NCBI RefSeq assembly: GCF_026151205.1 | Contig: NC_087078.1 | Coordinates: forward strand, 14,649,118 to 14,713,117 | DNA: 64,000 bases | Source of the DNA: Bolinopsis microptera | Lineage: Eukaryota; Ctenophora; Tentaculata; Lobata; Bolinopsidae | Direction of reading: 5' to 3' | Shown here: piece by piece, positions 1 through 64,000 of the stretch | Layout: each line of letters begins with the position of its first letter | Position numbering within the stretch: position 1 is the first letter of the stretch | Program-made: the position numbers and the translations under genes | The notes under the pieces: model-generated | What the model was told of the DNA's origin: nothing | What the model saw: only the letters and a program-made list of their open reading frames with translations | Databases searched by the model: none

Positions 1-786
1 CTTGCTTTGATCAGGATTAATGCTAAAACAGATAAGGGGAGCATGTTTATCAAGAATTCTGCGAAGTTCTTTGTTATAGAGTTCCGTGGCAGAGTTGCAG
101 TCAATAAACTTGTTGGGGTCATTTATGTCAGATAGCAACAGATCCTCCTTAAAAAGATTTATGTCTATATCTGATATCTTTCTGCCCACCATATCTTCTT
201 TGTTGCTTCCTTTGTGGTGAGGAAAGGCAATAGAGAAATTTACGAAGTAGTGATCTGATGTTGTTACTGTTTTAGCTACATCTATATCTTTTATGTTCAA
301 CATATCACACGCATTGCTTCTAGTAAGAACAAGGTCTAAGATTCCACCCCCAATGTGTGTTGAACTGGAAATATGCTGGATGAGGCCATAGTTTGATATG
401 AGATGGATAAAATTTATCGTATCAGGATCAGTGAGGTCTTCGACATGGATATTGAAGTCTCCAGCAATGATCAGTCTACCTGGAAGGTGAGTTAGACTGT
501 CAAGATATTCATCAAATTCCCGTAAAAAGTCTGTCATTTTGGACATTTTAGCCGTACAAGATCGATAGACACAGCAGAAACGAAGAAGGTCATTGGAACT
601 TGACTTCAGCACACTCTCAACATGTTCAAAGGATTTATGGGTCTTTGTAGGGCGTTTATTGAAGCTAAGATCTTTCTTAAAGGCAATAGCGACACCACCT
701 CCTCTACCAGCTCTAGATTGGTGAACAATATTATAGCCTAGGTCTTTAATTTCCGCTATTTTTGACGTTATAATCAAGAAGGGTTA
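1..786 (-). mobile_element. LINE fragment: endonuclease domain, 5'-truncated
   Basis: The minus strand reads open from about 786 to the window edge and encodes an AP-type (exonuclease/endonuclease/phosphatase) endonuclease of a non-LTR retrotransposon. Visible in order are a GRGGGVAIAFKKDL segment, the catalytic AGDFNIH motif, an ILDLVLTR segment and the terminal TSDHYFV motif with its catalytic His. The reverse transcriptase would lie to the left, outside the window. An in-frame stop just above 786 and loss of the N-terminal half indicate a dead, 5'-truncated copy. CR1/L2/Jockey-like clade is inferred from the motif style only. Confidence 0.85.
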
Positions 787-999
787 TTCTTTTGTCGTGA
801 GTACTTTAGAATATACTATACTGTTTACAGTCTATTGTAAAAATAATCTCATGTTCATAAGATAATTATAAATTGATTAAATTTGGTGAAATAGCTCTGA
901 AATTCCGTATGTTGATATACCTGTTATTGTGGCGTTTTTGAATGGCTAACATGAAGAGTGTTGTACTTAATAGTAAAATAAATGTGAACATTTCCTCAG

Positions 1000-1258
1000 G
1001 AGTTTGAAGACAGGAGAAAAGCAGAAGAGGCTTGTGACGATTTAAATAGCAGGGACTTTTTAGGAAATAGGTAAAAAGATAATTTTAAAATGTTAATATT
1101 ACAGCTGATTTTAAACTTGTTTACTTGACACAACACTTCATGATTTTACTGTGACTTACAAGTCATATTTTCAGATGTGTTGTTCAATTAGCAAAGGGAT
1201 CTAATAGAACTAAAAATAGATCGCCACCCCGTTCAGATTACTTTCCATCTACTGCAAG
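1000..1258 (+). CDS. SR splicing factor (SRSF4/5/6-like), end of RRM1: two exons
   Basis: Two exons, 1000-1070 and 1175-1258, are bounded by TTTCCTCAG and TATTTTCAG acceptors and GTAAAA donors; the phases agree (2 to 2). The first encodes EFEDRRKAEEACDDLNSRD, the RNP1 tail and helix 2 of an RRM as in SR proteins (family pattern VEFEDxRDAxDAxxxLNGxxxxG). The second continues with GNRCVVQLAKG, the last RRM strand, then a basic Ser/Pro linker (NRSPPRS). SR proteins bind exonic RNA and recruit the spliceosome in the nucleus. Upstream exons are beyond the window. Only partial, so it may be a gene or a decaying copy. Confidence 0.7.
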
Positions 1259-1350
1259 GTAAAATAAAAGATATTTGAAGGTTTATATTTCCAAAAAAAA
1301 TATTTCACAAAAAATGTTTCACAAAGCAGCCAATTCCATAAAATGATTAA

Positions 1351-2622
1351 CTATAAATCAACCCCATTTGAAGAGAATAATTCCGACTTGAAATTTTGCA
1401 ACATTTTACAACTGACCACAGATTTAAAGTAAAGCTTGATCTTATTTGTTTTTATGTACAGCATAATGATGTTGATAGTTGAGTTCAGTAAAATACAGTG
1501 AACGTAAATGTAGTAGGCTGAGAACTCGTAAAAGCCACTCATAGCCTTATTCGTTGTTTCTGGGAACAGGTACCTGAAAATTAAGATAATTTATATTTTT
1601 ATCCTTCCTTTAAATGAAGTGTTACTTTTCATAGATATTCCATACATCTTCAAGGCAGGGGACATTAAGTTATCAAATTTTGTAGCAAAACTTACCAACT
1701 GGTTCCGCTCAATGTGTGATAAAGACTCATTACGTATATCACATTGTAGTGGATGTTTAACAGTATGTATATGATTCCTAACAAGACAACTGTTTTAGTT
1801 GCCTCAATCCTTCTCCTCTGTCTTAACCTTTGCCCCGCGCTATTTCTTCTGCTGCACTGCACTTTTGTAGCCCGATTGTTCCAAATCTTGACACTCGAAA
1901 AAATACAACAGATAATTATTATCATAGGGATTATGACACGATTGACTGATGTGTGGATGGTTGGTTAGATAAATTTTGAATTGTAGTGAATCGTAGGGCA
2001 TAATTTTGGGCATGTTGTAATTACATTGAACTCCATCATAGTCCGGTTTGTAGAAACTTCCAAACCACAGTGGAAAAGTGGTGTCGAGGATGGTCACTGT
2101 GATGTAGATGAAAACTGGGATTAACACTGTCTTCTTCTGTATAGCTCTAAAGGGCTGGTAAATTGAGATGGTTCTACACAGGTTGAGGACAGCCATAACA
2201 AAGATTGATGTTATGTCTAGAGTAAACCAAGATATTCCATAGATTTGGCAGAATGTAAAGTTTCCAATCAGAACCTGAAAGGAGTTGTGTGATATATCAT
2301 CAAAACCACCGATACCTGACATTCTATAACTCCAAATTAAACAATTATTGGGGATTATTAAATAAACATGACACAGATTAAAAACCTTGCTGTTGTTGAG
2401 AACTCCTGATACTCCAATAACAAATCCGAACCCACAAATCAGGGCATCAATGAGCGTAATTAAGATGTAAAGTACTCCACTAGTTCTACTCTTCTTGTAC
2501 CGAGCGAAGAAAGTGAAAGCTATCAAGTTAGCTGGACATCCAATAACAAAGCAGATGAGAGCGACCAAACCCCAAAATGTCACTATCACTCGGTGACTGG
2601 TTGTGATCAACTCTTCTGTCAT
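1351..2622 (-). pseudogene. Rhodopsin-class 7TM receptor, two exons, frameshift in TM5
   Basis: Exon 1 (2622 down to 1696) and exon 2 (1573 down to 1351) are joined by a GTAAGT donor and a TTTTCAG acceptor that together complete a Trp codon. I chose ATG 2622 because a CCCCTCAG acceptor-like site precedes it; ATG 2676 is the alternative. TM1 carries GCPANLIAF, TM3 ends NLCRTISIY (Arg kept, no acidic DRY residue), and TM7 has NSTINIIMLY in place of NPxxY. Between ECL2 and TM5 (about 1925-1970) the frame shifts by one base: TM5 reads in a different frame (NRVIIPMIIIICCIF). No intron fits there, so this is a pseudogene or a base error. The ligand is unknown. Confidence 0.75.
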
Positions 2623-2676
2623 AAGTATTATAGCTGAGGGGCAAAGAAGATTAAGCAAACAAAGGGAAAATGACAA

Positions 2677-4146
2677 AATACATTTACAATATTCACGTTC
2701 CTATAATCTTTATTTTAAAGGCTCCCCGGCAGGGAAATGTATTTAGTCCCCTCGAATCTCTCATATGTTCTCAATGAGCAGTGACCACATTGCAATCACA
2801 AATTACGCAGTCCACCAAAATGACCAATAGAAAGAGTGGATTGTATTTCGCCATTTCCATTGGCGCAACACCATCATTAGTATCAGTACTTTAATGTAAT
2901 CACAAAATTGTCGTCCATGAAATTACTTATTTTGTGACTCCTGTGCCAACGTAGGTAGATTGTAGCAGCAACATATGATTGCTGCAAGGCGATTGCCAGT
3001 CATGCATTCTGATATAATTCTGTGATAATCTTAGTCAGTTGCAAGGATTATAGTTGACATGATAATTTCTTACCAATTTTCAAGTATCACCAGATGCCTC
3101 TTCTAAGAAAATCTAACACATTTATTGCAAGTGATCCTTATACGATGGCGCGAATAATGTTGAAGACAATTTTACCATATATAAGATGATATGCATGGGT
3201 GTAGTTGTAGCCCAATTCTGAAGAAGACCAAACTTCAAACATCTACATGTCAGACAGAACTGAATATATTATCGTATCTTGGCAAACTTACACTTCACAC
3301 AATGTAACCAGACAAATTTATGAAAATACTGGACGGCTCTAAAAGAACGGACGATGCCAATTGCCAACTTCAGTCTACCGCTTCTTGGTATAAGCTCTCA
3401 AATAAAACGCAGTGTAACTGAAACTAAAGGTTAGAACAAGACGTGCTAAAATCATGAACCAAGCCGCCACTAACCCTGAAACTCACTCAACCTTGAAAAT
3501 AGCTTAAACTCAATAAATGATCGATATATCGGCGTTAACATTTAACGAGATAGAGAGAGCCTCACGTGTTCAGCTCTGTAATAAGTAAATTGTTTAAGTG
3601 CCTCTAAAGAGCTCCCTCTAGAGAGCTCCCTTTCCAGCCCTGTTTTGGGAGCAGGTGTTTAGAAGTCCGACATGGTGCCCTTATGGTCTGATGAGTAATG
3701 ATGGAATTTACAATGTCAGCTGGATGCAATTACCAATCTGTTCTTTTCGTACGGGGTATTCTCCATTGTTGAAGATGTATGAAGAGTCAAATACCTTAGT
3801 TTCCTGAGAAAATTTTGATTAGCTCAGAGTTCAGACGCAGTCAAATGAATTTTCTAGGGAGGTCAAAATGGTTTACACCATCTGTGCTCTTTTTGTTTAC
3901 GCAAGTTCAGGTAAATCAAAAAGAAAGTAAAATATACAATATAAATGTCATATACATTATATGTAGAATGTAGATCTAGTTTCAACTCTTTTAATATTAC
4001 GTTCTTGGATAATGCAAGGTGCCATATAGTAAGTAAACTATGCTCATTAAATGAATATAAATGAGGCTGTCTATCTTGATACATTTTACTCTACTGCTAA
4101 TGTAAAATCTGTAATTTCCCAGTTACTAACATGCTTGTTATTACAG
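2677..4146. other. Intronic/intergenic stretch without recognised gene
   Basis: This AT-rich sequence lies between the minus-strand receptor and the next SR-factor exon and would be part of the long SR intron. I see no convincing exon, repeat or motif in either strand; the short ORFs lack family signatures. Confidence 0.5.
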
Positions 4147-4222
4147 TCACACGAGGATTCGTCCCTATAATACGGAAAACAGAGTTGTGGTGGACAATCT
4201 CAGTACGAGGACTACATGGAGA
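4147..4222 (+). CDS. SR splicing factor, start of RRM2 exon
   Basis: The exon follows a TTATTACAG acceptor, enters in phase 2 (matching the donor at 1258) and leaves in phase 0 at GTGGGT. It encodes YNTENRVVVDNLSTRTTWR, which matches the start of the second RRM of SRSF4/5/6 proteins (family pattern TEYRxIVENLSSRxSWQ). In that family an intron also falls just after this Trp, supporting the donor. The following DLKDYMR-type exon was not found downstream; the intervening DNA becomes repeat-rich, so the gene may be broken or its intron may be very long. Confidence 0.68.
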
Positions 4223-4725
4223 GTGGGTTAATTAATTAATTATTTAATCTAATTATCATTTAATAATTAGCTTATTGAACAAAAATGCACACCAAATAAC
4301 GGAGTAGTTCGCTGTTTATTAGTCTCATGATTGAAATACTGATATCTGGATATTATCCGGTTGGAAGAGACAAGGACAAGTGAAACAAGGAAGTTAGGAG
4401 TAAGGGCAAATTTTCGGCGTCAACGCCATCTTCAGGCTCAAATTATTTGTTATATAGTAGTGTTGAAAGTATTAAAACACAGAGTAAGTATTAAAACAAC
4501 AGACAAGGGTCGATCAAACATGGTTTTTATTATTTTCCCTCGTCCAGAAACAATTAAACTTGTTTTTAGTTCATCCATTGTAGATTTGATCATGATGATG
4601 ATGTCACACGCGATATGGAACTAAACTATGAGATAGCAGGAACGCTTTTATAGAATAACTGAGAGAAAAAATGTGAAGTTTCTCATTAAACAAGAGACGT
4701 TGCTTCTAGCTGGTAGGTAACTCAT
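4223..4725. other. No gene recognised
   Basis: AT-rich sequence. A short ORF at 4361-4624 has no family features. I looked for the next SR-factor exon here and did not find it. Confidence 0.4.
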
Positions 4726-5310
4726 TTAGCATTCAGGTGCGCTTGCAGCTTGCAACTGGCTGATCCTTTGTTTAATATCCTGTAAATGGAATTGTCTATT
4801 CTGAAAAGTACGGTCACCAATAACATCAACAGTTTCTTGATTGGTGTTTTTGCAGTGAGGTGCGTGCAGTCGACCCGATTCGGGAATCAGAATTGGATTA
4901 TTTCTCCTACAATAAGGTAGTTCGTATACACTGCTTTCGATTTCAAGTATTCTTATACGAACTCTTTTGGGTTTCTTCTTTGTGTACAGATTCTTAAAAA
5001 CTTTTTTGGTTGGTGTCTCTTTAGTGTAGTCTTTATAGTTGTTTTCTGATTTAAACCATGGGTTATTCGTTCTTAGATCAAGTTTAAATATTCGCTCTAG
5101 AGTAACAACGAATTCGAATTTTTGTAAATTGTTGCCAAATTCAACATGTTTTAGTTGAGTGGATATTTCAGAGGCGTGACAGGATGAGTTAACTCTGTCG
5201 GTATAGAAGGTTTTTGGTATTTGTAAATCCAATGAGAAGAAAATATTTTCGACTTCGTCAACTGCTAATGGTTCAGAATTTTCTATTTCCGAAAAGTATG
5301 TTGTAGACAT
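4726..5310 (-). CDS. Hypothetical protein, 194 residues, single exon
   Basis: A continuous minus-strand ORF of 194 codons in otherwise short-ORF, AT-rich DNA. I do not recognise the family. The protein is hydrophilic, with no signal peptide or membrane segment. It has an acidic N-terminal third (SEIENSEPLAVDEVENIFF) and a strongly basic stretch near residue 115 (KKKPKRVRIRI) that looks like a nuclear localisation signal, followed by a Cys/His-containing tail. There is no clear splice site or polyadenylation signal. It could be a real gene or a transposon accessory ORF. Confidence 0.4.
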   Translation of the reverse strand: MSTTYFSEIENSEPLAVDEVENIFFSLDLQIPKTFYTDRVNSSCHASEISTQLKHVEFGNNLQKFEFVVTLERIFKLDLRTNNPWFKSENNYKDYTKETPTKKVFKNLYTKKKPKRVRIRILEIESSVYELPYCRRNNPILIPESGRLHAPHCKNTNQETVDVIGDRTFQNRQFHLQDIKQRISQLQAASAPEC

Positions 5311-5433
5311 AATATGGTGAAGGTTTGTGGTTACGTTTTAATATGATTAAACTATTGTAGTTTCTTAAATACCTGTAACCGATTAACGTTAGTTATAACG
5401 GTTATCGTAACAAAAGCAGTCCTTCGGGGAAGT

Positions 5434-5497
5434 AGACCAGGCGGGATTCGAACCCACATGTTCCTGCAGAGGAAAGTTACCGTTAACTCACTAGTCT
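5434..5497 (-). other. tRNA-like sequence (B box, partial cloverleaf)
   Basis: On the minus strand there is a perfect B-box/T-arm, GTGGGTTCGAATCCCGC, which folds as 5 bp with a 7-base loop. A 7-bp acceptor-like pairing AGACTAG/CTGGTCT and a D-arm-like AGTT...AACT hairpin are also present. The anticodon arm region is too short for a normal tRNA. A 7-base inverted repeat (GCAGTCC at 5416-5422 and its complement at 5510-5516) brackets it. A tRNA-derived SINE head or tRNA pseudogene fits better than a working tRNA. Confidence 0.5.
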
Positions 5498-5567
5498 GAG
5501 GCCCCAACCGGACTGCTGCATAATCACAATTACGAGTGTACTTATGACATTCAAAGTTATCGCGAAA

Positions 5568-5702
5568 GTCACGTGATTGTTTCCTACATCAGCTGACCTC
5601 TGACTCTATATAAACCGACACTACACAGCAAAGCTAGTCACGCGACCGTTTCCCTACGTCAGCTGACCTCTGGCTCTATATAAATCAACATTACACATCA
5701 AG
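5568..5702 (+). promoter_or_regulatory. Twin TATA-containing tandem repeat
   Basis: Two tandem copies of a roughly 70-bp unit each carry GTCACG, a GTTTCC block, CAGCTGACCTCTG and CTCTATATAAA. The spacing between the E-box-like CAGCTG and the TATA box is the same in both. This looks like a duplicated core promoter reading rightward, but no gene begins right after it, so it may belong to a mobile element. Confidence 0.4.
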
Positions 5703-5984
5703 TTATAAGCAATCCACGTGATCAACTTTAACCAATCAAAAGACATACAGCCGCGTGATATGACGCTGAAAACCAATCAAATGGTCATATTTTGACTCAT
5801 GTGACAACTGTGCAGAATAAATAGGATATCGATATTGTACAGCACCCAGATCACTACTGTCCTCATATGCGACGTGTGTAGCCTTTCAGACATTGATTGC
5901 GTAAACGAGGTGTCGTACGTCACCTCAAGATCGGGTGACAGGGGGCTGACCATGCCCGAACCTAATTGATCATTGATTGGGTCT
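5703..5984. other. No gene recognised
   Basis: This links the TATA repeat to the foldback. It has a CACGTG near 5716 and two CAATCAAA-type elements, but no coding signal. Confidence 0.35.
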
Positions 5985-7005
5985 GAGGTTGACCATTGTT
6001 AATGATCTGGCCCGGCGCGCGCTACTTCGTAGCACTTGCCGTCGGGCCATTTCGAGAAGAAAGCGGCGCGCGCTACTTCGAAGAAATTTAGACGAGTAAC
6101 ATCCGTCAAGGTCTGAGGTTACGTGATTATGAGCAAAGCAACGAACTGGCAACAAACTAGCAACAAACTGGCAACAAACTGGCAAAAACTGGCAAAAACA
6201 AACAAACTAGCAATAATGCTAGTTTGCGCGGCGCGTCGAAGCGGCGAAGTCCTCCAAGGTCACAGCACACAGGGGGAGCTGAAACCAGGTTTTTGATCAA
6301 ACTTGTCATACGTTGTATGACCCGCCGCGCACGAGTGCGCGGCTCCCCCTGTATCGCCGAAACTCTACAGTGAAGCGACCGTGGGGGTCACCACGTGATA
6401 CAAGTTCAAACGCTGCCATGTCACATGTGTAGTCAAATGTCGCCAACAGTTGCTAGCTCGTCCAATGAAATCGCTGCATTATGTAAGTCAAGCTCCGCAC
6501 ATGAATATATGTAATTCAATTATGCATACTGACTTGCAAAATGCAGCGATCGCGATTTCATTGGACGAGAGCAACTGTTGGCGGCGTTTGACTACAAATG
6601 GCAGCGTTTGATCGAAAACCTGGTTTCAGCCCCCTCCCCTGTGAGGTCGCTTCACTATCGGTCTTACGACAAAGGGGAGCCGCGCACTCGTGCGCGGCGG
6701 GTCATACATGACAACTTGTAGCGCGATGCGTTACTGTGCTATATTGGCGAGACGCGCTACTGTGCCGCGCCGAGCTGCCATGAATTGACATCGTCAATTA
6801 AATGACAACGTATGACAATATTAAATTGTCATATCTTCGGTTCCATTGAATGAGATCATTCAATTTGACGGATGTTACTCGTCTAAATTTCTTCGAAGTA
6901 GCGCTGAGCGCGCGCCGCTTTCTTCTCGAAATGCTCGATGGCAAGTGCTACGAAGTAGCGCGCGCCGGGCCAGACCATTATTAAGTTTAACAATGGTCAG
7001 GATCA
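5985..7005. mobile_element. Foldback element with long complex inverted arms
   Basis: The two halves are inverted copies of one another around a centre near 6510. The outer module (about 6000-6115) is repeated inverted at about 6862-7000 and includes GCGCGCTACTTCG and ATTTAGACGAGTAACATCCG. An inner module (GTCATACGTTGTATGACC, CGCACGAGTGCGCGG) at about 6303-6350 returns inverted at about 6668-6715. The core CCAATGAAATCGCTGCAT (about 6462) returns inverted at about 6541-6566. No transposase is present, so it is a non-autonomous foldback. Short ORFs in both arms are repeat artefacts. Confidence 0.8.
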
Positions 7006-7401
7006 TTTTGAAAATTTGTGAAGAGCTTCCATGCAGTAGGCTTTCACAACTAGGTCCAGATTTGGTGGTCCGCGGTGGATATCGGAGTTGATATACCCGG
7101 TGCGTGGAGAATAGATAGATACTCGAAGTTCAAGTGAAAGATAGTATGATGATAAAATCAGAATAATTGGAATAATGAACAAACTAAGATCGCAGCACCT
7201 TGACCCTTACGCTAAACCTACATGTTTCGGAGAGGTCTAAGTTTATAATTAAAACAAGGTAGTTAACCGTTGTTTAACTATCCTCTCTACGAACTAGTGG
7301 TTTTAACTGTCCTCTTTACGGACTAGTGGTTTAACCCGTAAATATCAAGAGATATTTGGTCCTCGTGGAAGGTTCTAGAAGAATCAGGAGAGAGCTAGGA
7401 A
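7006..7401. other. No gene; short tandem duplication at 7259-7335
   Basis: A TAACTRTCCTCTYTACGRACTAG unit occurs twice (near 7276 and 7306). Nothing else was recognised. Confidence 0.4.
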
Positions 7402-8603
7402 CTAGCTCGATTCAATCTATAACAGATCCCTACGGACACAGAAAAAGATTTTATTGGTAGATAAAATCTTTACGGGGTTTTTATTATACGTCCAAAATTT
7501 GAAAAAACAAGCTATGGGTCTTGTCACAAATATCTCACATATTGAAAATCAAATGCTAACACGAATTCACAGATTTAATTCTTCTCCATATTCTATTAAA
7601 AATAATTTACACGAATTGTTCGTTGGTCTTCAAGGAAATTTTATTTTCTCCAGTCTGTTTCATTTATTAAAAACTATAGTTTTCGGATTGTCCATTTAGA
7701 AGTATTTCAATGAGCCGTTGTTGGCGTGAGCTGATGTTCATCAACTAGGATCGTGTCTATTCTTGTTAGTTAAGTCTTAGTATGACGGTTGATCCAGAAG
7801 GTAAGTCGTTCACCTAACTATTGTCAACTTAGATCTTCAAGGTCTTTGGGGTGATGTGGGCTCTAATAGTGTCTTCTAAGGACTAAGTGAGGTAAATGCA
7901 GGAGAAATTTTCAGGGCTTCATGAGGGCGGAAGTGACGTTTAGGACTTCGGTGGAGAAGAAGTAATGTGCAGGGCTTCAATAGAGCAGGAGTGACGTTTA
8001 GGACTTCAGTAGAAGAAGTAATGTGTAGGGCTTCAATAGAGCAGGAGTGACGTTTAGGACTTCAGTAGAGAAGAAGTAATGTGTAGGGCTTCAATAGAGC
8101 AGGAGTGACGTTTAGGACTTCAGTAGAGAAGAAGTAATGTGTAGGGCTTCAATAGAGCGGTAGTAACATGTGGGTAAGGGTCCATAGAAGAAGGATATAA
8201 TCAACATAGATTTTGTGGAATTCCCAATTTATGATCTAATATGATCGACACCTCAATTATATTTTGATTTATGATTCTTACAATCGTATGTTGTTTTTGG
8301 TTTTTATTTTTCAAGAAATGAATAGACGCATTTTTGATAACTGCACCAAGGTAGTAAAACTAGTAGTGATATATTACAATAGTAACAGTGTTATATCATA
8401 ATATATAGAATATATGTCTCAAAGGACTAAATCATTTTAATATAGGGATATGTCACAAAGGACTAAAATACTTTGATTTAGGGATATGTCACAAAGGACT
8501 TACTCCCACCTGCTGTTGGCGGTCCACCATAGCAAGGTGGAAATATTGTTCAAGCTAGCTACGGTCAGCAAATCCGTGTCCTAGCTCGATTCAATCTATA
8601 ACA
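7402..8603. repeat. 1.2-kb segment bracketed by 23-bp direct repeats
   Basis: The 23-bp sequence beginning CTAGCTCGATTCAATC and ending TATAACA occurs at 7402-7424 and again at 8581-8603 in the same orientation. The segment between contains an 81-codon ORF (7454-7699) without family features, the 58-bp minisatellite and AT-rich sequence. It could be an insertion with an unusually long target duplication, or a duplication or recombination product. Confidence 0.55.
7916..8160 (+). repeat. 58-bp minisatellite, about 4 copies
   Basis: Units start GCTTCAATAGAGC and contain AGGAGTGACGTTTAGGACTTC and GAAGAAGTAATGTGTAGG. Unit length is 58 bp, one copy is 2 bp short, and a fifth is partial. The TAGGACTTC word is also found in the 3' part of the LINE fragment near 29970-30000, suggesting this array may derive from a LINE 3' region. 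Confidence 0.8.
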
Positions 8604-9240
8604 CAATATAGTAATGAAAATGGGGCAAAATACGTGGCTTTTTAGCTGTAACATAATTTTTGATGGTTGGATATGCTCTAAATTTTTCGGACAGTTTCAT
8701 TGTAAGCTTACAAATTTTTGTTGAAATTGGATCAACGGAAGGTTACTCAATACGCAGTTTGCTTTAATGTTTAAGACTTTTGTGCTGGCCGAAATTAGCG
8801 CTCAAAATGCAAAACCTTGTCATACGTTGTATGACCCGCCGCCCACGAGTGCGCGGCTCCAGCTCCCCTAGCTGTATTATATCGTAAGAAGTTTCACTTC
8901 ACATTTAGTGAAACGACCGTGAGGGTCACCACGTGATACAAAAAAGAACCATCCTACAGTCGGCACGCGCTGCTCACTCATCACTGTCGATGGCGCACTA
9001 CCTTTAAAAAATGTATCAAAGCCAAATCTAAGTAAAAAGATTTTCTACTCGTACATTTATGATAGACATCCGAACTTTATCTGTTATCGATAAAACTGTG
9101 AAACCTATTGTATCATGTATTAAAACTTTAAAACAGCGACACAAAACTTTTTAAATTAGTAAAAAGTGTTGCAAACTGAGCCAGTTGATTCCCGGTTCAA
9201 TTTCCGAAAGAATTACGCATCCAGGTTGCAGATTGGGATT
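8604..9240. other. No gene; foldback core fragment at 8815-8940
   Basis: Positions 8815-8940 repeat the inner module of the 6-kb foldback (GTCATACGTTGTATGACC, then GAGGGTCACCACGTGATACA) in the same orientation as its left arm. The rest is unassigned AT-rich DNA. Confidence 0.5.
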
Positions 9241-9338
9241 ACCTGGGGACCCCATGAGCCCAGGCTATAATGTATAATGTTTATGATAAACATATTGAGA
9301 TTAGGCGGAATGACAGACTGATCAGCGCCACCCAGTAA
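9241..9338 (+). repeat. Short structured interspersed repeat, copy 1
   Basis: Starts ACCTGGGGACCCCA, passes through CAGGCTATAATG and an AT-rich middle, then TTAGGCGGAATGACAG and a GCGCC...CCCAGTAA end. The family's first block is a palindrome and its 3' block can pair GGCGG with CCGCC. Related copies are at 11373 and 36146. Confidence 0.7.
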
Positions 9339-9975
9339 GACTGGGACCCGGGCACTTACTAGTACAATCAAAGTCTTAGCAACTTTAGCAAAATACAGTT
9401 ATTTTTAATCTTCAAACTTTAGCTTCAATTCAAATTTTTGTTTCAATTCAACAATTCAACCTTCTTCATTTTTTGTTTCTTTCTTTTCCAAAATTTTAGT
9501 AAAATTGTAACGCTAGAAATCTAAGTCTATTTACTTGAATGTTTAAACAATACAGATAGATTTTTTTATTAAATACTTTTCAAATTTTACAGAGTACAGC
9601 AATAGATGAATATAAAATAGAATCGTTCAAAATATCGCCCCCATCTGTAAAATATGATGGGCACCCAAACACGGTAAACACATAGTGAACTATGTCCGCA
9701 GTAACTTGGACCCATTACATCGAATTAATCTAAATCCAAAAATTTATGAAAAACTATTTAATAACAAACAAATCCATGATGAATAACTGTGGATATAGAG
9801 TCAAAATTGGTATTTCAATACGTCAAATTCCAGATACATTAGATACAGGTCTAATATGGTCATTAATGTGTTAGAAGGTGTGCGGGTGAAGTGTGATATG
9901 ATGTTGAAAGTATAGGAAGGAAGATAAAAAATTAATAAAACAAAAATTAATAATATGGGGAGCAAAGAGACTAGG

Positions 9976-10475
9976 CTAGACTGTTGTTTCACTATCTAAT
10001 AAACATTTCCATAGATGCTTAGTGACCTCAGCTTTGAAAAGACTAGTAGACACAATCTGTCTTACCTGTAAAGGGAGTCCATTCCACAGTATATGGGTTC
10101 TGTAGAAAAATGATTTTGCCAGTGGGCTATTTGAGGTACATATGGTGTGTGAATTTTGACTTAACTTAGGTAAAATTAATGACACAATAGACAGACTGTC
10201 GAGGTGGCAACGTCTTAGTCGAGAAGTGCCCTGATATAAAGAGAGATAGTGACTAAACAAGTAAGGGATATTGGTCTATAGTTTTCAACCTCACTTTTCT
10301 TACCTTTCTTAAATATTGGGACAACATTTGCAAGTTTCCATTCTTGTGGAATGTAGCCGCTGTTGTAGGATCAACGAAAAATGCATGTTAGAGGGTAAGC
10401 TAAACCTACGGAACAATTTTTTAGAATTTTACCGTGTATGCCATCTGGTCCCTGGGCTTTATTTGAATTAATAAA
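9976..10475 (-). mobile_element. LINE fragment: RT start joined to C-terminus, internally deleted
   Basis: From 10475 leftwards the minus strand reads AQGPDGIHGKILKNC, GYIPQEWKLANVVPIFKKG and ENYRPISLT, the opening blocks of a non-LTR reverse transcriptase. The next ORF (10260-9976) reads SFFYRTHILWNGLPLQVRQI, a typical C-terminal block. The catalytic FxDD region between them is missing, so the copy is internally deleted and also has stops and frameshifts. The clade is CR1/L2-like by motif style. Confidence 0.85.
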
Positions 10476-11372
10476 AATGATGACTAGTTACTTATAATTA
10501 ATTATATTAATTAAGAGTGAGTGGCCTTGAAGGTCCCCTTGGACCTTCAGAGGTTAATCCCCACTCCCCAGTTCAGTATGTAATACGCCAAGGACTGTAA
10601 AAGATCAGAGACTGCTAGTGAAGGCGGTCTCTAGGTATGATTCAGGGTTGGACAAGTGAGACTCGTAGTTATGTTTAATGAATTATTATAAGGAAGAAGT
10701 ACAACACAATTACATGATCAAAGCCTCTCCTTCTGGAGAGTTACTACAAATTTGTTCCTAGAGGCTGTCCAGTTAAGACTATGTCTCTCCCCGAAGGAAG
10801 AGCCAAACAATCTTAGAACAGGTAGAGTAGTAGAACTATTAGTCAATACAAACTCAAACCCGACTGGACACTTCTGAACTCAAAATCGCTTCTTTAAATA
10901 TGAAATCTTTGACTCCCTTGACAGTTGACCCTCTTGACTCCCTCAGTAATCTTTGGAGTATAAGCTCCTGGTGTCAGGTTACATTGTGCGTTAAATCATC
11001 TGGTTGTCATGCCAACTTTAGCAAAAGGGCATCCTCGCGTTTGAGAGATTATAGTAAGAACTGCTTCTTACAAAATTACAACTAATAGAAAGTAAATATA
11101 TACGATGTCGCAAAATTAACCTTTGTCAAGGATGTTGCAAAATTCACCTTTGTCAAGGATTCTTTTGTTATATATTAGGATACTTTAAATTTTCTTTGTA
11201 GTATCAAAAAAAACAGCAAAATCATTAAAAGTAGATCACTAAGCAAATTGCAGCGTGACAGTGCGTATTCAGTATTATATTGATCCAGGGCATCTAGTCG
11301 CAAAAATCAACTAAGACACAACAACGTCTGTGGCAGCATGTCCATATATCTTCATTTGCATTTTGCGTTGTT
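10476..11372. other. No gene recognised
   Basis: There is an AT-rich stretch at about 10495-10515, and a duplicated TTGTCAAGGAT word near 11125 and 11150. An ORF at 10900-11085 has no family features. Confidence 0.35.
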
Positions 11373-11468
11373 ACCTGGGGACCCCAGCCTATAATGTTCA
11401 TTGTTCATAAACATATATTCTGCCGAATAGAGATTTGGCGGAATGAAAGGCTGAGCGCCGCCCAGTAA
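11373..11468 (+). repeat. Short structured interspersed repeat, copy 2
   Basis: ACCTGGGGACCCCAG, CTATAATGTTCA, AGAGATTTGGCGGAATGA, GGCTGAGCGCCGCCCAGTAA: the same modules in the same order as the 9241 and 36146 copies, with a small insertion in the middle. Confidence 0.75.
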
Positions 11469-12006
11469 TTTGCGTTGAATGTTAATAGAATCTATTTTGT
11501 GGGGTTATATCATTACCATGATAAAGATGGTATCTGGATCCAGGATCTAAAATTAGAAGTACGAATGAGTGGAACTTTTCAATTTATTCGTATCGTACGT
11601 ACTTTTCAATTCTACTGAAAAGTTCTCCTTCTAGATATCGGTGGAAAAGTTCTAAATCGCACGTTACGAACTATTATAATATAATATTGAGCGTTTTCAA
11701 AAACTTGTGTTTCTATATTCCATGATCGTCGATTAACTTAAAGTTTAACTTTAAGAGAAACAAGCTGTTTAAAAAAAGTAAATTGTCTGGTAATTTTGTA
11801 GAATTTTTGTTTTACTTTTAAAAACTTGCGTAATCACTTGTACTGTAGGTTTACAACCTACCAGGACGCGCGCCGAGTTGGACTCGTCGATGGAACAGAT
11901 ATTTTACAAGTATCACCCGTTAACTAATCACCTAAGAATTGTGTGTTTAATTTGTTCGCGAACGGTATATTTTCTCTAACATTGGCAAACAATTACATTT
12001 TACATT
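11469..12006. other. No gene recognised
   Basis: AT-rich DNA with several short self-complementary words around TTCGTATCGTACG (11586) and CTTAAAGTTTAACTTTAAG (11738). No coding signal. Confidence 0.35.
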
Positions 12007-12131
12007 GACGGATGTTACTCGTCTAAATTTCTTCGAAGTAGCGCGCGCCGCTTTCTTCTCGAAATGGCCCGATGGCAAGTGCTACGAAGTAGCGCGCGCC
12101 GGGCCAGATCATTAACAATGGTCAACATTTT
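12007..12131 (+). repeat. Solitary arm of the 6-kb foldback
   Basis: From TGACGGATGTTACTCG to GGGCCAGATCATTAAC this nearly matches the right outer arm of the 5985-7005 foldback in the same orientation, without the inner modules or a partner arm. Confidence 0.75.
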
Positions 12132-12307
12132 ACAACGGCCCCGATGATAATAATTCAAAAACAACAAAATTCTATCTGAATCGTACGTCGTTGACATACG
12201 TTGCATGCCACTTTTCGCGCGCGAAGCGCGCGTCGCCGAAGTATCAAGTACGTCGTATGAGTCGGACTTTTCAAAGTTGCGTACAAGTACGTACTTTTCC
12301 CCTTTAA

Positions 12308-13418
12308 GGGGGGGGGGGGGGGGGGGGGTTCACCCTGATTTTTTTTGAAACCTGGTTTCGAGATAGCAGTTGACCAACAAACTAGGACCAGTGACCGAAC
12401 TTTTGAGGGGGTCCCGGACCCCAACCGCCAAACGGTGCCCGCGGGGCAGCCACGCCCATATTTGGTCCAAATTAGGCCCAATTTAGCCAAATACCCTGAA
12501 CATGCCCAAAATCCAGATTTTAAGTGCTCTAGTTGTAGCTAGTGGTCCCATGAACTCGTATATGAATTTTCATCAAGATTGGACAAAAAATGACTGAGTT
12601 ATGAGCCAAAAACCATATGACCATATTTGGGCATACGCAACAAATTTGATCGATTTTGGCCCATAAATTGGTCAAATATTAGTATTTTTGAATGAAACCA
12701 ACTTTTTATGGAAGGTAAGCCTATACTACACATTATCTATGATTATCAGCTCAGTATCTACCTAACTGTGGATTCTGTGTTCAAATAATCGCAAAAAATG
12801 AACAAAGTTGCCCATATCTCAGTTCGCGATATTTGCAAAACTGACTTCGCTCAAAACAATAGAACTCAATAGGGTTTCAATATTTTTTCATGAAATTTTC
12901 AGAATCAACGTAGAATTGTCTCATGACCTTAAGTTTTGGGACAGAATTTTGAGTTAGGCCTTTAAAAAAATTTGGCGGCCAAATTCCAAAATTTGCACTG
13001 CTAAATTTACCTTCCATAAAAAGTTGGTTTCATTCAAAAAAACTAATATTTGACCAATTTATGGGCCAAAATCGATCAAATTTGGTGCGTATGCCCAAAT
13101 ATGGTCATATGGTTTTTGGCTCATAACTCAGTCATTTTTTTGTCCAATCTTGATGAAAATTCATATACGAGTTCATGGGACCACTAGCTACAACTAGAGC
13201 ACTTAAAATCTGGATTTTGGGCATGTTCAGGGTATTTGGCTAAATTGGGCCTAATTTGGACAAAATATGGGCGTGGCTGCCCCGCGGGCACCGTTTGGCA
13301 GTTGGGGTCCGGGACCCCCTCAAAAGTTCGGTCACTGGTCCTAGTTTGTTGGTCAACTGATATCTCGAAACCAAGTTTCACAAAAAATTCAGGGTGAACC
13401 AACCCCCCCCCCCCCCCC
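12308..13418. mobile_element. 1.1-kb palindromic element flanked by TTAA, ends in G/C tracts
   Basis: Two near-identical inverted arms of about 410 bp (12308-12717 and 13007-13418) flank a spacer of about 290 bp. TTAA stands directly outside both ends (12304-12307 and 13419-13422), the target preference of the piggyBac and Kolobok superfamilies. The left arm begins with 21 consecutive G and the right ends with 16 C. Mirror-image ORFs in the two arms are a by-product of arm identity. There is no transposase, so it is non-autonomous. Confidence 0.85.
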
Positions 13419-13422
13419 TTAA

Positions 13423-14010
13423 CGAGTCCGTACAATTACATCTTAGTCCAGGATAATGTCCGCCCGGTACGCCCTGATAGGCCCCGCAATAGAATCTTAT
13501 ATTTTCGAAACATCAGCAGACAATCTAAGCAAATAATCGGATCACGTTAAATTTTTATTGACCTGACAGTTACATGTTAGTTCTCTCAGTTTTAGTGTAT
13601 CAAAAAATTTCGATAATGGGATGAAATTGAGTGATTCGAGAAATTAAATGATTTTCCATATTAATCGGAACTTCAATTAAATTTTTGCCTTTTCTCTAAT
13701 CTAGCTTAGATCTGACAATGGACAACTGTTTTCGGAATTTCATTGATAACAATAGTGAAAACCTTATGCTAAAACCTTATGCGATGTATTTACCCAAAAA
13801 ACCTGAATTGATTGCAATTATTTATAAATATAAAGACTAAAATATAGCAGGAACCCGTTTAACTCTAAAGTGGTGTCAAGAGACAACATTATTAATTTAT
13901 TTTGCGATTTTGATACAACTTGTTGGTCCAAATTTTGGGAACTAAAGTTCTCATTTCTTGGCCAATCTTTTATATTTAATTTTTGCTGACGGACAGAAAA
14001 ATATATCAAT
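13423..14010. other. No gene recognised
   Basis: AT-rich flank between the TTAA element and the start of duplication copy A. A minus-strand ORF at 13818-14150 is not supported and overlaps the pseudogene. Confidence 0.4.
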
Positions 14011-15990
14011 GTATCAAAAATCTCAAAAAGGATAACTGCACACAAGAGCGTTTTATCTTTCCAGATCATCACTTTTTTGGAGTGGACACGAAAACAGAGT
14101 TGCATCTCCCTGAAAGTACACAGAATTGTGAGCATATGTTCGGGGAACAATATGTCTTTACTAGCTGCACAGAAAAATGTAAAAACTCAGCTTGCCCACT
14201 GAAGAACCTGCAAAATACGATGCCTGTCCCAATCAATACCCTAATAGGATAGGAACCCTTGCTAACAACAAATATCTGGTTTTCTTCACCAAATCACGAG
14301 AAAACTTATTCACGAATAGCTATTTCGTGTGCGATAATAATGTCACATGCATAAATTATTCTCAAGTATGTGACTTGATTGATAATTGTGGCGACCGATC
14401 GGATGAGTTGGCATGTACCAATGGTTTCACATGCGACTCTGCTCGTATCATTACAAAAGATAAAACATGTAATGGGAAATTCGATTGCTTCGACATGTCT
14501 GACGAATGTAATCTGGAGTGCTCAAAACAGATACTGGAAAATGTAGCTCTGAAAGTAAGCTCATTGATCATAGGGGGGCTAGCTGTTGTGGCAAACCTGA
14601 TCGTAATGGTAAAGAACGTAGGATCTCTAAAACACTGCAGAACATCTGTAGCCTTGGCTAACAAATCCTTAATAATCTTGATATCTTTGGGAGACTTCTT
14701 AGTAGGTTGCTATTTATTGGTGATAGTAATATATGACGCGGTTATTTTCAAAAAAGACTACTGTAAAAGTCAAATCGAATGGATGACTAGCTTTCAGTGC
14801 TCCACGATAGGTGTTGTCAGTACCATAGGATCCCAGATATCTTTGTTTGCTATGGCGGAAATGAGCACCATTAGGCTAAATGGAATACAGGGTTCACTAA
14901 AAGTCCCAGGTGAAGTCAACATTGTAAAATCTCTTAAGGTTGCACTAGGGGTTCTAAGCATCTTCATGACATCTGCAGCCATTGCTATCACACCAATAAT
15001 TAGTTCATTTGAAAACTTTTTTGTAAATGGATACAAATTTGCTGATGAGCTTAAACTTTTCATCGGAACCCAAAACAAACAAGAAGTCCTTGCAGTCCTT
15101 GAAGCTTACTATGGACGGATGAAAGGAAAAAATATGAGTTGGGAGACGATCCTAAAGATGTACCGTGGCATGTTCTCTCATGATGTAGGATATCCAGACC
15201 ACACCGATACGGTCACAAAGCTTGATTTCTACGGAAATGACGGTGTGTGCCTGTTTAAGTATTTTGCCGACAACAACGACCCCCAGAGGAACTTCGTTTG
15301 GGCGATACTCGCCGTAAACTTTGTCTGCTTCCTATTCATTTCAATATCCTACATTCTGATAGCTATTGTCTCCAGAGAGTCCTCAAAAGGTCTTACTAAT
15401 TCGCAGAACAATCGACAAATTAGTGACCGAAACCGAAAAATGAGTAAAGGATAACGATCATCATCACTACTGACTTCTGTTGTTGGGTGCCTTTCATCGT
15501 TATCTGTGTGTTGCACTCCCTAGAAGTTCTTGATGCAACTCCATGGTACGGCATATTCTCAATGATCATCCTGCCAATAAATTCTGTGATAAACCCATTC
15601 CTTTATGACAATTTTGTCACAGAATCACTCAGTGCACCTTTTCGATTACTCTTAGCCAGAATTGCCAACTCAGCCATTCACCAAACTATCATCGCACGTT
15701 TCAGTTCTGCTCAACCTGAAGTTATCGAGATGGAGCAGATAGAAGTTCGAAGAGGAGAACCTGGATGCTCTACTGGTAGTGTCCTCGGTACAAAGCATAA
15801 AGAAGCTGACGGACCGAAAACAACAGCAGATCTAGATATTAGAGTTTCTTGTCTCCAGAACCAAGCTAGAGATAAAGGAGCAGAATCATCTTCAGCAATA
15901 GTTACAGGCGAGGACGGATGTGCTTGGTTGAACAGAACAGATGGTGACGTGATAGTTGAGGTACATGATCCATCTGTGCAGCAGAGACAA

Positions 15991-16710
15991 AATCCTGAAT
16001 TTATCTCGCAAACCATCAACAAAGATCCAGAGATTCACAAAGGTACAAATAAGGGTGGGGTTTTAGAGTCGGAAGTAACACAAGACGTTATTGCCGAGGT
16101 GGACCTTCAGGAAGGGCAGCATGAGCAGAGACAAGATCCCGAATTTATCTCTCAAACCATCAACAAAGATCCAGAGATTCACAAAGGTACAAATAAGGTT
16201 GGGGTTTTAGAGTCGGAAGTAACACAAGACGATATTGCCGAGGTTCACCTTCAGGAAGGGCAGCATGAGCAGAGACAAGATCCCGAATTTATCTCTCAAA
16301 CCATCAACAAAGATCCAGAGATTCACAAAGGTACAAATAAGGGTGGGGTTTTAGAGTCGGAGGTAACACAAGACGTTATTGCTGAGGTGCACCTTCAGGA
16401 AGGCCAGTATGAGCAGAGACAAGATCCCGAATTTATCTCTCAAACCATCAACAAAGATCCAGAGATTCACAAAGGTACAAATAAGGGTGGGGTTTTAGAG
16501 TCGGAAGTAACACAAGACGATATTGCCGAGGTTCACCTTCAGGAAGGGCAGCATGAGCAGAGACAAAATCCCGAATTTATCTCTCAAACCATCAACAAAG
16601 ATCCAGAGATTCACAAAGGTACAAATAAGGGTGGGGTTTTAGAGTCGGAAGTAACACAAGACGTTATTGCCGAGGTGCATCTTCAGGAAGGCCAGCATGA
16701 GCAGAGACTA
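15991..16710 (+). repeat. Five tandem 144-bp (48-residue) coding repeats
   Basis: Exactly 5 x 144 bp, in frame, encode units that begin DPEFISQTINKDPEIHKG and end EVHLQEGQHEQRQ. Copies alternate between TQDVIAEV and TQDDIAEV (V, D, V, D, V), so growth probably occurred in 288-bp pairs. Copy B has one equivalent unit (about 28879-29022). The sequence is hydrophilic and acidic, suited to a cytoplasmic tail. Confidence 0.92.
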
Positions 16711-16825
16711 GATCCCGAATTTATCATTCAAACTATCAATACAGATGCAGAGGTCTCAAAAGATATCAGCGATGTCGAAGGTTTAGAGCTGCGACTAACG
16801 GAAGACTTTATTGCTCATGTCCATT

Positions 16826-17978
16826 CTGCCGTTTTCTCAGAAAAGGCAGTAAGTCCAATTTTTCGAAATATGACAATATTGGTATCAAAATTTTCAGTGG
16901 AAAATTCTTTACAACATGAGCTACATATTAATGTATAGAAACATTGTTGCATGCAATTTCTAAGGAAGTAAGTCCCAGTTGAGAAACATTATGTTCGGTT
17001 TTGGCCAATTATTTTCTGAGAGAAGGACGTAAGTCCGGACTTACTGCCTTTTCTGAGAAAATCTTGAAAATCTTCTGAGATAAGGAGGTAATTCCGTGGA
17101 CTTACTGCCTTTTTCTGAGATAAATTATCTGTGATAGGAAGAAGTAGCTGGACTTACTTCCTATAAAAGCATGCTAAAAGCGGAATTTTAGAAAGTGATT
17201 TCCCAAAAAGAACATAACTTTACTGCCGATTGATATTTTCGCTTGAAATTTTCAGAATCGATGTATAATTACATTTCAACTTTACTTAAGTGATCAAAAT
17301 TTTCATTTAGGCCTCAAAAAAAATTTGATGGCCGATTTTCAAAAACGCCGGATGTATTTTATTTGCAAAACATAAACATTGGAGCAGTTATTGAGCTGTT
17401 ATAATCGCAGAGAATGTTTAGTTTAGGAATATCTTTTGGATCAAGTTCATTTTCATCAAAATATCGATAAGATATCATTTAATGCACTGAAATCTTTCAA
17501 AATTGGCGAGTTTGCCTAAATAAGGGCATACTACTATTCAAAAACATTTATTATATGATATGGAGCGATTTAGATTTACCTAATTGTTTATATTTGACAA
17601 TATAATCCAAAATACATAGATCCAAACCTCAAAAATTTAGTAAAAAGCTTGGACTTACTTCCTTCTCAGAAAAATATTGAACAGAGATTTTTCTCAGAAA
17701 AGGAAGTAAGTCCAAGTTTTCTCAGAAAAGGCAGTAAGTCCATCCAGTATGAAAAATAAGCTCGATTATTTGGCATAAAAATGGTTATATCTAAGCTTAT
17801 GGACGGCTCAAAGCTTTAATTTTTTTGACGAATTAAAATTTGACTAATTATTGATAACTCAACGTGTTTACTTTTGATCTTACGCAAAAAGTAAACGGAG
17901 AAAAAACCATAAACGCAAAAGTCGCAATATCTCGAAATGGCAAATATGGACTTACTGCCTTTTCTGAGAAAACGGCAG
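16826..17978. mobile_element. 1.15-kb TIR element with repeated internal end motifs
   Basis: Perfect 32-bp terminal inverted repeats start CTGCCGTTTTCTCAG. The flanking CATT (16822-16825 and 17979-17982) is a 4-bp target duplication, and copy B supplies the empty site. The end motif AAAAGGCAGTAAGTCC, in either orientation or as the GGAAGTAAGTCC variant, recurs at least seven more times inside (near 17030, 17098, 17150, 17652, 17695, 17725), as expected of reiterated transposase binding sites. No transposase ORF. Confidence 0.88.
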
Positions 17979-18190
17979 CATTCTGAGGAGGTGCAACACA
18001 GAAACGAATATGAAATTTGCCCTCAAATCATGGACAAAGAATCTGAGATTTAAGATCTTCATCATAGTTAACCTCGAGGTATAGTTTCGAACTTAAGTGG
18101 AGGTTATATTTGTGTATATTGATAGCTTGAGATGAATTTTTCGTTTATGTTAACTGAAACTGTAAGAATAGTAAAATGTATGAACTTATG

Positions 18191-18506
18191 CAGTGAAACC
18201 TCTTTATATTGGGCTTATAGGGAGAAACGAAAATAGAACGGTACAGCAAAAACTTGGTATAGAGAGTTCCATGATCATAATTGTCAACCTCTCAAATAAG
18301 ATATCAAGTCTAGTTTTGCAATGGAATACAATTCGATATGTAGTATGCACTCACATCATCAATAATAGCGATGTGAGCTCTCACGAATCACGAATTCTCC
18401 AAACACAGGCTACAGATCGGGGAAAGGAATGAGCACGGTGTAACTGTAATTGTATAGAGGTTCGCGGTATAGACATTTTGTACTGTGATATAGTTTTGGT
18501 TCACTG
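18191..18506. mobile_element. Tc1/mariner-like MITE remnant
   Basis: It starts CAGTGAAACCTCTTTATA and ends GGTTCACTG, the imperfect inverted ends typical of Tc1/mariner-type MITEs. An inner ATAGAGGTTCGCGGTATAG is near the right end. The same element is in copy B (about 29351-30302), where a LINE has inserted into it, so it predates the duplication. The TA target is not clean. Confidence 0.5.
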
Positions 18507-19952
18507 TACATGTAAGTGCTTCACTGCACGTATACGTGAGATATTCAATTACAAATAGATATAAGTTCTGATGTCAAGACATTCGGAAAAAACTCAATGG
18601 GAATTTATGGAATACCGTTTAAGAAATATGCTTAAAAAAATTAGTAATTTGAATTCCATATAATTGATTATTTGTTAAGCAATTGTTTTATTGTGTAGAC
18701 GATTTTATAAATCTATTGAAGATTTAGATATTTTTTTTCTTCATAAACTTGATTGATGGATTGCTTTAATGAGCAATAAAAATCAAGTTCTTATTTTAAA
18801 TTAGCTGATTATTCCAATCCTCGCAATAGTTTAAAGCTCATTTCCAAGTAGTATTGGTACGCTTGTTTGAATATCATAGAAACTGTAACTATCGTGATAT
18901 GCATAATATATATATGTAATATTGTGTATGATATGAACTATATTTGATTATTTTCTTAATTTTATTCCTCCCTATTCCGCTACTTTTGAAAAATTCAGTG
19001 TTTTATTTTGTTACATGACTGGCTTTTTCCTTACCTGATTTGGTTTTAATTCCGAAATTTTCCTAACTTGGGTCCTGGAAGTGGATCAGACGATCAGTGC
19101 TGTACAAAACTAAGTTTTTTTAGTTTCTTCTCTTTTTCACCACATTATTCTGATTATCTTTTTAACTCCGGGATAGTTTGAAACTGAGAATAACACGACG
19201 GAGGACAATTCAGTGCAACCTTTTTGAAAAAGGTGGACTATTCTGCGGAATCACATGGCACTAAGATATAATACTAAAACGAATATGATTCTTCCAGATC
19301 GCTCGTTCTAATTCTAGAACTTTTCACATAATAAGCACTCGAATCCCTATTATTTTTATTAAACTATCAGCAGTACACTAGTTTACACGTATTAACAAGA
19401 AGATTATTTAAGGGGGAGGTTTGTGTCACAGTGCTTGTAAGCACGACCGTCAGTCCTAACACCCCCTTTATTTTTTGCTTTTTTATTTAGACTCACGGAA
19501 AGACGTTCAGCAGGTTTACATTTATCTAAACTATTCTAATTCAATGTTAAAGATGAATGAAATCAACGATAATCATGTTAATATTCTTATAAAATGTGTG
19601 TAAATACATGACAGCACTGTGAAACGAAGCCAGTCGCAAACAATGAAGGAGGGATTGCCATGCCCATAGGCATCGGAGTCATGGACTCGCGGGTAGTCTT
19701 TGCAGATTAGGATTATCAATTACCAGTAATTAAATCTCATCGTTAATCGCTTTTATAGTGATTTTGAGCACATAACTTTAGATCCTTTCACTTGTTAATG
19801 TTTTTACTCATTTTCAATGATATGAGGGGACATAAATGTTTATGTTTGTTGCAGAACAATATATTATACTAATTTAATCTAGATTAAAACTTCGATTATT
19901 TAAATGATAACAAGTATCAACTGTAAAAAGTATAACAAGAACGGTGATTCAT
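18507..19952. other. Duplicated non-coding DNA (copy A), no gene
   Basis: Matches 30303-32970 closely apart from the hAT-like insert. No open frame or splice pattern was recognised. Confidence 0.6.
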
Positions 19953-19987
19953 AGTTCCTATTTTTATCCTGCACTTTGTTCTAACAG

Positions 19988-20613
19988 ACACACCAGGAGG
20001 GGGTAGAGAGGGGCTTCAGTCCGCATTGGAACAAGAAGTCATTGAAGTTAAGGGATTCTGGGGTCGCTTGATTAAAGGTTGTGTGGCTAATTTTATAAAT
20101 ACACTCCAGGGTTGGGGAAGTATATTGCTGATACCAGCATTGCTCAACGTGTTTAATAATAAAGAAAGTAAGCTCACTATGGATCAGGAACTTCTTATTC
20201 TCGCCCTTCTTTACGGAGTAGCCAAACTAATTGGCAGGATTCTCGGCATCTTCCTTTTAAAGTACGTGAGTTTCCGAATCCTGCAGCCTCTTCTTTCTGT
20301 TATCATAGCATCCTGCTACCTGAGTCTCATTTTCCTGGACCACAGCCTGATTATCACAGTGGTTGCTATGGGGATATGTAACATGTGTTTTTGTGTAACG
20401 AGGTGTGAACTGACGCTCATGGAGTTTGATAAGCACTACTTTGGGACGGAGCGGCTAGTTCTGGGGGCGGGGGTGATGTCTGGATGTGCCATGATGGGCG
20501 CTGCAGTCGGCGCTATTGTAGCCTCGTTCCTGAGCAGTCACCAAGCTGTGATAGTTACTTTTGTGTTGAGCTGTATTCAAGTGGTTACATTCTGCTTCAT
20601 CACAGAACGGTAG
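19988..20613 (+). CDS. Transporter C-terminal exon, SLC29/ENT-like
   Basis: The exon follows the acceptor TTCTAACAG (phase 1) and reads open for about 208 codons to TAG. I used the acceptor rather than an internal start because no suitable ATG opens the ORF. Hydrophobicity shows five to six membrane spans. The layout resembles the C-terminal half of equilibrative nucleoside transporters: a first span with an internal Pro, a GVAKLIGRILGIF span where ENTs have a DxxGR motif, and a GAGVMSGCAMMGAAVGAIV span where ENTs have AGxxMxxxLxxGLxxGA. Another multi-span carrier family is possible. No upstream exon was found; the duplicated block abuts it, so the gene may be decapitated. Confidence 0.5.
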
Positions 20614-21081
20614 AACAGTAAATGGAAAATGTATACCGAATGTATTTGTGACCCTCAATTATACTAGTGAGTATTAAAATTATCTTAAAGTAACTCTTTG
20701 GATTTAACAATAATATTAATATCTACATACCATTTTAATTTTTATTTTAATCATTTCTAAATGAGCAGGACTCAGTACGCCGTGATATTCAAAATTTTGT
20801 GATTCATTCTAACTTGATTCTGCTTCATTACAGAACGATAGACAATTAAACTTGAAAACGTTGTAATTGAAATTATTTCTGACCCTCAGTTATTACTCAG
20901 TTAGTAAGCAATATATTTTGAATAGCAAAAAAAACGTAACGTGTTTTAATTGAATATTTATTCCAGGTTAATCATGTTTAAAGTATGAGTAACAACTAAC
21001 AGTAACAACATGAACAAGTAAAATGAGCTATTTCTTTGAATCAAAAGTTAGAATGAAGACATTGACTTTGAAACTGCCATT
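20614..21081. other. Intergenic; partial copy of the transporter 3' end
   Basis: Positions about 20818-20910 repeat the end of the transporter exon and its 3' flank (TTCTGCTTCATTACAGAACG..., TGACCCTCAGTTAT) in the same orientation, a local tandem duplication of about 100 bp. Nothing else was seen. Confidence 0.6.
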
Positions 21082-21089
21082 AAATTCTG

Positions 21090-21543
21090 GGTCATTCGAG
21101 CGTAGACCATGGCCTATCGGGCGCCTATTGGGCGCCTATCGGGCGCCTATTGGGCGCCTTGCCATGGCCAATACTACGGCACATTGTGTTTGACCGTTTT
21201 ACAACTTGAAGGTATATGTGACACGATCAATTTTTGGACTGATTTTGTATATTAAAAATAAGAATGCATTGATTGTCACACATAAATGTATCATAAATTG
21301 TAGTACTATAAAATCGATTGTCACACAACATAAAATGTATTATAAATTCTACTCTAAAATGTATTATTATATTTAAATAATATCTCCAGAAAGGATGGCG
21401 TCCCTTTTCTTGCGAACTAATGCAGGCTTTTTCAGTTCCGCTTTATACATCGCTCAAATAGGGATTCCTGATTCATCCGCAGATAGGCGCCCAATAGGCG
21501 CCCGAAAGGCGCCCGAAAGGCCATGGTCTACGCTCGAATGACC
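21090..21543. mobile_element. 454-bp MITE with 8-bp target duplication
   Basis: Inverted ends begin GGTCATTCGAGCGTAGACC and continue with ATGGCCT and repeated GGGCGCC words. AAATTCTG flanks both sides (21082-21089, 21544-21551). An 8-bp duplication fits hAT or P-type transposition. There is no ORF; the interior is AT-rich. Confidence 0.88.
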
Positions 21544-21551
21544 AAATTCTG

Positions 21552-22099
21552 TGTTTGGACGTATTGAAAATATGATATTTCCTGGAACGAAGTTTTACAG
21601 TTTTGAAATAATTCTTCTCTGGAAACCAATTTCACCGTGATGGTTCAATTTGACATTTTTTTAGCCTCTGTGAGAAATAAACCTAAACTTTTGGGCCTCT
21701 ATATTTTCAAAGGGCTTTGCCATCAAATTCTCCAATTCTCTGTGCTGTTCTGTGTACCTAAGAGAAGCTTGTAATCTGTCAGAGAATGTTAAAGACTCCT
21801 CATGTGAGATCTTTTCAATGTAACATAAAGATAGAGGTCAAAGCAGGTACCCAGACCAATGACAAAACAAAGCTTTATTCATGAGCATTGCAAGCAGAGG
21901 GTTCCTGCTTCATTGTGGCAAGCAAACCCGTTGCTAACTCCCCTTATACCAAGGATTAAAACAAAGGCCATTATGCCATTATAAAAACTATGGACATTGT
22001 GCTCAGTCATATCGACGCAACGAACTTGTGAGAGCTGGATTTTGGTTTTATTTCACAATCTTTACAGTTGTGCTACGAATGGCGTAGTGAATTCTTAAA
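21552..22099. other. No gene; probable 5' flank of the SRCR receptor gene
   Basis: No coding signal. The region precedes ATG 22100. No clear TATA box was found. Confidence 0.35.
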
Positions 22100-23958
22100 A
22101 TGTACGTTTTGCTATTGATATTATTCCAACTCGTTTCTAGCTCTCCAACAGATCAATCAGTGACATCTGCTCGCAGAACAGAACAGCCATCTAGCCCTCC
22201 AATAGATCAATCAGTGACATCTGCTCGCAGAACAGAACAGTCATCTATCCCTCCAATAGATCAATCAGTGACATCTGCTCGCAGAACAGAACAGTCATCG
22301 ACCTCTACTCCAGTGACTTCTATGACAGATACTAGAACTACTTCTCCTGAAATTGGTATACCTTATCGGACTTCATATGAACAAATATTAATTGGACGCT
22401 GGAGGCCCTTGCGTTCATATTTAATGTCCGTTCAAATAAATTCTGATAAGGTAGTTAAATTGAATATTGATCATGAATGCCTTCGAGCGTTCATGTTAAA
22501 AATTATATCCGTTCACGTAATGCCCGGTTAAATAACGTCCGATAAGGTTTATATAGTAGCTATGATTATGAATATGAATACAGCTTTTAAAATTTTTTGA
22601 ATTATGGCTCAATTCGTCAGCCAATAAATCTTTATTATGCCATATGTGATTCTCGCCACAATGGAGGAGAACAATATGTTATTTGACACGTGACAATGAT
22701 CAAACTCCAGTATTGGCCAACCAATCCAGCAATACCTGGGATCACTGTACGTGCATGAAAAACAAGCATGGACAACCTTCCATCATTATTCCGATCTCTT
22801 TTTGAAATAACATTTCATTGTGTAGCATTTATATTCCAAATTATTCCAAAACTTAGCATTCCAAAACTAAGCATACGTTGCAACCATAAAACCTTTCAGT
22901 TGTTAATTAGACGTACATAAGGAAAACTTCGCATAATCATGAATTGTTTCAGATTGGGAGTTTAAGGACGCGACTCTAGTTCAACAACATGATAACGGAA
23001 CTGTAACTCTGTCCGGAGATGAGGGACTGTTGTATGTTACAGTCGTTAGCAAAGAAACTGGAGAGGAGAAGACAGGGACAGTACATGGCTGTTATCATGA
23101 AATGCGTTTCAACGCACAGACAGTTCGTCTATTCTGTCAGAACATTGGATACCCTGTTAAAGAGGGAGATTATAGGAGTAAACCGAGCTACAAATTTGTT
23201 TCAAAGTAAGGTTTTAGTTAAGTTACTATGATTATCAGAAATTTGAGGAAAGCTTGAACGATTTGATTTTGAAATGCATCAAGTCTGATAGATTTACTTA
23301 ATCATTAAATCAATCATCAATGTTACAGGAGTTGGTTAGATTTGAACGATGTACCTATTATAATGCTTTTTGTGGAGTGCGACGAAGGTGATAAGAACAT
23401 CTCGGACTGTAGAGCATTTAGCCTCAGAACACCCTCCGACTGTGATCACAGAAATGATATCTGGCTGCAATGCAAAGGTATACATCGTAGTGTTATTCAT
23501 GAAAATAATCATGGCATAATTATCGGAGTTTATTTGAACGGAGTCCTATAGGAACCCAATATAGCGTTCAAATAAAGTCCGTTCAAATAAAGTCCGTTCA
23601 AATAAAGTCCGTCCAAGTCAAAGTCCGTGTAACAGTATCGGTCATTTATAGTATTACGCCCTCTCAAGGGTGTCAGCTTCAAAATGTATAGTCGAGAAAT
23701 ATTGTAGCTAGCTTATATAATATCATTCAGAACCAGTATGCTACATTGAAGAACATGGCGGGTTCCTCAAGTACAAATGCCCTCGCCCAGGAGAAGACGA
23801 AGAGAAGTTCAAGTGTCACCTCACGGAAGAGTATTACTATACATCTAGTATTAAGTTCGTTTTTCAGCAATCGTTATGCTCTGAGGACCCCTACTACTAT
23901 CAGGCTTGTGACACGAGGATGGCTGGTTTCATGATAAGTAGTAGTGATAATATATTAT
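22100..23958 (+). CDS. Secreted/receptor N-terminus: signal peptide, Ser/Thr stalk, SRCR domain (4 exons)
   Basis: Exons 22100-22355, 22953-23205, 23329-23477 and 23731-23958 join with phases 1, 2, 1, 1 and consensus splice sites. Exon 1 gives a signal peptide (MYVLLLILFQLVSS) and three 18-residue Ser/Thr-rich repeats. Exons 2-3 encode a scavenger-receptor Cys-rich domain: GTVHGCYHE, VRLFCQNIGYP, VECDEGDKNISDC, CDHRNDIWLQCK, matching the SRCR pattern of late Cys residues around (E)xxLxxC and CxHxxDxxxxC. Exon 4 is Cys-rich with YKCPRPGEDEEKFKCHL. The donor GTGAGA at 23959 is followed six bases later by a palindromic element. The position suggests this is the ectodomain of the LDLa-7TM receptor at 25847. 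Confidence 0.72.
22145..22306 (+). repeat. Three 54-bp coding repeats (Ser/Thr stalk)
   Basis: Three in-frame copies of an 18-residue unit built on DQSVTSARRTEQ, rich in Ser and Thr and so a likely O-glycosylated spacer. Copies differ at few bases, so expansion is recent. Confidence 0.9.
23566..23628 (+). repeat. 15-bp minisatellite, about 3-4 copies
   Basis: GTTCAAATAAAGTCC is repeated three times plus a degenerate copy, in an intron. An inverted TATTTGAAC lies just upstream (23531), and a related word occurs near 22431. Confidence 0.75.
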
Positions 23959-23964
23959 GTGAGA

Positions 23965-24293
23965 ATTTGACCAAAACCCATAATCATGGGTAGAGTGAAC
24001 CGCTGCCAGTGTCTCTCTTTTCCAAACAAAAGGAAATGATATTACTTTGAGGAACCGTCCGCTAATGCAAAATGATACCGAGAATGAAATCGGTCGCTCG
24101 CTTTTCCCATTTAATAAGCTTTATTACAATTCGTAAGCCGTGAATGAATGGGAAAAGCGAGCGACCGATTTCATTCTCGGTATCAATTTGCATTTGCGGA
24201 CGGTTCCTCAAAGTAATATCATTTCCTTTTGTTTGGAAAAGAGAGACACTGGCAGCGGTTCACTCTACCCATGATTATGGGTTTTGGTCAAAT
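23965..24293. mobile_element. 329-bp near-perfect palindrome
   Basis: From ATTTGACCAAAACCC to its exact complement, arms of about 145 bp differ at only a few positions over most of their length around a central spacer of about 35 bp (near 24113-24145). No target duplication is evident. It lies just inside the donor of the fourth SRCR-gene exon. A transcript would fold into a long hairpin. Confidence 0.88.
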
Positions 24294-25787
24294 ATCATCT
24301 CTTTTTGATTATAATGTCAGGATAATTTACACAGTCGAAACTTCATTAATAAGGAGGTAATTTCAACGATTTTGAAATTTTACCTTTGAAAACGTTTCCT
24401 TGTGTTCAGGTAGGTTTATCAGTCGATAACAGACTGAATATGGCACTTTTTACTCATTCAAGTTGGCATTTAATTCATATATAATGCCATTTAAATATCG
24501 TGGGAAAGCAGAATATATTCGAAATCACGAATGAGCAAAATTCTCACCTTTCGCACGTGCAAACTTTGAGCGGACGTTGCGTGCGCATACAATATTGAAT
24601 CACCACAAATTTTTGCAAAGTGGTATTTAATATATAGTTTGATATGCATGCAAAGTTTCAGAAGATTTCAAAAAGAACTTGGATCACAACGGGACTCCAA
24701 AGTTGATAAAAATTGTGAAAATAACAATTTTCAGTGATTTTAGCTATTTTAAATCAATTTGGGCGTGTCCCCACGTGTGCAACTTTTCGATTTTTAACTT
24801 TAAAACTGGCCTATAACACAATTTATACCTTTAAGAAGCAAAATTGAGCTCCACAACCCAACAGATGGCCCAACACCAGAGAATACTAATTCACAACTTT
24901 TGTGTTTTTATAAAATTATTCTTCAAAAAAGCACTAACTTCAATAGCGAATATCTTAATGAAGGAGTAAGGTAGGAAACTTTTCCGGTAGATTTTCAGAA
25001 TGCTTGAACAATTATCTAAGATGAAAATGTCCTCAGATTTTGAATAAAATTACTCCTTAATGGTGTTAAATCGATTTGAAAAGTTGTTATTTTGTCAAAA
25101 ATCAAGTTTTAAAAACACTTAAATTGATGACGTCATCAAGTGATGATGATGACGATAAATTATTTTTCAATATAAAATAAACTAAAGTATAAACGATTAT
25201 CTTTAAAACCTGTGGTTCGAAATGACTGTATCTTTTATACTTTTGAATCTACGGACACTTAAATGTAGGCTACAATTTACTGCAAAAGCGTCTATACATA
25301 CATATATAGCTTCACGACAATCTGTTGTAAAACAGGGGTTCCAGAAAACCCACTTCCCGATACTCCTGAAACATGAAATTTTTTTAGCAGTCGATTTGGA
25401 CAAGGTCTAGACGCCCTGCAAAGTTTCAGATCTCTAACTCAATTTTAACATGGTTTTTAAGGCACCTGAATATGGCGATTTTGGGTTTTTTACCTAATTT
25501 CGTATAACATGCTGGCGCGTATTTTGCGCAAATTTCTTAAAAACCTCCACATAACTATTTCTTATTCCTGTCATCTTTAACATTGAATTAGAATGTTTTG
25601 AACTTAAATATACCTGCTGAACTACTTTCGATGAGTCTTAATGCCTGGAAAACAATAAAGGGGATATAATAGTATAGGGGGTAAATAGTGTTGTGAATAT
25701 AAGGGCAACGGTTATGCTTGCCAGCATTGTGATTATTTGTGTCGGAGAGCGATTGATTATAGTTTTGAAATAATTTCACTTACAAAG
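24294..25787. other. Non-coding, repeat-like; no exon recognised
   Basis: Long AT-rich sequence in the style of the interiors of the 12308 and 16826 elements (for example GTAGATTTTCAGAATGCTT near 24990), with no paired ends found. A phase-compatible exon joining the SRCR exons to the LDLa exon was not found. Confidence 0.4.
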
Positions 25788-28700
25788 CTAAGAGAATACG
25801 GATATCTTTGTGATGGTAAACAATACTGTGAGAATAACATAGTAACATGGATGAACAAAATTGTGCAGATAAAACAACATTACGCAGTGGACTAGAAGTA
25901 GATCCTCGTTTTATATGTAATGATATATGTGAAACTAGGTCCTGTGAGGACGAAGCGTATTGTAATGGTCTGACTTATGGAATGTATTGTAAATACACAG
26001 GTTATAACAAACCTGTCAATCTCAACTATTACGTTTCTCCTCGTTCTATATGTGATAGTAATAATGATTGTGATGATAGAGAGGATGAGTTCAACTGCAC
26101 AACTACTGAGCAAACAAAGAGCACCTGTAGGCATAGCAATATCTATACATTAATTGTACCGGTCCACAACTTCACCAAGTGCGGAGTACTAAGCAGAGAA
26201 GATCATTATCAATATAGAGGAAAGAGTAATCAGTATTGTGCAGACGAAGATCTAAAGAAATTTCAAACAAATTGTACAGACCAAGCTAGGGAAGGAGGAT
26301 CGTGCACTATAAATGGACACAAGTCAACTATTTCTAAATATGTGATTTGCTACGAGTACGAAGACAAGAATGTTCAAATTTGCGATGATCACCTAGAAAG
26401 TCAATGTCAGGACATCTCAAAATCATGTGTAAATATACACAAACACGTGATGTGTGATAACTTTCCGGATTGCAATGACAGATCTGATGAAACACTCCCA
26501 ATATGTCTTAATCAAACTGAAATCACCTGCCAAAGAAAAGTTGGGAAAGCTAAAGCAGGCGAATTGACGTTACCTTTAACCTGGATACGCGACGGTATAG
26601 AGGACTGTGTAAATGGTATTGATGAACTGGAAATCTGGCCAACATGCGGAAAGGGTAAGTCCCGAAGATTAGTAACCAGCAATAAAACGTGCGAAAATGT
26701 TCTCCTCTGCCCCTCAGGAGATCCTGGCTACGTCGAATTGAACGATCTATGTGACGGACTTGAAACATGTGGTAATGAGAAACAAATGTGTTCATTGTCC
26801 CAACATTCCTCGACAATCTTCACTTCAGTCTCAAGCAAAGGAAATGGCTTCGTCAAGCAGCTATCATTTTGCATAAAAGGTCTTAGGAGTATCAAAAATC
26901 TCAAAAAGGATAACTGCACACAAAAGCTTTTTGTATTTCCAGATCATTACTTTTTTGGAGTGGACACGAAAACAGAGTTGCATCTCCCTGAAAGTACACA
27001 GAATTGTGAGCATATGTTCGGGGAACAATATGTCTTTACTAGCTGCACAGAAAAATGTAAAAACTCAGCTTGCCCACTGAAGAACCTGCCAAAATACGAT
27101 GCCTGTCCCAATCAATACCCTAATAGGATAGGAACCCTTGCTAACAACAAATATCTGGTTTTCTTCACCAAATCACGTGAAAACTTATTCACGAATAAAT
27201 ATTTCGTGTGCGATAATAATGTCACATGCATAAATTATTCTCAAGTATGTGACTTGATTGATAATTGCGGCGACCGATCGGATGAGTTGGCCTGTACCAA
27301 TGGTTTCACGTGCGACTCTGCTCGTATCATTACAAAAGATAAAACATGTAATGGGAAATTCGATTGCTTCGACATGTCTGACGAATGTAATCTGGAGTGC
27401 TCAAAACAGATACTGGAAAATTTAGCTCTGAAAGTAAGCTCATTGATCATAGGGGGGCTAGCTGTTGTGGCAAACCTGATCGTAATGGTAAAGAACGTAG
27501 GATCTCTAAAACACTGCAGAACATCTGTTGCCTTGGCTAACAAATCCTTAATAATCTTGATATCTTTGGGAGACTTCTTAGTAGGTTGCTATTTATTGGT
27601 GATAGTAATATATGACGCGGTTATTTTCAAGAAAGACTACTGTAAAAGTCAAATCGAATGGATGACTAGCTTTCAGTGCTCAACGATAGGTGTTTTCAGT
27701 ACCATAGGATCCCAGATATCTTTGTTTGCTATGGCGGGATTGAGCACCATTAGGCTAAATGGAATACAGGGTTCACTCAGAGTCCCAGGTGAAGTCAACA
27801 TTGTAAAATCTTTTAAGGTTGCACTTGGGGTTCTTAGCATCTTCATGACATCTGCAGCCATTGCTATTACACCAATAATTAGTTCATTTGAGAACTTTTT
27901 TGTAAATGGATACAAATTTGCTGATGAGCTTAAACTTTTCATCGGAACCCAAAACAAACAAGAAGTCCTCGCAGTCCTTGAAGCTTACTATGGACGGATG
28001 AAAGGAAAAAACCTGAGTTGGGAGATGATCCTTAAAATGTACCGTGGCATGTTCTCTCATGATGTAGGATATCCAGACCACACCGATACGGTCACAAAGC
28101 TTGATTTCTACGGAAATGACGGCGTCTGCCTGTTTAAGTATTTTGTCGACAACAACGACCCCCAGAGAAACTTCGTTTGGGCGATACTCGCCGTAAACTT
28201 TGTCTGCTTCCTATTCATTTCAATATCCTACATTCTGATAGCTATTGTCTCCAGAGAGTCCTCAAAAGGTCTTACTAATTCGCAGAACAATCGACAAATT
28301 AGTGACCGAAACCGAAAAATGAGTAGAAGGATAACAATCATCATCACTACTGACTTCTGTTGTTGGGTGCCTTTCATCGTTATCTGTGTGTTGCACTCCC
28401 TAGAAGTTCTTGATGCAACTCCATGGTACGGCATATTCTCAATGATCATCCTGCCAATAAATTCTGTGATAAACCCATTCCTTTATGACGATTTTGTCAC
28501 CGAATTATTCAAAGCACTATTTCAATCACTCTCAGCCAGAATTGTCAACTCAGCCATTTACCAGTACCAAACTATCATCGCACGTATCAGTACTGCTCAA
28601 CCTGAAGTTATCGAGATGGAGCAGATAGAAGTTCGAAGAGGAGAACCTGCATGCACTACTGGTAGTGTCCTCGGTACAAAGCATAAAGAAGCTGACGGAC

Positions 28701-29206
28701 CGAAAACAACAGCAGATCTAGATATTCGAGTTACCTGTCTTGAGAACCAAGCTAGAGATAAAGGAGCAGAATCATCTTCAGCAATAGTTACAGGCGAGGA
28801 CGGATGTGCTTGGTTGAACAGAACAGATGGTGACGTGATAGTTGAGGTACATGATCCACCTGTGCAGCAGAGACAAAATCCTGCAGTTATCTCTCAAACC
28901 ATCATCAAAGATCCAGAGATTCACATAGGTACAAATAAGGGTGGGGTTTTAGAGTCGGAACTAACACAAGACGTTATTGCCGAGGTGCACCTTCAGGAAG
29001 GGCAGCATGAGCAGAGACAAGATCCCGAATTTATCATTCAAACTATCAATACAGATGCAGAGGTCCCAAAAAATATCAGCGATGTCGAAGGTTTAGAGCT
29101 GCGACTAATAGAAGACGTTATTGCTAATGTGCTTTCTGAGGAGGTGCAACACAGAAACGAATCTGAAATTTGCCCTCAAATCATGGACAAAGAATCTGAG
29201 ATTTAA
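25788..29206 (+). CDS. LDLa-repeat rhodopsin-class receptor, copy B (LGR/GRL101-like 7TM)
   Basis: One long exon; the open frame from ATG 25847 has 1,119 codons. LDLa modules are seen at ICDSNNDCDDREDEFNC, MCDNFPDCNDRSDE, VCDLIDNCGDRSDELAC and CNGKFDCFDMSDEC, among other Cys-rich segments. The 7TM part starts near residue 530. It has a long ECL2 ending FYGNDGVCLF, a signature shared with LGR/relaxin-type receptors, STIRL where DRY is expected, and TM7 LPINSVINPFLYD. The tail is acidic and partly repetitive. Upstream in another frame (25788-25829) is YLCDGKQYCENN, the first half of an LDLa whose second half, DEQNC, opens the main frame. The two are one base out of register, so there is a frameshift, an error, or a different start. 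It probably belongs with the SRCR exons at 22100-23958. Confidence 0.85.
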
Positions 29207-29600
29207 GATCTTAATCAGAGTTAACCTCGTGGTATAGTTTCGAACTTTTGTGGATATTATATTTGTGAATATTGATAGTTTGAGATGAGTTTTTCTTTTA
29301 TGTTAACTGTAACTGTAAGAAAAGTAAAATGTATGAATATTTTCATTATGCAGTGAAATCTTTTTATACTGGGCTTATAGGGATAAACGAAAAATGCACG
29401 GTACAGCAAAAACTTGGTATAGAGAGTTCCATGATCCTAATCCTTAACCTCTCAAATAAGATATCAAGTTTAGTTTTGCAATGGAATACAATTCGATATA
29501 CAGTATGTACTCACATCATCAATAGTAGCGATGTGAGCTCTCACGAATCACGAATTCTCCAAACACAGGCTTCAGATCGGGGAAAGGAATGAGCACGGTG

Positions 29601-30231
29601 GAATTAAACTGGAATTAAACTGGAATTAAACTTGAAATTACCAAGGAGAACACTAACGGACTCGTTTTGGCTATACATCAATTCATAAATAAGTTCATAT
29701 ATAAAACAAAAGCCGAATAAAAGTATGAAAATAAAATCTTAGAATTTAACCGCGTTACAATATCACGAAGTGGAAATAAAATCAAATATAATAATTTAAA
29801 TGCTAATAGAAATTCTGGATGTGTGCATAAAAGCAAGTCCAAGGAGATATGTTAAACTACATAAGGTGATGGGACGTTGAAGGAGATGAGTAGGGGACGT
29901 GAAGCGAGGATTAGGACTTAATCAAAGGATTTCGAAGGTTTGAAGAGTCTGTTAGGTGGTGATTGCTAGGACTTCATAGGAGGTGATAACTAGGACTTCT
30001 TTTCAGGAGGATGTCGAAGGTGAAAGGATTCTGTGAGGTACTTTCCAAATTCAGTAGCATGGAATGAGTTCATGATGGCCACATATTCTTTGAGCATTAT
30101 GAGATTTTTAAGGTTGTCTGAGAGGTTGGACCGGAGGGAGTTGTAGCTGGGGCATTCATTTATAACGTGGTCCTCGGTTTCAAGGATAGGTGTTTCAAAG
30201 AATGGTAGTTCTTCGAAGAACCGCATGACGT
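29601..30231 (-). mobile_element. LINE 3' fragment with CGGTG target duplication
   Basis: On the minus strand an ORF (30231 down to 29990) reads FFETPILETEDHVINECPSYNSLR, the zinc-knuckle-like block at the C-terminus of many non-LTR reverse transcriptases. The 3' end is a tandem tail of GGAATTAAACT units at 29601-29634. CGGTG lies at both ends (29596-29600, 30232-30236), and copy A keeps the uninterrupted site (GCACGGTGTAACTG). The copy is 5'-truncated. The first 24 or so residues of the longer ORF come from flanking DNA. Confidence 0.87.
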
Positions 30232-30696
30232 CGGTGTAATTGTATAGAGGTTCGCGGTATAGACATTTTTTACTGTGATATATTTTAATTTTTGGTTCAC
30301 TGTACATGTAAGTGCTTCACTGCAAGTATACGTGAGATATTCGATTACAAATAGATATGAGTTCTGATGTCAAGACCTTCGGAAAAACTCAATGGGAATT
30401 TATGGAATACCGTTTAAGAAATATGCTAAAAAATTAGTAATTCGAATTCCATATAATTGATAATTTGTAATTCAATTATTTTATTGTGTAGACCGAGACG
30501 ATTTTATAAATCTATTGAAGATTTCGATATTCAGTTTTATCATTAAAGATAAACTGATGAAAATGATTTTATTTGACTTGATTGATGGATCGCTTTAATG
30601 AGCAATAATTAAAATCAAGTTCTTATTTTAAGTCAGCTGATTATTCCAATCCTCGAAAAAGTTTAAAGCTCATTTCCAAGTAGTATTAGTACGCTT

Positions 30697-31884
30697 CAGA
30701 GGCACATATTAGGTGCGGTAAAAAAATCGAAATTATGCGGTACCGCACCCGACTATAAAGGTAAAATGTGCGGTAAGGTGCGGTAAATTTTTACCAATTA
30801 TGCGGCAAATGTGCGACGATTTTTTCGAAATTTGTGCGAGAATTGTGCGGTTTTCTTTTGCATTTTCTGAAGGACTTTGGAAATTCTAAACGTATAACCG
30901 CCGCTCTTATCAAAAATAGGTCTGTTTATGTGTTACTGAGGGTGCAGTTCTTTACTAAGACCATGATTGAACCTATATTGAGATTCAGTTATCTGAGAAC
31001 AGTGACTTGATCTGGTAGAGATCAGGAGACAGTTATTTGAAGACGCCTCTTGATAGAGTCGATCAGATCCCATGCGTGATCGCAAATATGTGACACGCTT
31101 GTTGGCATTGATCGTCAGTACTTGTAAACCATTTGATCCAAGATCCATTAAGCCCACTATAAAAAAGCCAATGCTACAACGAATAGAGCTCATTACCCGA
31201 TAAAAAAGGCTGCAGGTATGATCGAAGTACGGTAACAACGAGGGTTCCATAACGGCCTGGGTCACGGTCCCGAAAGGGCCTGGGTGACGGTCCCGAAAGG
31301 GCCTGGGTAACAGTCCCGAAAGGGCCTGAGTCATGGTCCCGAAAGGGCCTGGGTCACGTGGTAACCGGGTCACGTGGCCTAGGCATGAGTTCCAAAAGGG
31401 CCTGGGTCAGGGTCCCGAAAGGGCCTGGGTCACGTGGTAACTGAGTCACGTGGCCTAGGTCACGGTCCCAAGAGGGCCTGGGTCAGGGTCCTGAAAGGGC
31501 CTGGGTCACGGTCCCGAAAGGGCCTGGATCAGGGTCCTGAAAGGGCCTGGGTCACGTGGTAACTGGGTCACGTGGCCTAGGTATGAGTTCCAAAAGGGCC
31601 CGGGTCACGGTCCCGAAAGGGCCTGAGTCACGGTCCTAAAAGGGCCTGAGTCACGGTCCTAAAAGGGCCCGACTTTTAACATATTTTGGTTTTTACACTC
31701 GAAAATCTTAACGCGAAAATTTTAAAATTATGCGAAATTACGCGGAAAATGCTAGATTATGCGGAAATATGCAGAAAATTACAAAATGTGCGGAGGTGTG
31801 CAGAAAACAATAAATTATGCGGAAATGTGCGGAAAACGGTAAGTTGTGCGATCCCGCACCCATCGCACCTAATATGTGCCTCTG
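30697..31884. mobile_element. hAT-like non-autonomous element, 1,188 bp
   Basis: Perfect 21-bp inverted ends start CAGAGGCACATATTAGG. The 8-bp duplication GTACGCTT lies at both sides (30689-30696, 31885-31892), and the empty site GGTACGCTTG is intact in copy A. Both ends and length of duplication fit the hAT superfamily. The subterminal regions carry many TGTGCGG/TATGCGG words, and the interior is the 23-bp minisatellite. No transposase. Confidence 0.93.
31250..31680 (+). repeat. Minisatellite inside the hAT-like element
   Basis: About fifteen units of GGGCCTGGGTCACGGTCCCGAAA-type sequence (23-24 bp; I give it only as GGGCCTGGGTCACGG then TCCCGAAA), some replaced by a TCACGTGGTAACTGGGTCACG variant block that recurs three times. 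It is much more GC-rich than its surroundings. The minus-strand ORF through it is an artefact. Confidence 0.88.
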
Positions 31885-32970
31885 GTACGCTTGTTTGAAT
31901 ATCATAGAAACTGTAACTATCGTGATATGCATATGTATAATATTGTGTATGATATGAATTATATTTGATTATTTTCTTAATTTTATTCCTCCCTATTCCG
32001 CTACTTTTGAAAAATTCAGTGTTTTATTTTGTTGCATGACTGGTTTTTTCCTTACCTGATTTGGTTTTAATTCCGAAATTTTCCTAACTCGGGTCCTGGA
32101 TCAGACGATCAGTGCTGTACAAAACTAAGTTTTTTTAGTTTCTTCTCTTTTTCACCACATTATTCTGATTATCTTTTTAACTCCGGGATAGTTTGAAACT
32201 GAGAATAACACGACGGAGGACAATTCAGTGCAACCTTTTTGAAAAAGGTGGACTATTCTTCGGAATCACATGGCACTAAGATATAATACTAAAACAAATA
32301 TGATTCTTCCAGATCGCTCGTTCTAATTCTAGAACTTTCCACATAATAAGCACACGAATCCCTATTATTTTTATTAAACTATCAGCAGTACACTAGTTTA
32401 CACGTATCAACAAGTAGATTATTTAAGGGGGAGGTTTGTGTCACAGTGCTTGCAAGCACGATTGTCAGTCCTTACACCCCCTTTACTTTTTGCTTTTTTA
32501 TTTAGACTCACGGAAAGACCGTTCAGCAGGTTTACATTTATCCAAACTATTCTAATTCAATGTTAAAGATGATAAGAATCAACGATAATCATGTTAAGAT
32601 TCTTATGAAATGTGTGTAAATACATGACAGCACTGTGAAATGAACCCATGAGTTGCAAACAGCGAAGGAGGGATCGCCATGCCCATAGGCATCGGATTCA
32701 TGGACTCGGTAGTCTTTGCAGATTAGGATTATCAATTACCAGTAATTAAAGCTCATCGTTAGTCGCTTTTATCGTGATTTTGAGTACATAATTTTAGATC
32801 CTTTCACTTGTTAATGTTTTTACCCCTTTTCAATGAGGGGACATAAATGTTCATGTTTTTTGCAGAACAATCTATTATACTAATTTAATCTAGATTAAAA
32901 CTTCGATCATTTATGATTTAAATGAAAACAAGTATCAACTGTTAAAAGTATAACAAGAACGGCGATTCAT

Positions 32971-33334
32971 TGAACAACAAATAATTATTGATAATGAAAT
33001 TTGCAGGGTGGTCAAGATTCTTGACCAGATGTTTTAATTCACCAATTTTTTTCACACTATCAATAACAATAAGTTTTTTGAGTCTCGAAAAACTCTTCAA
33101 CTTTCAATGTTTTCCAGACCAACATACAGATCTAATGATATATCAAAACAATGACGTATTTTTTAGAAAATAACCATTCAAAAATGTTAGATTTTTAAAG
33201 CACAAACAAGAAAGCTAATGATCACTGATCAGGCCTAATACTCTAATGACAATGTAATGATAACAGTTGGTGTCACAGTTAAACATACATTAACAGCACA
33301 TGTTCATTTCAAGACGTTATACCAATGCTGTTCA
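32971..33334. other. Intergenic; no supported gene
   Basis: Unique DNA between the duplication end and the minus-strand receptor. The minus strand shows a Leu-rich stretch (FSRLKKLIVIDSVKKIGELK) with stops around it, too little to call an LRR fragment. Confidence 0.35.
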
Positions 33335-34571
33335 TCACAATTTAGTTCTAGTAGCCCTCGGTCTTTTCTTATCGGCGACGGTTTTGTCTCTGGAATCCCC
33401 ATTTTTGGGACCTTCATCCTGCTGGGTGACAATTGAGACCAGCCCAGCTAAGTCTTCCTTCACTTCAGAAAGTCTCAAAATGTAGATGACAGGATTCACA
33501 GCAGCGTTCATAACGACACTAAGCCGAGAGAGGAATATGTTGACGTACACCACTTTGCCAATGAAAGTAATGTGATCGTCAATGCTCAGGAGAACCACCA
33601 AGATGCAGAGCCAGATAGGGACATTGAAGACAGCGTATGTGACTGTGTAGAGGACGATGGTTATGGAAGCCTTGCTCATAGCAGCAGCTCTGTCCGTCCA
33701 GCTTCCTGGGTTTACAGAGGCAGAGAGCTGTTGAAGATGGGAGCCTGGGTTACAGGAAATGGAAGGTTTCTGGTACCTACTCATCCGGCTCCGGTGCTTG
33801 ATGGTGATCATCAGGATATATCCGCTGCAGATAAAGACAGGGACTGCAGGTAGGACCCAGGTTATTATAACCAGGGAGTAGGACACTACATTGTATGCTG
33901 CTGTGTTGTAATCCAGGAAGTTAAGATCAGGTAGGCCCCAGGAACAGGCCCCTATCTGGGGAGCAAAGTAGATGGGGGGAGACTTGGTGCTGAAGAAGAG
34001 GGGGAGGGCTGCCTGGGCTACTTGGAAGAGGAGATATAAGAAGACGGAGAGAAGAATATTGCGGTTCGTGGGACGAGGTACCAGATCACAGATAGTCATC
34101 CATCTGACCACACTTAGTGTGGCTACCACAAACACAGACATTCTGGAGGACACATTGAAGAGAAATCCGGTGAGGATACAAAGCGGGGGGCTGGAGAGAA
34201 GGACAGGGTCCCTGCTGTATACCATGCTGATAGCAGAGGGGAGACAGCAGAGGCAGGTCACTATGTCTGTTACTGACGCCACCAGGTACAGGAGAAACGT
34301 AGCTTTGTCTGATCGTCTGTAGAATGACGGGAGACACAACGAATTCAGCGCCAGGCCTGGGAAATTATCTGTTTCAAATCTAATCTTTATTTAATGTTTT
34401 GTCTCATAGCAAAAAACTTCAATTTATTACTTATAATTTTTAGCTGACCAACTGCCAGTAATTTATTTGCATATTTGTAATATGTTTCTTGGGATAAAAT
34501 AATGGTTATGTCTCACCTATAAGGCAGGAACTGATTTCTATCGCCCCGAATATTTCGTCTGTAAATGTCAT
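33335..34571 (-). CDS. Rhodopsin-class 7TM receptor, two exons, intact
   Basis: Exon 1 is 34571-34517 (ATG, 18 codons plus one base, donor GTGAGA). Exon 2 is 34356-33335 (acceptor TTTCCCAG). Joined they give 358 residues. The intron cuts TM1, and the join restores CLIGLALNSL with the TM1 Gly/Asn motif. TM3 ends LSVVRWMTICD (Arg kept, acidic DRY residue absent), TM6 has YAVFNVPIWLC (FxxP instead of CWxP) and TM7 has NAAVNPVIYIL (NPxxY kept). The C-tail is short and basic (KKRPRATRTKL). It is probably a peptide- or amine-type orphan receptor at the cell surface; the ligand cannot be inferred. Confidence 0.9.
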
Positions 34572-35610
34572 TATTCTACTGAGAAATGAAGGTTATTCAT
34601 TTTAACACAACAATTTTAACATCTAAAACATATAAATAAAAATAGTTCGCCGGAAATTGTCTTGGGACGAACTATTCAGAATGAACGTATTTGAAGACAA
34701 AAGGTACGTGAACACAAAAAGTCAACAGTATGAATATGACTGTAAGATAGAAGAGAACGCTGGCTATGATTAATACAAAAAAAGAGACCTACTGAATATT
34801 GTGATATAACAGACAGAATATTCATATATATATATATATATGCGATCTACAAAGATCTAAACAGATTGTCACGTGTCACGTTTAGAATGGGGAGCCACAT
34901 ACCTCATACTATCGCACTCTAACTTAATATTTGATCGAATTTTGTAGAACCACTTTAATTCTACCATCTACGATCGACAGTATCTGACAAGTTTGTCGAA
35001 GAATAAGGGTACCAGAACCAATGGTTAAATAGCTTTCTATTTCAGACTAGACAAGGTCTATTGCAACACCCACTGCATAGCTTTGATCTCGCTAAACTCT
35101 TACACGGGGAGAGAGGGGAGGGGTCAGGGGTGGATAACTAAAAGGAAATTAAAAGTTGAGCCACTGAGTGTCCAGATTAAAGCTTAAGTTAAGAACATCA
35201 GGATAATTTCCTTTTGAATGAAACACTATGTAATACTTCAGGACTACATATACATACAAAATAGCACACATAATTCTATTGAGAACGTTGCTCAGGAATC
35301 AGGATCAGTCTTATTTTGATGACAAGGAGTGGCTGAAGATAACAGAGACAGGTGTATTTTGCTGTTAGACACATGATTAATACAATCATATTTTAATTTA
35401 AATTTGATCGAATTTTGAATCAAACCTCTACTCCACCCTTATAGCTGAATAATAGTGTTATTGACAAGTGTTTGATTCGGTGAAGATTAAAGCTACTGCC
35501 GGTCGACAGCTTATCATCTAAATCTAGAGTCTAGACAGGGACTGATCTGAATAAGTCTCTTTCCAGGGGTGTAACGGCTACCCCAGAACCCTACTATGTA
35601 GGAGGATGAA

Positions 35611-35630
35611 GGGGGGGGGGGGGGGGGGGG
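35611..35630 (+). repeat. Homopolymer of 20 G
   Basis: An uninterrupted run of 20 G in AT-rich DNA, comparable to the G/C tracts at the ends of the 12308-13418 element. No partner tract or TTAA is seen here. Confidence 0.9.
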
Positions 35631-36145
35631 CTCCGGATAAGAAGCTCAAATACTGATCCAAACGAATGAAAAGTATAGTTTAAGATTTGTTAACTCCCTA
35701 ACTATGATGTTTATTGTTTATGGTACCAAATGAGCATATTTGTATAATTTAATCAAATATTGAGGGGAAAAAAAGCATCGTGTCAAGCAATGAGGATTAT
35801 AGATGGTGATTGGCTATCTAGAAGTCAAGTTGTTACATAACGCTGATTGGCTGCAGGGCACCGTATGTTATCTAGATGGTAATTGGTTCCGAGAACCTAT
35901 GTGGCAGATCAATCAAAGCTCGTAAATACTCTAAATAAAACCGAATCCACCATTTTTATTCATTATAAGTTACATTGGAAGGTTAGGTTTCTCTTTCTTT
36001 ATCAGTTACATTGGAAGGTTTGGTTTCTCTTTCTGGATTTGATACATCAACAAATATCGATTTAACTAGCGAAACAATTTTCTGAATCTACCTGGCGAAA
36101 AGAAGTTCAGTAACCAAGAACGAAAACTGATTAACACTTTTTTAG

Positions 36146-36226
36146 CCTGGGGACCCCAGGCTATCATGTTCATAAACATATAAAATAGAGATTCGGCGGA
36201 ATGACAGGCTGAGCGCCGCCCGGTAA
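36146..36226 (+). repeat. Short structured interspersed repeat, copy 3
   Basis: The most regular copy: CCTGGGGACCCCAGG palindrome, CTATCATGTTCATAAACA, AATAGAGATTCGGCGGAATG, and GGCTGAGCGCCGCCCGGTAA. The three copies are all in + orientation. Confidence 0.75.
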
Positions 36227-38473
36227 CACTTCTCAGGAAGTCAATGACATAAAACTGCAAGCTTGGTTTACTTCCATTTTTATTTGTTTGTCAAATTTGT
36301 TTGTCAAATTTCTATCAGGAAACAGAGTGCAGTGCAGGGAGAAATAAGTTTCACCCTGAATGTAAGAGAATGTAATAGAAAGTTTCACCCTGTAATAGTT
36401 ATAATCTGAACATTTAAATCTGTCCCGCGGATTTGTCAAACTGACCGTCGGTTGAATTGCAAAAATGCTGACATGCGCAACGGTCAAAATCCAAATACTC
36501 GCGTTCAGTTAAACAGTTTAATAAGTTTAACAGTTAATTAATCAAGTTATCGTTTACGAAAACGCATATAACTGTATTCATTATTCTCCGTTTCAATTAC
36601 TCCAATTCACAGTTACCGGTCACAAAGTCTAAAGTAGACAATGTTAATGTACTTGGTTTTAAAACTATTTCTCCATGTGCTTGCTAGTAACTGCTCCTTC
36701 ATCACAAACTAGCGTACTCATCCGAAACACGTAGTATGCAATTTAATTGTTGCTTTCTTTTGAGACGTTACTCTAGTTTATCAATGGTTTTATCAGTTTG
36801 AAATGATCTTAAACCACACTTGAAACATTGAGGCGATTGTTTTGTTTTACGTGGTTTAAGAACCTATATGATCACGATTGTTCAATGGATGTTTTTTAAA
36901 AGATCCCAAATAAACACTTCGTAATAATGGTGTTTTATTGAAAGTGGGAGTTGCTTTTCCTTGTCTTGATTGGTTCTAGTATAGGGTGGCGGTACAGATA
37001 TCGAACTATATATACTACAGTAGTCCCTTAAATACCAGTCTGCCATGAAATGTTTAAAACATCAACGTGTAAATTATCCTTGAGCCTGCACCTTAACTTC
37101 TATACTGAGTTACAGTATAACTATAAAGTAAAACTCAAGTTGGATGCATGCGTTGGTTTACGGGTAATTTAGAAAAGCTGTTGATGCCAAGTTAGGAACT
37201 CACGGCAATTATAAGCAAATCATTGCTTGTCGAGCCCAATAATTTCAGTGCTCAAGAATCGTGCAGTTCTGATTGGCTTCCCAGTGATATGAGACCTCAT
37301 GCTCAACCAATCGTTTTTCAGAGTTTCTGATGAAAGACTGAGCACTATAGAGTATAGAGTTATGGTTTACATGCTCGATGTTAGTCTCACGAATGTAGTA
37401 TCCTCAATTTTGCTCTCTTGATAGGAAAATCTCTTATATTTTCCTAATCATATCAAAATCTTAATGTCAATGGATGACACAATGTCAATGGATGACACAA
37501 TTAAAGTTTCCCATAAAATTGTATTTTAATTCTTCCTTCTTCTAACTTGCAACTGCCGGCTCAATCCATTTTACTGGTATTTTAGTTTTGATAATCTAAA
37601 GCTTACAGTAGACTGCAAGGCGTTTAAAACACATAGTTTTCATCAGCCCCCTCTCGATTGAGATACGAATTTTCAAAATTTAAATAGAACTTGATTCAGT
37701 TTCATTAAATTTATTGATCTTACATAGTCAAACTTTATTAAGTCCTTATTATGAGACTGCTTTGAAATTCGTTTCTTCAGATTATGTCACAGCAATTATT
37801 CATTTTAGCTATAGACATCAAATATCGATTTGCACTTTCGCTATATCTTTAAAAATTTAAATACTTATCTTGTTTCATGAGCCCATCTAATATCTGATCA
37901 TGATATAAGTTTGGTAATTGATCAGTTAACCTATGGGAAAGAATCTTTGTAACTCTATCTATCATCATGAATTCGTAACACATACGTAATAAGAAAGTTA
38001 AACGTCTTAGCTTTGTAGATATTGATAAAGAATATCCTTAGTTTAGGAGGATGGATGAGGTAGCAACAAAACTCGTCCAGGAACGCGGTTAAAATTGCAA
38101 ATCGCAATCAGTCAATTTTTAAGAGCTTCTTTCAGTGTATAGTTTTGAAGTAAAGTGATGAAATATGTAAACAGTTTTTTCGACTTTACAAAACATAGGC
38201 TTGGCAGTCAATATGACCATTTTAAAAATTGTACTAACTTTATAAAATCTATGGACACAGCAGAAAATAAACTTCTTTCATGACTTGGTCATATTTTGGA
38301 CTTCTTTGCCTGTCTCGAAATTAAACTCGGACATACTTATTCCTTGCTTGTTGAATAGAATCGTTCGACTTCTTGATTAACATCCAGTACTCTGTAACGA
38401 TAACAACTATTTGTACTCTCTAGCGAGGAGCAAGTTTCAAAAGTTGTCTGAGCTGGAGCGACATGACAGTCTG

Positions 38474-38831
38474 ATGAGGCAGGTCTTACAACTTACCATC
38501 TTACTTCTGCTTCAACTTGATTATTCACAGTAAGTGGAACTAAAACAAATATATGGTCCAACATATTGTTGGGGTTTATATAAATTTTAGAGATTTTAAT
38601 GGCCTTTATGCTATAACAAGAGCATGGCTGTGTAAGAGCATGGCTAGACAGAGCTTCTGTTTGTAAAATATTTTAATCAAAATATGACATGAACGATGAG
38701 AAAAATCATTTCAGAAGATGTATCGGAAAATAATTAATTGAAATTTATTACCTAATGTCAAGTTTTGAGTTTGATTTCAAATTTAATGAAAAATCTCCGC
38801 AGTGGTGAGGAATGGGACCCCGAAAACACAC
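38474..38831 (+). CDS. Candidate alternative leader 1 of the Ig gene (two exons)
   Basis: Exon 38474-38529 starts with ATG and encodes MRQVLQLTILLLLQLDYS, a signal-peptide-like sequence, and ends in phase 2 at a GTAAGT donor. Exon 38803-38831 (acceptor CTCCGCAG) encodes HGEEWDPENT and ends in phase 1 at GTAAGT. Phase 1 is what the first Ig exon at 43172 needs. It is supported only by hydrophobicity, splice signals and phase; it could be a different small gene. Confidence 0.42.
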
Positions 38832-41792
38832 GTAAGTTATTTTATTAGATTATTGTAATGACTTATGCGATTAACTGTCATTCCTTTTTAATACTTGCTT
38901 TTTGTATTTTGTTTTCCAACTCCTAAGTAACGAATGTGTCAGTGGATCTACTGTCCGCGTCAGTCCATTTTAATAAATAAAATTGAAAGGATTGATTTTT
39001 TATAAAGTCATGACGTTGAGTTGTCCTGTAAAACGCCTTTGGCTCTAAAGTCTAAGTATGAGCATATACAAACATTTACTTAAAATATGCTGACGCGCTT
39101 CACTTGCGCCATCAAACCAATTTAAAACAACTAATAAAGTAGATCTTCGAGGATTTATTTGTCCTTTTACGGTTATCAAACATTTGTAGTTGCTGGGGAG
39201 CAAAATGTCGTGCACGATTGCTTATACTTATAGAGTAATAACTTAGTAAGAAACCACAAACAAAAGCCCACGGTATGACATCACATAGTGAGCCACATAC
39301 TCACAACGTTGCCAGTTACTGAGTAACGCACATAATCTTTTAAAACAAGCACTGCATTGTACGCACTTCACTCTGGTCTTATCTTTTAACTTTGCAAACT
39401 TTCTCAACACTGCTTATGACATTGCCATTGTTTTGATCTTCTAATGCAGAATATACGTCAGTTGATGATCAAATGTAAATCATGTCGACGCCCAAGCAAC
39501 TCCAAATATAACGAGGAGGCGGCGAGGAGAAGCATTTCCGACTCCTTAATTTACATTCTTGTCATTTTTGTCCAATCTTAATCGTTCTATATTGCCGGTC
39601 ATTTCAGAGACGACTCGTGCATTCGCACTCCTGCTTAATGAAATACGCTAGTGCAGCATTACCGTGGCCAATGCTGAATGCAGCAAATTAAATAGTCACA
39701 TTGCTACAAGTGTTCAACTTGACGAATTAATCTAAAACCTATCGCTTCACAAGCACTGTTCAATCCTATTCAATCGCAGACGTCCGCTGGAATTATGGTC
39801 TGTGTGACAGTCATGAATCATTTTTTTGCGTAATTATGACATTTTTTGCTTGCTTCTTAAGAAATTGTTCGAACATCTCAAAATACCTTCGGATTTGATC
39901 GGTAGAAACATAATAACATTTCAACTTTATCAATGATCACTTATTAATGCTCAGAACTCGATGCCAAATCATTTAGTCGCCGTAGTCATCTTTAATTGTA
40001 AAAAGCTAACAGTTATTAATCGGTAGGCTATACATTTTATTAAAAACTCTAAAGCGAACCCCAAAATGAGCTATCATTACCAACGAAGTTCGAAGGAGGT
40101 TAAACTTAATTAACGATTTGAATGGCATTCTTTATTCTCAAGTCCTAAATTTCTCAAGGCTATCCAAGGACTATAGGATGATCTCCGTCAAACGATGCGA
40201 TATCACGCGTCACGAGAGAATTGGGGGTCTTGTGGCCTAGAATGACTATAGAACAGTAGAAGAGTTGTGTGATGTGAAATGGCGTACAGACTACAAGTCT
40301 ATTCACTACGCCTCTTGCGCAGGGCACCCACACCGAGAACACGTGTGCGCGCACTATATCAGTTCATTTCTTGGTTGTCTGTTTGGTTGACGCGTCTAAT
40401 TGCTGTCTGCACTGGTCGTTTTAAACAAATCCTTAAAAGTTTGACATCGAAATAGGAAGTTTTGCATCTCTCAATTAAAGCGGCTATGAATTGTATAAAA
40501 CTATTACGTCTAAAATAGTCTTTGTTTTTTGATGGCCAAGTCTAGTCTAAATCTTGGGTGGGTTTCTGCAGTGCTATAACACATCAGGTTTTTTATAGCA
40601 AACCTGAAACCATCAACTCTCCAATCATGTGATCAAATCTAGAACCACGGTTATGTGTCTCAATGATACATGAAGTGATTTTCAATCGTGCGCTGACTAC
40701 TAAAGTGTAAACGATGAAGCATGACTGTCAAGTGTCAATTTGATCATTTTCAAACTCGAATCTTGAAAAGCATCCATGTCCAGCAGTTTTGTACTTTAAG
40801 GGAAAATTGCAGTGCTGAAGACAAACTGCCTTGACTGAATCACTCTCATTTGTGCATTTGTAAGCCGTTTGGCATGTGACCATGATTTCGAATGGAACAA
40901 CGCAAATGCAAGTTTTTGCTGCATATCACGTGATATTTGTTTAATATGCAAGGCCGGTGACGCACTGCGTGATCAACAGAACAGTACGCACTTTTCACGA
41001 GCATTGACAGTTCCATTGTAGTCGAATTTGGTGCTCGTTAAGAGGTTGCCGCGTTTAAAAATTTTAAAATGTTAAGCTGTTGAAAATACGCCGCTCTTTG
41101 GGCATTGACGACTTGGCAGTGAAATCGTATGGGCCGCTTATTTATCTATCACGTGACATCTTCACTCTTCAGTTGGCTCCGTTTGATTTTGCCTTTCGCA
41201 TAAACTGCTTGTTGCACATGTTGTCATAGTTTGAAATCCGACCTTGGATAGCAAGATGACGATAAAGTTTGTTATGATTTCATACTTACTGTTTTCCTAC
41301 GTTACCGAATATAATCGAGGCTTATTACCAGCACTTAGTTTGTGAATTGTGACACAGCGTTGTTTCGTGTCGTCCTATAAGTACGAGGACGATAAGAGCT
41401 GTCGCTATGATAACTTAGTAGTTTGTATAATGTATATTCATAATTTAACTGACAGTTTATTTTCTGTCAGATAGGGTTAAAACTTAGATTGAGAATTTAT
41501 TGATCATATTATATTGAGAATAAGACCGGTTGAATGTAATCGCACATTTACCTGATACCTCTAACCTCTGTTAAGTTTGCCAATGCCAATGCTTACTTTG
41601 AGATGAACTTAGGTAGAGGGTAAAGTTGCATATAAGACTTAATGATTTGACAGGATGGTTCATTTCTTTGTGTAGAGGAAAAAAGGCTAAAAGTTTATGT
41701 ATAGCTTTACAATTTACAAGCGTCAGCTGATTTCAAAGTTAACTCCTAATTACCATATAGCACACTTTTAATGACGAATTGACGACCAGAGG
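38832..41792. other. No exon recognised
   Basis: Non-coding by inspection. A further ATG-led hydrophobic run (MTIKFVMISYLLFSYV at 41256) has no matching donor. Several CACGTG words occur (for example 40927, 41151). Confidence 0.4.
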
Positions 41793-41850
41793 ATGATCTT
41801 AAATATCAGATATATACTCTGTATTTCGTTGCTCATCAATGCAGCGTCAA
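41793..41850 (+). CDS. Candidate alternative leader 2 of the Ig gene
   Basis: ATG-led, 58 bp, encoding MILNIRYILCISLLINAAS, a typical signal peptide, with a GTAAGT donor in phase 1. Joined to the 43172 exon it continues TDLFVTANTFD. It is the same length and phase as the leader at 42524. Confidence 0.6.
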
Positions 41851-42523
41851 GTAAGTATGATTTTAAACTAATTCGTTAGGAGAATTGCTGAATAAGGTAG
41901 TGTGTAGCAAAACTAAACAGTTTAATTCGTTGGATTAAAGTTAAGTTAGCTTTCTTTATAGTAACAAGTAGTGGTAACAACGCGCTAACATCGTGTCGAA
42001 TATGATAAACTGTCAAAAATCTAGTTTCTTTGTTATATCGGTGGGTTGAATGAACGGATGACTATATTTTGGTAGATCGATGATAGTCTTATATATTAGA
42101 TAAGAAGATGGTAGCTTGTGCGCACATGTTGATATAACGTAATAAACCAACGCACGTCTACTGTAAAACAGCAAAGTGTGATATAGCAGAGATATGGGTT
42201 GGGGTTTGTGAAATTTGACTAGATCGGCAATAAGGGGCAATTTCATTAGGCCTTAGGACTCGAACCATGCGTACAGTTGATATTGATAATAACCTAACAA
42301 ACCACGTGTCAAGAATGCCCATTTGTGACAACTGTATTTGCCATGGTAACAATGCGTAGTTGCCTTGGTAACAAATCGGAGTTGCTTTCTCAACAAGGCT
42401 GTAAGGTGCCCCCTGCTGAGTGAGTTTGATCATGAGATTGGCTCCACCGATATTTGCACAGCACGCTGTTCACTTCACCCACTCTTCATATCTGTTCTGT
42501 CTGTTTACTGACGTGAAGATAGT

Positions 42524-42581
42524 ATGTGGTTAGCACCCACGCTTCTCTTCGACACCTTTATCCTTATCTCAGTCATGTCAG
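42524..42581 (+). CDS. Leader 3 of the Ig gene (signal peptide exon)
   Basis: ATG-led, 58 bp, encoding MWLAPTLLFDTFILISVMS with a GTACAG donor in phase 1. It is nearest to the first Ig exon, separated by a 590-bp intron, and continues as SADLFVTANTFD. I take it as the default start because of proximity. Confidence 0.62.
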
Positions 42582-45500
42582 GTACAGGTCTATAGATTAT
42601 GCGCGAAAAATACTTGAGCCTAAATGCTTCTTTATCACGGCAACACTGTACCGTCGATTGGTGGTGACTCTGAACTTACTAGATTAATAGTTTTAAACTA
42701 ATTACAACACTACAAATCTATTACATTTATTGAGAAAATTGTGTAATGTAATGCGATGGAAGTTCTTTAAGCTGGCAATTCCAGTCCAAACCCTGGAAAC
42801 ATGACATAAAAGATTCGGTTTTACTTCTTTGAATGAAAAGCACTAATGTAATATATCGAAGGAGATAGTTTCAACTTTCAATTACTATGCTGTCACTATA
42901 AAAACGAACCTTAACACTATTTGGAAAATGTCCATGAGCCAAATTCTCTATTCAATCTAACTCCAATGCGAATGTATAGCAACCTTTCAATTATCAGTAT
43001 TTTTTTCTCAACAATCTACGAAAATATGTCCCTGCGCATAAAAAATAAGGAAAAGAAAGCGCAGAAATTATCAGAATCATCACGTCTGAATTTTTAACGA
43101 GTCAATATCAGCAACTGATGAACAGGGACGATCAGGTTCGGCCTAAAACTAACTAACAAGGGAATTTTCAGCGGATTTGTTTGTGACTGCCAACACGTTT
43201 GACCTGATCGGGTTTGTGGGGGGCGGAGTTACAATGTACGCCACTGTGAGGGGAGACCCTCGCCCCACCGCAGATGACATAACCTGGATAAAGATGCAAG
43301 GAAACATGCCCGAGGATCGAATACTGATAACATACGATCTCAAAACAAACGAGTCTAGAATCCGTATAAATGAGCTGGAGTATGACGATGCTGGAACCTA
43401 CTATTGTACTGCCATGATAAACGGGGTCAGCAAGAGCGTCAGCATGACATTGAACGTCGTCGGTAAGTGCCTTTAGGGTAAATATAAATAGATTATCATT
43501 ATATGTGATGATTTTAGTAAGAAAATAATAAATTAGATATTGGTATCATAAGCTTTTAAGCTCTCACATGACCCCAATACCCCATTAGTCCGCCGAATAG
43601 ATTATTCGCTAATCTGGGCGATTTCCACTGCGCCTTACAATTACCATTGTTCAGCGAATTGGCGGGGCATATGCAGTATACAAATTTTTTATTGTCTTTA
43701 GCTTTAAATCCTGTCCATTAGCTTTCTTTCCCCACTTATGCCATAACCTACCCTCAGTGGAACCGGAGATATTTAGAGTAACAGGACTGATGACTTTTAA
43801 AGCAGTTGGTCAGAGTGTAATTCTGAGTGTCACTGTGAACGGCAACCCCATTCCCGCTGCTGAAGACATTACCTGGGCCAAGATGGACAGCAGGAGTATA
43901 CCAATGCCGCTGTCACATGATAGGTAAGCACTAAGTAATGCTATGTGCTAGCTTTTATTGATTTTCATTTTTCCAACCTTGGTAGTGGTGGATATAGTGT
44001 GCGTAAGACTGCAGTTGTATACTTTGTTTATACCAAATTTGATGGAAATTGTTAAATAGGTAATAACAACCATCTCAAGATCGATATCAAATGTCAATTT
44101 TACTCAGATGTATTATATAACACCGTATTTAAATGAATAAAAATGATAACTGGTGACGTTAAGCAATGAGTCGAATGTCGATAAGTGGTAAACCCCTCCA
44201 AATTGATAGAAAATCCCATTTTAAAAGTTATACCACTCGCAGATTTGAGCTTAATAACGGCAACAAAGAGCTCACGATAACTGATCTAGAGATTGCAGAC
44301 GAGGGCTGGTACAAATGTCTCGTAAAAACTGACGAGGGAAAAGCGGAAGCTCCTTTCTTGTTGCATGTTCTAGGTTCGTTTATGTTTAAAATAAAGAAAT
44401 TCAAATTCAACGAGAATTGAACCTTCGAAAAAAATCTTCTTTCCAAGATGCAAGGAACTAGATCTGGTCGGATGTAGGATCAAGGCGTCTTAAAATTATC
44501 GATGCGTATATATCAGACGAGAACGAATTGACACCTGTGAGATTGATGAAGCTGTTATAAATAGTTGCTAGGTTCCACTGCGTAGATTATTCTGACGTGT
44601 TCCTTTGTGGTTGGAGGGGATAGCTGGCAATGACAGCCGGAGTTAATCAGCTTTCAATAGAATCATGAGTGGACGTCTGAAAACCACTAACCAGAAACGA
44701 TAATGTCATCGTGTCGTGACAGTTTGGTATTGGAAACGATTCTTACATGACACGAGGAACTTAGCACTTACATATTTGGTTACGGAACCTACTGCCAAGT
44801 GCCAACATGTTCTCATATCAATTAATTGGCTGTGGAACCTACTGTGAAATTGAACTATAGGTCCGGTCGAGACTAGTTTAAGATAGTTGGCAATTAACTT
44901 GCTAGGAGCTCATATTCACATATTATATTGAACTCCTCCCAATGAGTGAAAAGTTTTAACATTTACTCCTCCCCAGGAATGAGAAGTATCGAGGAAAGTG
45001 CAGTAGGTGTGGTGGGGAACTCAGTGAGTATGTCCTGTGCCGCTACCTATGTGGAGAACGTTTACCCGGGAACCAAAACCACCATCAACTGGTACCGGTA
45101 CGAGGCTCCTGACATACCGCTAGCAGGATCAACGATGGAGTCTGAGGTGATTTGCTTTACGTATTTGCGTTTAAATAACAGTTAAAGTCATCGGACTGGC
45201 AAATAAGCAAAAAAAAGTCACATGACTTGTATAATAAGTCGAGGCTAAATAGTTGGCAGTCAAACTGTCTAGACATAATCCAGTTGAAAATATCGCTGGA
45301 CTAAACAAATATTGCAGGAATCTTCGACTCAAGCGTCCACAAGCGTGCTAACCCTGACTGATCTGGACTGGACCGACGAGGGAGAATACTTCTGTACCTC
45401 GTCCTACCCAGGGTTTCCTGATGATAGCCTCTACAACGCCACCCTCAACATCAGAGGTTAGTGGGTTGTCTCGGTGGGTTTCTTGTGATCTTATGATTAG

Positions 45501-48500
45501 TTAAATAGCGAAATTTTATCTGAAAAGCATCATAAGTATTGTAGAATAGATCTTCTTTCTTCTCCGATCCTAGTAACTTAGCCCCTAAATTCTTCTGCAT
45601 GAAGACTTCCTTTAAATTGAAGCCCGTTACGGTAAGAAATTTTCCGGCGCGTGTTCTTTTAGCTGGCTGATTATGCGACCAGTTGGTTGGTTATTGTTTA
45701 GAAGCCTATGTTTACAAACACTCCTATGTTTATGTGGTTGTATCTTATTTCTTTTGCATGTATACTGTGGTTAGAAGCATCTTTCTTTTACAAAAATCAA
45801 AGTTTTAGGTAAAACTTTGTGTTCCCGTTCCTCGTTTTTCCTCCTAAAAATATTGGAAAAAATAAATAAATAAATAAAACCAAAAATAAAACTAACAAAA
45901 TCTCAAATCAGTCACTCACCCACCCCACTCACTCACCGACTGACACACAAACAAACCGCGTATATCTAGCCGACAGTTGTCGTCGATCCCCGCCAAGTCC
46001 GTCCGGTATCCAAGAAGTGGTCAGTGTCTCAAGACTGGAGGTAGTATTTCATATTTGTTGTTTTGTACCGGTGTAATGTCCGCAAGCAGTCGCAAGCACT
46101 CTCTCGAAGGTTTGCGACCTGTCTTTTCAGAAATATATTATACAAAAATGGAATCTGTTGTCAATAAAAATCTGGAAAATTGTCAATTGAGAGTTGCTTG
46201 ATTGATTTGAAAGGACAATGATAACAGATCGGTAACTGCAGTTTTGTTCAGGTTTGAACAGTATATCAGGCACCGAAGTGGAGGGTGTATTGGGAAACCA
46301 GCTAACTATGACATGTGTTGCTAGAGGAGATATACAGGTGATCCCAATATTTTTCAATTACGAGCTATTATCTGATAAAATTGTACTTTACTATAGCTCT
46401 TGAGACTGTATTTCGAGCTATTATCTGATAAAAGTTTACTCAGTATTGTCTTGATTCCGTAAGATTCGTCAAAAATAACTGTCTGAAACTGACACAGCGC
46501 GAGATTGAAATGATTTCATCTCACGGATCTAAACAGTCAACTAAACACAATCACCAGGCTACAATAACATGGAACCACAACGACACGACCACGCGTGCGG
46601 GGGTAACCACCGAGACAACCTACAGTGCACCCTACACAACAAGTGTTCTGACGCTGCCAGTACCTGCCCTCTTTGATCAGGGAGTCTATGAGTGTTCTAT
46701 CGAGTTCGACGAGCAAACCTCGACCATAACAGGCTCTACTCAACTTAATTTGAACTGTAAGTGCTTTCTGGTTTTGAGCCATGTCCTGGGTCTTTAAAAC
46801 CCATAATTTTCCGAAAGTTCAACTTAATTTCTTACCGGTATGAACGATCGCTTATACCTTGAAGGCTGGAACATTTAGACCTATTTATAGCTTTATCTAG
46901 ACCAATTCATCAACCTTTTCCCAAGCGGGACATTGCAAGATCAGCTACTTGGCTGAAAAACATGCATCTTTTAAATTACAATCGAAACTGATTGCATCTT
47001 CTAAGAATGAAATCATAATCATCTTGCAGCGTAACAGAGCGATCAAATTTTGAGAAAGCTATTACGTAAATGATAACAATGCTACAAAGTAGAAATAGTC
47101 TCTGAGCTAAATTAAAATGACCGCAAGGTTCAGTGTAATAAATATATAACTGTTGCAACAAATTACGTATAGCTATACGTAGCTAAACGTAACGTAATTA
47201 AAGATCTTTTTTACAACCTTCAACTAAAATCTGTTTCCTTCCAGACGTATGGAGGACGTCCGGAGCTGCTCTAGGAGTGGAGGACAATTCCGCAACAATC
47301 ACGTGTTCTGGTATTGGAAACATTGCTCCTGATTCCTGGACATGGAATGATCCCAACACGACGGACAGTTCCCAGGTAAGCCTAATGGCACCCTATTATC
47401 TGTTTAGAAATTATAGATGTAAAGAATACTAAGAGAATTTGTCCATGATACTGGCTTATGGTTTGAAAGAACTCAAGTGGGGACCAGAGGGGTGCCTATT
47501 ATAATATAAACTCCTATTCCCAAATCTATTGTTTTCAAGATGTTCGTTATAAAAAATAATTCAAAGTTTATTTAATTGCAAATAGGGGGAAGTTAGATCA
47601 AAAATTAAAAATAATCCAGTACATAACGGTCACGTTGCTCTATCGACGAACACGAAAAAATTAAGATCCCAATTTTACTTTCTGAGTTAGCTAGATAGTA
47701 TATATAATATATATATATATATATATATTAAAGTCACTATTGTGACGGTACATTAGAACTAGACAGAAACAAAGTGTGAAGGGCCTGAACGGAACCCCTC
47801 GGTTTCAGTTCCTTGTTTAACACTGCCGTACAGCAAGGACATCCACATTCCACCGGGTTCTCCAAGGATGCCATGTCGAGCGGACGTGAAAGATTGGTTT
47901 CTAAATTTGAAGCCTTTTTGTAGAATCTTAAAAGTCCACTGTAATTTCGTGCTTTTAGTGGTACATTGTTTTGAGCCCCGTAATAATATGTAATATCGTT
48001 GGATCTTTATTGAGCGAGATTCAATAATTTGAAGTTATCAGAATCTAGGAACAAGGTAAATTTGGGTTTCTCAACCTCGAATAATGCGCGCTCGCAATTA
48101 AAACATAAATACCCAATGTCACTGTCAAATAACGCTGATTTTCCCTGCCAATTTTAATCCAAATAGTCAGCCTTGTGAATTGGGTACCATTATGTGAACC
48201 ATAAAATTGGGGATTATGGCAACCTTCTGAAGAATTCTGGTGAAATCGCTGCAACAGCTAGAAACCCACATTCGGAAAGACGGCAGATCGGCAAATAATC
48301 TGTGAGGAAAATTTTGGATTTTGGAGTAAATTTTTTGCCAAAGAAGAAATCTAAAGAAGATTCGACCTTTTTTAGGACATAAGAAATTTTTTAAGGGGAA
48401 ATATTGCACAAACTTTACAAACTGCCCAATCATGGGTTATACCAAAATAAGCATGAGTGCCCAAACGTAATTAGCAAAAAAGGATACCAACAATACGCCA

Positions 48501-51500
48501 CTTTGCACTGATAGCTGAGGCGCTGCAATATGCACTGGAAGGTGAGACACAGTTTAAAAGCTGCAATTATGGTAAAATATTCTGCAGAATGCTCTTTGAC
48601 CAGCAATAGAATCAAAACACACCTTGACCTTTAAACAACACCTTCTGTACCGCGCTATAAACTAAAATATCACGAGCAACTGGATTCGTTTAGACATAAT
48701 CCAGATTCCAGTAGAAAATATCGCTGGACTAAAAAAAATGTATTTTATATAAATTTTATAACAGGATAGTAGATTGACGTACTTAAATCAGTGTTTGAAA
48801 AAAAAACTGTTTATATTTCAGTGGAGTACGCTGCAAACGTCAGCAGATAGAAAAGACTCCAGTGTATTCTGGACGGTGAACAGGTTCGACGCGGGCTCGT
48901 ACACGTGCACAGCGCACTACGAAGCTAGAGGAACCAGTACTGGAGAGGTAGATCTCACTGTTCAGTACATCAAAACCAGCCCCCTCGATCAGACTGCAGT
49001 GCACGGAACTGACTCTACTCTAACTTGTGTCGCTAACTTGGCTCCTGATTCTTTCAAATGGTGTGTTTTATGATCGATAGCTAAGCATTTAAAATCATTT
49101 GAATTTCTGCAGTATTGGTAAACATTTGATAATCGCTTTGACATTACATGGGACAGTTTACGTTTTGATAATATGAATTTGTCAACTCGAAGATATTTAT
49201 TGGATATTATAGCTTTATGAGATGTAAGACTTCGGGTTTTACTCGTAGCGTCAAGACATCACGTCTTGCATCAATCAATCTATCGAAGCAATTCGAGATT
49301 TCACGAGAAACACCATTACCAGGTTCAAAGAGACAACTGAAATGGATACCCCCACTACCTCCTCCCCAAACCCTACAACCTCCCTCCTGGTCCTCTCTCC
49401 AGTTGACTTCGAGCATGCAGGATCGTACAACTGTGAGGCTGTGTTCTCGGGCAAATCAGCTAAAAGTCTAACGTCCACATTCTTTGTACGGGGCTTCAAG
49501 GTTCATCCTGAAGTAAGTTTGCGTACCAATCTTATCAAGGTAGTATTAAATTAAGCTAGTTAGGTTTGCAGACTGAAGGATGCAACTTTTTGTCGACTAA
49601 CCTGTTGACATTTCATGACCAAATGAAGGTTTTTGGATACATATTTATTATTTATGAGAATAAAGTGACAGTAAAGATGACTCTGCCCAGGACACGACGA
49701 CTGTAAACATGACATCTGCGACCCTGTCTTGTCTTGCTATCGGAGAGAGTGCTCCTCTACTGAGCTGGTACCGGGGTACCACCAAGCTGGATCATGGTCC
49801 TACTGTCAGCATGTCTTCCAAAGGTTTGCAAAAATGGGAGAGCGTGCGGAATTTGTTTTATTCGAATGAAAAGGCGGGTACTGCGGCTATTTTTAAAGCA
49901 GTATTAAAACTGGGCTCTCAAGCTAGAGTATTGCTATTTATGGTGTGGAAACATTTTAAAACTTGCTCAACTTGACCAATGATGATCTGTCCGAGTGACG
50001 ACTGACGCTATTTCGAAAGGGTAAACACCTGGTTAAAAACCTTTTATACCTTTAAACGACTAAACAGGTTGAATGGCTATTTGAACTTTAGGTTTACAAA
50101 TTAAATTGCTCCGTACAGGTCGTTTAAAGCAATACGTAATGTTCTCATAGTTTTTCAGCTCGATAACCACAGTATTTCAAATTAATTTTACATTCATGTT
50201 GCAAGAGAATCCAACTGAGTACAAGAAACCTGATTTAACAAGAGGTTTTAATACATAGAGCCCAAGCTAAACCAATTTCCAACCGAACTAAATGATGAAC
50301 CCCAGATTTCTCTGCAGCTTTCGGATACGAGGCGAGCAGTAATCTGACAATCTCCCTCCTCTCTGCAACAACTGACGATTATCACTGTTCTGCTCGGTAC
50401 GATGACGTCACAGTGACGTCATCCTCCGCAACCATCCGAGTGCTGGGGGTTAAGAGCGCTCCGAAGGACAGTACCGGAGTTATAGGGAACGACGTGGTGC
50501 TGGAGTGTGACCCAACTGAACAGACGGGAGTTATCACCTGGCTTCACAACGGAACTGACATCACGGTACTTACTTTTCAATATGTATCAGTTTTGGGCAA
50601 TCGGTTAATTATCAACAGAGTGATCCAATTGTCTCATTCTAAAGTTGAAATCGGTCCAGACCATGCCTTGAGAAAGTTTAATGTAATTTGTTTGCCCCTA
50701 ATTTATTTGCCCCTCACTGCAGATAGTCTAACTACACTGTATAGCTGCAGATGATATAAGTGCATTGCAGATACCTAAGCTGCATATTATATGCATAAAT
50801 AGTCTAACTGCACAGCAGATAACTTAGCTGCAGATGGCATAACTGCACTGTTAGCTGAGAAATATCTTTTAGATATCTTTTAAATGTCTTTAAAATATCT
50901 TTGAAATATCTTTGAAAGTGTTCAAGGTTTATTTTCTTTTTCTGAACAAATAAGTGGTTATCCCTGCGAGCGATCTCATTGAGAAATGTGCACTGTGCAG
51001 GTAGATTTACTCAGTGCAGGCAACAAGCCACAAGGTTAACCTGGTCCGGACAACATAATTACCAGAGTGGACATTTATTAAACGTTGCAGATCTCGCACA
51101 TACATGTGCACCGTTTAATTTCATAATTGATCTTCATGAGGCAAAGACTGTATAACCGTAAATAGCTAGTTTGACACCGAGCAAAGTGAGCACATACTGC
51201 AGAGTGCAGAGGTTATAATCATACTTGCAGAAAATATATTAACAACCGGGGAAAACAAGTGGTGCCAGCAACATTTGTATGATTTTGAATGTGATAAAAC
51301 GAGTGATACCAACTTCTCCCGAACCATGTACCCTAATATGAGGTGTTAGTTAAACTGTAACCACTTTTTGTCAGGGTACCTCCTCAATCACAGTAACAGA
51401 AGGAGTATCTGTTCTACACCTCGACAGTGTGACTTGGATCACTGCTGGAGTGTACCAATGTGTTGTGGACTACGCTGACTACGCTAACCCCACCTACGCT

Positions 51501-54500
51501 GCTCAACCTGCTACTCTCAGTGTTAGAGGTATGTTAGAGAGGGGGTGGATCTACTAATTAACTAATTAGTTAACTAATTAGTTTAATAATTAGTTGATAG
51601 CGTTTTCTGAGCATTGGTTTAAAATTATTTCTTCAGGGTTATCTAATATCTATCAAACTTGCATAATCATGCACAGGGCAAAGCAGATTCTGAATGACGC
51701 ATGTCATCGACTAACTATCACTCTAAATCGAACATTTTAAGCTGAACACTAGCAGATTCTAGCATTCGCTACTCTTTCAACAGCATTACATATCTAATCA
51801 GTGTTATCTTTCTGAATTCTGATGCGAAGAAAGAGAAACATTGAGACAAAAGCCGATCTACTTACAATTATCATATAAACCAAACTCGCTTCAGCTTCGT
51901 TTCATATAACCGAACTCGCTTCAGCCTTACAAGCAATATTTCATAAACTAAAGCACAAGTATGTCATTCATTTAACTAGATGCTTTTAATAAAGTTTCAT
52001 CAATCATGCTGATTACATTTCAAAGTTGGCTTGAAAATATTTAATATTGATCTCCAGATTGCTGCATGACTGCCACGTTTGTCGGTCAATTAACATTAAA
52101 ATAAATAACTTAAAAACGAAATTCCACTGTTCATCTCTTTTTATTATAAGCTTTAACGTAATTTCGTGATCAGTGAAGCAGCTTTATTGCTCTTTAGAGT
52201 ACTAAAATGAACAACTTTGTTTTATGTAGCACTGTCAGTTTGTTGTTTTTAATAAGTACAGTGAAGCATACTTACTTAGGACGTTATGGATACTAATTTA
52301 GTTATAGACTTACTTAAAGATTATTGAGGTTTGCTCAAATTTCCTATAATAAATTGCCCTCCGAAACGTTACTTAACACTAATAATGAAGTGTTGCATCA
52401 AATTTATCGCTCAGACATTTCGTCCTCCTGTGAGAAAAAAAAAACAATTACCCATCACTTTAAACTGCCTTATAAAGCACAATAATCAAAACTGGAGTGT
52501 AATAGTAATGTTCGTGGTGGTTACTGGAATCTAACAACATGTACTCTGTGTAAACTCTCACGACCGTTAAAATTTCACGTGACATGATACAATGTCACGT
52601 GACATGCACTCTATTCAAGTCTAGGAGATTGGAGACTCTAAGATTCTGCAAACATAACAAGCAGAGAGATTTCAATGATTGGACTGGGATGAGAAAAGTA
52701 ATTTTGTCCATTGTGTTATTATGAATTTATTGTGTTAGTCTGCTATTATGAATTTATGACAAGAAAAAGTATAGAAAATCATAGTCTATAAGTGAGTCAT
52801 GTAGATTGCAATAGACAATAGGTGTAAATTGTAAGGCGTATAAAAAAATGGGCTGCAACAAAAGGAGCTGTTTGATAAGCTAAAGCACTAAACAGAACGA
52901 AAATGCTTAAATAAATGTAAAAGTAAAGATGAAAAAGTTCGAGAAATTGAAAATATCAAGAGATTTAAACTGACAGTAACCTAAAAAATTGCAAAGCAAA
53001 CCTCAAAGTAGGATTCCCAACAGATATTACCAATTAAAGAATCAAGTAAATATATCCCCTGCATATTAACCCGCACCAACCTGCAGGAGTCACGCAGTCC
53101 CCAGAAAGTGTTATAACAGAGGAGGGTTCGGACGTTACCCTGACTTGTCTGACTACGGGACCTCCTAGTCCTACCATAACTTGGTACAAGACTGGGGGCC
53201 AGGACTTGGGCCAGGGCTCACTTCTTAACGGTAAGTAATCGCAAAGATACAAGCAACGCTTTCTATATATTTTGATGGGCTAAGCAATCGTTTTCATTTA
53301 GCGTTGTAACTAATTTAGTAGAGCAAAAGTAATCTGGTTTATACGTATAATACTGTCATAGAGTCTCTTTTGATGATTAAATAATTTACAAGAATTTACC
53401 TCAGATTACAAGAGCCTATTAGTCCTGTCATCAGTGGATTTGACTACAACAGACGACTACAAGTGTGTTGCTGACTACAATGACCTGGGAACTCATCAGA
53501 GTGAGATAGCTTCCCTGATCGTTAGAGGCATCCAAAGCCACCCGGTAGCGACAACAGCCGTGAAGACTAACACTGCTCGTTTTACCTGTGTTATTCGCGG
53601 CGACAAGGCCCCATCCAGTATCACTTGGTCGCGTGACGACGAGGCAGTTGACATGACAACAGCAAGTGTTGCCACGACGACAAGTGGTGACGACACAACG
53701 ACGGTGTTAACTCTGACTAATGTGATGACCACTGGGAAATACAAATGCTCTGCTCAGTTCGAGAGTCCTGTTGGGGGAGTTGTGTCAGGCTCTGCTGATT
53801 TGACTGTTTTAGGTTAGTTTTGTGACGTAACTTGGGATGCAAATATTGACTTCTTGTTCTGTAGTGTGACATCAAAAGAGCAAAATAAAGTATGAATCAG
53901 CGTGATGATTGCTCGTGAACTACAGGTTTATGATTTTAATTCAAATTGCCTCCGACCAACGAACACTCTAATATAATCTACCATAACTTCGGTTGTTTCA
54001 ACAAATTGCTACGATTCAAATTATAAGAATTTCGATTAAAATTAATAGGTTTTTGTGAGATGGTACGGTAGTGGTACCGACCATCCCCTATATAATGCGA
54101 ACGGAATATTATATACTTGAAAATTAAAAACCGTCAAATGTTAATTATGAGAAATGTCAAAGAACTTAAGTTTGTCCCATCCGTCGTCAAATTAGTTGAT
54201 ACAGTGCCTGGCTGCTGTTAAATTATCTTTTATGTAAACTTAAAAAGATATAATCTTGTTAAAAGCCAAAACTAACGTAATTAAAATGATGTTGTTAGTA
54301 TTCCTGACATATCCAATCACTCGTTTGATCGTTATAAGGTTATATAAGTGATGATTAAAATGTGAGTCCTAATCCCGTGACCAAATTCAAGTTAAAATGA
54401 TGGGCCATCATTGGTCACACTGTATATTGACTTACAAGTTTTATATCGACACCTCTATTTCGTCAATCGATTTGCATGTTGATATACAGTGTAGGTAGCG

Positions 54501-57032
54501 ATGTCGGCGCGATCATAATCAAAGAAATCGTGACTAAAGACACAACCGGAGAAGAAAATATGATATAAATCGGAAAATTTGAAAGAAGCTGGTACATCTT
54601 TTAAAACAGAAAGGTTAAAACCTAAATTCTTTTTTCTCAGAATCACAATATAAAATAAACCGTCCCACAGAGTACACAGCAGTGCCCCAAGACACAGACA
54701 CAGTCCTAGGATACGCCCTGACCTTCACCTGCAAGGTTCACGACAACCCAGCCAGTCTCAAGTTCTACCATAACGGCACGGAGTCTGTCTCCGGGGTCAC
54801 AACCAACAACAACGTGGCTACTCTCATTGTGGAGGAAGTGGGGTTGAGCTCGGCTGGGGAATACTACTGTGAAGTGGATTATTCTCCTTCACTGGACACG
54901 CTAGGTTCGTGATATCTGGGTTATAGAGCTATTATAAAACCGAAATATTTCACAATTTTAAGTCCGTTCTATAGGCGAGGTAGTCATGAAGTACTTTGTA
55001 AATAATCAGGAACAATGATATCATATCTTACGGATTAAGATCTCGCTGTAACTTTTATCACATGACTTGATCTATTGTCTCGTCAAACCATTGACCAAAA
55101 TTAATCTCTGCAGGGGGGAATCTCGATAGTTCGGTTGCCATCGTAACTGTCAGCTCCTTTATTTACGAGCCAGAGGATGTATACGTTAAAGCGGGAAATA
55201 GTGCGGACATGAGTTGCAGAACAACGAGCTTCATTCAACCTATCTTCACTTGGTAAGTGCGCCTGATTATATTGAAAAGTGTTTAGGAATCCCCTCAGAA
55301 AATTTTGGATCGATGATTGGCCCCAAATTGAACGAACTCATTACGCTCATCAAGAAATTAAAGCGTATAAACCAGATTACTTTTGCTAAATAAAACGTGA
55401 AATCATAACCCGAAACAAGGAACATGGAGGCCTGGGACTATTTTATTTATCCGATTTTATTATAGGTCTTAAAACTAGTCTTATTTCAAAGCTACTAAAT
55501 GATTCCTTTCACCACACTTGGAAAGATATTATGATAATGCAACTGAAATTTCCCGAGCATATCACCATCTCTGTAGAAAACGGTCTCGCAAATATCAACT
55601 GTAATTTTACACAGGACGTACTTGATTGCTACACTGAGTGGAAGATTAGTTCGGCTAATGCAGCCTTGGGTTCTATAGATCACTGTGTGTGGTCCAACCC
55701 AGCAATAACTGGCATCGGGTCCAAACTTTGGAACAATCATCTTATTGATAGGGGAATATTTTACATCTCAGATTTCCTTTCTATAGACCAAAGTACACTC
55801 CTTAACTACGATATGTTCATGAACAAGTGGGAGCTGTCTCCGAATACGATTTCCAAAATTGATTACTGTAACATTATCATGGGGATACGGAGATATAACT
55901 GTCCCACGATTAACTCAAGGAATATCGAATTTGTTGACCCGAATATAAAACTTCAATTTTTACATTCTGCAACTGGGCAGGTGAAGGGAAGCAAAATTCG
56001 GGATAAAATGTACGATTCTATTTGCCCAAACGAGCTGTCTCCTTTACGTCAGTGGGTTATCGACTTGAACAGTCATTCCATCGACTGGGCAGTCGTTCTA
56101 AGCAACCTGTTTTTCTTAGTATCTAAAAACTTTAAGTTGATTCAATTTCAGTACAAACTTTTAATGAGGATCACAACTTGTAGATACATGAGACATAAGA
56201 TGAAAATTGTTACAGATACTCCCATGTGTAGCCTGTGTAAAACATATTTAGAAACTATTCCTCATATTTACCTCCATTGTATTCACACAAATAGCTTCAT
56301 CACAATACTTGAAGACTTTATTAAAAGGAAAATCGATAGAAATTACGAAGATCCTACTAAAATTAATTTTATAATCTGTAATCACACTTCACAAATTATA
56401 AATTATTTTAATATCGTTGCCAAATGGTACATTAGCAAAAAATTTCAGGCAGGAGACTTGCCGATCTGGCAGGGGTATATCAAACTTCTTAAGCTATCAC
56501 TTCAAGGAGATAAAATAGGTCACAGAAGTTCTATTGTGTCGATCTTGGCCGATTAGGGTATTATGTCCACTCCATTTTTATTGCTGTCTAAGTTATTTAA
56601 TTTTTATCAGTTATTGTTACAATCTTGCAGTACTACTAGTAGCTGTCTTTTTGTAGTACATGCCCTGCTTCCTTCCTTTCCTAAATTTCTTACAAGCTCC
56701 TCCAGCCTCCTCTCTTACACCCTTTTCACTCACTTCATTTCACTCATTCACTTTATATTTTATTACCACAGTATCTGCCAAAACCAACATGGCCTAAGTA
56801 GAAAGGGGCCTTGACGTTGTTTCCCGCTTGGCCCTGCATCCCAAGCTGACGGTTGGCCTCCACTCTAAAGAAACTTACCTTCAGTGAAGGCCGATGGTCA
56901 ACAATTAGCGATGTAAGAGCTTGGCGAGTACAAATCCTGACCTCCTTTTACACCTTTGGGACGACTTTCGCAAATGCGAGAGGAATGACCCCGAGGAGGG
57001 CTCCATTGGTTTTAGTAGGTTGCATATTTAAA

Positions 57033-57063
<31 letters not shown>

Positions 57064-60000
57064 TTAAAGCGGCTGAAGGAAAGTTTTGTTCGATCTCTGA
57101 AGCTAAAGCACGCCTGTTATGGAATATGGTGTTTATACTGTTATGTAGATGAAACATGTAGATTGTAGGCGCGCATTGCGCAAATCTATATAATATGATC
57201 TACATATTGTGACTTTTAGAACTCCAAAGAACAAAAAAGATCAAAAACGTGAAAACTATGACGTGAGAATTGAGATAACTTAAATTGTGGACTTGGCTAA
57301 AACCTGGGCGGCGAAACGTACTTTTGGCCTTCCGCGTTTTTGACGTCTTAACATTTTGTAAGTTCAAGTTGCAACTCGGTCCTGATTGGACAACAGGCGA
57401 CAAGTTTCAAGATCAGAAAACCACCCCAACTCTATTAATGTCAGTTAGAGTCAGTTAGGGACAGTTATCTAAACGTCTAGGTGTTACAACTTACAACGAG
57501 CCATTAACAGACAATCGCTAAGTAGGTATAGACTTTAGCTAGTAGTCAGTAGAGTCGAAGGTCTAAAGTTATTGTTGTTGGTACACAATGGAGAGACGTG
57601 AAAAGGTGATATCTTGCATTTTACTTAAGTGCATGCGCTATATTATATGAAACATGCGAGGAGCTTGATTTGAACTAAATCGCAGGGCGAATGGCGATAT
57701 CTAGATCGATCTAGCTCGATCTAACCAGGAGAGAAACGGTTATACTTATAATACAACAGACTAAGATTTTGAAAAAGCTCTTAGGTAAACAGTATAATAA
57801 GATATGCAGATAAAGCCCTAACTTAGAGTCTATGGTCTAATAAAAGCTTCTATAACAGCCATTATTGTGAATATCATTTAGAGTGGACAGGAATGCTCGT
57901 ATCAAGCTTTGACTGGGTGGTGGATGGGTTTTATACGATCCACGGATGACGTAATCCAGCAATAGCATGACATGATAGATTATCTGAAATTGATAAAGTC
58001 TCTTTATCTGACAGCATGCAACAAATCCATCAGGCTTGATTCTCATTGGTCCCCATAAAACGCCTTGAAGTGAAGTTTCGACGTAAATCAGGCAAAATCA
58101 TATATGTCATACCAATTATCCATCCTTGCTCGCGTGCCGCATGGCAGGTTTGAATTCTCTAACTTAACAAATTGATTCGACACCGGAAATTGCACTCTTT
58201 ATTATAGTTCTATATCAAACTATGATGTAAGATTAAAGAGAACTCTATTCTATATATTAATTGTACGCGGGCTCATCGACAAATAAAAGTACCCCAGAGG
58301 CAGGCAGTGCAGAGCATCTTCATGCCATCCTCTCGTGGGCCATCCAGGTCCAGCTTCTCTTTTTTTTTAAATAAATGTTTTTTTTAGCAAACGTGAAGGT
58401 CCAGAATTACACTAACGACTTACGACCGATTATTCTCCAGGAAAACAGGACCTGTGGTAACAAACGACGGAGCAATATCTGTTGCTAACTGGGACGCAAC
58501 GACACTGAACGACGAAGGTCCCTACTGGTGCGACGCCAAGTTCGGGGATGTTGGAACACTAACATCTTCCACCGCCGTTCTTTATATCCGAGGTAGGTTA
58601 TTAGCCTGTCACTCACTAGTAGCAAGCACTGCTCTACCGTTAAAATACGACTAGTTTCTCGTGCCCTGTTCTACGGTCTAAGACCTGTCAAGGAATGAAG
58701 GTTGGACTGCATCATTTAAATTGGATGGACCCTCAAATGACAATTTTAACAAGATCGGAGGAGCTGCGTCCGAAATGGCAGATTGGGTGACTTCGTCATA
58801 TTGTCACCTTTATTCTTTCTGCCAGTCTGTCGCGGCCTTTTCGTTCCATTAACTCTCATAGCCTCAGGAAAATTAATCTGCTCTCAATTAATCAGCTATC
58901 AAGACTCCACCGACCGAGAGAATGGTGGTTCTAGGACATGACGCCGCGCTCACGTGCGAGGTTCACGGCAAGGGCTTGATGTTGGTCACGTGGCTCAATG
59001 ACGAGGAAGAGGTAAAAGTGGACTCTGTGCCGACGGCAACAACTCTTGTAACCAGCGTGTTGGAACTAACCGAAGTGACTGAAAATAAGAACTACAGCTG
59101 CAAAGCCACTTTTGCTGATCCAGATGATGAAATCTTATCGGATTTGACTCTCGTTTACGTGGACCGTGAGTGGTTACTTTTTAATGTATATTTAAAAATA
59201 GAAATAATATCTAACAAGCCAGGATTAGCGCTATATTATTACTACAAAAGACAAAATTGTAATGCAATTGAACTAAAGGAGACCTGAAATAACCATATTA
59301 AGTTTAATTGATAAAATTTAAAAAATATCAATTGAACATAAAAATCGCAATCAAGTAAGACTGATCAATAACCTTAATAACTAATTTCAGAGATAAAAAG
59401 CGTAACGAGCTCGGTAACTCTAGTCTCAGGACAATCTGCTACTTTGACTTGTACCGCTGATCAGGACCCGACCTTCTCGTGGTCCTACGTGGATACTGGA
59501 GACATTATCAGCGATAACATCGTCAATACTCCTGGTACGTTGTGTTGTGTCATTTTGTTTTTGCACGTGTCGCGCTTGTTTTAAAGTTTAGGGTATATTC
59601 AGTTTAAGTAGAATAAGAAGTAATTAATGGTGGAGTAGTTGAAGTTGGAAGAATTCAAAACGTACAAAAATAAAGTTTTATCAAATGCAATGTGAGAATG
59701 TGCATTACCAGTCACTACTCTGTTCAAATTTGTCGAACATTTATAATGAAAGTGACTTGGTGAAAATAATCATGAAATGCGAAACAGAAACCGTTATATT
59801 GGCTGATAAACAATGAAATCGACTATTCTTGACAACCAGAGCCAATATACAGTGCAATATTGTCACATATTTGATCAACTGGGCGAATAATCTTTGTGCT
59901 AAAATAATGGGAAACGAGTAGAAAGCTTTCAGATTAAAGTAAAGCTTTCAAAGAATTACAAAGTTCTACACCTCGTATTATATAAAGCGAGAAAGTGGAA

Positions 60001-63000
60001 GCTTGGTAGCTTTGTAATCCGCTGGTTCACACAGTGACGCACAGTTCATGTGTTATGCACTTATATAGTATAGTAGTTATATGTGTATATATATATTATA
60101 TATAATATTAATATACTCACAGGAAACCGTCTCTTTGATTCGACACATTAGAGGAGTCGTTGGAAATAATATAATTAATTTTCGCCATCTAATTCTCGGA
60201 CAGGTCTATGATCAGAGTTTTCTTCCGAAGAAAAGGCAATCTTCATTCTTCCTGTCCACTTCATACTGAAATTTTTGACGTCAGAGAAATGCTGTGATCA
60301 ACTCTGACATTAACTTTAAATTCCATTTCTAACTTGGTTCCGTGCAGGGAGTTCGGAGCTGATATTGCCAGGGGTAACGACAAACACCTCGGTACAATGT
60401 CACGTGGTGTACCCAGAGACTCCTGGATACACTCTCGGTGGCAGCCTGACCTCAAACTCAGTACCGGTTATTGTTAACGACATTTCCATTCATCCCAAAA
60501 ATAGGACTGTTGTTATTGGTGAGTTGTTATTATTTTAAAAGGATTTTTCTCAATGTTTCCCCCGTTTTGCCTCAATCTCTACGAGGAAATATAAGCCTAA
60601 TTCATACTATTTTCACGAGATTAACGTTATCTGACCTAATGTAACCCTGTATAACATATAACCAGGTTATGCCACAACGCTGTACTGTGCGGGAAACAAC
60701 GAGCCTGCTATCTCCTGGTACAAAGACACCACCCTGATCAGCAGTGCCTCACCTCTGGTTATAGAGTCAGCTCAGACTTCTGATCAGACATCTTACTACT
60801 GCTCTCTTACTTGGGAACAGGTAAATAGGGTGTTATCTGGTAGGTTAAGGTGTGTTATCCACTGATTGAAACGTTATCGGGCCAGTCCAGTATCATAGGA
60901 GTTATATCCATTTTCAGGTATAAGTATTAATATTATAGGTATTAGGCAAGGTTATAAAAATTACAACGACTAGTATAATTGACGACGGAAATATTATCAG
61001 TAATCACCTTCCTCCTGGTCCCCTTCATGATAACCACATAAACCCTGCAGGGTTCGCTAACTACTGATAAAGTGAGGGTAACAGTGCTGGATATCCTAGT
61101 GCACCCCATGTCCGGAATAGCAGTAGATGGAGGTAACACTTCAGCTAGTTGTTCCGCTCCTGCTCCTGCTACTTTCCTCTGGTACGTTCTGTTCTTATTC
61201 GGCGATGGAATGTTTTGGGCAAATAGAGAAATAGGTACATACCGACCAGCTTAAGTGAGCTTATAGCCGGCCGGGCTTTTTTAGAGAAGGTTTTGTTATA
61301 AAAGTATAGTTTGAACTATCTATCCGCAAAATAAAACGTTGCCTGAACACTAAATAACCAACCCTCCAACCTCAGGTACAATAACGACGTGAAAGTGGAC
61401 CCGGACTCTGATGCACGATACACCATCACCTCCACCACCAGCTCTGATACCTCCAACACCCTGCTGACCATCACTAACGCTACCCCTGACACCGATGGTA
61501 GTTACGCGTGTGAAGCCGAGTATCAACCGGATCTGAGTGTAGAGTTTGTGGGAGGGAAAGTGAGGAGTAACTCTGCTACCCTTACTGTTTACAGTAAGTT
61601 ATAGTATAGATTTTACACCTTTCCTGTTCTTTCAGCTGGCTGTCTTTGTTTGTGGAACTGGAGAGCTAGAGCTGGATGTATTCAACAAACATGATGTTTA
61701 AATAGTTAGAATGCTTAAATAGTCACGTTTTTGTAAATTTTGCCATCATTCCAGTTTCTGCGAACCATAGTTACCAAGTTACGTAGTATCTAAAATTAAA
61801 TGAACTTCCAGGAATAATAGGACACCCTGAAGACAAATTTGTTTTACTTGAGAACAACATAACGTTGTCATGCCAACTGAACGACAGCGCTGCCATCACG
61901 TGGTACCACAACGACAGTCCTATTGGCCCCGGAGTTACTTCCACTCAGGGTAAAACCATAACGAGCGAGTTTGCCCTGTCTAAAGTGGATTGGGACGATG
62001 CTGGGTTCTACTACTGTGAGGGTTCTTACTCTCAGGGAAAGATCACTTCTACCCCAGCTAAAGTATTTGTTAGAGGTGAGAATGGTTAACGAGTACTTAC
62101 TAAATATTATATTGAATGTAGTGAATCCTGGGTTTGGAAAGGATATGCCCGTTTAAAATATTTCCATCACGTTACATTACATAATTCTCAATAAATGTAA
62201 TAGATTTGTAGTGTTGATAGTCTCAACTAGTGTCTAGTCCTTTCTATCAAGCGTTATTTAAACTGGTCATTGGTTATGGTTTTTTACTATTAATGTATAA
62301 ATGTATACAATGGGCCACAACTATACTAAGACTAACCAACATTCAAATTATGGATCGAAAATCGAGTGGTTGAAAGAGGTATTGAGAATAAAAGGGTTCA
62401 TGCGAAAAGTACAATTTATATCATTGTCCCCTATGCTTCTATGATCAAGACAAAATATGAATTCTCCTGTAACATGTCGGTTACGGTTTGCTTATTACTT
62501 TATTGACCTGAAAGTGGCTACAGTAAAACCCCGATTTACTGTGCCCCGGTTTACCGCGGATGTTTCCTTCCCCCAAACTGCGTGGTAAATCGAGGTTTTA
62601 CTGTATAACGAAGAAAATCCTCAACTTAAAAATTAAAAATAATCATATATAGCCCTATACTTACGATGATATAACACATAAATAATGGTATGGTTAAGAC
62701 ATTTCCTATTCCCAAAACTACTTGCTTCCATTTTTATAGCGTAAGTGCAATGCAGACGTCACGCCTGTCGGAAAATTTTGATTTCTCGGTGACAGAACCT
62801 TTTATTTTGATTTCTGCGTCACAGAACCTATTTATTTTTAAAGGATTTGATGGAAGTATTCATTTGATTTACCCAATATCGTTTCGTATTAGAGTATTAG
62901 AGAACGATTTTAACAGAACCTTTCAAATATTACCAACATCCGAGCAACAGGTTCCTCGGAAATTGTAACTGCAATCATTTTAGCGCCGACAAGTTCCAAC

Positions 63001-63643
63001 TGTAAATTGTAATGACATCACCGAAATTGTAATGACATCACCGGTTTTGTCATTAAAAAATGCAATTTGGACGAAAATGCAATTATTCCGACAAATGACG
63101 CCGCGATTCAATAGTCGCCATTACAAATTGAAATATTTTAGCTCTAGCTTTGCAGTACACGAAAGAATTGAACGAAACAGTTAAAGTTAGATCTATAGCT
63201 CAACTCTCTCCCCTCCAGGTATTTGGGAGGCCCCAGAGCCGGTATTAGTGGTCCTGGACTACCCAGCAACATTCCAATGTGTGTCACGTGGAGAAGCTGA
63301 GATCACGTGGTCTTATGGTGAGGTGGAGATGGCGAGCAGTAGTTCTGAGTACGGGGAAAGCAACTGGTTAACCATTGCTTCTTTGACAATCGGTTAGTGC
63401 TTTAGTTCTTTTAAACATTCATGTAGCTTCAACTTCCAATAATTTGATCACTAATTTCTTCATGTAAATTTAAACTCTTCCAACCTTCTTTTAATGATTA
63501 AAGATATAACCCCCCTGACCCTCCTCCTCCTCCTGCAGATCCGATATCAGTACGAGATCCCGCGCTAGTAACGTGTCATGTAGACTACACCTCTTCCGAT
63601 CCTATGTCCATCATTTCTGAGGCACAGTCCATCACTGTATTCA
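42524..63643 (+). CDS. Giant Ig-superfamily protein, at least 18 Ig-like domains, incomplete at 3' end
   Basis: Twenty-seven internal exons were placed by acceptor and donor sequence, reading frame and phase. With the leader they form 5,044 nt of uninterrupted coding sequence (about 1,681 residues). Every domain-to-domain junction that is split is phase 1; introns inside domains are phase 0, 1 or 2. The domains are I-set/V-set-like, with a B-strand Cys, a C-strand Trp (often ITWY) and an F-strand YxC preceded by DxGxY. No membrane segment, FN3 or other module appears before the window ends, so the protein may be a long secreted or membrane-anchored adhesion or recognition molecule (hemicentin-like length, or an allorecognition-type ectodomain). 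Function and orthology are not established. Individual domains are listed separately. Confidence 0.88.
43172..43462 (+). CDS. Ig domain 1 (single exon)
   Basis: 291 bp, phase 1 to 1. ITWIKM gives the core Trp and DDAGTYYCTAM the F-strand Cys. The B-strand reads VTMYATV, with Tyr in place of the usual Cys, so the canonical disulphide cannot form. Most similar to domain 2. Confidence 0.88.
43758..44373 (+). CDS. Ig domain 2 (exons 43758-43923, 44243-44373)
   Basis: Phase 1, internal phase 2, phase 1. The join is HD-R-FELNNGNKEL. The acceptor CACTCGCAG at 44241-44242 was chosen because it restores frame and Ig spacing. ITWAKM supplies Trp and DEGWYKCLVK the F-strand Cys; the B-strand is VILSVTV with Ser where Cys is expected, as in domain 1. 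Confidence 0.82.
44977..45456 (+). CDS. Ig domain 3 (exons 44977-45146, 45318-45456)
   Basis: VSMSCAAT, INWYRY and DEGEYFCTSS give the full Cys-Trp-Cys core. The internal intron is phase 0 (after STMESE). The intron contains a short sequence also found upstream of the second exon of domain 5. Confidence 0.9.
46252..46756 (+). CDS. Ig domain 4 (exons 46252-46337, 46558-46756)
   Basis: LTMTCVARGDIQ then ATITWNHND: the phase-0 intron falls before the Trp strand, earlier than in the other domains. F-strand DQGVYECSIEF. Ends phase 1. Confidence 0.9.
47245..48974 (+). CDS. Ig domain 5 (exon 47245-47375 and first part of 48822-49060)
   Basis: ATITCSGIG, SWTWND, then after a phase-0 intron of 1.4 kb, FDAGSYTCTAHY. 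The second exon runs on without an intron into domain 6, so the boundary intron present elsewhere is missing here. Confidence 0.88.
48975..49482 (+). CDS. Ig domain 6 (end of 48822-49060, start of 49323-49512)
   Basis: STLTCVANLAPDSFKW ends at a donor that splits the invariant Trp codon (TG|G, phase 2). The next exon gives FKETTEMD and EHAGSYNCEAVF. Domains 12 and 16 share the same Trp-splitting intron. Confidence 0.87.
49483..50452 (+). CDS. Ig domain 7 (end of 49323-49512, 49691-49823, start of 50318-50565)
   Basis: The A strand (FKVHPE) precedes a phase-0 intron. Then ATLSCLAIGES and LLSWYRGT; a phase-1 intron; then LTISLLSATTDDYHCSARY. Two introns lie inside one domain. Confidence 0.86.
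50453..51528 (+). CDS. Ig domain 8 (end of 50318-50565, 51375-51528)
   Basis: VVLECDPTEQTG, VITWLHNGTDIT, phase-0 intron of 0.8 kb, then ITAGVYQCVVDYADY. The intron carries degenerate short tandem words (AACTGCA and ATATCTTT types, about 50720-50920). Confidence 0.87.
51529..53086. other. Intron, 1.56 kb, nothing recognised
   Basis: AT-rich. TCACGTGACATG occurs twice at about 52576 and 52595. An ORF at 52331-52534 has no family features. Confidence 0.5.
53087..53535 (+). CDS. Ig domain 9 (exon 53087-53230 and first part of 53405-53812)
   Basis: DVTLTCLTTGPPSPTITWYK, phase-1 intron, then LTTTDDYKCVADYNDL. The 408-bp second exon continues directly into domain 10. Confidence 0.9.
53536..53812 (+). 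CDS. Ig domain 10 (rest of exon 53405-53812)
   Basis: An intronless domain fused in the same exon as the end of domain 9: ARFTCVIRGDKAPSSITWSR and TTGKYKCSAQFE. Thr-rich C'-E region. Ends phase 1 at GTTAGT. Confidence 0.9.
54671..54904 (+). CDS. Ig domain 11 (single exon)
   Basis: LTFTCKVHDNPASLKFYHNG: Phe replaces the core Trp. F-strand SAGEYYCEVDYS. The last strand seems to be completed by the first residues of the next exon (DSSVAIVTV). Confidence 0.87.
55114..58592 (+). CDS. Ig domain 12 (exons 55114-55252, 58441-58592)
   Basis: The first 15 or so residues finish domain 11. Then ADMSCRTTSFIQPIFTW with the intron splitting the Trp codon (phase 2), and DEGPYWCDAKFG in the next exon. The 3.2-kb intron contains the L1-like LINE. 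Confidence 0.86.
55270..57063 (+). mobile_element. L1/Tx1-like LINE 3' fragment with poly(A)
   Basis: KCLGIPSENF (about 55276) and then REIITRNKEHGGLGLFYLSD mark the end of an L1-type reverse transcriptase. The 341-codon ORF at 55531-56556 is the C-terminal region, with CSLCKTYLETIPHIYLHC, the Cys/His zinc-knuckle block. One frameshift lies near 55380 and an in-frame stop just after. A 23-A tail ends at 57063. It is in the sense orientation inside the domain-12 intron. It is 5'-truncated and inactive. Confidence 0.88.
57064..58440. other. Intron remainder, nothing recognised
   Basis: AT-rich, with clustered GATCTAGCTCGATCTA words near 57703-57722. No exon-like segment before 58441. Confidence 0.45.
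58896..59165 (+). CDS. Ig domain 13 (single exon)
   Basis: The acceptor TTAATCAG was chosen because it gives phase 1. AALTCEVHGKG, LVTWLNDE, ENKNYSCKATF. Donor GTGAGT, phase 1. Confidence 0.85.
59391..60475 (+). CDS. Ig domain 14 (exon 59391-59534 and first part of 60348-60518)
   Basis: ATLTCTADQDPTFSWSY, phase-1 intron of 0.8 kb, then NTSVQCHVVYPETPGY. The CHVxY block and WSY core resemble domain 18. Confidence 0.86.
60476..61080 (+). CDS. Ig domain 15 (parts of 60348-60518, 60666-60820, 61051-61181)
   Basis: The A strand (NDISIHPKNRTVVIG) is on the exon ending domain 14. Then TTLYCAGNNEPAISWYKD and TSYYCSLTWEQ, a phase-0 intron after the F strand, and the G strand TDKVRVTVLD on the next exon. 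Confidence 0.85.
61081..61593 (+). CDS. Ig domain 16 (end of 61051-61181, 61376-61593)
   Basis: TSASCSAPAPATFLW with a Trp-splitting phase-2 intron, then NTLLTITNATPDTDGSYACE. Ends phase 1 at GTAAGT. Confidence 0.88.
61812..62075 (+). CDS. Ig domain 17 (single exon)
   Basis: ITLSCQLNDSAAITWYHND and DDAGFYYCEGSYS: the most canonical domain of the set. 264 bp, phase 1 to 1. Confidence 0.92.
62076..63218. other. Intron, 1.14 kb, with one MITE
   Basis: Contains the Tc1-like MITE at 62521 and a duplicated AAATTGTAATGACATCACCG at about 63006-63042. The ORF at 62690-62968 is non-coding by appearance. Confidence 0.5.
62521..62603. mobile_element. 83-bp Tc1/mariner-type MITE
   Basis: Inverted ends CAGTAAAACCCCGATTTAC and GTAAATCGAGGTTTTACTG (one mismatch) are flanked by TA on both sides (62519-62520, 62604-62605), the Tc1/mariner target. 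Intronic. Confidence 0.88.
63219..63643 (+). CDS. Ig domain 18 (exons 63219-63392, 63539-63643)
   Basis: ATFQCVSRGEAEITWSYGE, phase-1 intron, then ALVTCHVDYTSSDP. Ends phase 1 at GTAAGT, so at least one more exon follows beyond the window. Confidence 0.88.
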
Positions 63644-64000
63644 GTAAGTTATACTCAGGTGTCATACTAGGTGTTATAGTTATAACTCCTTGTTAGACGG
63701 GGTGGAGTAAACTTTCAAAATTCCAGATTTTCAATCCTCCAACTTAAGATTTGGGAACTATTTACATTCGAAAGTCCGAGCATTTTCTACTTTTCTAGAG
63801 CCCCTTTAACACTTGCCAACCCTTCATGCCCTGAATATTAAAATGTTGAATTTCCAATTCTGATTTGAGGGGACAATTTATCCTGCTTAGCAAAGATTTA
63901 GAAGCATGTATTATCGGGACATCTTGGCATATTTTTGCTGCCTGCATATAATTCATATCATAACTGTACATCGCCTGCATTGCACCATCCGGTTCACGTA
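63644..64000. other. Start of next intron, nothing recognised
   Basis: Follows the last placed donor. No acceptor and exon combination was found before the window ends. Confidence 0.5.

Follow-up and report, generated by a model that had tools for sequence, protein, structure and literature searches.

On balance, a single gene of about 54 kb appears to encode a giant single-pass type I immunoglobulin (Ig)-superfamily adhesion or recognition receptor with 30 divergent Ig domains. The window analysed here, 64,000 nucleotides of the Bolinopsis microptera contig NC_087078.1, contains its first part, and the membrane anchor and inner tail lie about 25,000 bases past the window edge. In window numbering continued beyond that edge, the curated gene model comprises 55 exons and 3,171 residues between 42524 and 96714 on the + strand, with consistent phases and no stop throughout.

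Gene model and domain architecture

The window holds 28 exons of the model, namely one signal-peptide exon and 27 internal exons (43172-63643), which encode Ig domains 1-18 in 1,681 complete codons up to 63643 with zero internal stops. The next 33 kb contain 12 further Ig domains, a membrane span, and a 335-residue tail, with the stop at 96714. An initial annotation of the window had described 27 internal exons without a stop or phase conflict, encoding 18 Ig domains in about 1,680 residues; the number and span of the exons (27/27) and the domain count were reproduced. Its statement that there was no membrane span holds inside the window, and the rightward extension that it proposed in search of an anchor and tail located both at 89342-96714; the gene had seemed anchorless because the window edge cuts it. 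The features are listed below; exon rows without a further remark rest on the curated model.

38474..38529, +, possible alternative first exon (start in the initial annotation), phase 2, mini-exon required at ~38803
41793..41850, +, possible alternative first exon, signal-peptide-like, phase 1
42524..42581, +, first exon, signal peptide MWLAPTLLFDTFILISVMS (by hydropathy), ends in phase 1
43172..43462, +, Ig 1, single exon, lacks first conserved Cys (acceptor score -1.8)
43758..43923, +, Ig 2 half 1, lacks first conserved Cys
44243..44373, +, Ig 2 half 2 (donor score -0.2)
44977..45146, +, Ig 3 half 1
45318..45456, +, Ig 3 half 2
46252..46337, +, Ig 4 half 1
46558..46756, +, Ig 4 half 2
47245..47375, +, Ig 5 half 1
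48822..49060, +, Ig 5 half 2 fused with Ig 6 half 1
49323..49512, +, Ig 6 half 2 and Ig 7 start
49691..49823, +, Ig 7 half 1
50318..50565, +, Ig 7 half 2 fused with Ig 8 half 1 (donor score -0.1)
51375..51528, +, Ig 8 half 2
53087..53230, +, Ig 9 half 1
53435..53812, +, Ig 9 half 2 fused with Ig 10
54641..54904, +, Ig 11, single exon, lacks core Trp (donor score -0.2)
55114..55252, +, Ig 12 half 1
58441..58592, +, Ig 12 half 2
58896..59165, +, Ig 13, single exon (acceptor score -1.3)
59391..59534, +, Ig 14 half 1 (acceptor score -1.3)
60348..60518, +, Ig 14 half 2 and Ig 15 start
60666..60820, +, Ig 15 core (acceptor score -1.0)
61051..61181, +, Ig 15 end and Ig 16 half 1
61376..61593, +, Ig 16 half 2
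61812..62075, +, Ig 17, single exon
63219..63392, +, Ig 18 half 1
63539..63643, +, Ig 18 half 2, final exon in the window
63644..64000, +, intron interrupted by the window edge
64790-89158 (continued numbering; C7:14713907-14738275), +, exons 29-48, Ig 19-30
89342-89549 (continued numbering; C7:14738459-14738666), +, membrane span and tail start
91895-96714 (continued numbering), +, remaining tail, stop at 96714 (C7:14745831)

The gene finder was a purpose-written script with generic splice matrices. For the curated model the start was fixed at 42524 and a penalty of 500 was set on new gene starts, so that a single chain was imposed; a bonus was given for hand-picked Ig-looking peptides, and repeats and a reverse-transcriptase stretch were masked. 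Negative splice scores were accepted for six acceptors and five donors because the Ig pattern fits there.

The HMM search suggested in the initial annotation gave Ig families throughout the joined protein, led by Ig_3 (E 6.4e-138, residues 1-1682). All Pfam matches to this protein at E<=0.001 were of Ig type, counting Unc5_NetrinR_N; Adeno_E3_CR1, which matched below the cut-off, was also counted as Ig-like, both being families that we take to be Ig-like. The claim that no other module is present thus stands for the joined protein, and the span and tail lie further right. Judged by eye (domain 30 from its exon), both Cys are kept in 28 of the 30 domains and the core Trp in 29; the Trp is missing from Ig 11, and the first conserved Cys is missing from Ig 1 and Ig 2, unlike the remaining domains. 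Such a tandem array with the Cys-Trp-Cys pattern is a feature expected of an Ig-superfamily type I membrane receptor. The domains are strongly divergent, as had been stated; in an alignment of 15, the others share 20-29% identity with the first. Introns classed by a distance rule as preceding a domain were in phase 1 in 21 of 22 cases, and the array may have grown as a phase-1 Ig unit of two exons was duplicated in tandem.

Hydropathy indicated a single signal peptide and a single span in the curated model (peaks 1.83 and 2.63), with RRRKRK, a basic stop-transfer motif, directly after the span. The model thus unites span, tail, and Ig array in one protein, as judged by hydropathy and assuming a single transcript, and with this span and tail the protein is likely to be a receptor.

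Evidence for a real gene

The best exon chain between 42500 and 64000 scored 223.3, and the controls (the reverse complement and 10 order-2 Markov simulations) all scored 1.8, the lowest value that the method gives. The upstream 21.5 kb scored 38.0 forward and 1.8 reversed. The codon table was trained solely on the open frame of another gene, on C9 (L006), which holds one I-set match. The exon chain in the window is more than chance.

An apparent second copy of the 3' end, which may be an unmerged haplotype, lies nearby, and over 7 of the 9 C-terminal exons the two copies differ by 3 non-silent versus 13 silent changes (pN 0.0036, pS 0.052). The other two exons were excluded, 92182-92505 for a differing number of 14-residue repeats and 95685-95785 for a gapped alignment. 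By this comparison the last exons are under constraint. The protein queries used in the search for second copies were domains 1-2, domains 24-30, and the tail. That the gene is decaying or unexpressed is hardly credible: a reverse-transcriptase-like frame does lie within an intron (55390-56556; weak zf-RVT match, E 4e-4, below the family cut-off), but 55 exons without a stop, and a pN well under pS in the duplicated end (C-terminal exons only), speak against decay.

One gene or several

When the gene finder was run with a free start, lenient splice thresholds gave a single gene in 8/8 settings and strict thresholds gave two to four genes in 7/8, with breaks mostly at model donors scoring just under zero. 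Among the freer runs with the start fixed at 42524, one produced two genes with the junction at 67.3-67.5 kb, one a single chain with a junction stop, and one a single chain ending in simple repeats; the last two also had the penalty of 500 on new gene starts.

These breaks bear on the alternative that the region contains at least two adjoining genes, to which a minor but real probability is assigned; the N-terminal part would then encode one or several spanless multi-Ig proteins, and the receptor that carries the span would be a gene of its own further downstream. Free runs, including those with strict thresholds, break the array at ~67 kb, and some strict runs also break it at 50.8, 54.9, or 76-85 kb. 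A 13 kb intron (75207 to 88224) divides Ig 29 into halves and contains a signal-peptide-like frame, 76418-76471 (donor score 1.0, phase 0), whose phase matches that of the exon at 88224; spliced to that exon, it would give a product starting with half an Ig domain. The entries at 76418/76424 are intronic and still count in favour of a break. In addition, domains 1-2, without the first Cys, are set apart from the rest, and a relative of the domain 1 exon, 76% identical, stands alone at C11:14809555-14809842, where the 20 kb examined gave no further Ig exon prediction on the same strand. Against a division stand the single gene in all 8 lenient free runs, the coincidence of the breaks at 50.8, 54.9, and 67.3 kb with model donors scoring -0.1 to -0.2, and the phase consistency that holds from 42524 through 96714. 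Furthermore, the four entries of signal-peptide type found at 61 and 67 kb were dropped, as they overlie Ig exons in a different frame and share the donors of those exons. One gene across the array is the likely arrangement, and all of its exons probably belong to one transcript.

Three signal-peptide-like exons, at 38474, 41793, and 42524, lie near the gene. The initial annotation had placed the start at 38474; a signal-peptide-like exon does occur there, but it ends in phase 2 and needs an extra small exon to join the array, and the exon at 42524 lies closest and joins the array directly, in phase 1. The N-terminal signal peptide expected of a receptor was found, by hydropathy only, at 42524-42581. 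A null survey of 134 kb gave 22 signal-peptide-like entries on the + strand (7 in phase 1, several sharing an exon) and 18 on the - strand (4 in phase 1). Because such entries are common, a lone signal-peptide-like exon near the gene says little, and a pair within 750 bases says somewhat more.

Tail

The 335-residue tail contains the motifs YDN (YDNE), YEN (YENE), KIPPPTP, and RNLPPLP. No ITIM, ITAM, or NPxY was found in it. Such short tail motifs readily arise by chance. The tail gave a sole PDB match at E 0.83 and no Pfam family above the cut-off, and thus no catalytic domain of a receptor tyrosine kinase or phosphatase, and on these scans that identity was rejected. In a search of the animal's own genome, all 14 tail matches fell at this locus and the nearby copy, and none pointed to a paralogue sharing the tail.

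Comparison with known Ig proteins

The sialoadhesin family is a vertebrate one, and an ITIM is present in the tail of many Siglecs, Siglec-1 being without one. The tail described here contains no ITIM. Sialoadhesin (Siglec-1, CD169) has 17 Ig domains, is ~33 nm long, and does not bind red cells if cut to four or fewer domains (PMC10027830), so that long Ig stalks do matter in other systems; the predicted protein resembles it as a type I protein with a long Ig row reaching far off the membrane. It differs in having 30 rather than 17 domains, a 335-residue tail, and a domain 1 without the first Cys. The likeness is architectural, without a sign of common descent or sialic-acid binding.

When an Ig profile was compared with a structure database, Robo2, Dscam, DCC, contactins, and sidekicks were among the best 60 of 6,727 matches, and titin was the top PDB match. 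The predicted protein shares with Dscam, Robo, contactin, DCC, and sidekick a membrane-linked multi-Ig ectodomain, and the matches reflect generic Ig similarity. These receptors carry FN3 domains, and arthropod Dscam has arrays of alternative Ig exons. Unlike them, the joined protein has no FN3 match and no cassette exons. In favour of a hypervariable receptor of the Dscam type with many forms from alternative Ig exons, phase-1 borders would permit in-frame skipping of many whole domains, but a 15-domain profile found no unused Ig-like frame of at least 22 codons on either strand of 100.9 kb, where 20 leftover matches had a best E of 1.3. With FN3 missing from the joined protein and alternative Ig exons from the 100.9 kb, Dscam was rejected, and a receptor of that type is extremely improbable.

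Hemicentin combines VWA, EGF, and nidogen-type modules without a membrane span, and titin/connectin is intracellular with FN3 and kinase domains. The predicted protein is like both in its very long Ig array and differs from them in having a span and tail and no VWA, EGF, FN3, or kinase match. Hemicentin was rejected on its modules, absent from the joined protein, and on the span, and titin/connectin on the unmatched FN3 and kinase domains and the presence of a signal peptide and span. The earlier view that the protein is not titin, hemicentin, or Dscam was therefore borne out by the scan of the joined protein, with no FN3, kinase, EGF, VWA, or TSP match. It is very unlikely that the protein is secreted or part of the matrix, as hemicentin is, or serves as a scaffold inside the cell, as titin does: the Ig domains are very numerous and secreted splice forms are possible, but the signal peptide, span, and tail are present, and VWA, EGF, TSP, FN3, and kinase domains are unmatched in the joined protein. 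Moreover, connectitin, the titin precursor, is reported as missing from ctenophores (PMC12198301).

Proposed mode of action

The favoured single-gene reading describes an unusually long protein that looks like an extreme example of an already known broad receptor type, consisting of a signal peptide, a tandem array of 30 Ig domains, a single transmembrane segment with its stop-transfer motif, and the 335-residue tail. The Ig array would form a long stalk that raises the ligand-binding domains clear of the cell coat, and the ectodomain would bind partners on other cells, on particles, or in the matrix, working much as a very long cell-adhesion molecule might. When the receptor clusters, tyrosines of the tail that stand in YxN contexts (YDNE, YENE) could become phosphorylated, and these, with the proline-rich RxxPxxP-type stretches, could recruit SH2/SH3 adaptors. 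A role in adhesion or recognition, which the initial annotation had also suggested, is plausible.

The same architecture could instead serve a chiefly mechanical purpose, as a tissue-cohesion or adhesive-cell molecule and not a signalling recognition receptor. Load bearing suits an Ig stalk, and the Ig domain PF13927 is named among those that ctenophore colloblast candidates have in common with toxin proteins (PMC6278862). A weak point against it is the YxN and proline-rich tail, which seems built for signalling, and the mechanical role is considered rather unlikely.

A narrower version of the receptor reading, for which there is about one chance in five put cautiously as an outside prospect, is a ctenophore-specific 30-Ig recognition receptor that reads cell or microbe surfaces through its outermost domains, 1-2, both predicted to lack the usual disulphide, and signals through its tyrosine- and proline-rich tail. 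If true, surface recognition would have been solved in a lineage-specific way in a group proposed as sister to other animals (PMC10232365). If the single-gene reading is true, a comb jelly has a 30-Ig receptor, versus 17 domains in sialoadhesin. We know of no other pure-Ig membrane ectodomain as long as 30 domains. No published account of giant pure-Ig ctenophore receptors or of this gene was found in literature coverage mostly without subscription papers and supplements. With a tail that has no matches elsewhere in the genome in which it was queried, the gene is a concrete candidate open to testing.

Other Ig genes and the neighbourhood

The best outside match for domains 24-30 in the same genome was a multi-Ig gene at C3:3.58 Mb (27% identity, query 22-319, E 1.2e-9), which differs in having a Sushi domain amid its Ig exons and no match to the tail. 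Other multi-Ig genes carry TSP1 domains (C9:9.19-9.20 Mb) or a haem peroxidase (C11:12.9 Mb). Other PF07679 Ig clusters were initially plausible as paralogues, since many matches there span half a domain, and were rejected. Nine clusters were noted and the 3' ends of four examined, as were parts of C3 and C5; these four ends belonged to a TSP1-bearing multi-Ig gene, a plain multi-Ig gene (no other domains seen by eye, outside the Pfam scan), a MAM/LDLa/Kringle gene, and the peroxidase gene. A hemicentin-type G2F read by eye in the C9 gene and a Sushi-like part of the C5 gene had no Pfam match.

No zf-C4 domain turned up in the genome, a result that agrees with a ctenophore without proving the domain absent, and COX1 was likewise missing from the matches. 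The neighbourhood adds little to the interpretation. The initial annotation had mentioned SRCR/LDLa receptors beside the array; two short exons read by eye as SRCR- and LDLa-like had no Pfam match. Rhodopsin-type 7TM exons were confirmed by Pfam in both of the candidates tried.

Extent and integrity of the gene model

The window lies at C7:14649118-14713117 of a 264.65-Mb genome, in which no zf-C4 domain was matched; 70 kb and then a further 20 kb of DNA to the right of the window were added, with coordinates continuing from 64001. Frames with an Ig signature started at 43.2 kb on the + strand and continued beyond the window end; a profile built from the gene's own domains found no Ig frame with an E value of <1 on the - strand. 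The gene finder combined codon log-odds with splice matrices, and in the initial runs the start was fixed at 42524. The initial run gave two chains meeting at 67.3 to 67.5 kb; practically forbidding new starts gave a single chain (42524-96714) with a few doubtful exons and one junction stop, and looser thresholds gave a chain terminating in simple repeats. Missing half-domains were found by visual frame reading, and these peptides were rewarded with a bonus in the final pass. The final model had 55 exons encoding 3,171 residues, with consistent phases, no internal stop, and a stop codon at 96714; 6 acceptors and 5 donors scoring <0 were retained on the Ig pattern. Within the window, one signal-peptide exon and 27 internal exons encoded 18 Ig domains in 1,681 residues, which reproduced the 27 internal exons, 18 domains, and ~1,680 residues of the initial annotation, together with its open frame free of phase conflict. 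That observation was real and well described, and it was truncated by the window edge.

With a codon table taken only from L006, a C9 gene that itself has one I-set match, the 21.5 kb from 42500 gave an exon-chain score of 223.3. Reverse-complementing this stretch brought the score down to 1.8, the floor of the scoring method, and all ten order-2 Markov simulations stayed at that value; an upstream 21.5-kb stretch scored 38.0 forward and 1.8 reversed. The exon chain in the window is more than chance, and Pfam matched Ig families in each half of the joined protein. A search for unused Ig exons (15-domain profile, 100.9 kb, both strands) gave 20 matches outside the model, none better than an E value of 1.3; therefore, no Ig exon seems to be missing from the model, and alternative Ig cassettes look absent from the gene.

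In free-start runs without the bonus, using two codon tables (this gene; L006 only), lenient splice thresholds gave one gene in all eight settings, with the start at 43234 in one. Strict thresholds split the array into two to four genes in seven of eight settings, with breaks at ~50.8, 54.9, 67.3, and 76 to 85 kb, the first three coinciding with model donors scoring -0.1 to -0.2. The array could comprise several genes with a second start inside it, for example, at a signal-peptide-like, phase-0 frame (76418-76471) that lies within a 13-kb intron and would be spliced in phase to exon 88224; however, the resulting product would open with half an Ig domain. The array quite probably belongs to a single gene, presumably read as a single transcript. 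The 76418-76471 frame may also start a short downstream form. Two signal-peptide-like first exons, 41793-41850 and 42524-42581, both phase 1 and ~730 bases apart, are possible alternative promoters.

Domain organization, membrane span, and tail

Many Ig domains were split between two exons. Phase 1 was found in 21 of the 22 introns classed by a distance rule as preceding a domain, as would be expected under tandem duplication of a two-exon unit; the remaining domain borders had no intron. Among the 15 of 30 domains aligned, Cys, Trp, and Cys were the sole invariant residues, and identity to the first aligned domain was 20 to 29%. By visual reading, both Cys residues were kept in 28 of 30 domains, the first being absent from domains 1 and 2, and the Trp was absent from domain 11. 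Residues 1 to 2690 carried 21 N-glycosylation sequons. The intron splitting Ig 12 held a 388-codon open frame (55390-56556) with a weak zf-RVT match below the cut-off (E = 4e-4), which is probably the terminal part of a non-LTR retrotransposon.

Exon 89342-89549 encoded SAVKVVTVASASSLLVFIIAVCTAVMLFALYRRRKRK..., in which a membrane span is followed by a basic stop-transfer motif; the reported lack of a span therefore held inside the window but not for the full gene model. Hydropathy peaks of the joined protein were 2.63 at the span and 1.83 at the signal peptide, with three Ig stretches at 1.51 to 1.63. The 335-residue tail matched no Pfam family above its cut-off and one solved structure (E = 0.83). 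It contained two YxN motifs (YDNE and YENE), two RxxPxxP-type stretches, one YxxQ, and one YxxL, short motifs that count as weak evidence; a motif scan found no ITIM, ITAM, ITSM, NPxY, or C-terminal PDZ motif. An in-frame 14-residue tail repeat (HPSPITPLQPFSRE type) occupied 92182-92505 and, in a second copy of the 3' end, 131143-131676, where it was longer by 210 bases (~five units).

Second copy of the 3' end

The gene's 3' end from ~86.2 kb recurred, with a zinc-finger gene, 34 to 51 kb further right:

86232-102461 vs 120554-153989 (continued coordinates): second copy of 3' end and CHHC zinc-finger gene

This next gene, at ~101 kb, encodes a U11-48K-like CHHC zinc finger, a type known from gametocyte-specific factors. 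The copies were 91 to 97% identical outside simple repeats and 77 to 86% within them, with large insertions between them, and represent either a true tandem/segmental duplication or an unmerged second haplotype. Seven of the nine coding exons could be aligned free of gaps and repeat problems, and between the copies these showed 3 non-silent against 13 silent differences (pN, 0.0036; pS, 0.052), indicating constraint on the C-terminal coding sequence, whichever the nature of the second copy.

Relatives and proposed function

All 14 whole-genome matches of a span-plus-tail query fell at this locus and its copy. Domains 24 to 30 found their best matches outside the locus on other contigs of the genome:

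C3:3.58 Mb, best outside match, 27%, E 1.2e-9; gene with a Sushi domain
C5:16.06 Mb, 36% over 90 residues, E 6.4e-7; gene with an ephrin-receptor-like domain
C10:2.907 Mb, 27%, E 8.1e-7

The Ig profile matched 6,727 distinct sequences of solved structures, and the best 60 of these include titin, Robo2, Dscam, DCC, and contactins, matches that reflect generic Ig similarity. Within the libraries searched, the earlier statement that the gene has no recognized family stands. The domain-1 exon had one dispersed relative, with an open frame, at C11:14809381-14809935 (~6882-7436 of the fetched stretch L018; 79% DNA identity over 567 aligned bases, flanks included), and the surrounding 20 kb showed no predicted Ig neighbors on the same strand.

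Sialoadhesin, with 17 Ig domains, is reported to extend ~33 nm, and its forms with four or fewer domains failed to bind red cells (PMC10027830); scaled in proportion, 30 domains would reach ~58 nm. The sequence demonstrates the domains, span, open joined frame, and constrained gene end. The 30-domain row would lift its outermost domains well clear of the membrane, and these would bind a partner surface; clustering would make tail tyrosines accessible to kinases, and SH2/SH3 adaptors would dock at the YxN and proline-rich sites. We lean toward an adhesion/recognition receptor acting in this manner, with a putative ligand, signaling role, and cell type. The gene would be an extreme form of the multi-Ig type I receptor, a broad kind already known.

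Other arrays and neighboring features

An array of similar single-exon Ig domains at C5:15.992-16.047 Mb gave 57 matches (68 to 91% identical to a composed query) and possibly holds >100 Ig exons in 55 kb. In C5:16020000-16029999, these exons mostly alternated with a second type of 321 bases, nearly all with phase-1 borders, and the array ended close to Ig and ephrin-receptor-like exons. It may represent either a giant protein or an alternative-splicing array and is perhaps more interesting than the window's receptor gene. Very regular Ig exon arrays at C4:3.526-3.552 Mb, C9:10.552-10.562 Mb, C7:10.778-10.783 Mb, and C1:1.164-1.174 Mb had periods of ~950 to 1040 bases, with numerous copies scoring equally or nearly so, reflecting either recent tandem amplification or assembly effects. 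Two rhodopsin-type 7TM receptor exons (Pfam 7tm_1) lay in the window:

27975-28425, +, 7TM receptor exon
~33339-34356, -, 7TM receptor exon

Exon 15096-15242 closely resembled part of the first, and a predicted exon read through a tandem repeat at 15980-16752 (144 bases, 5.4 copies).
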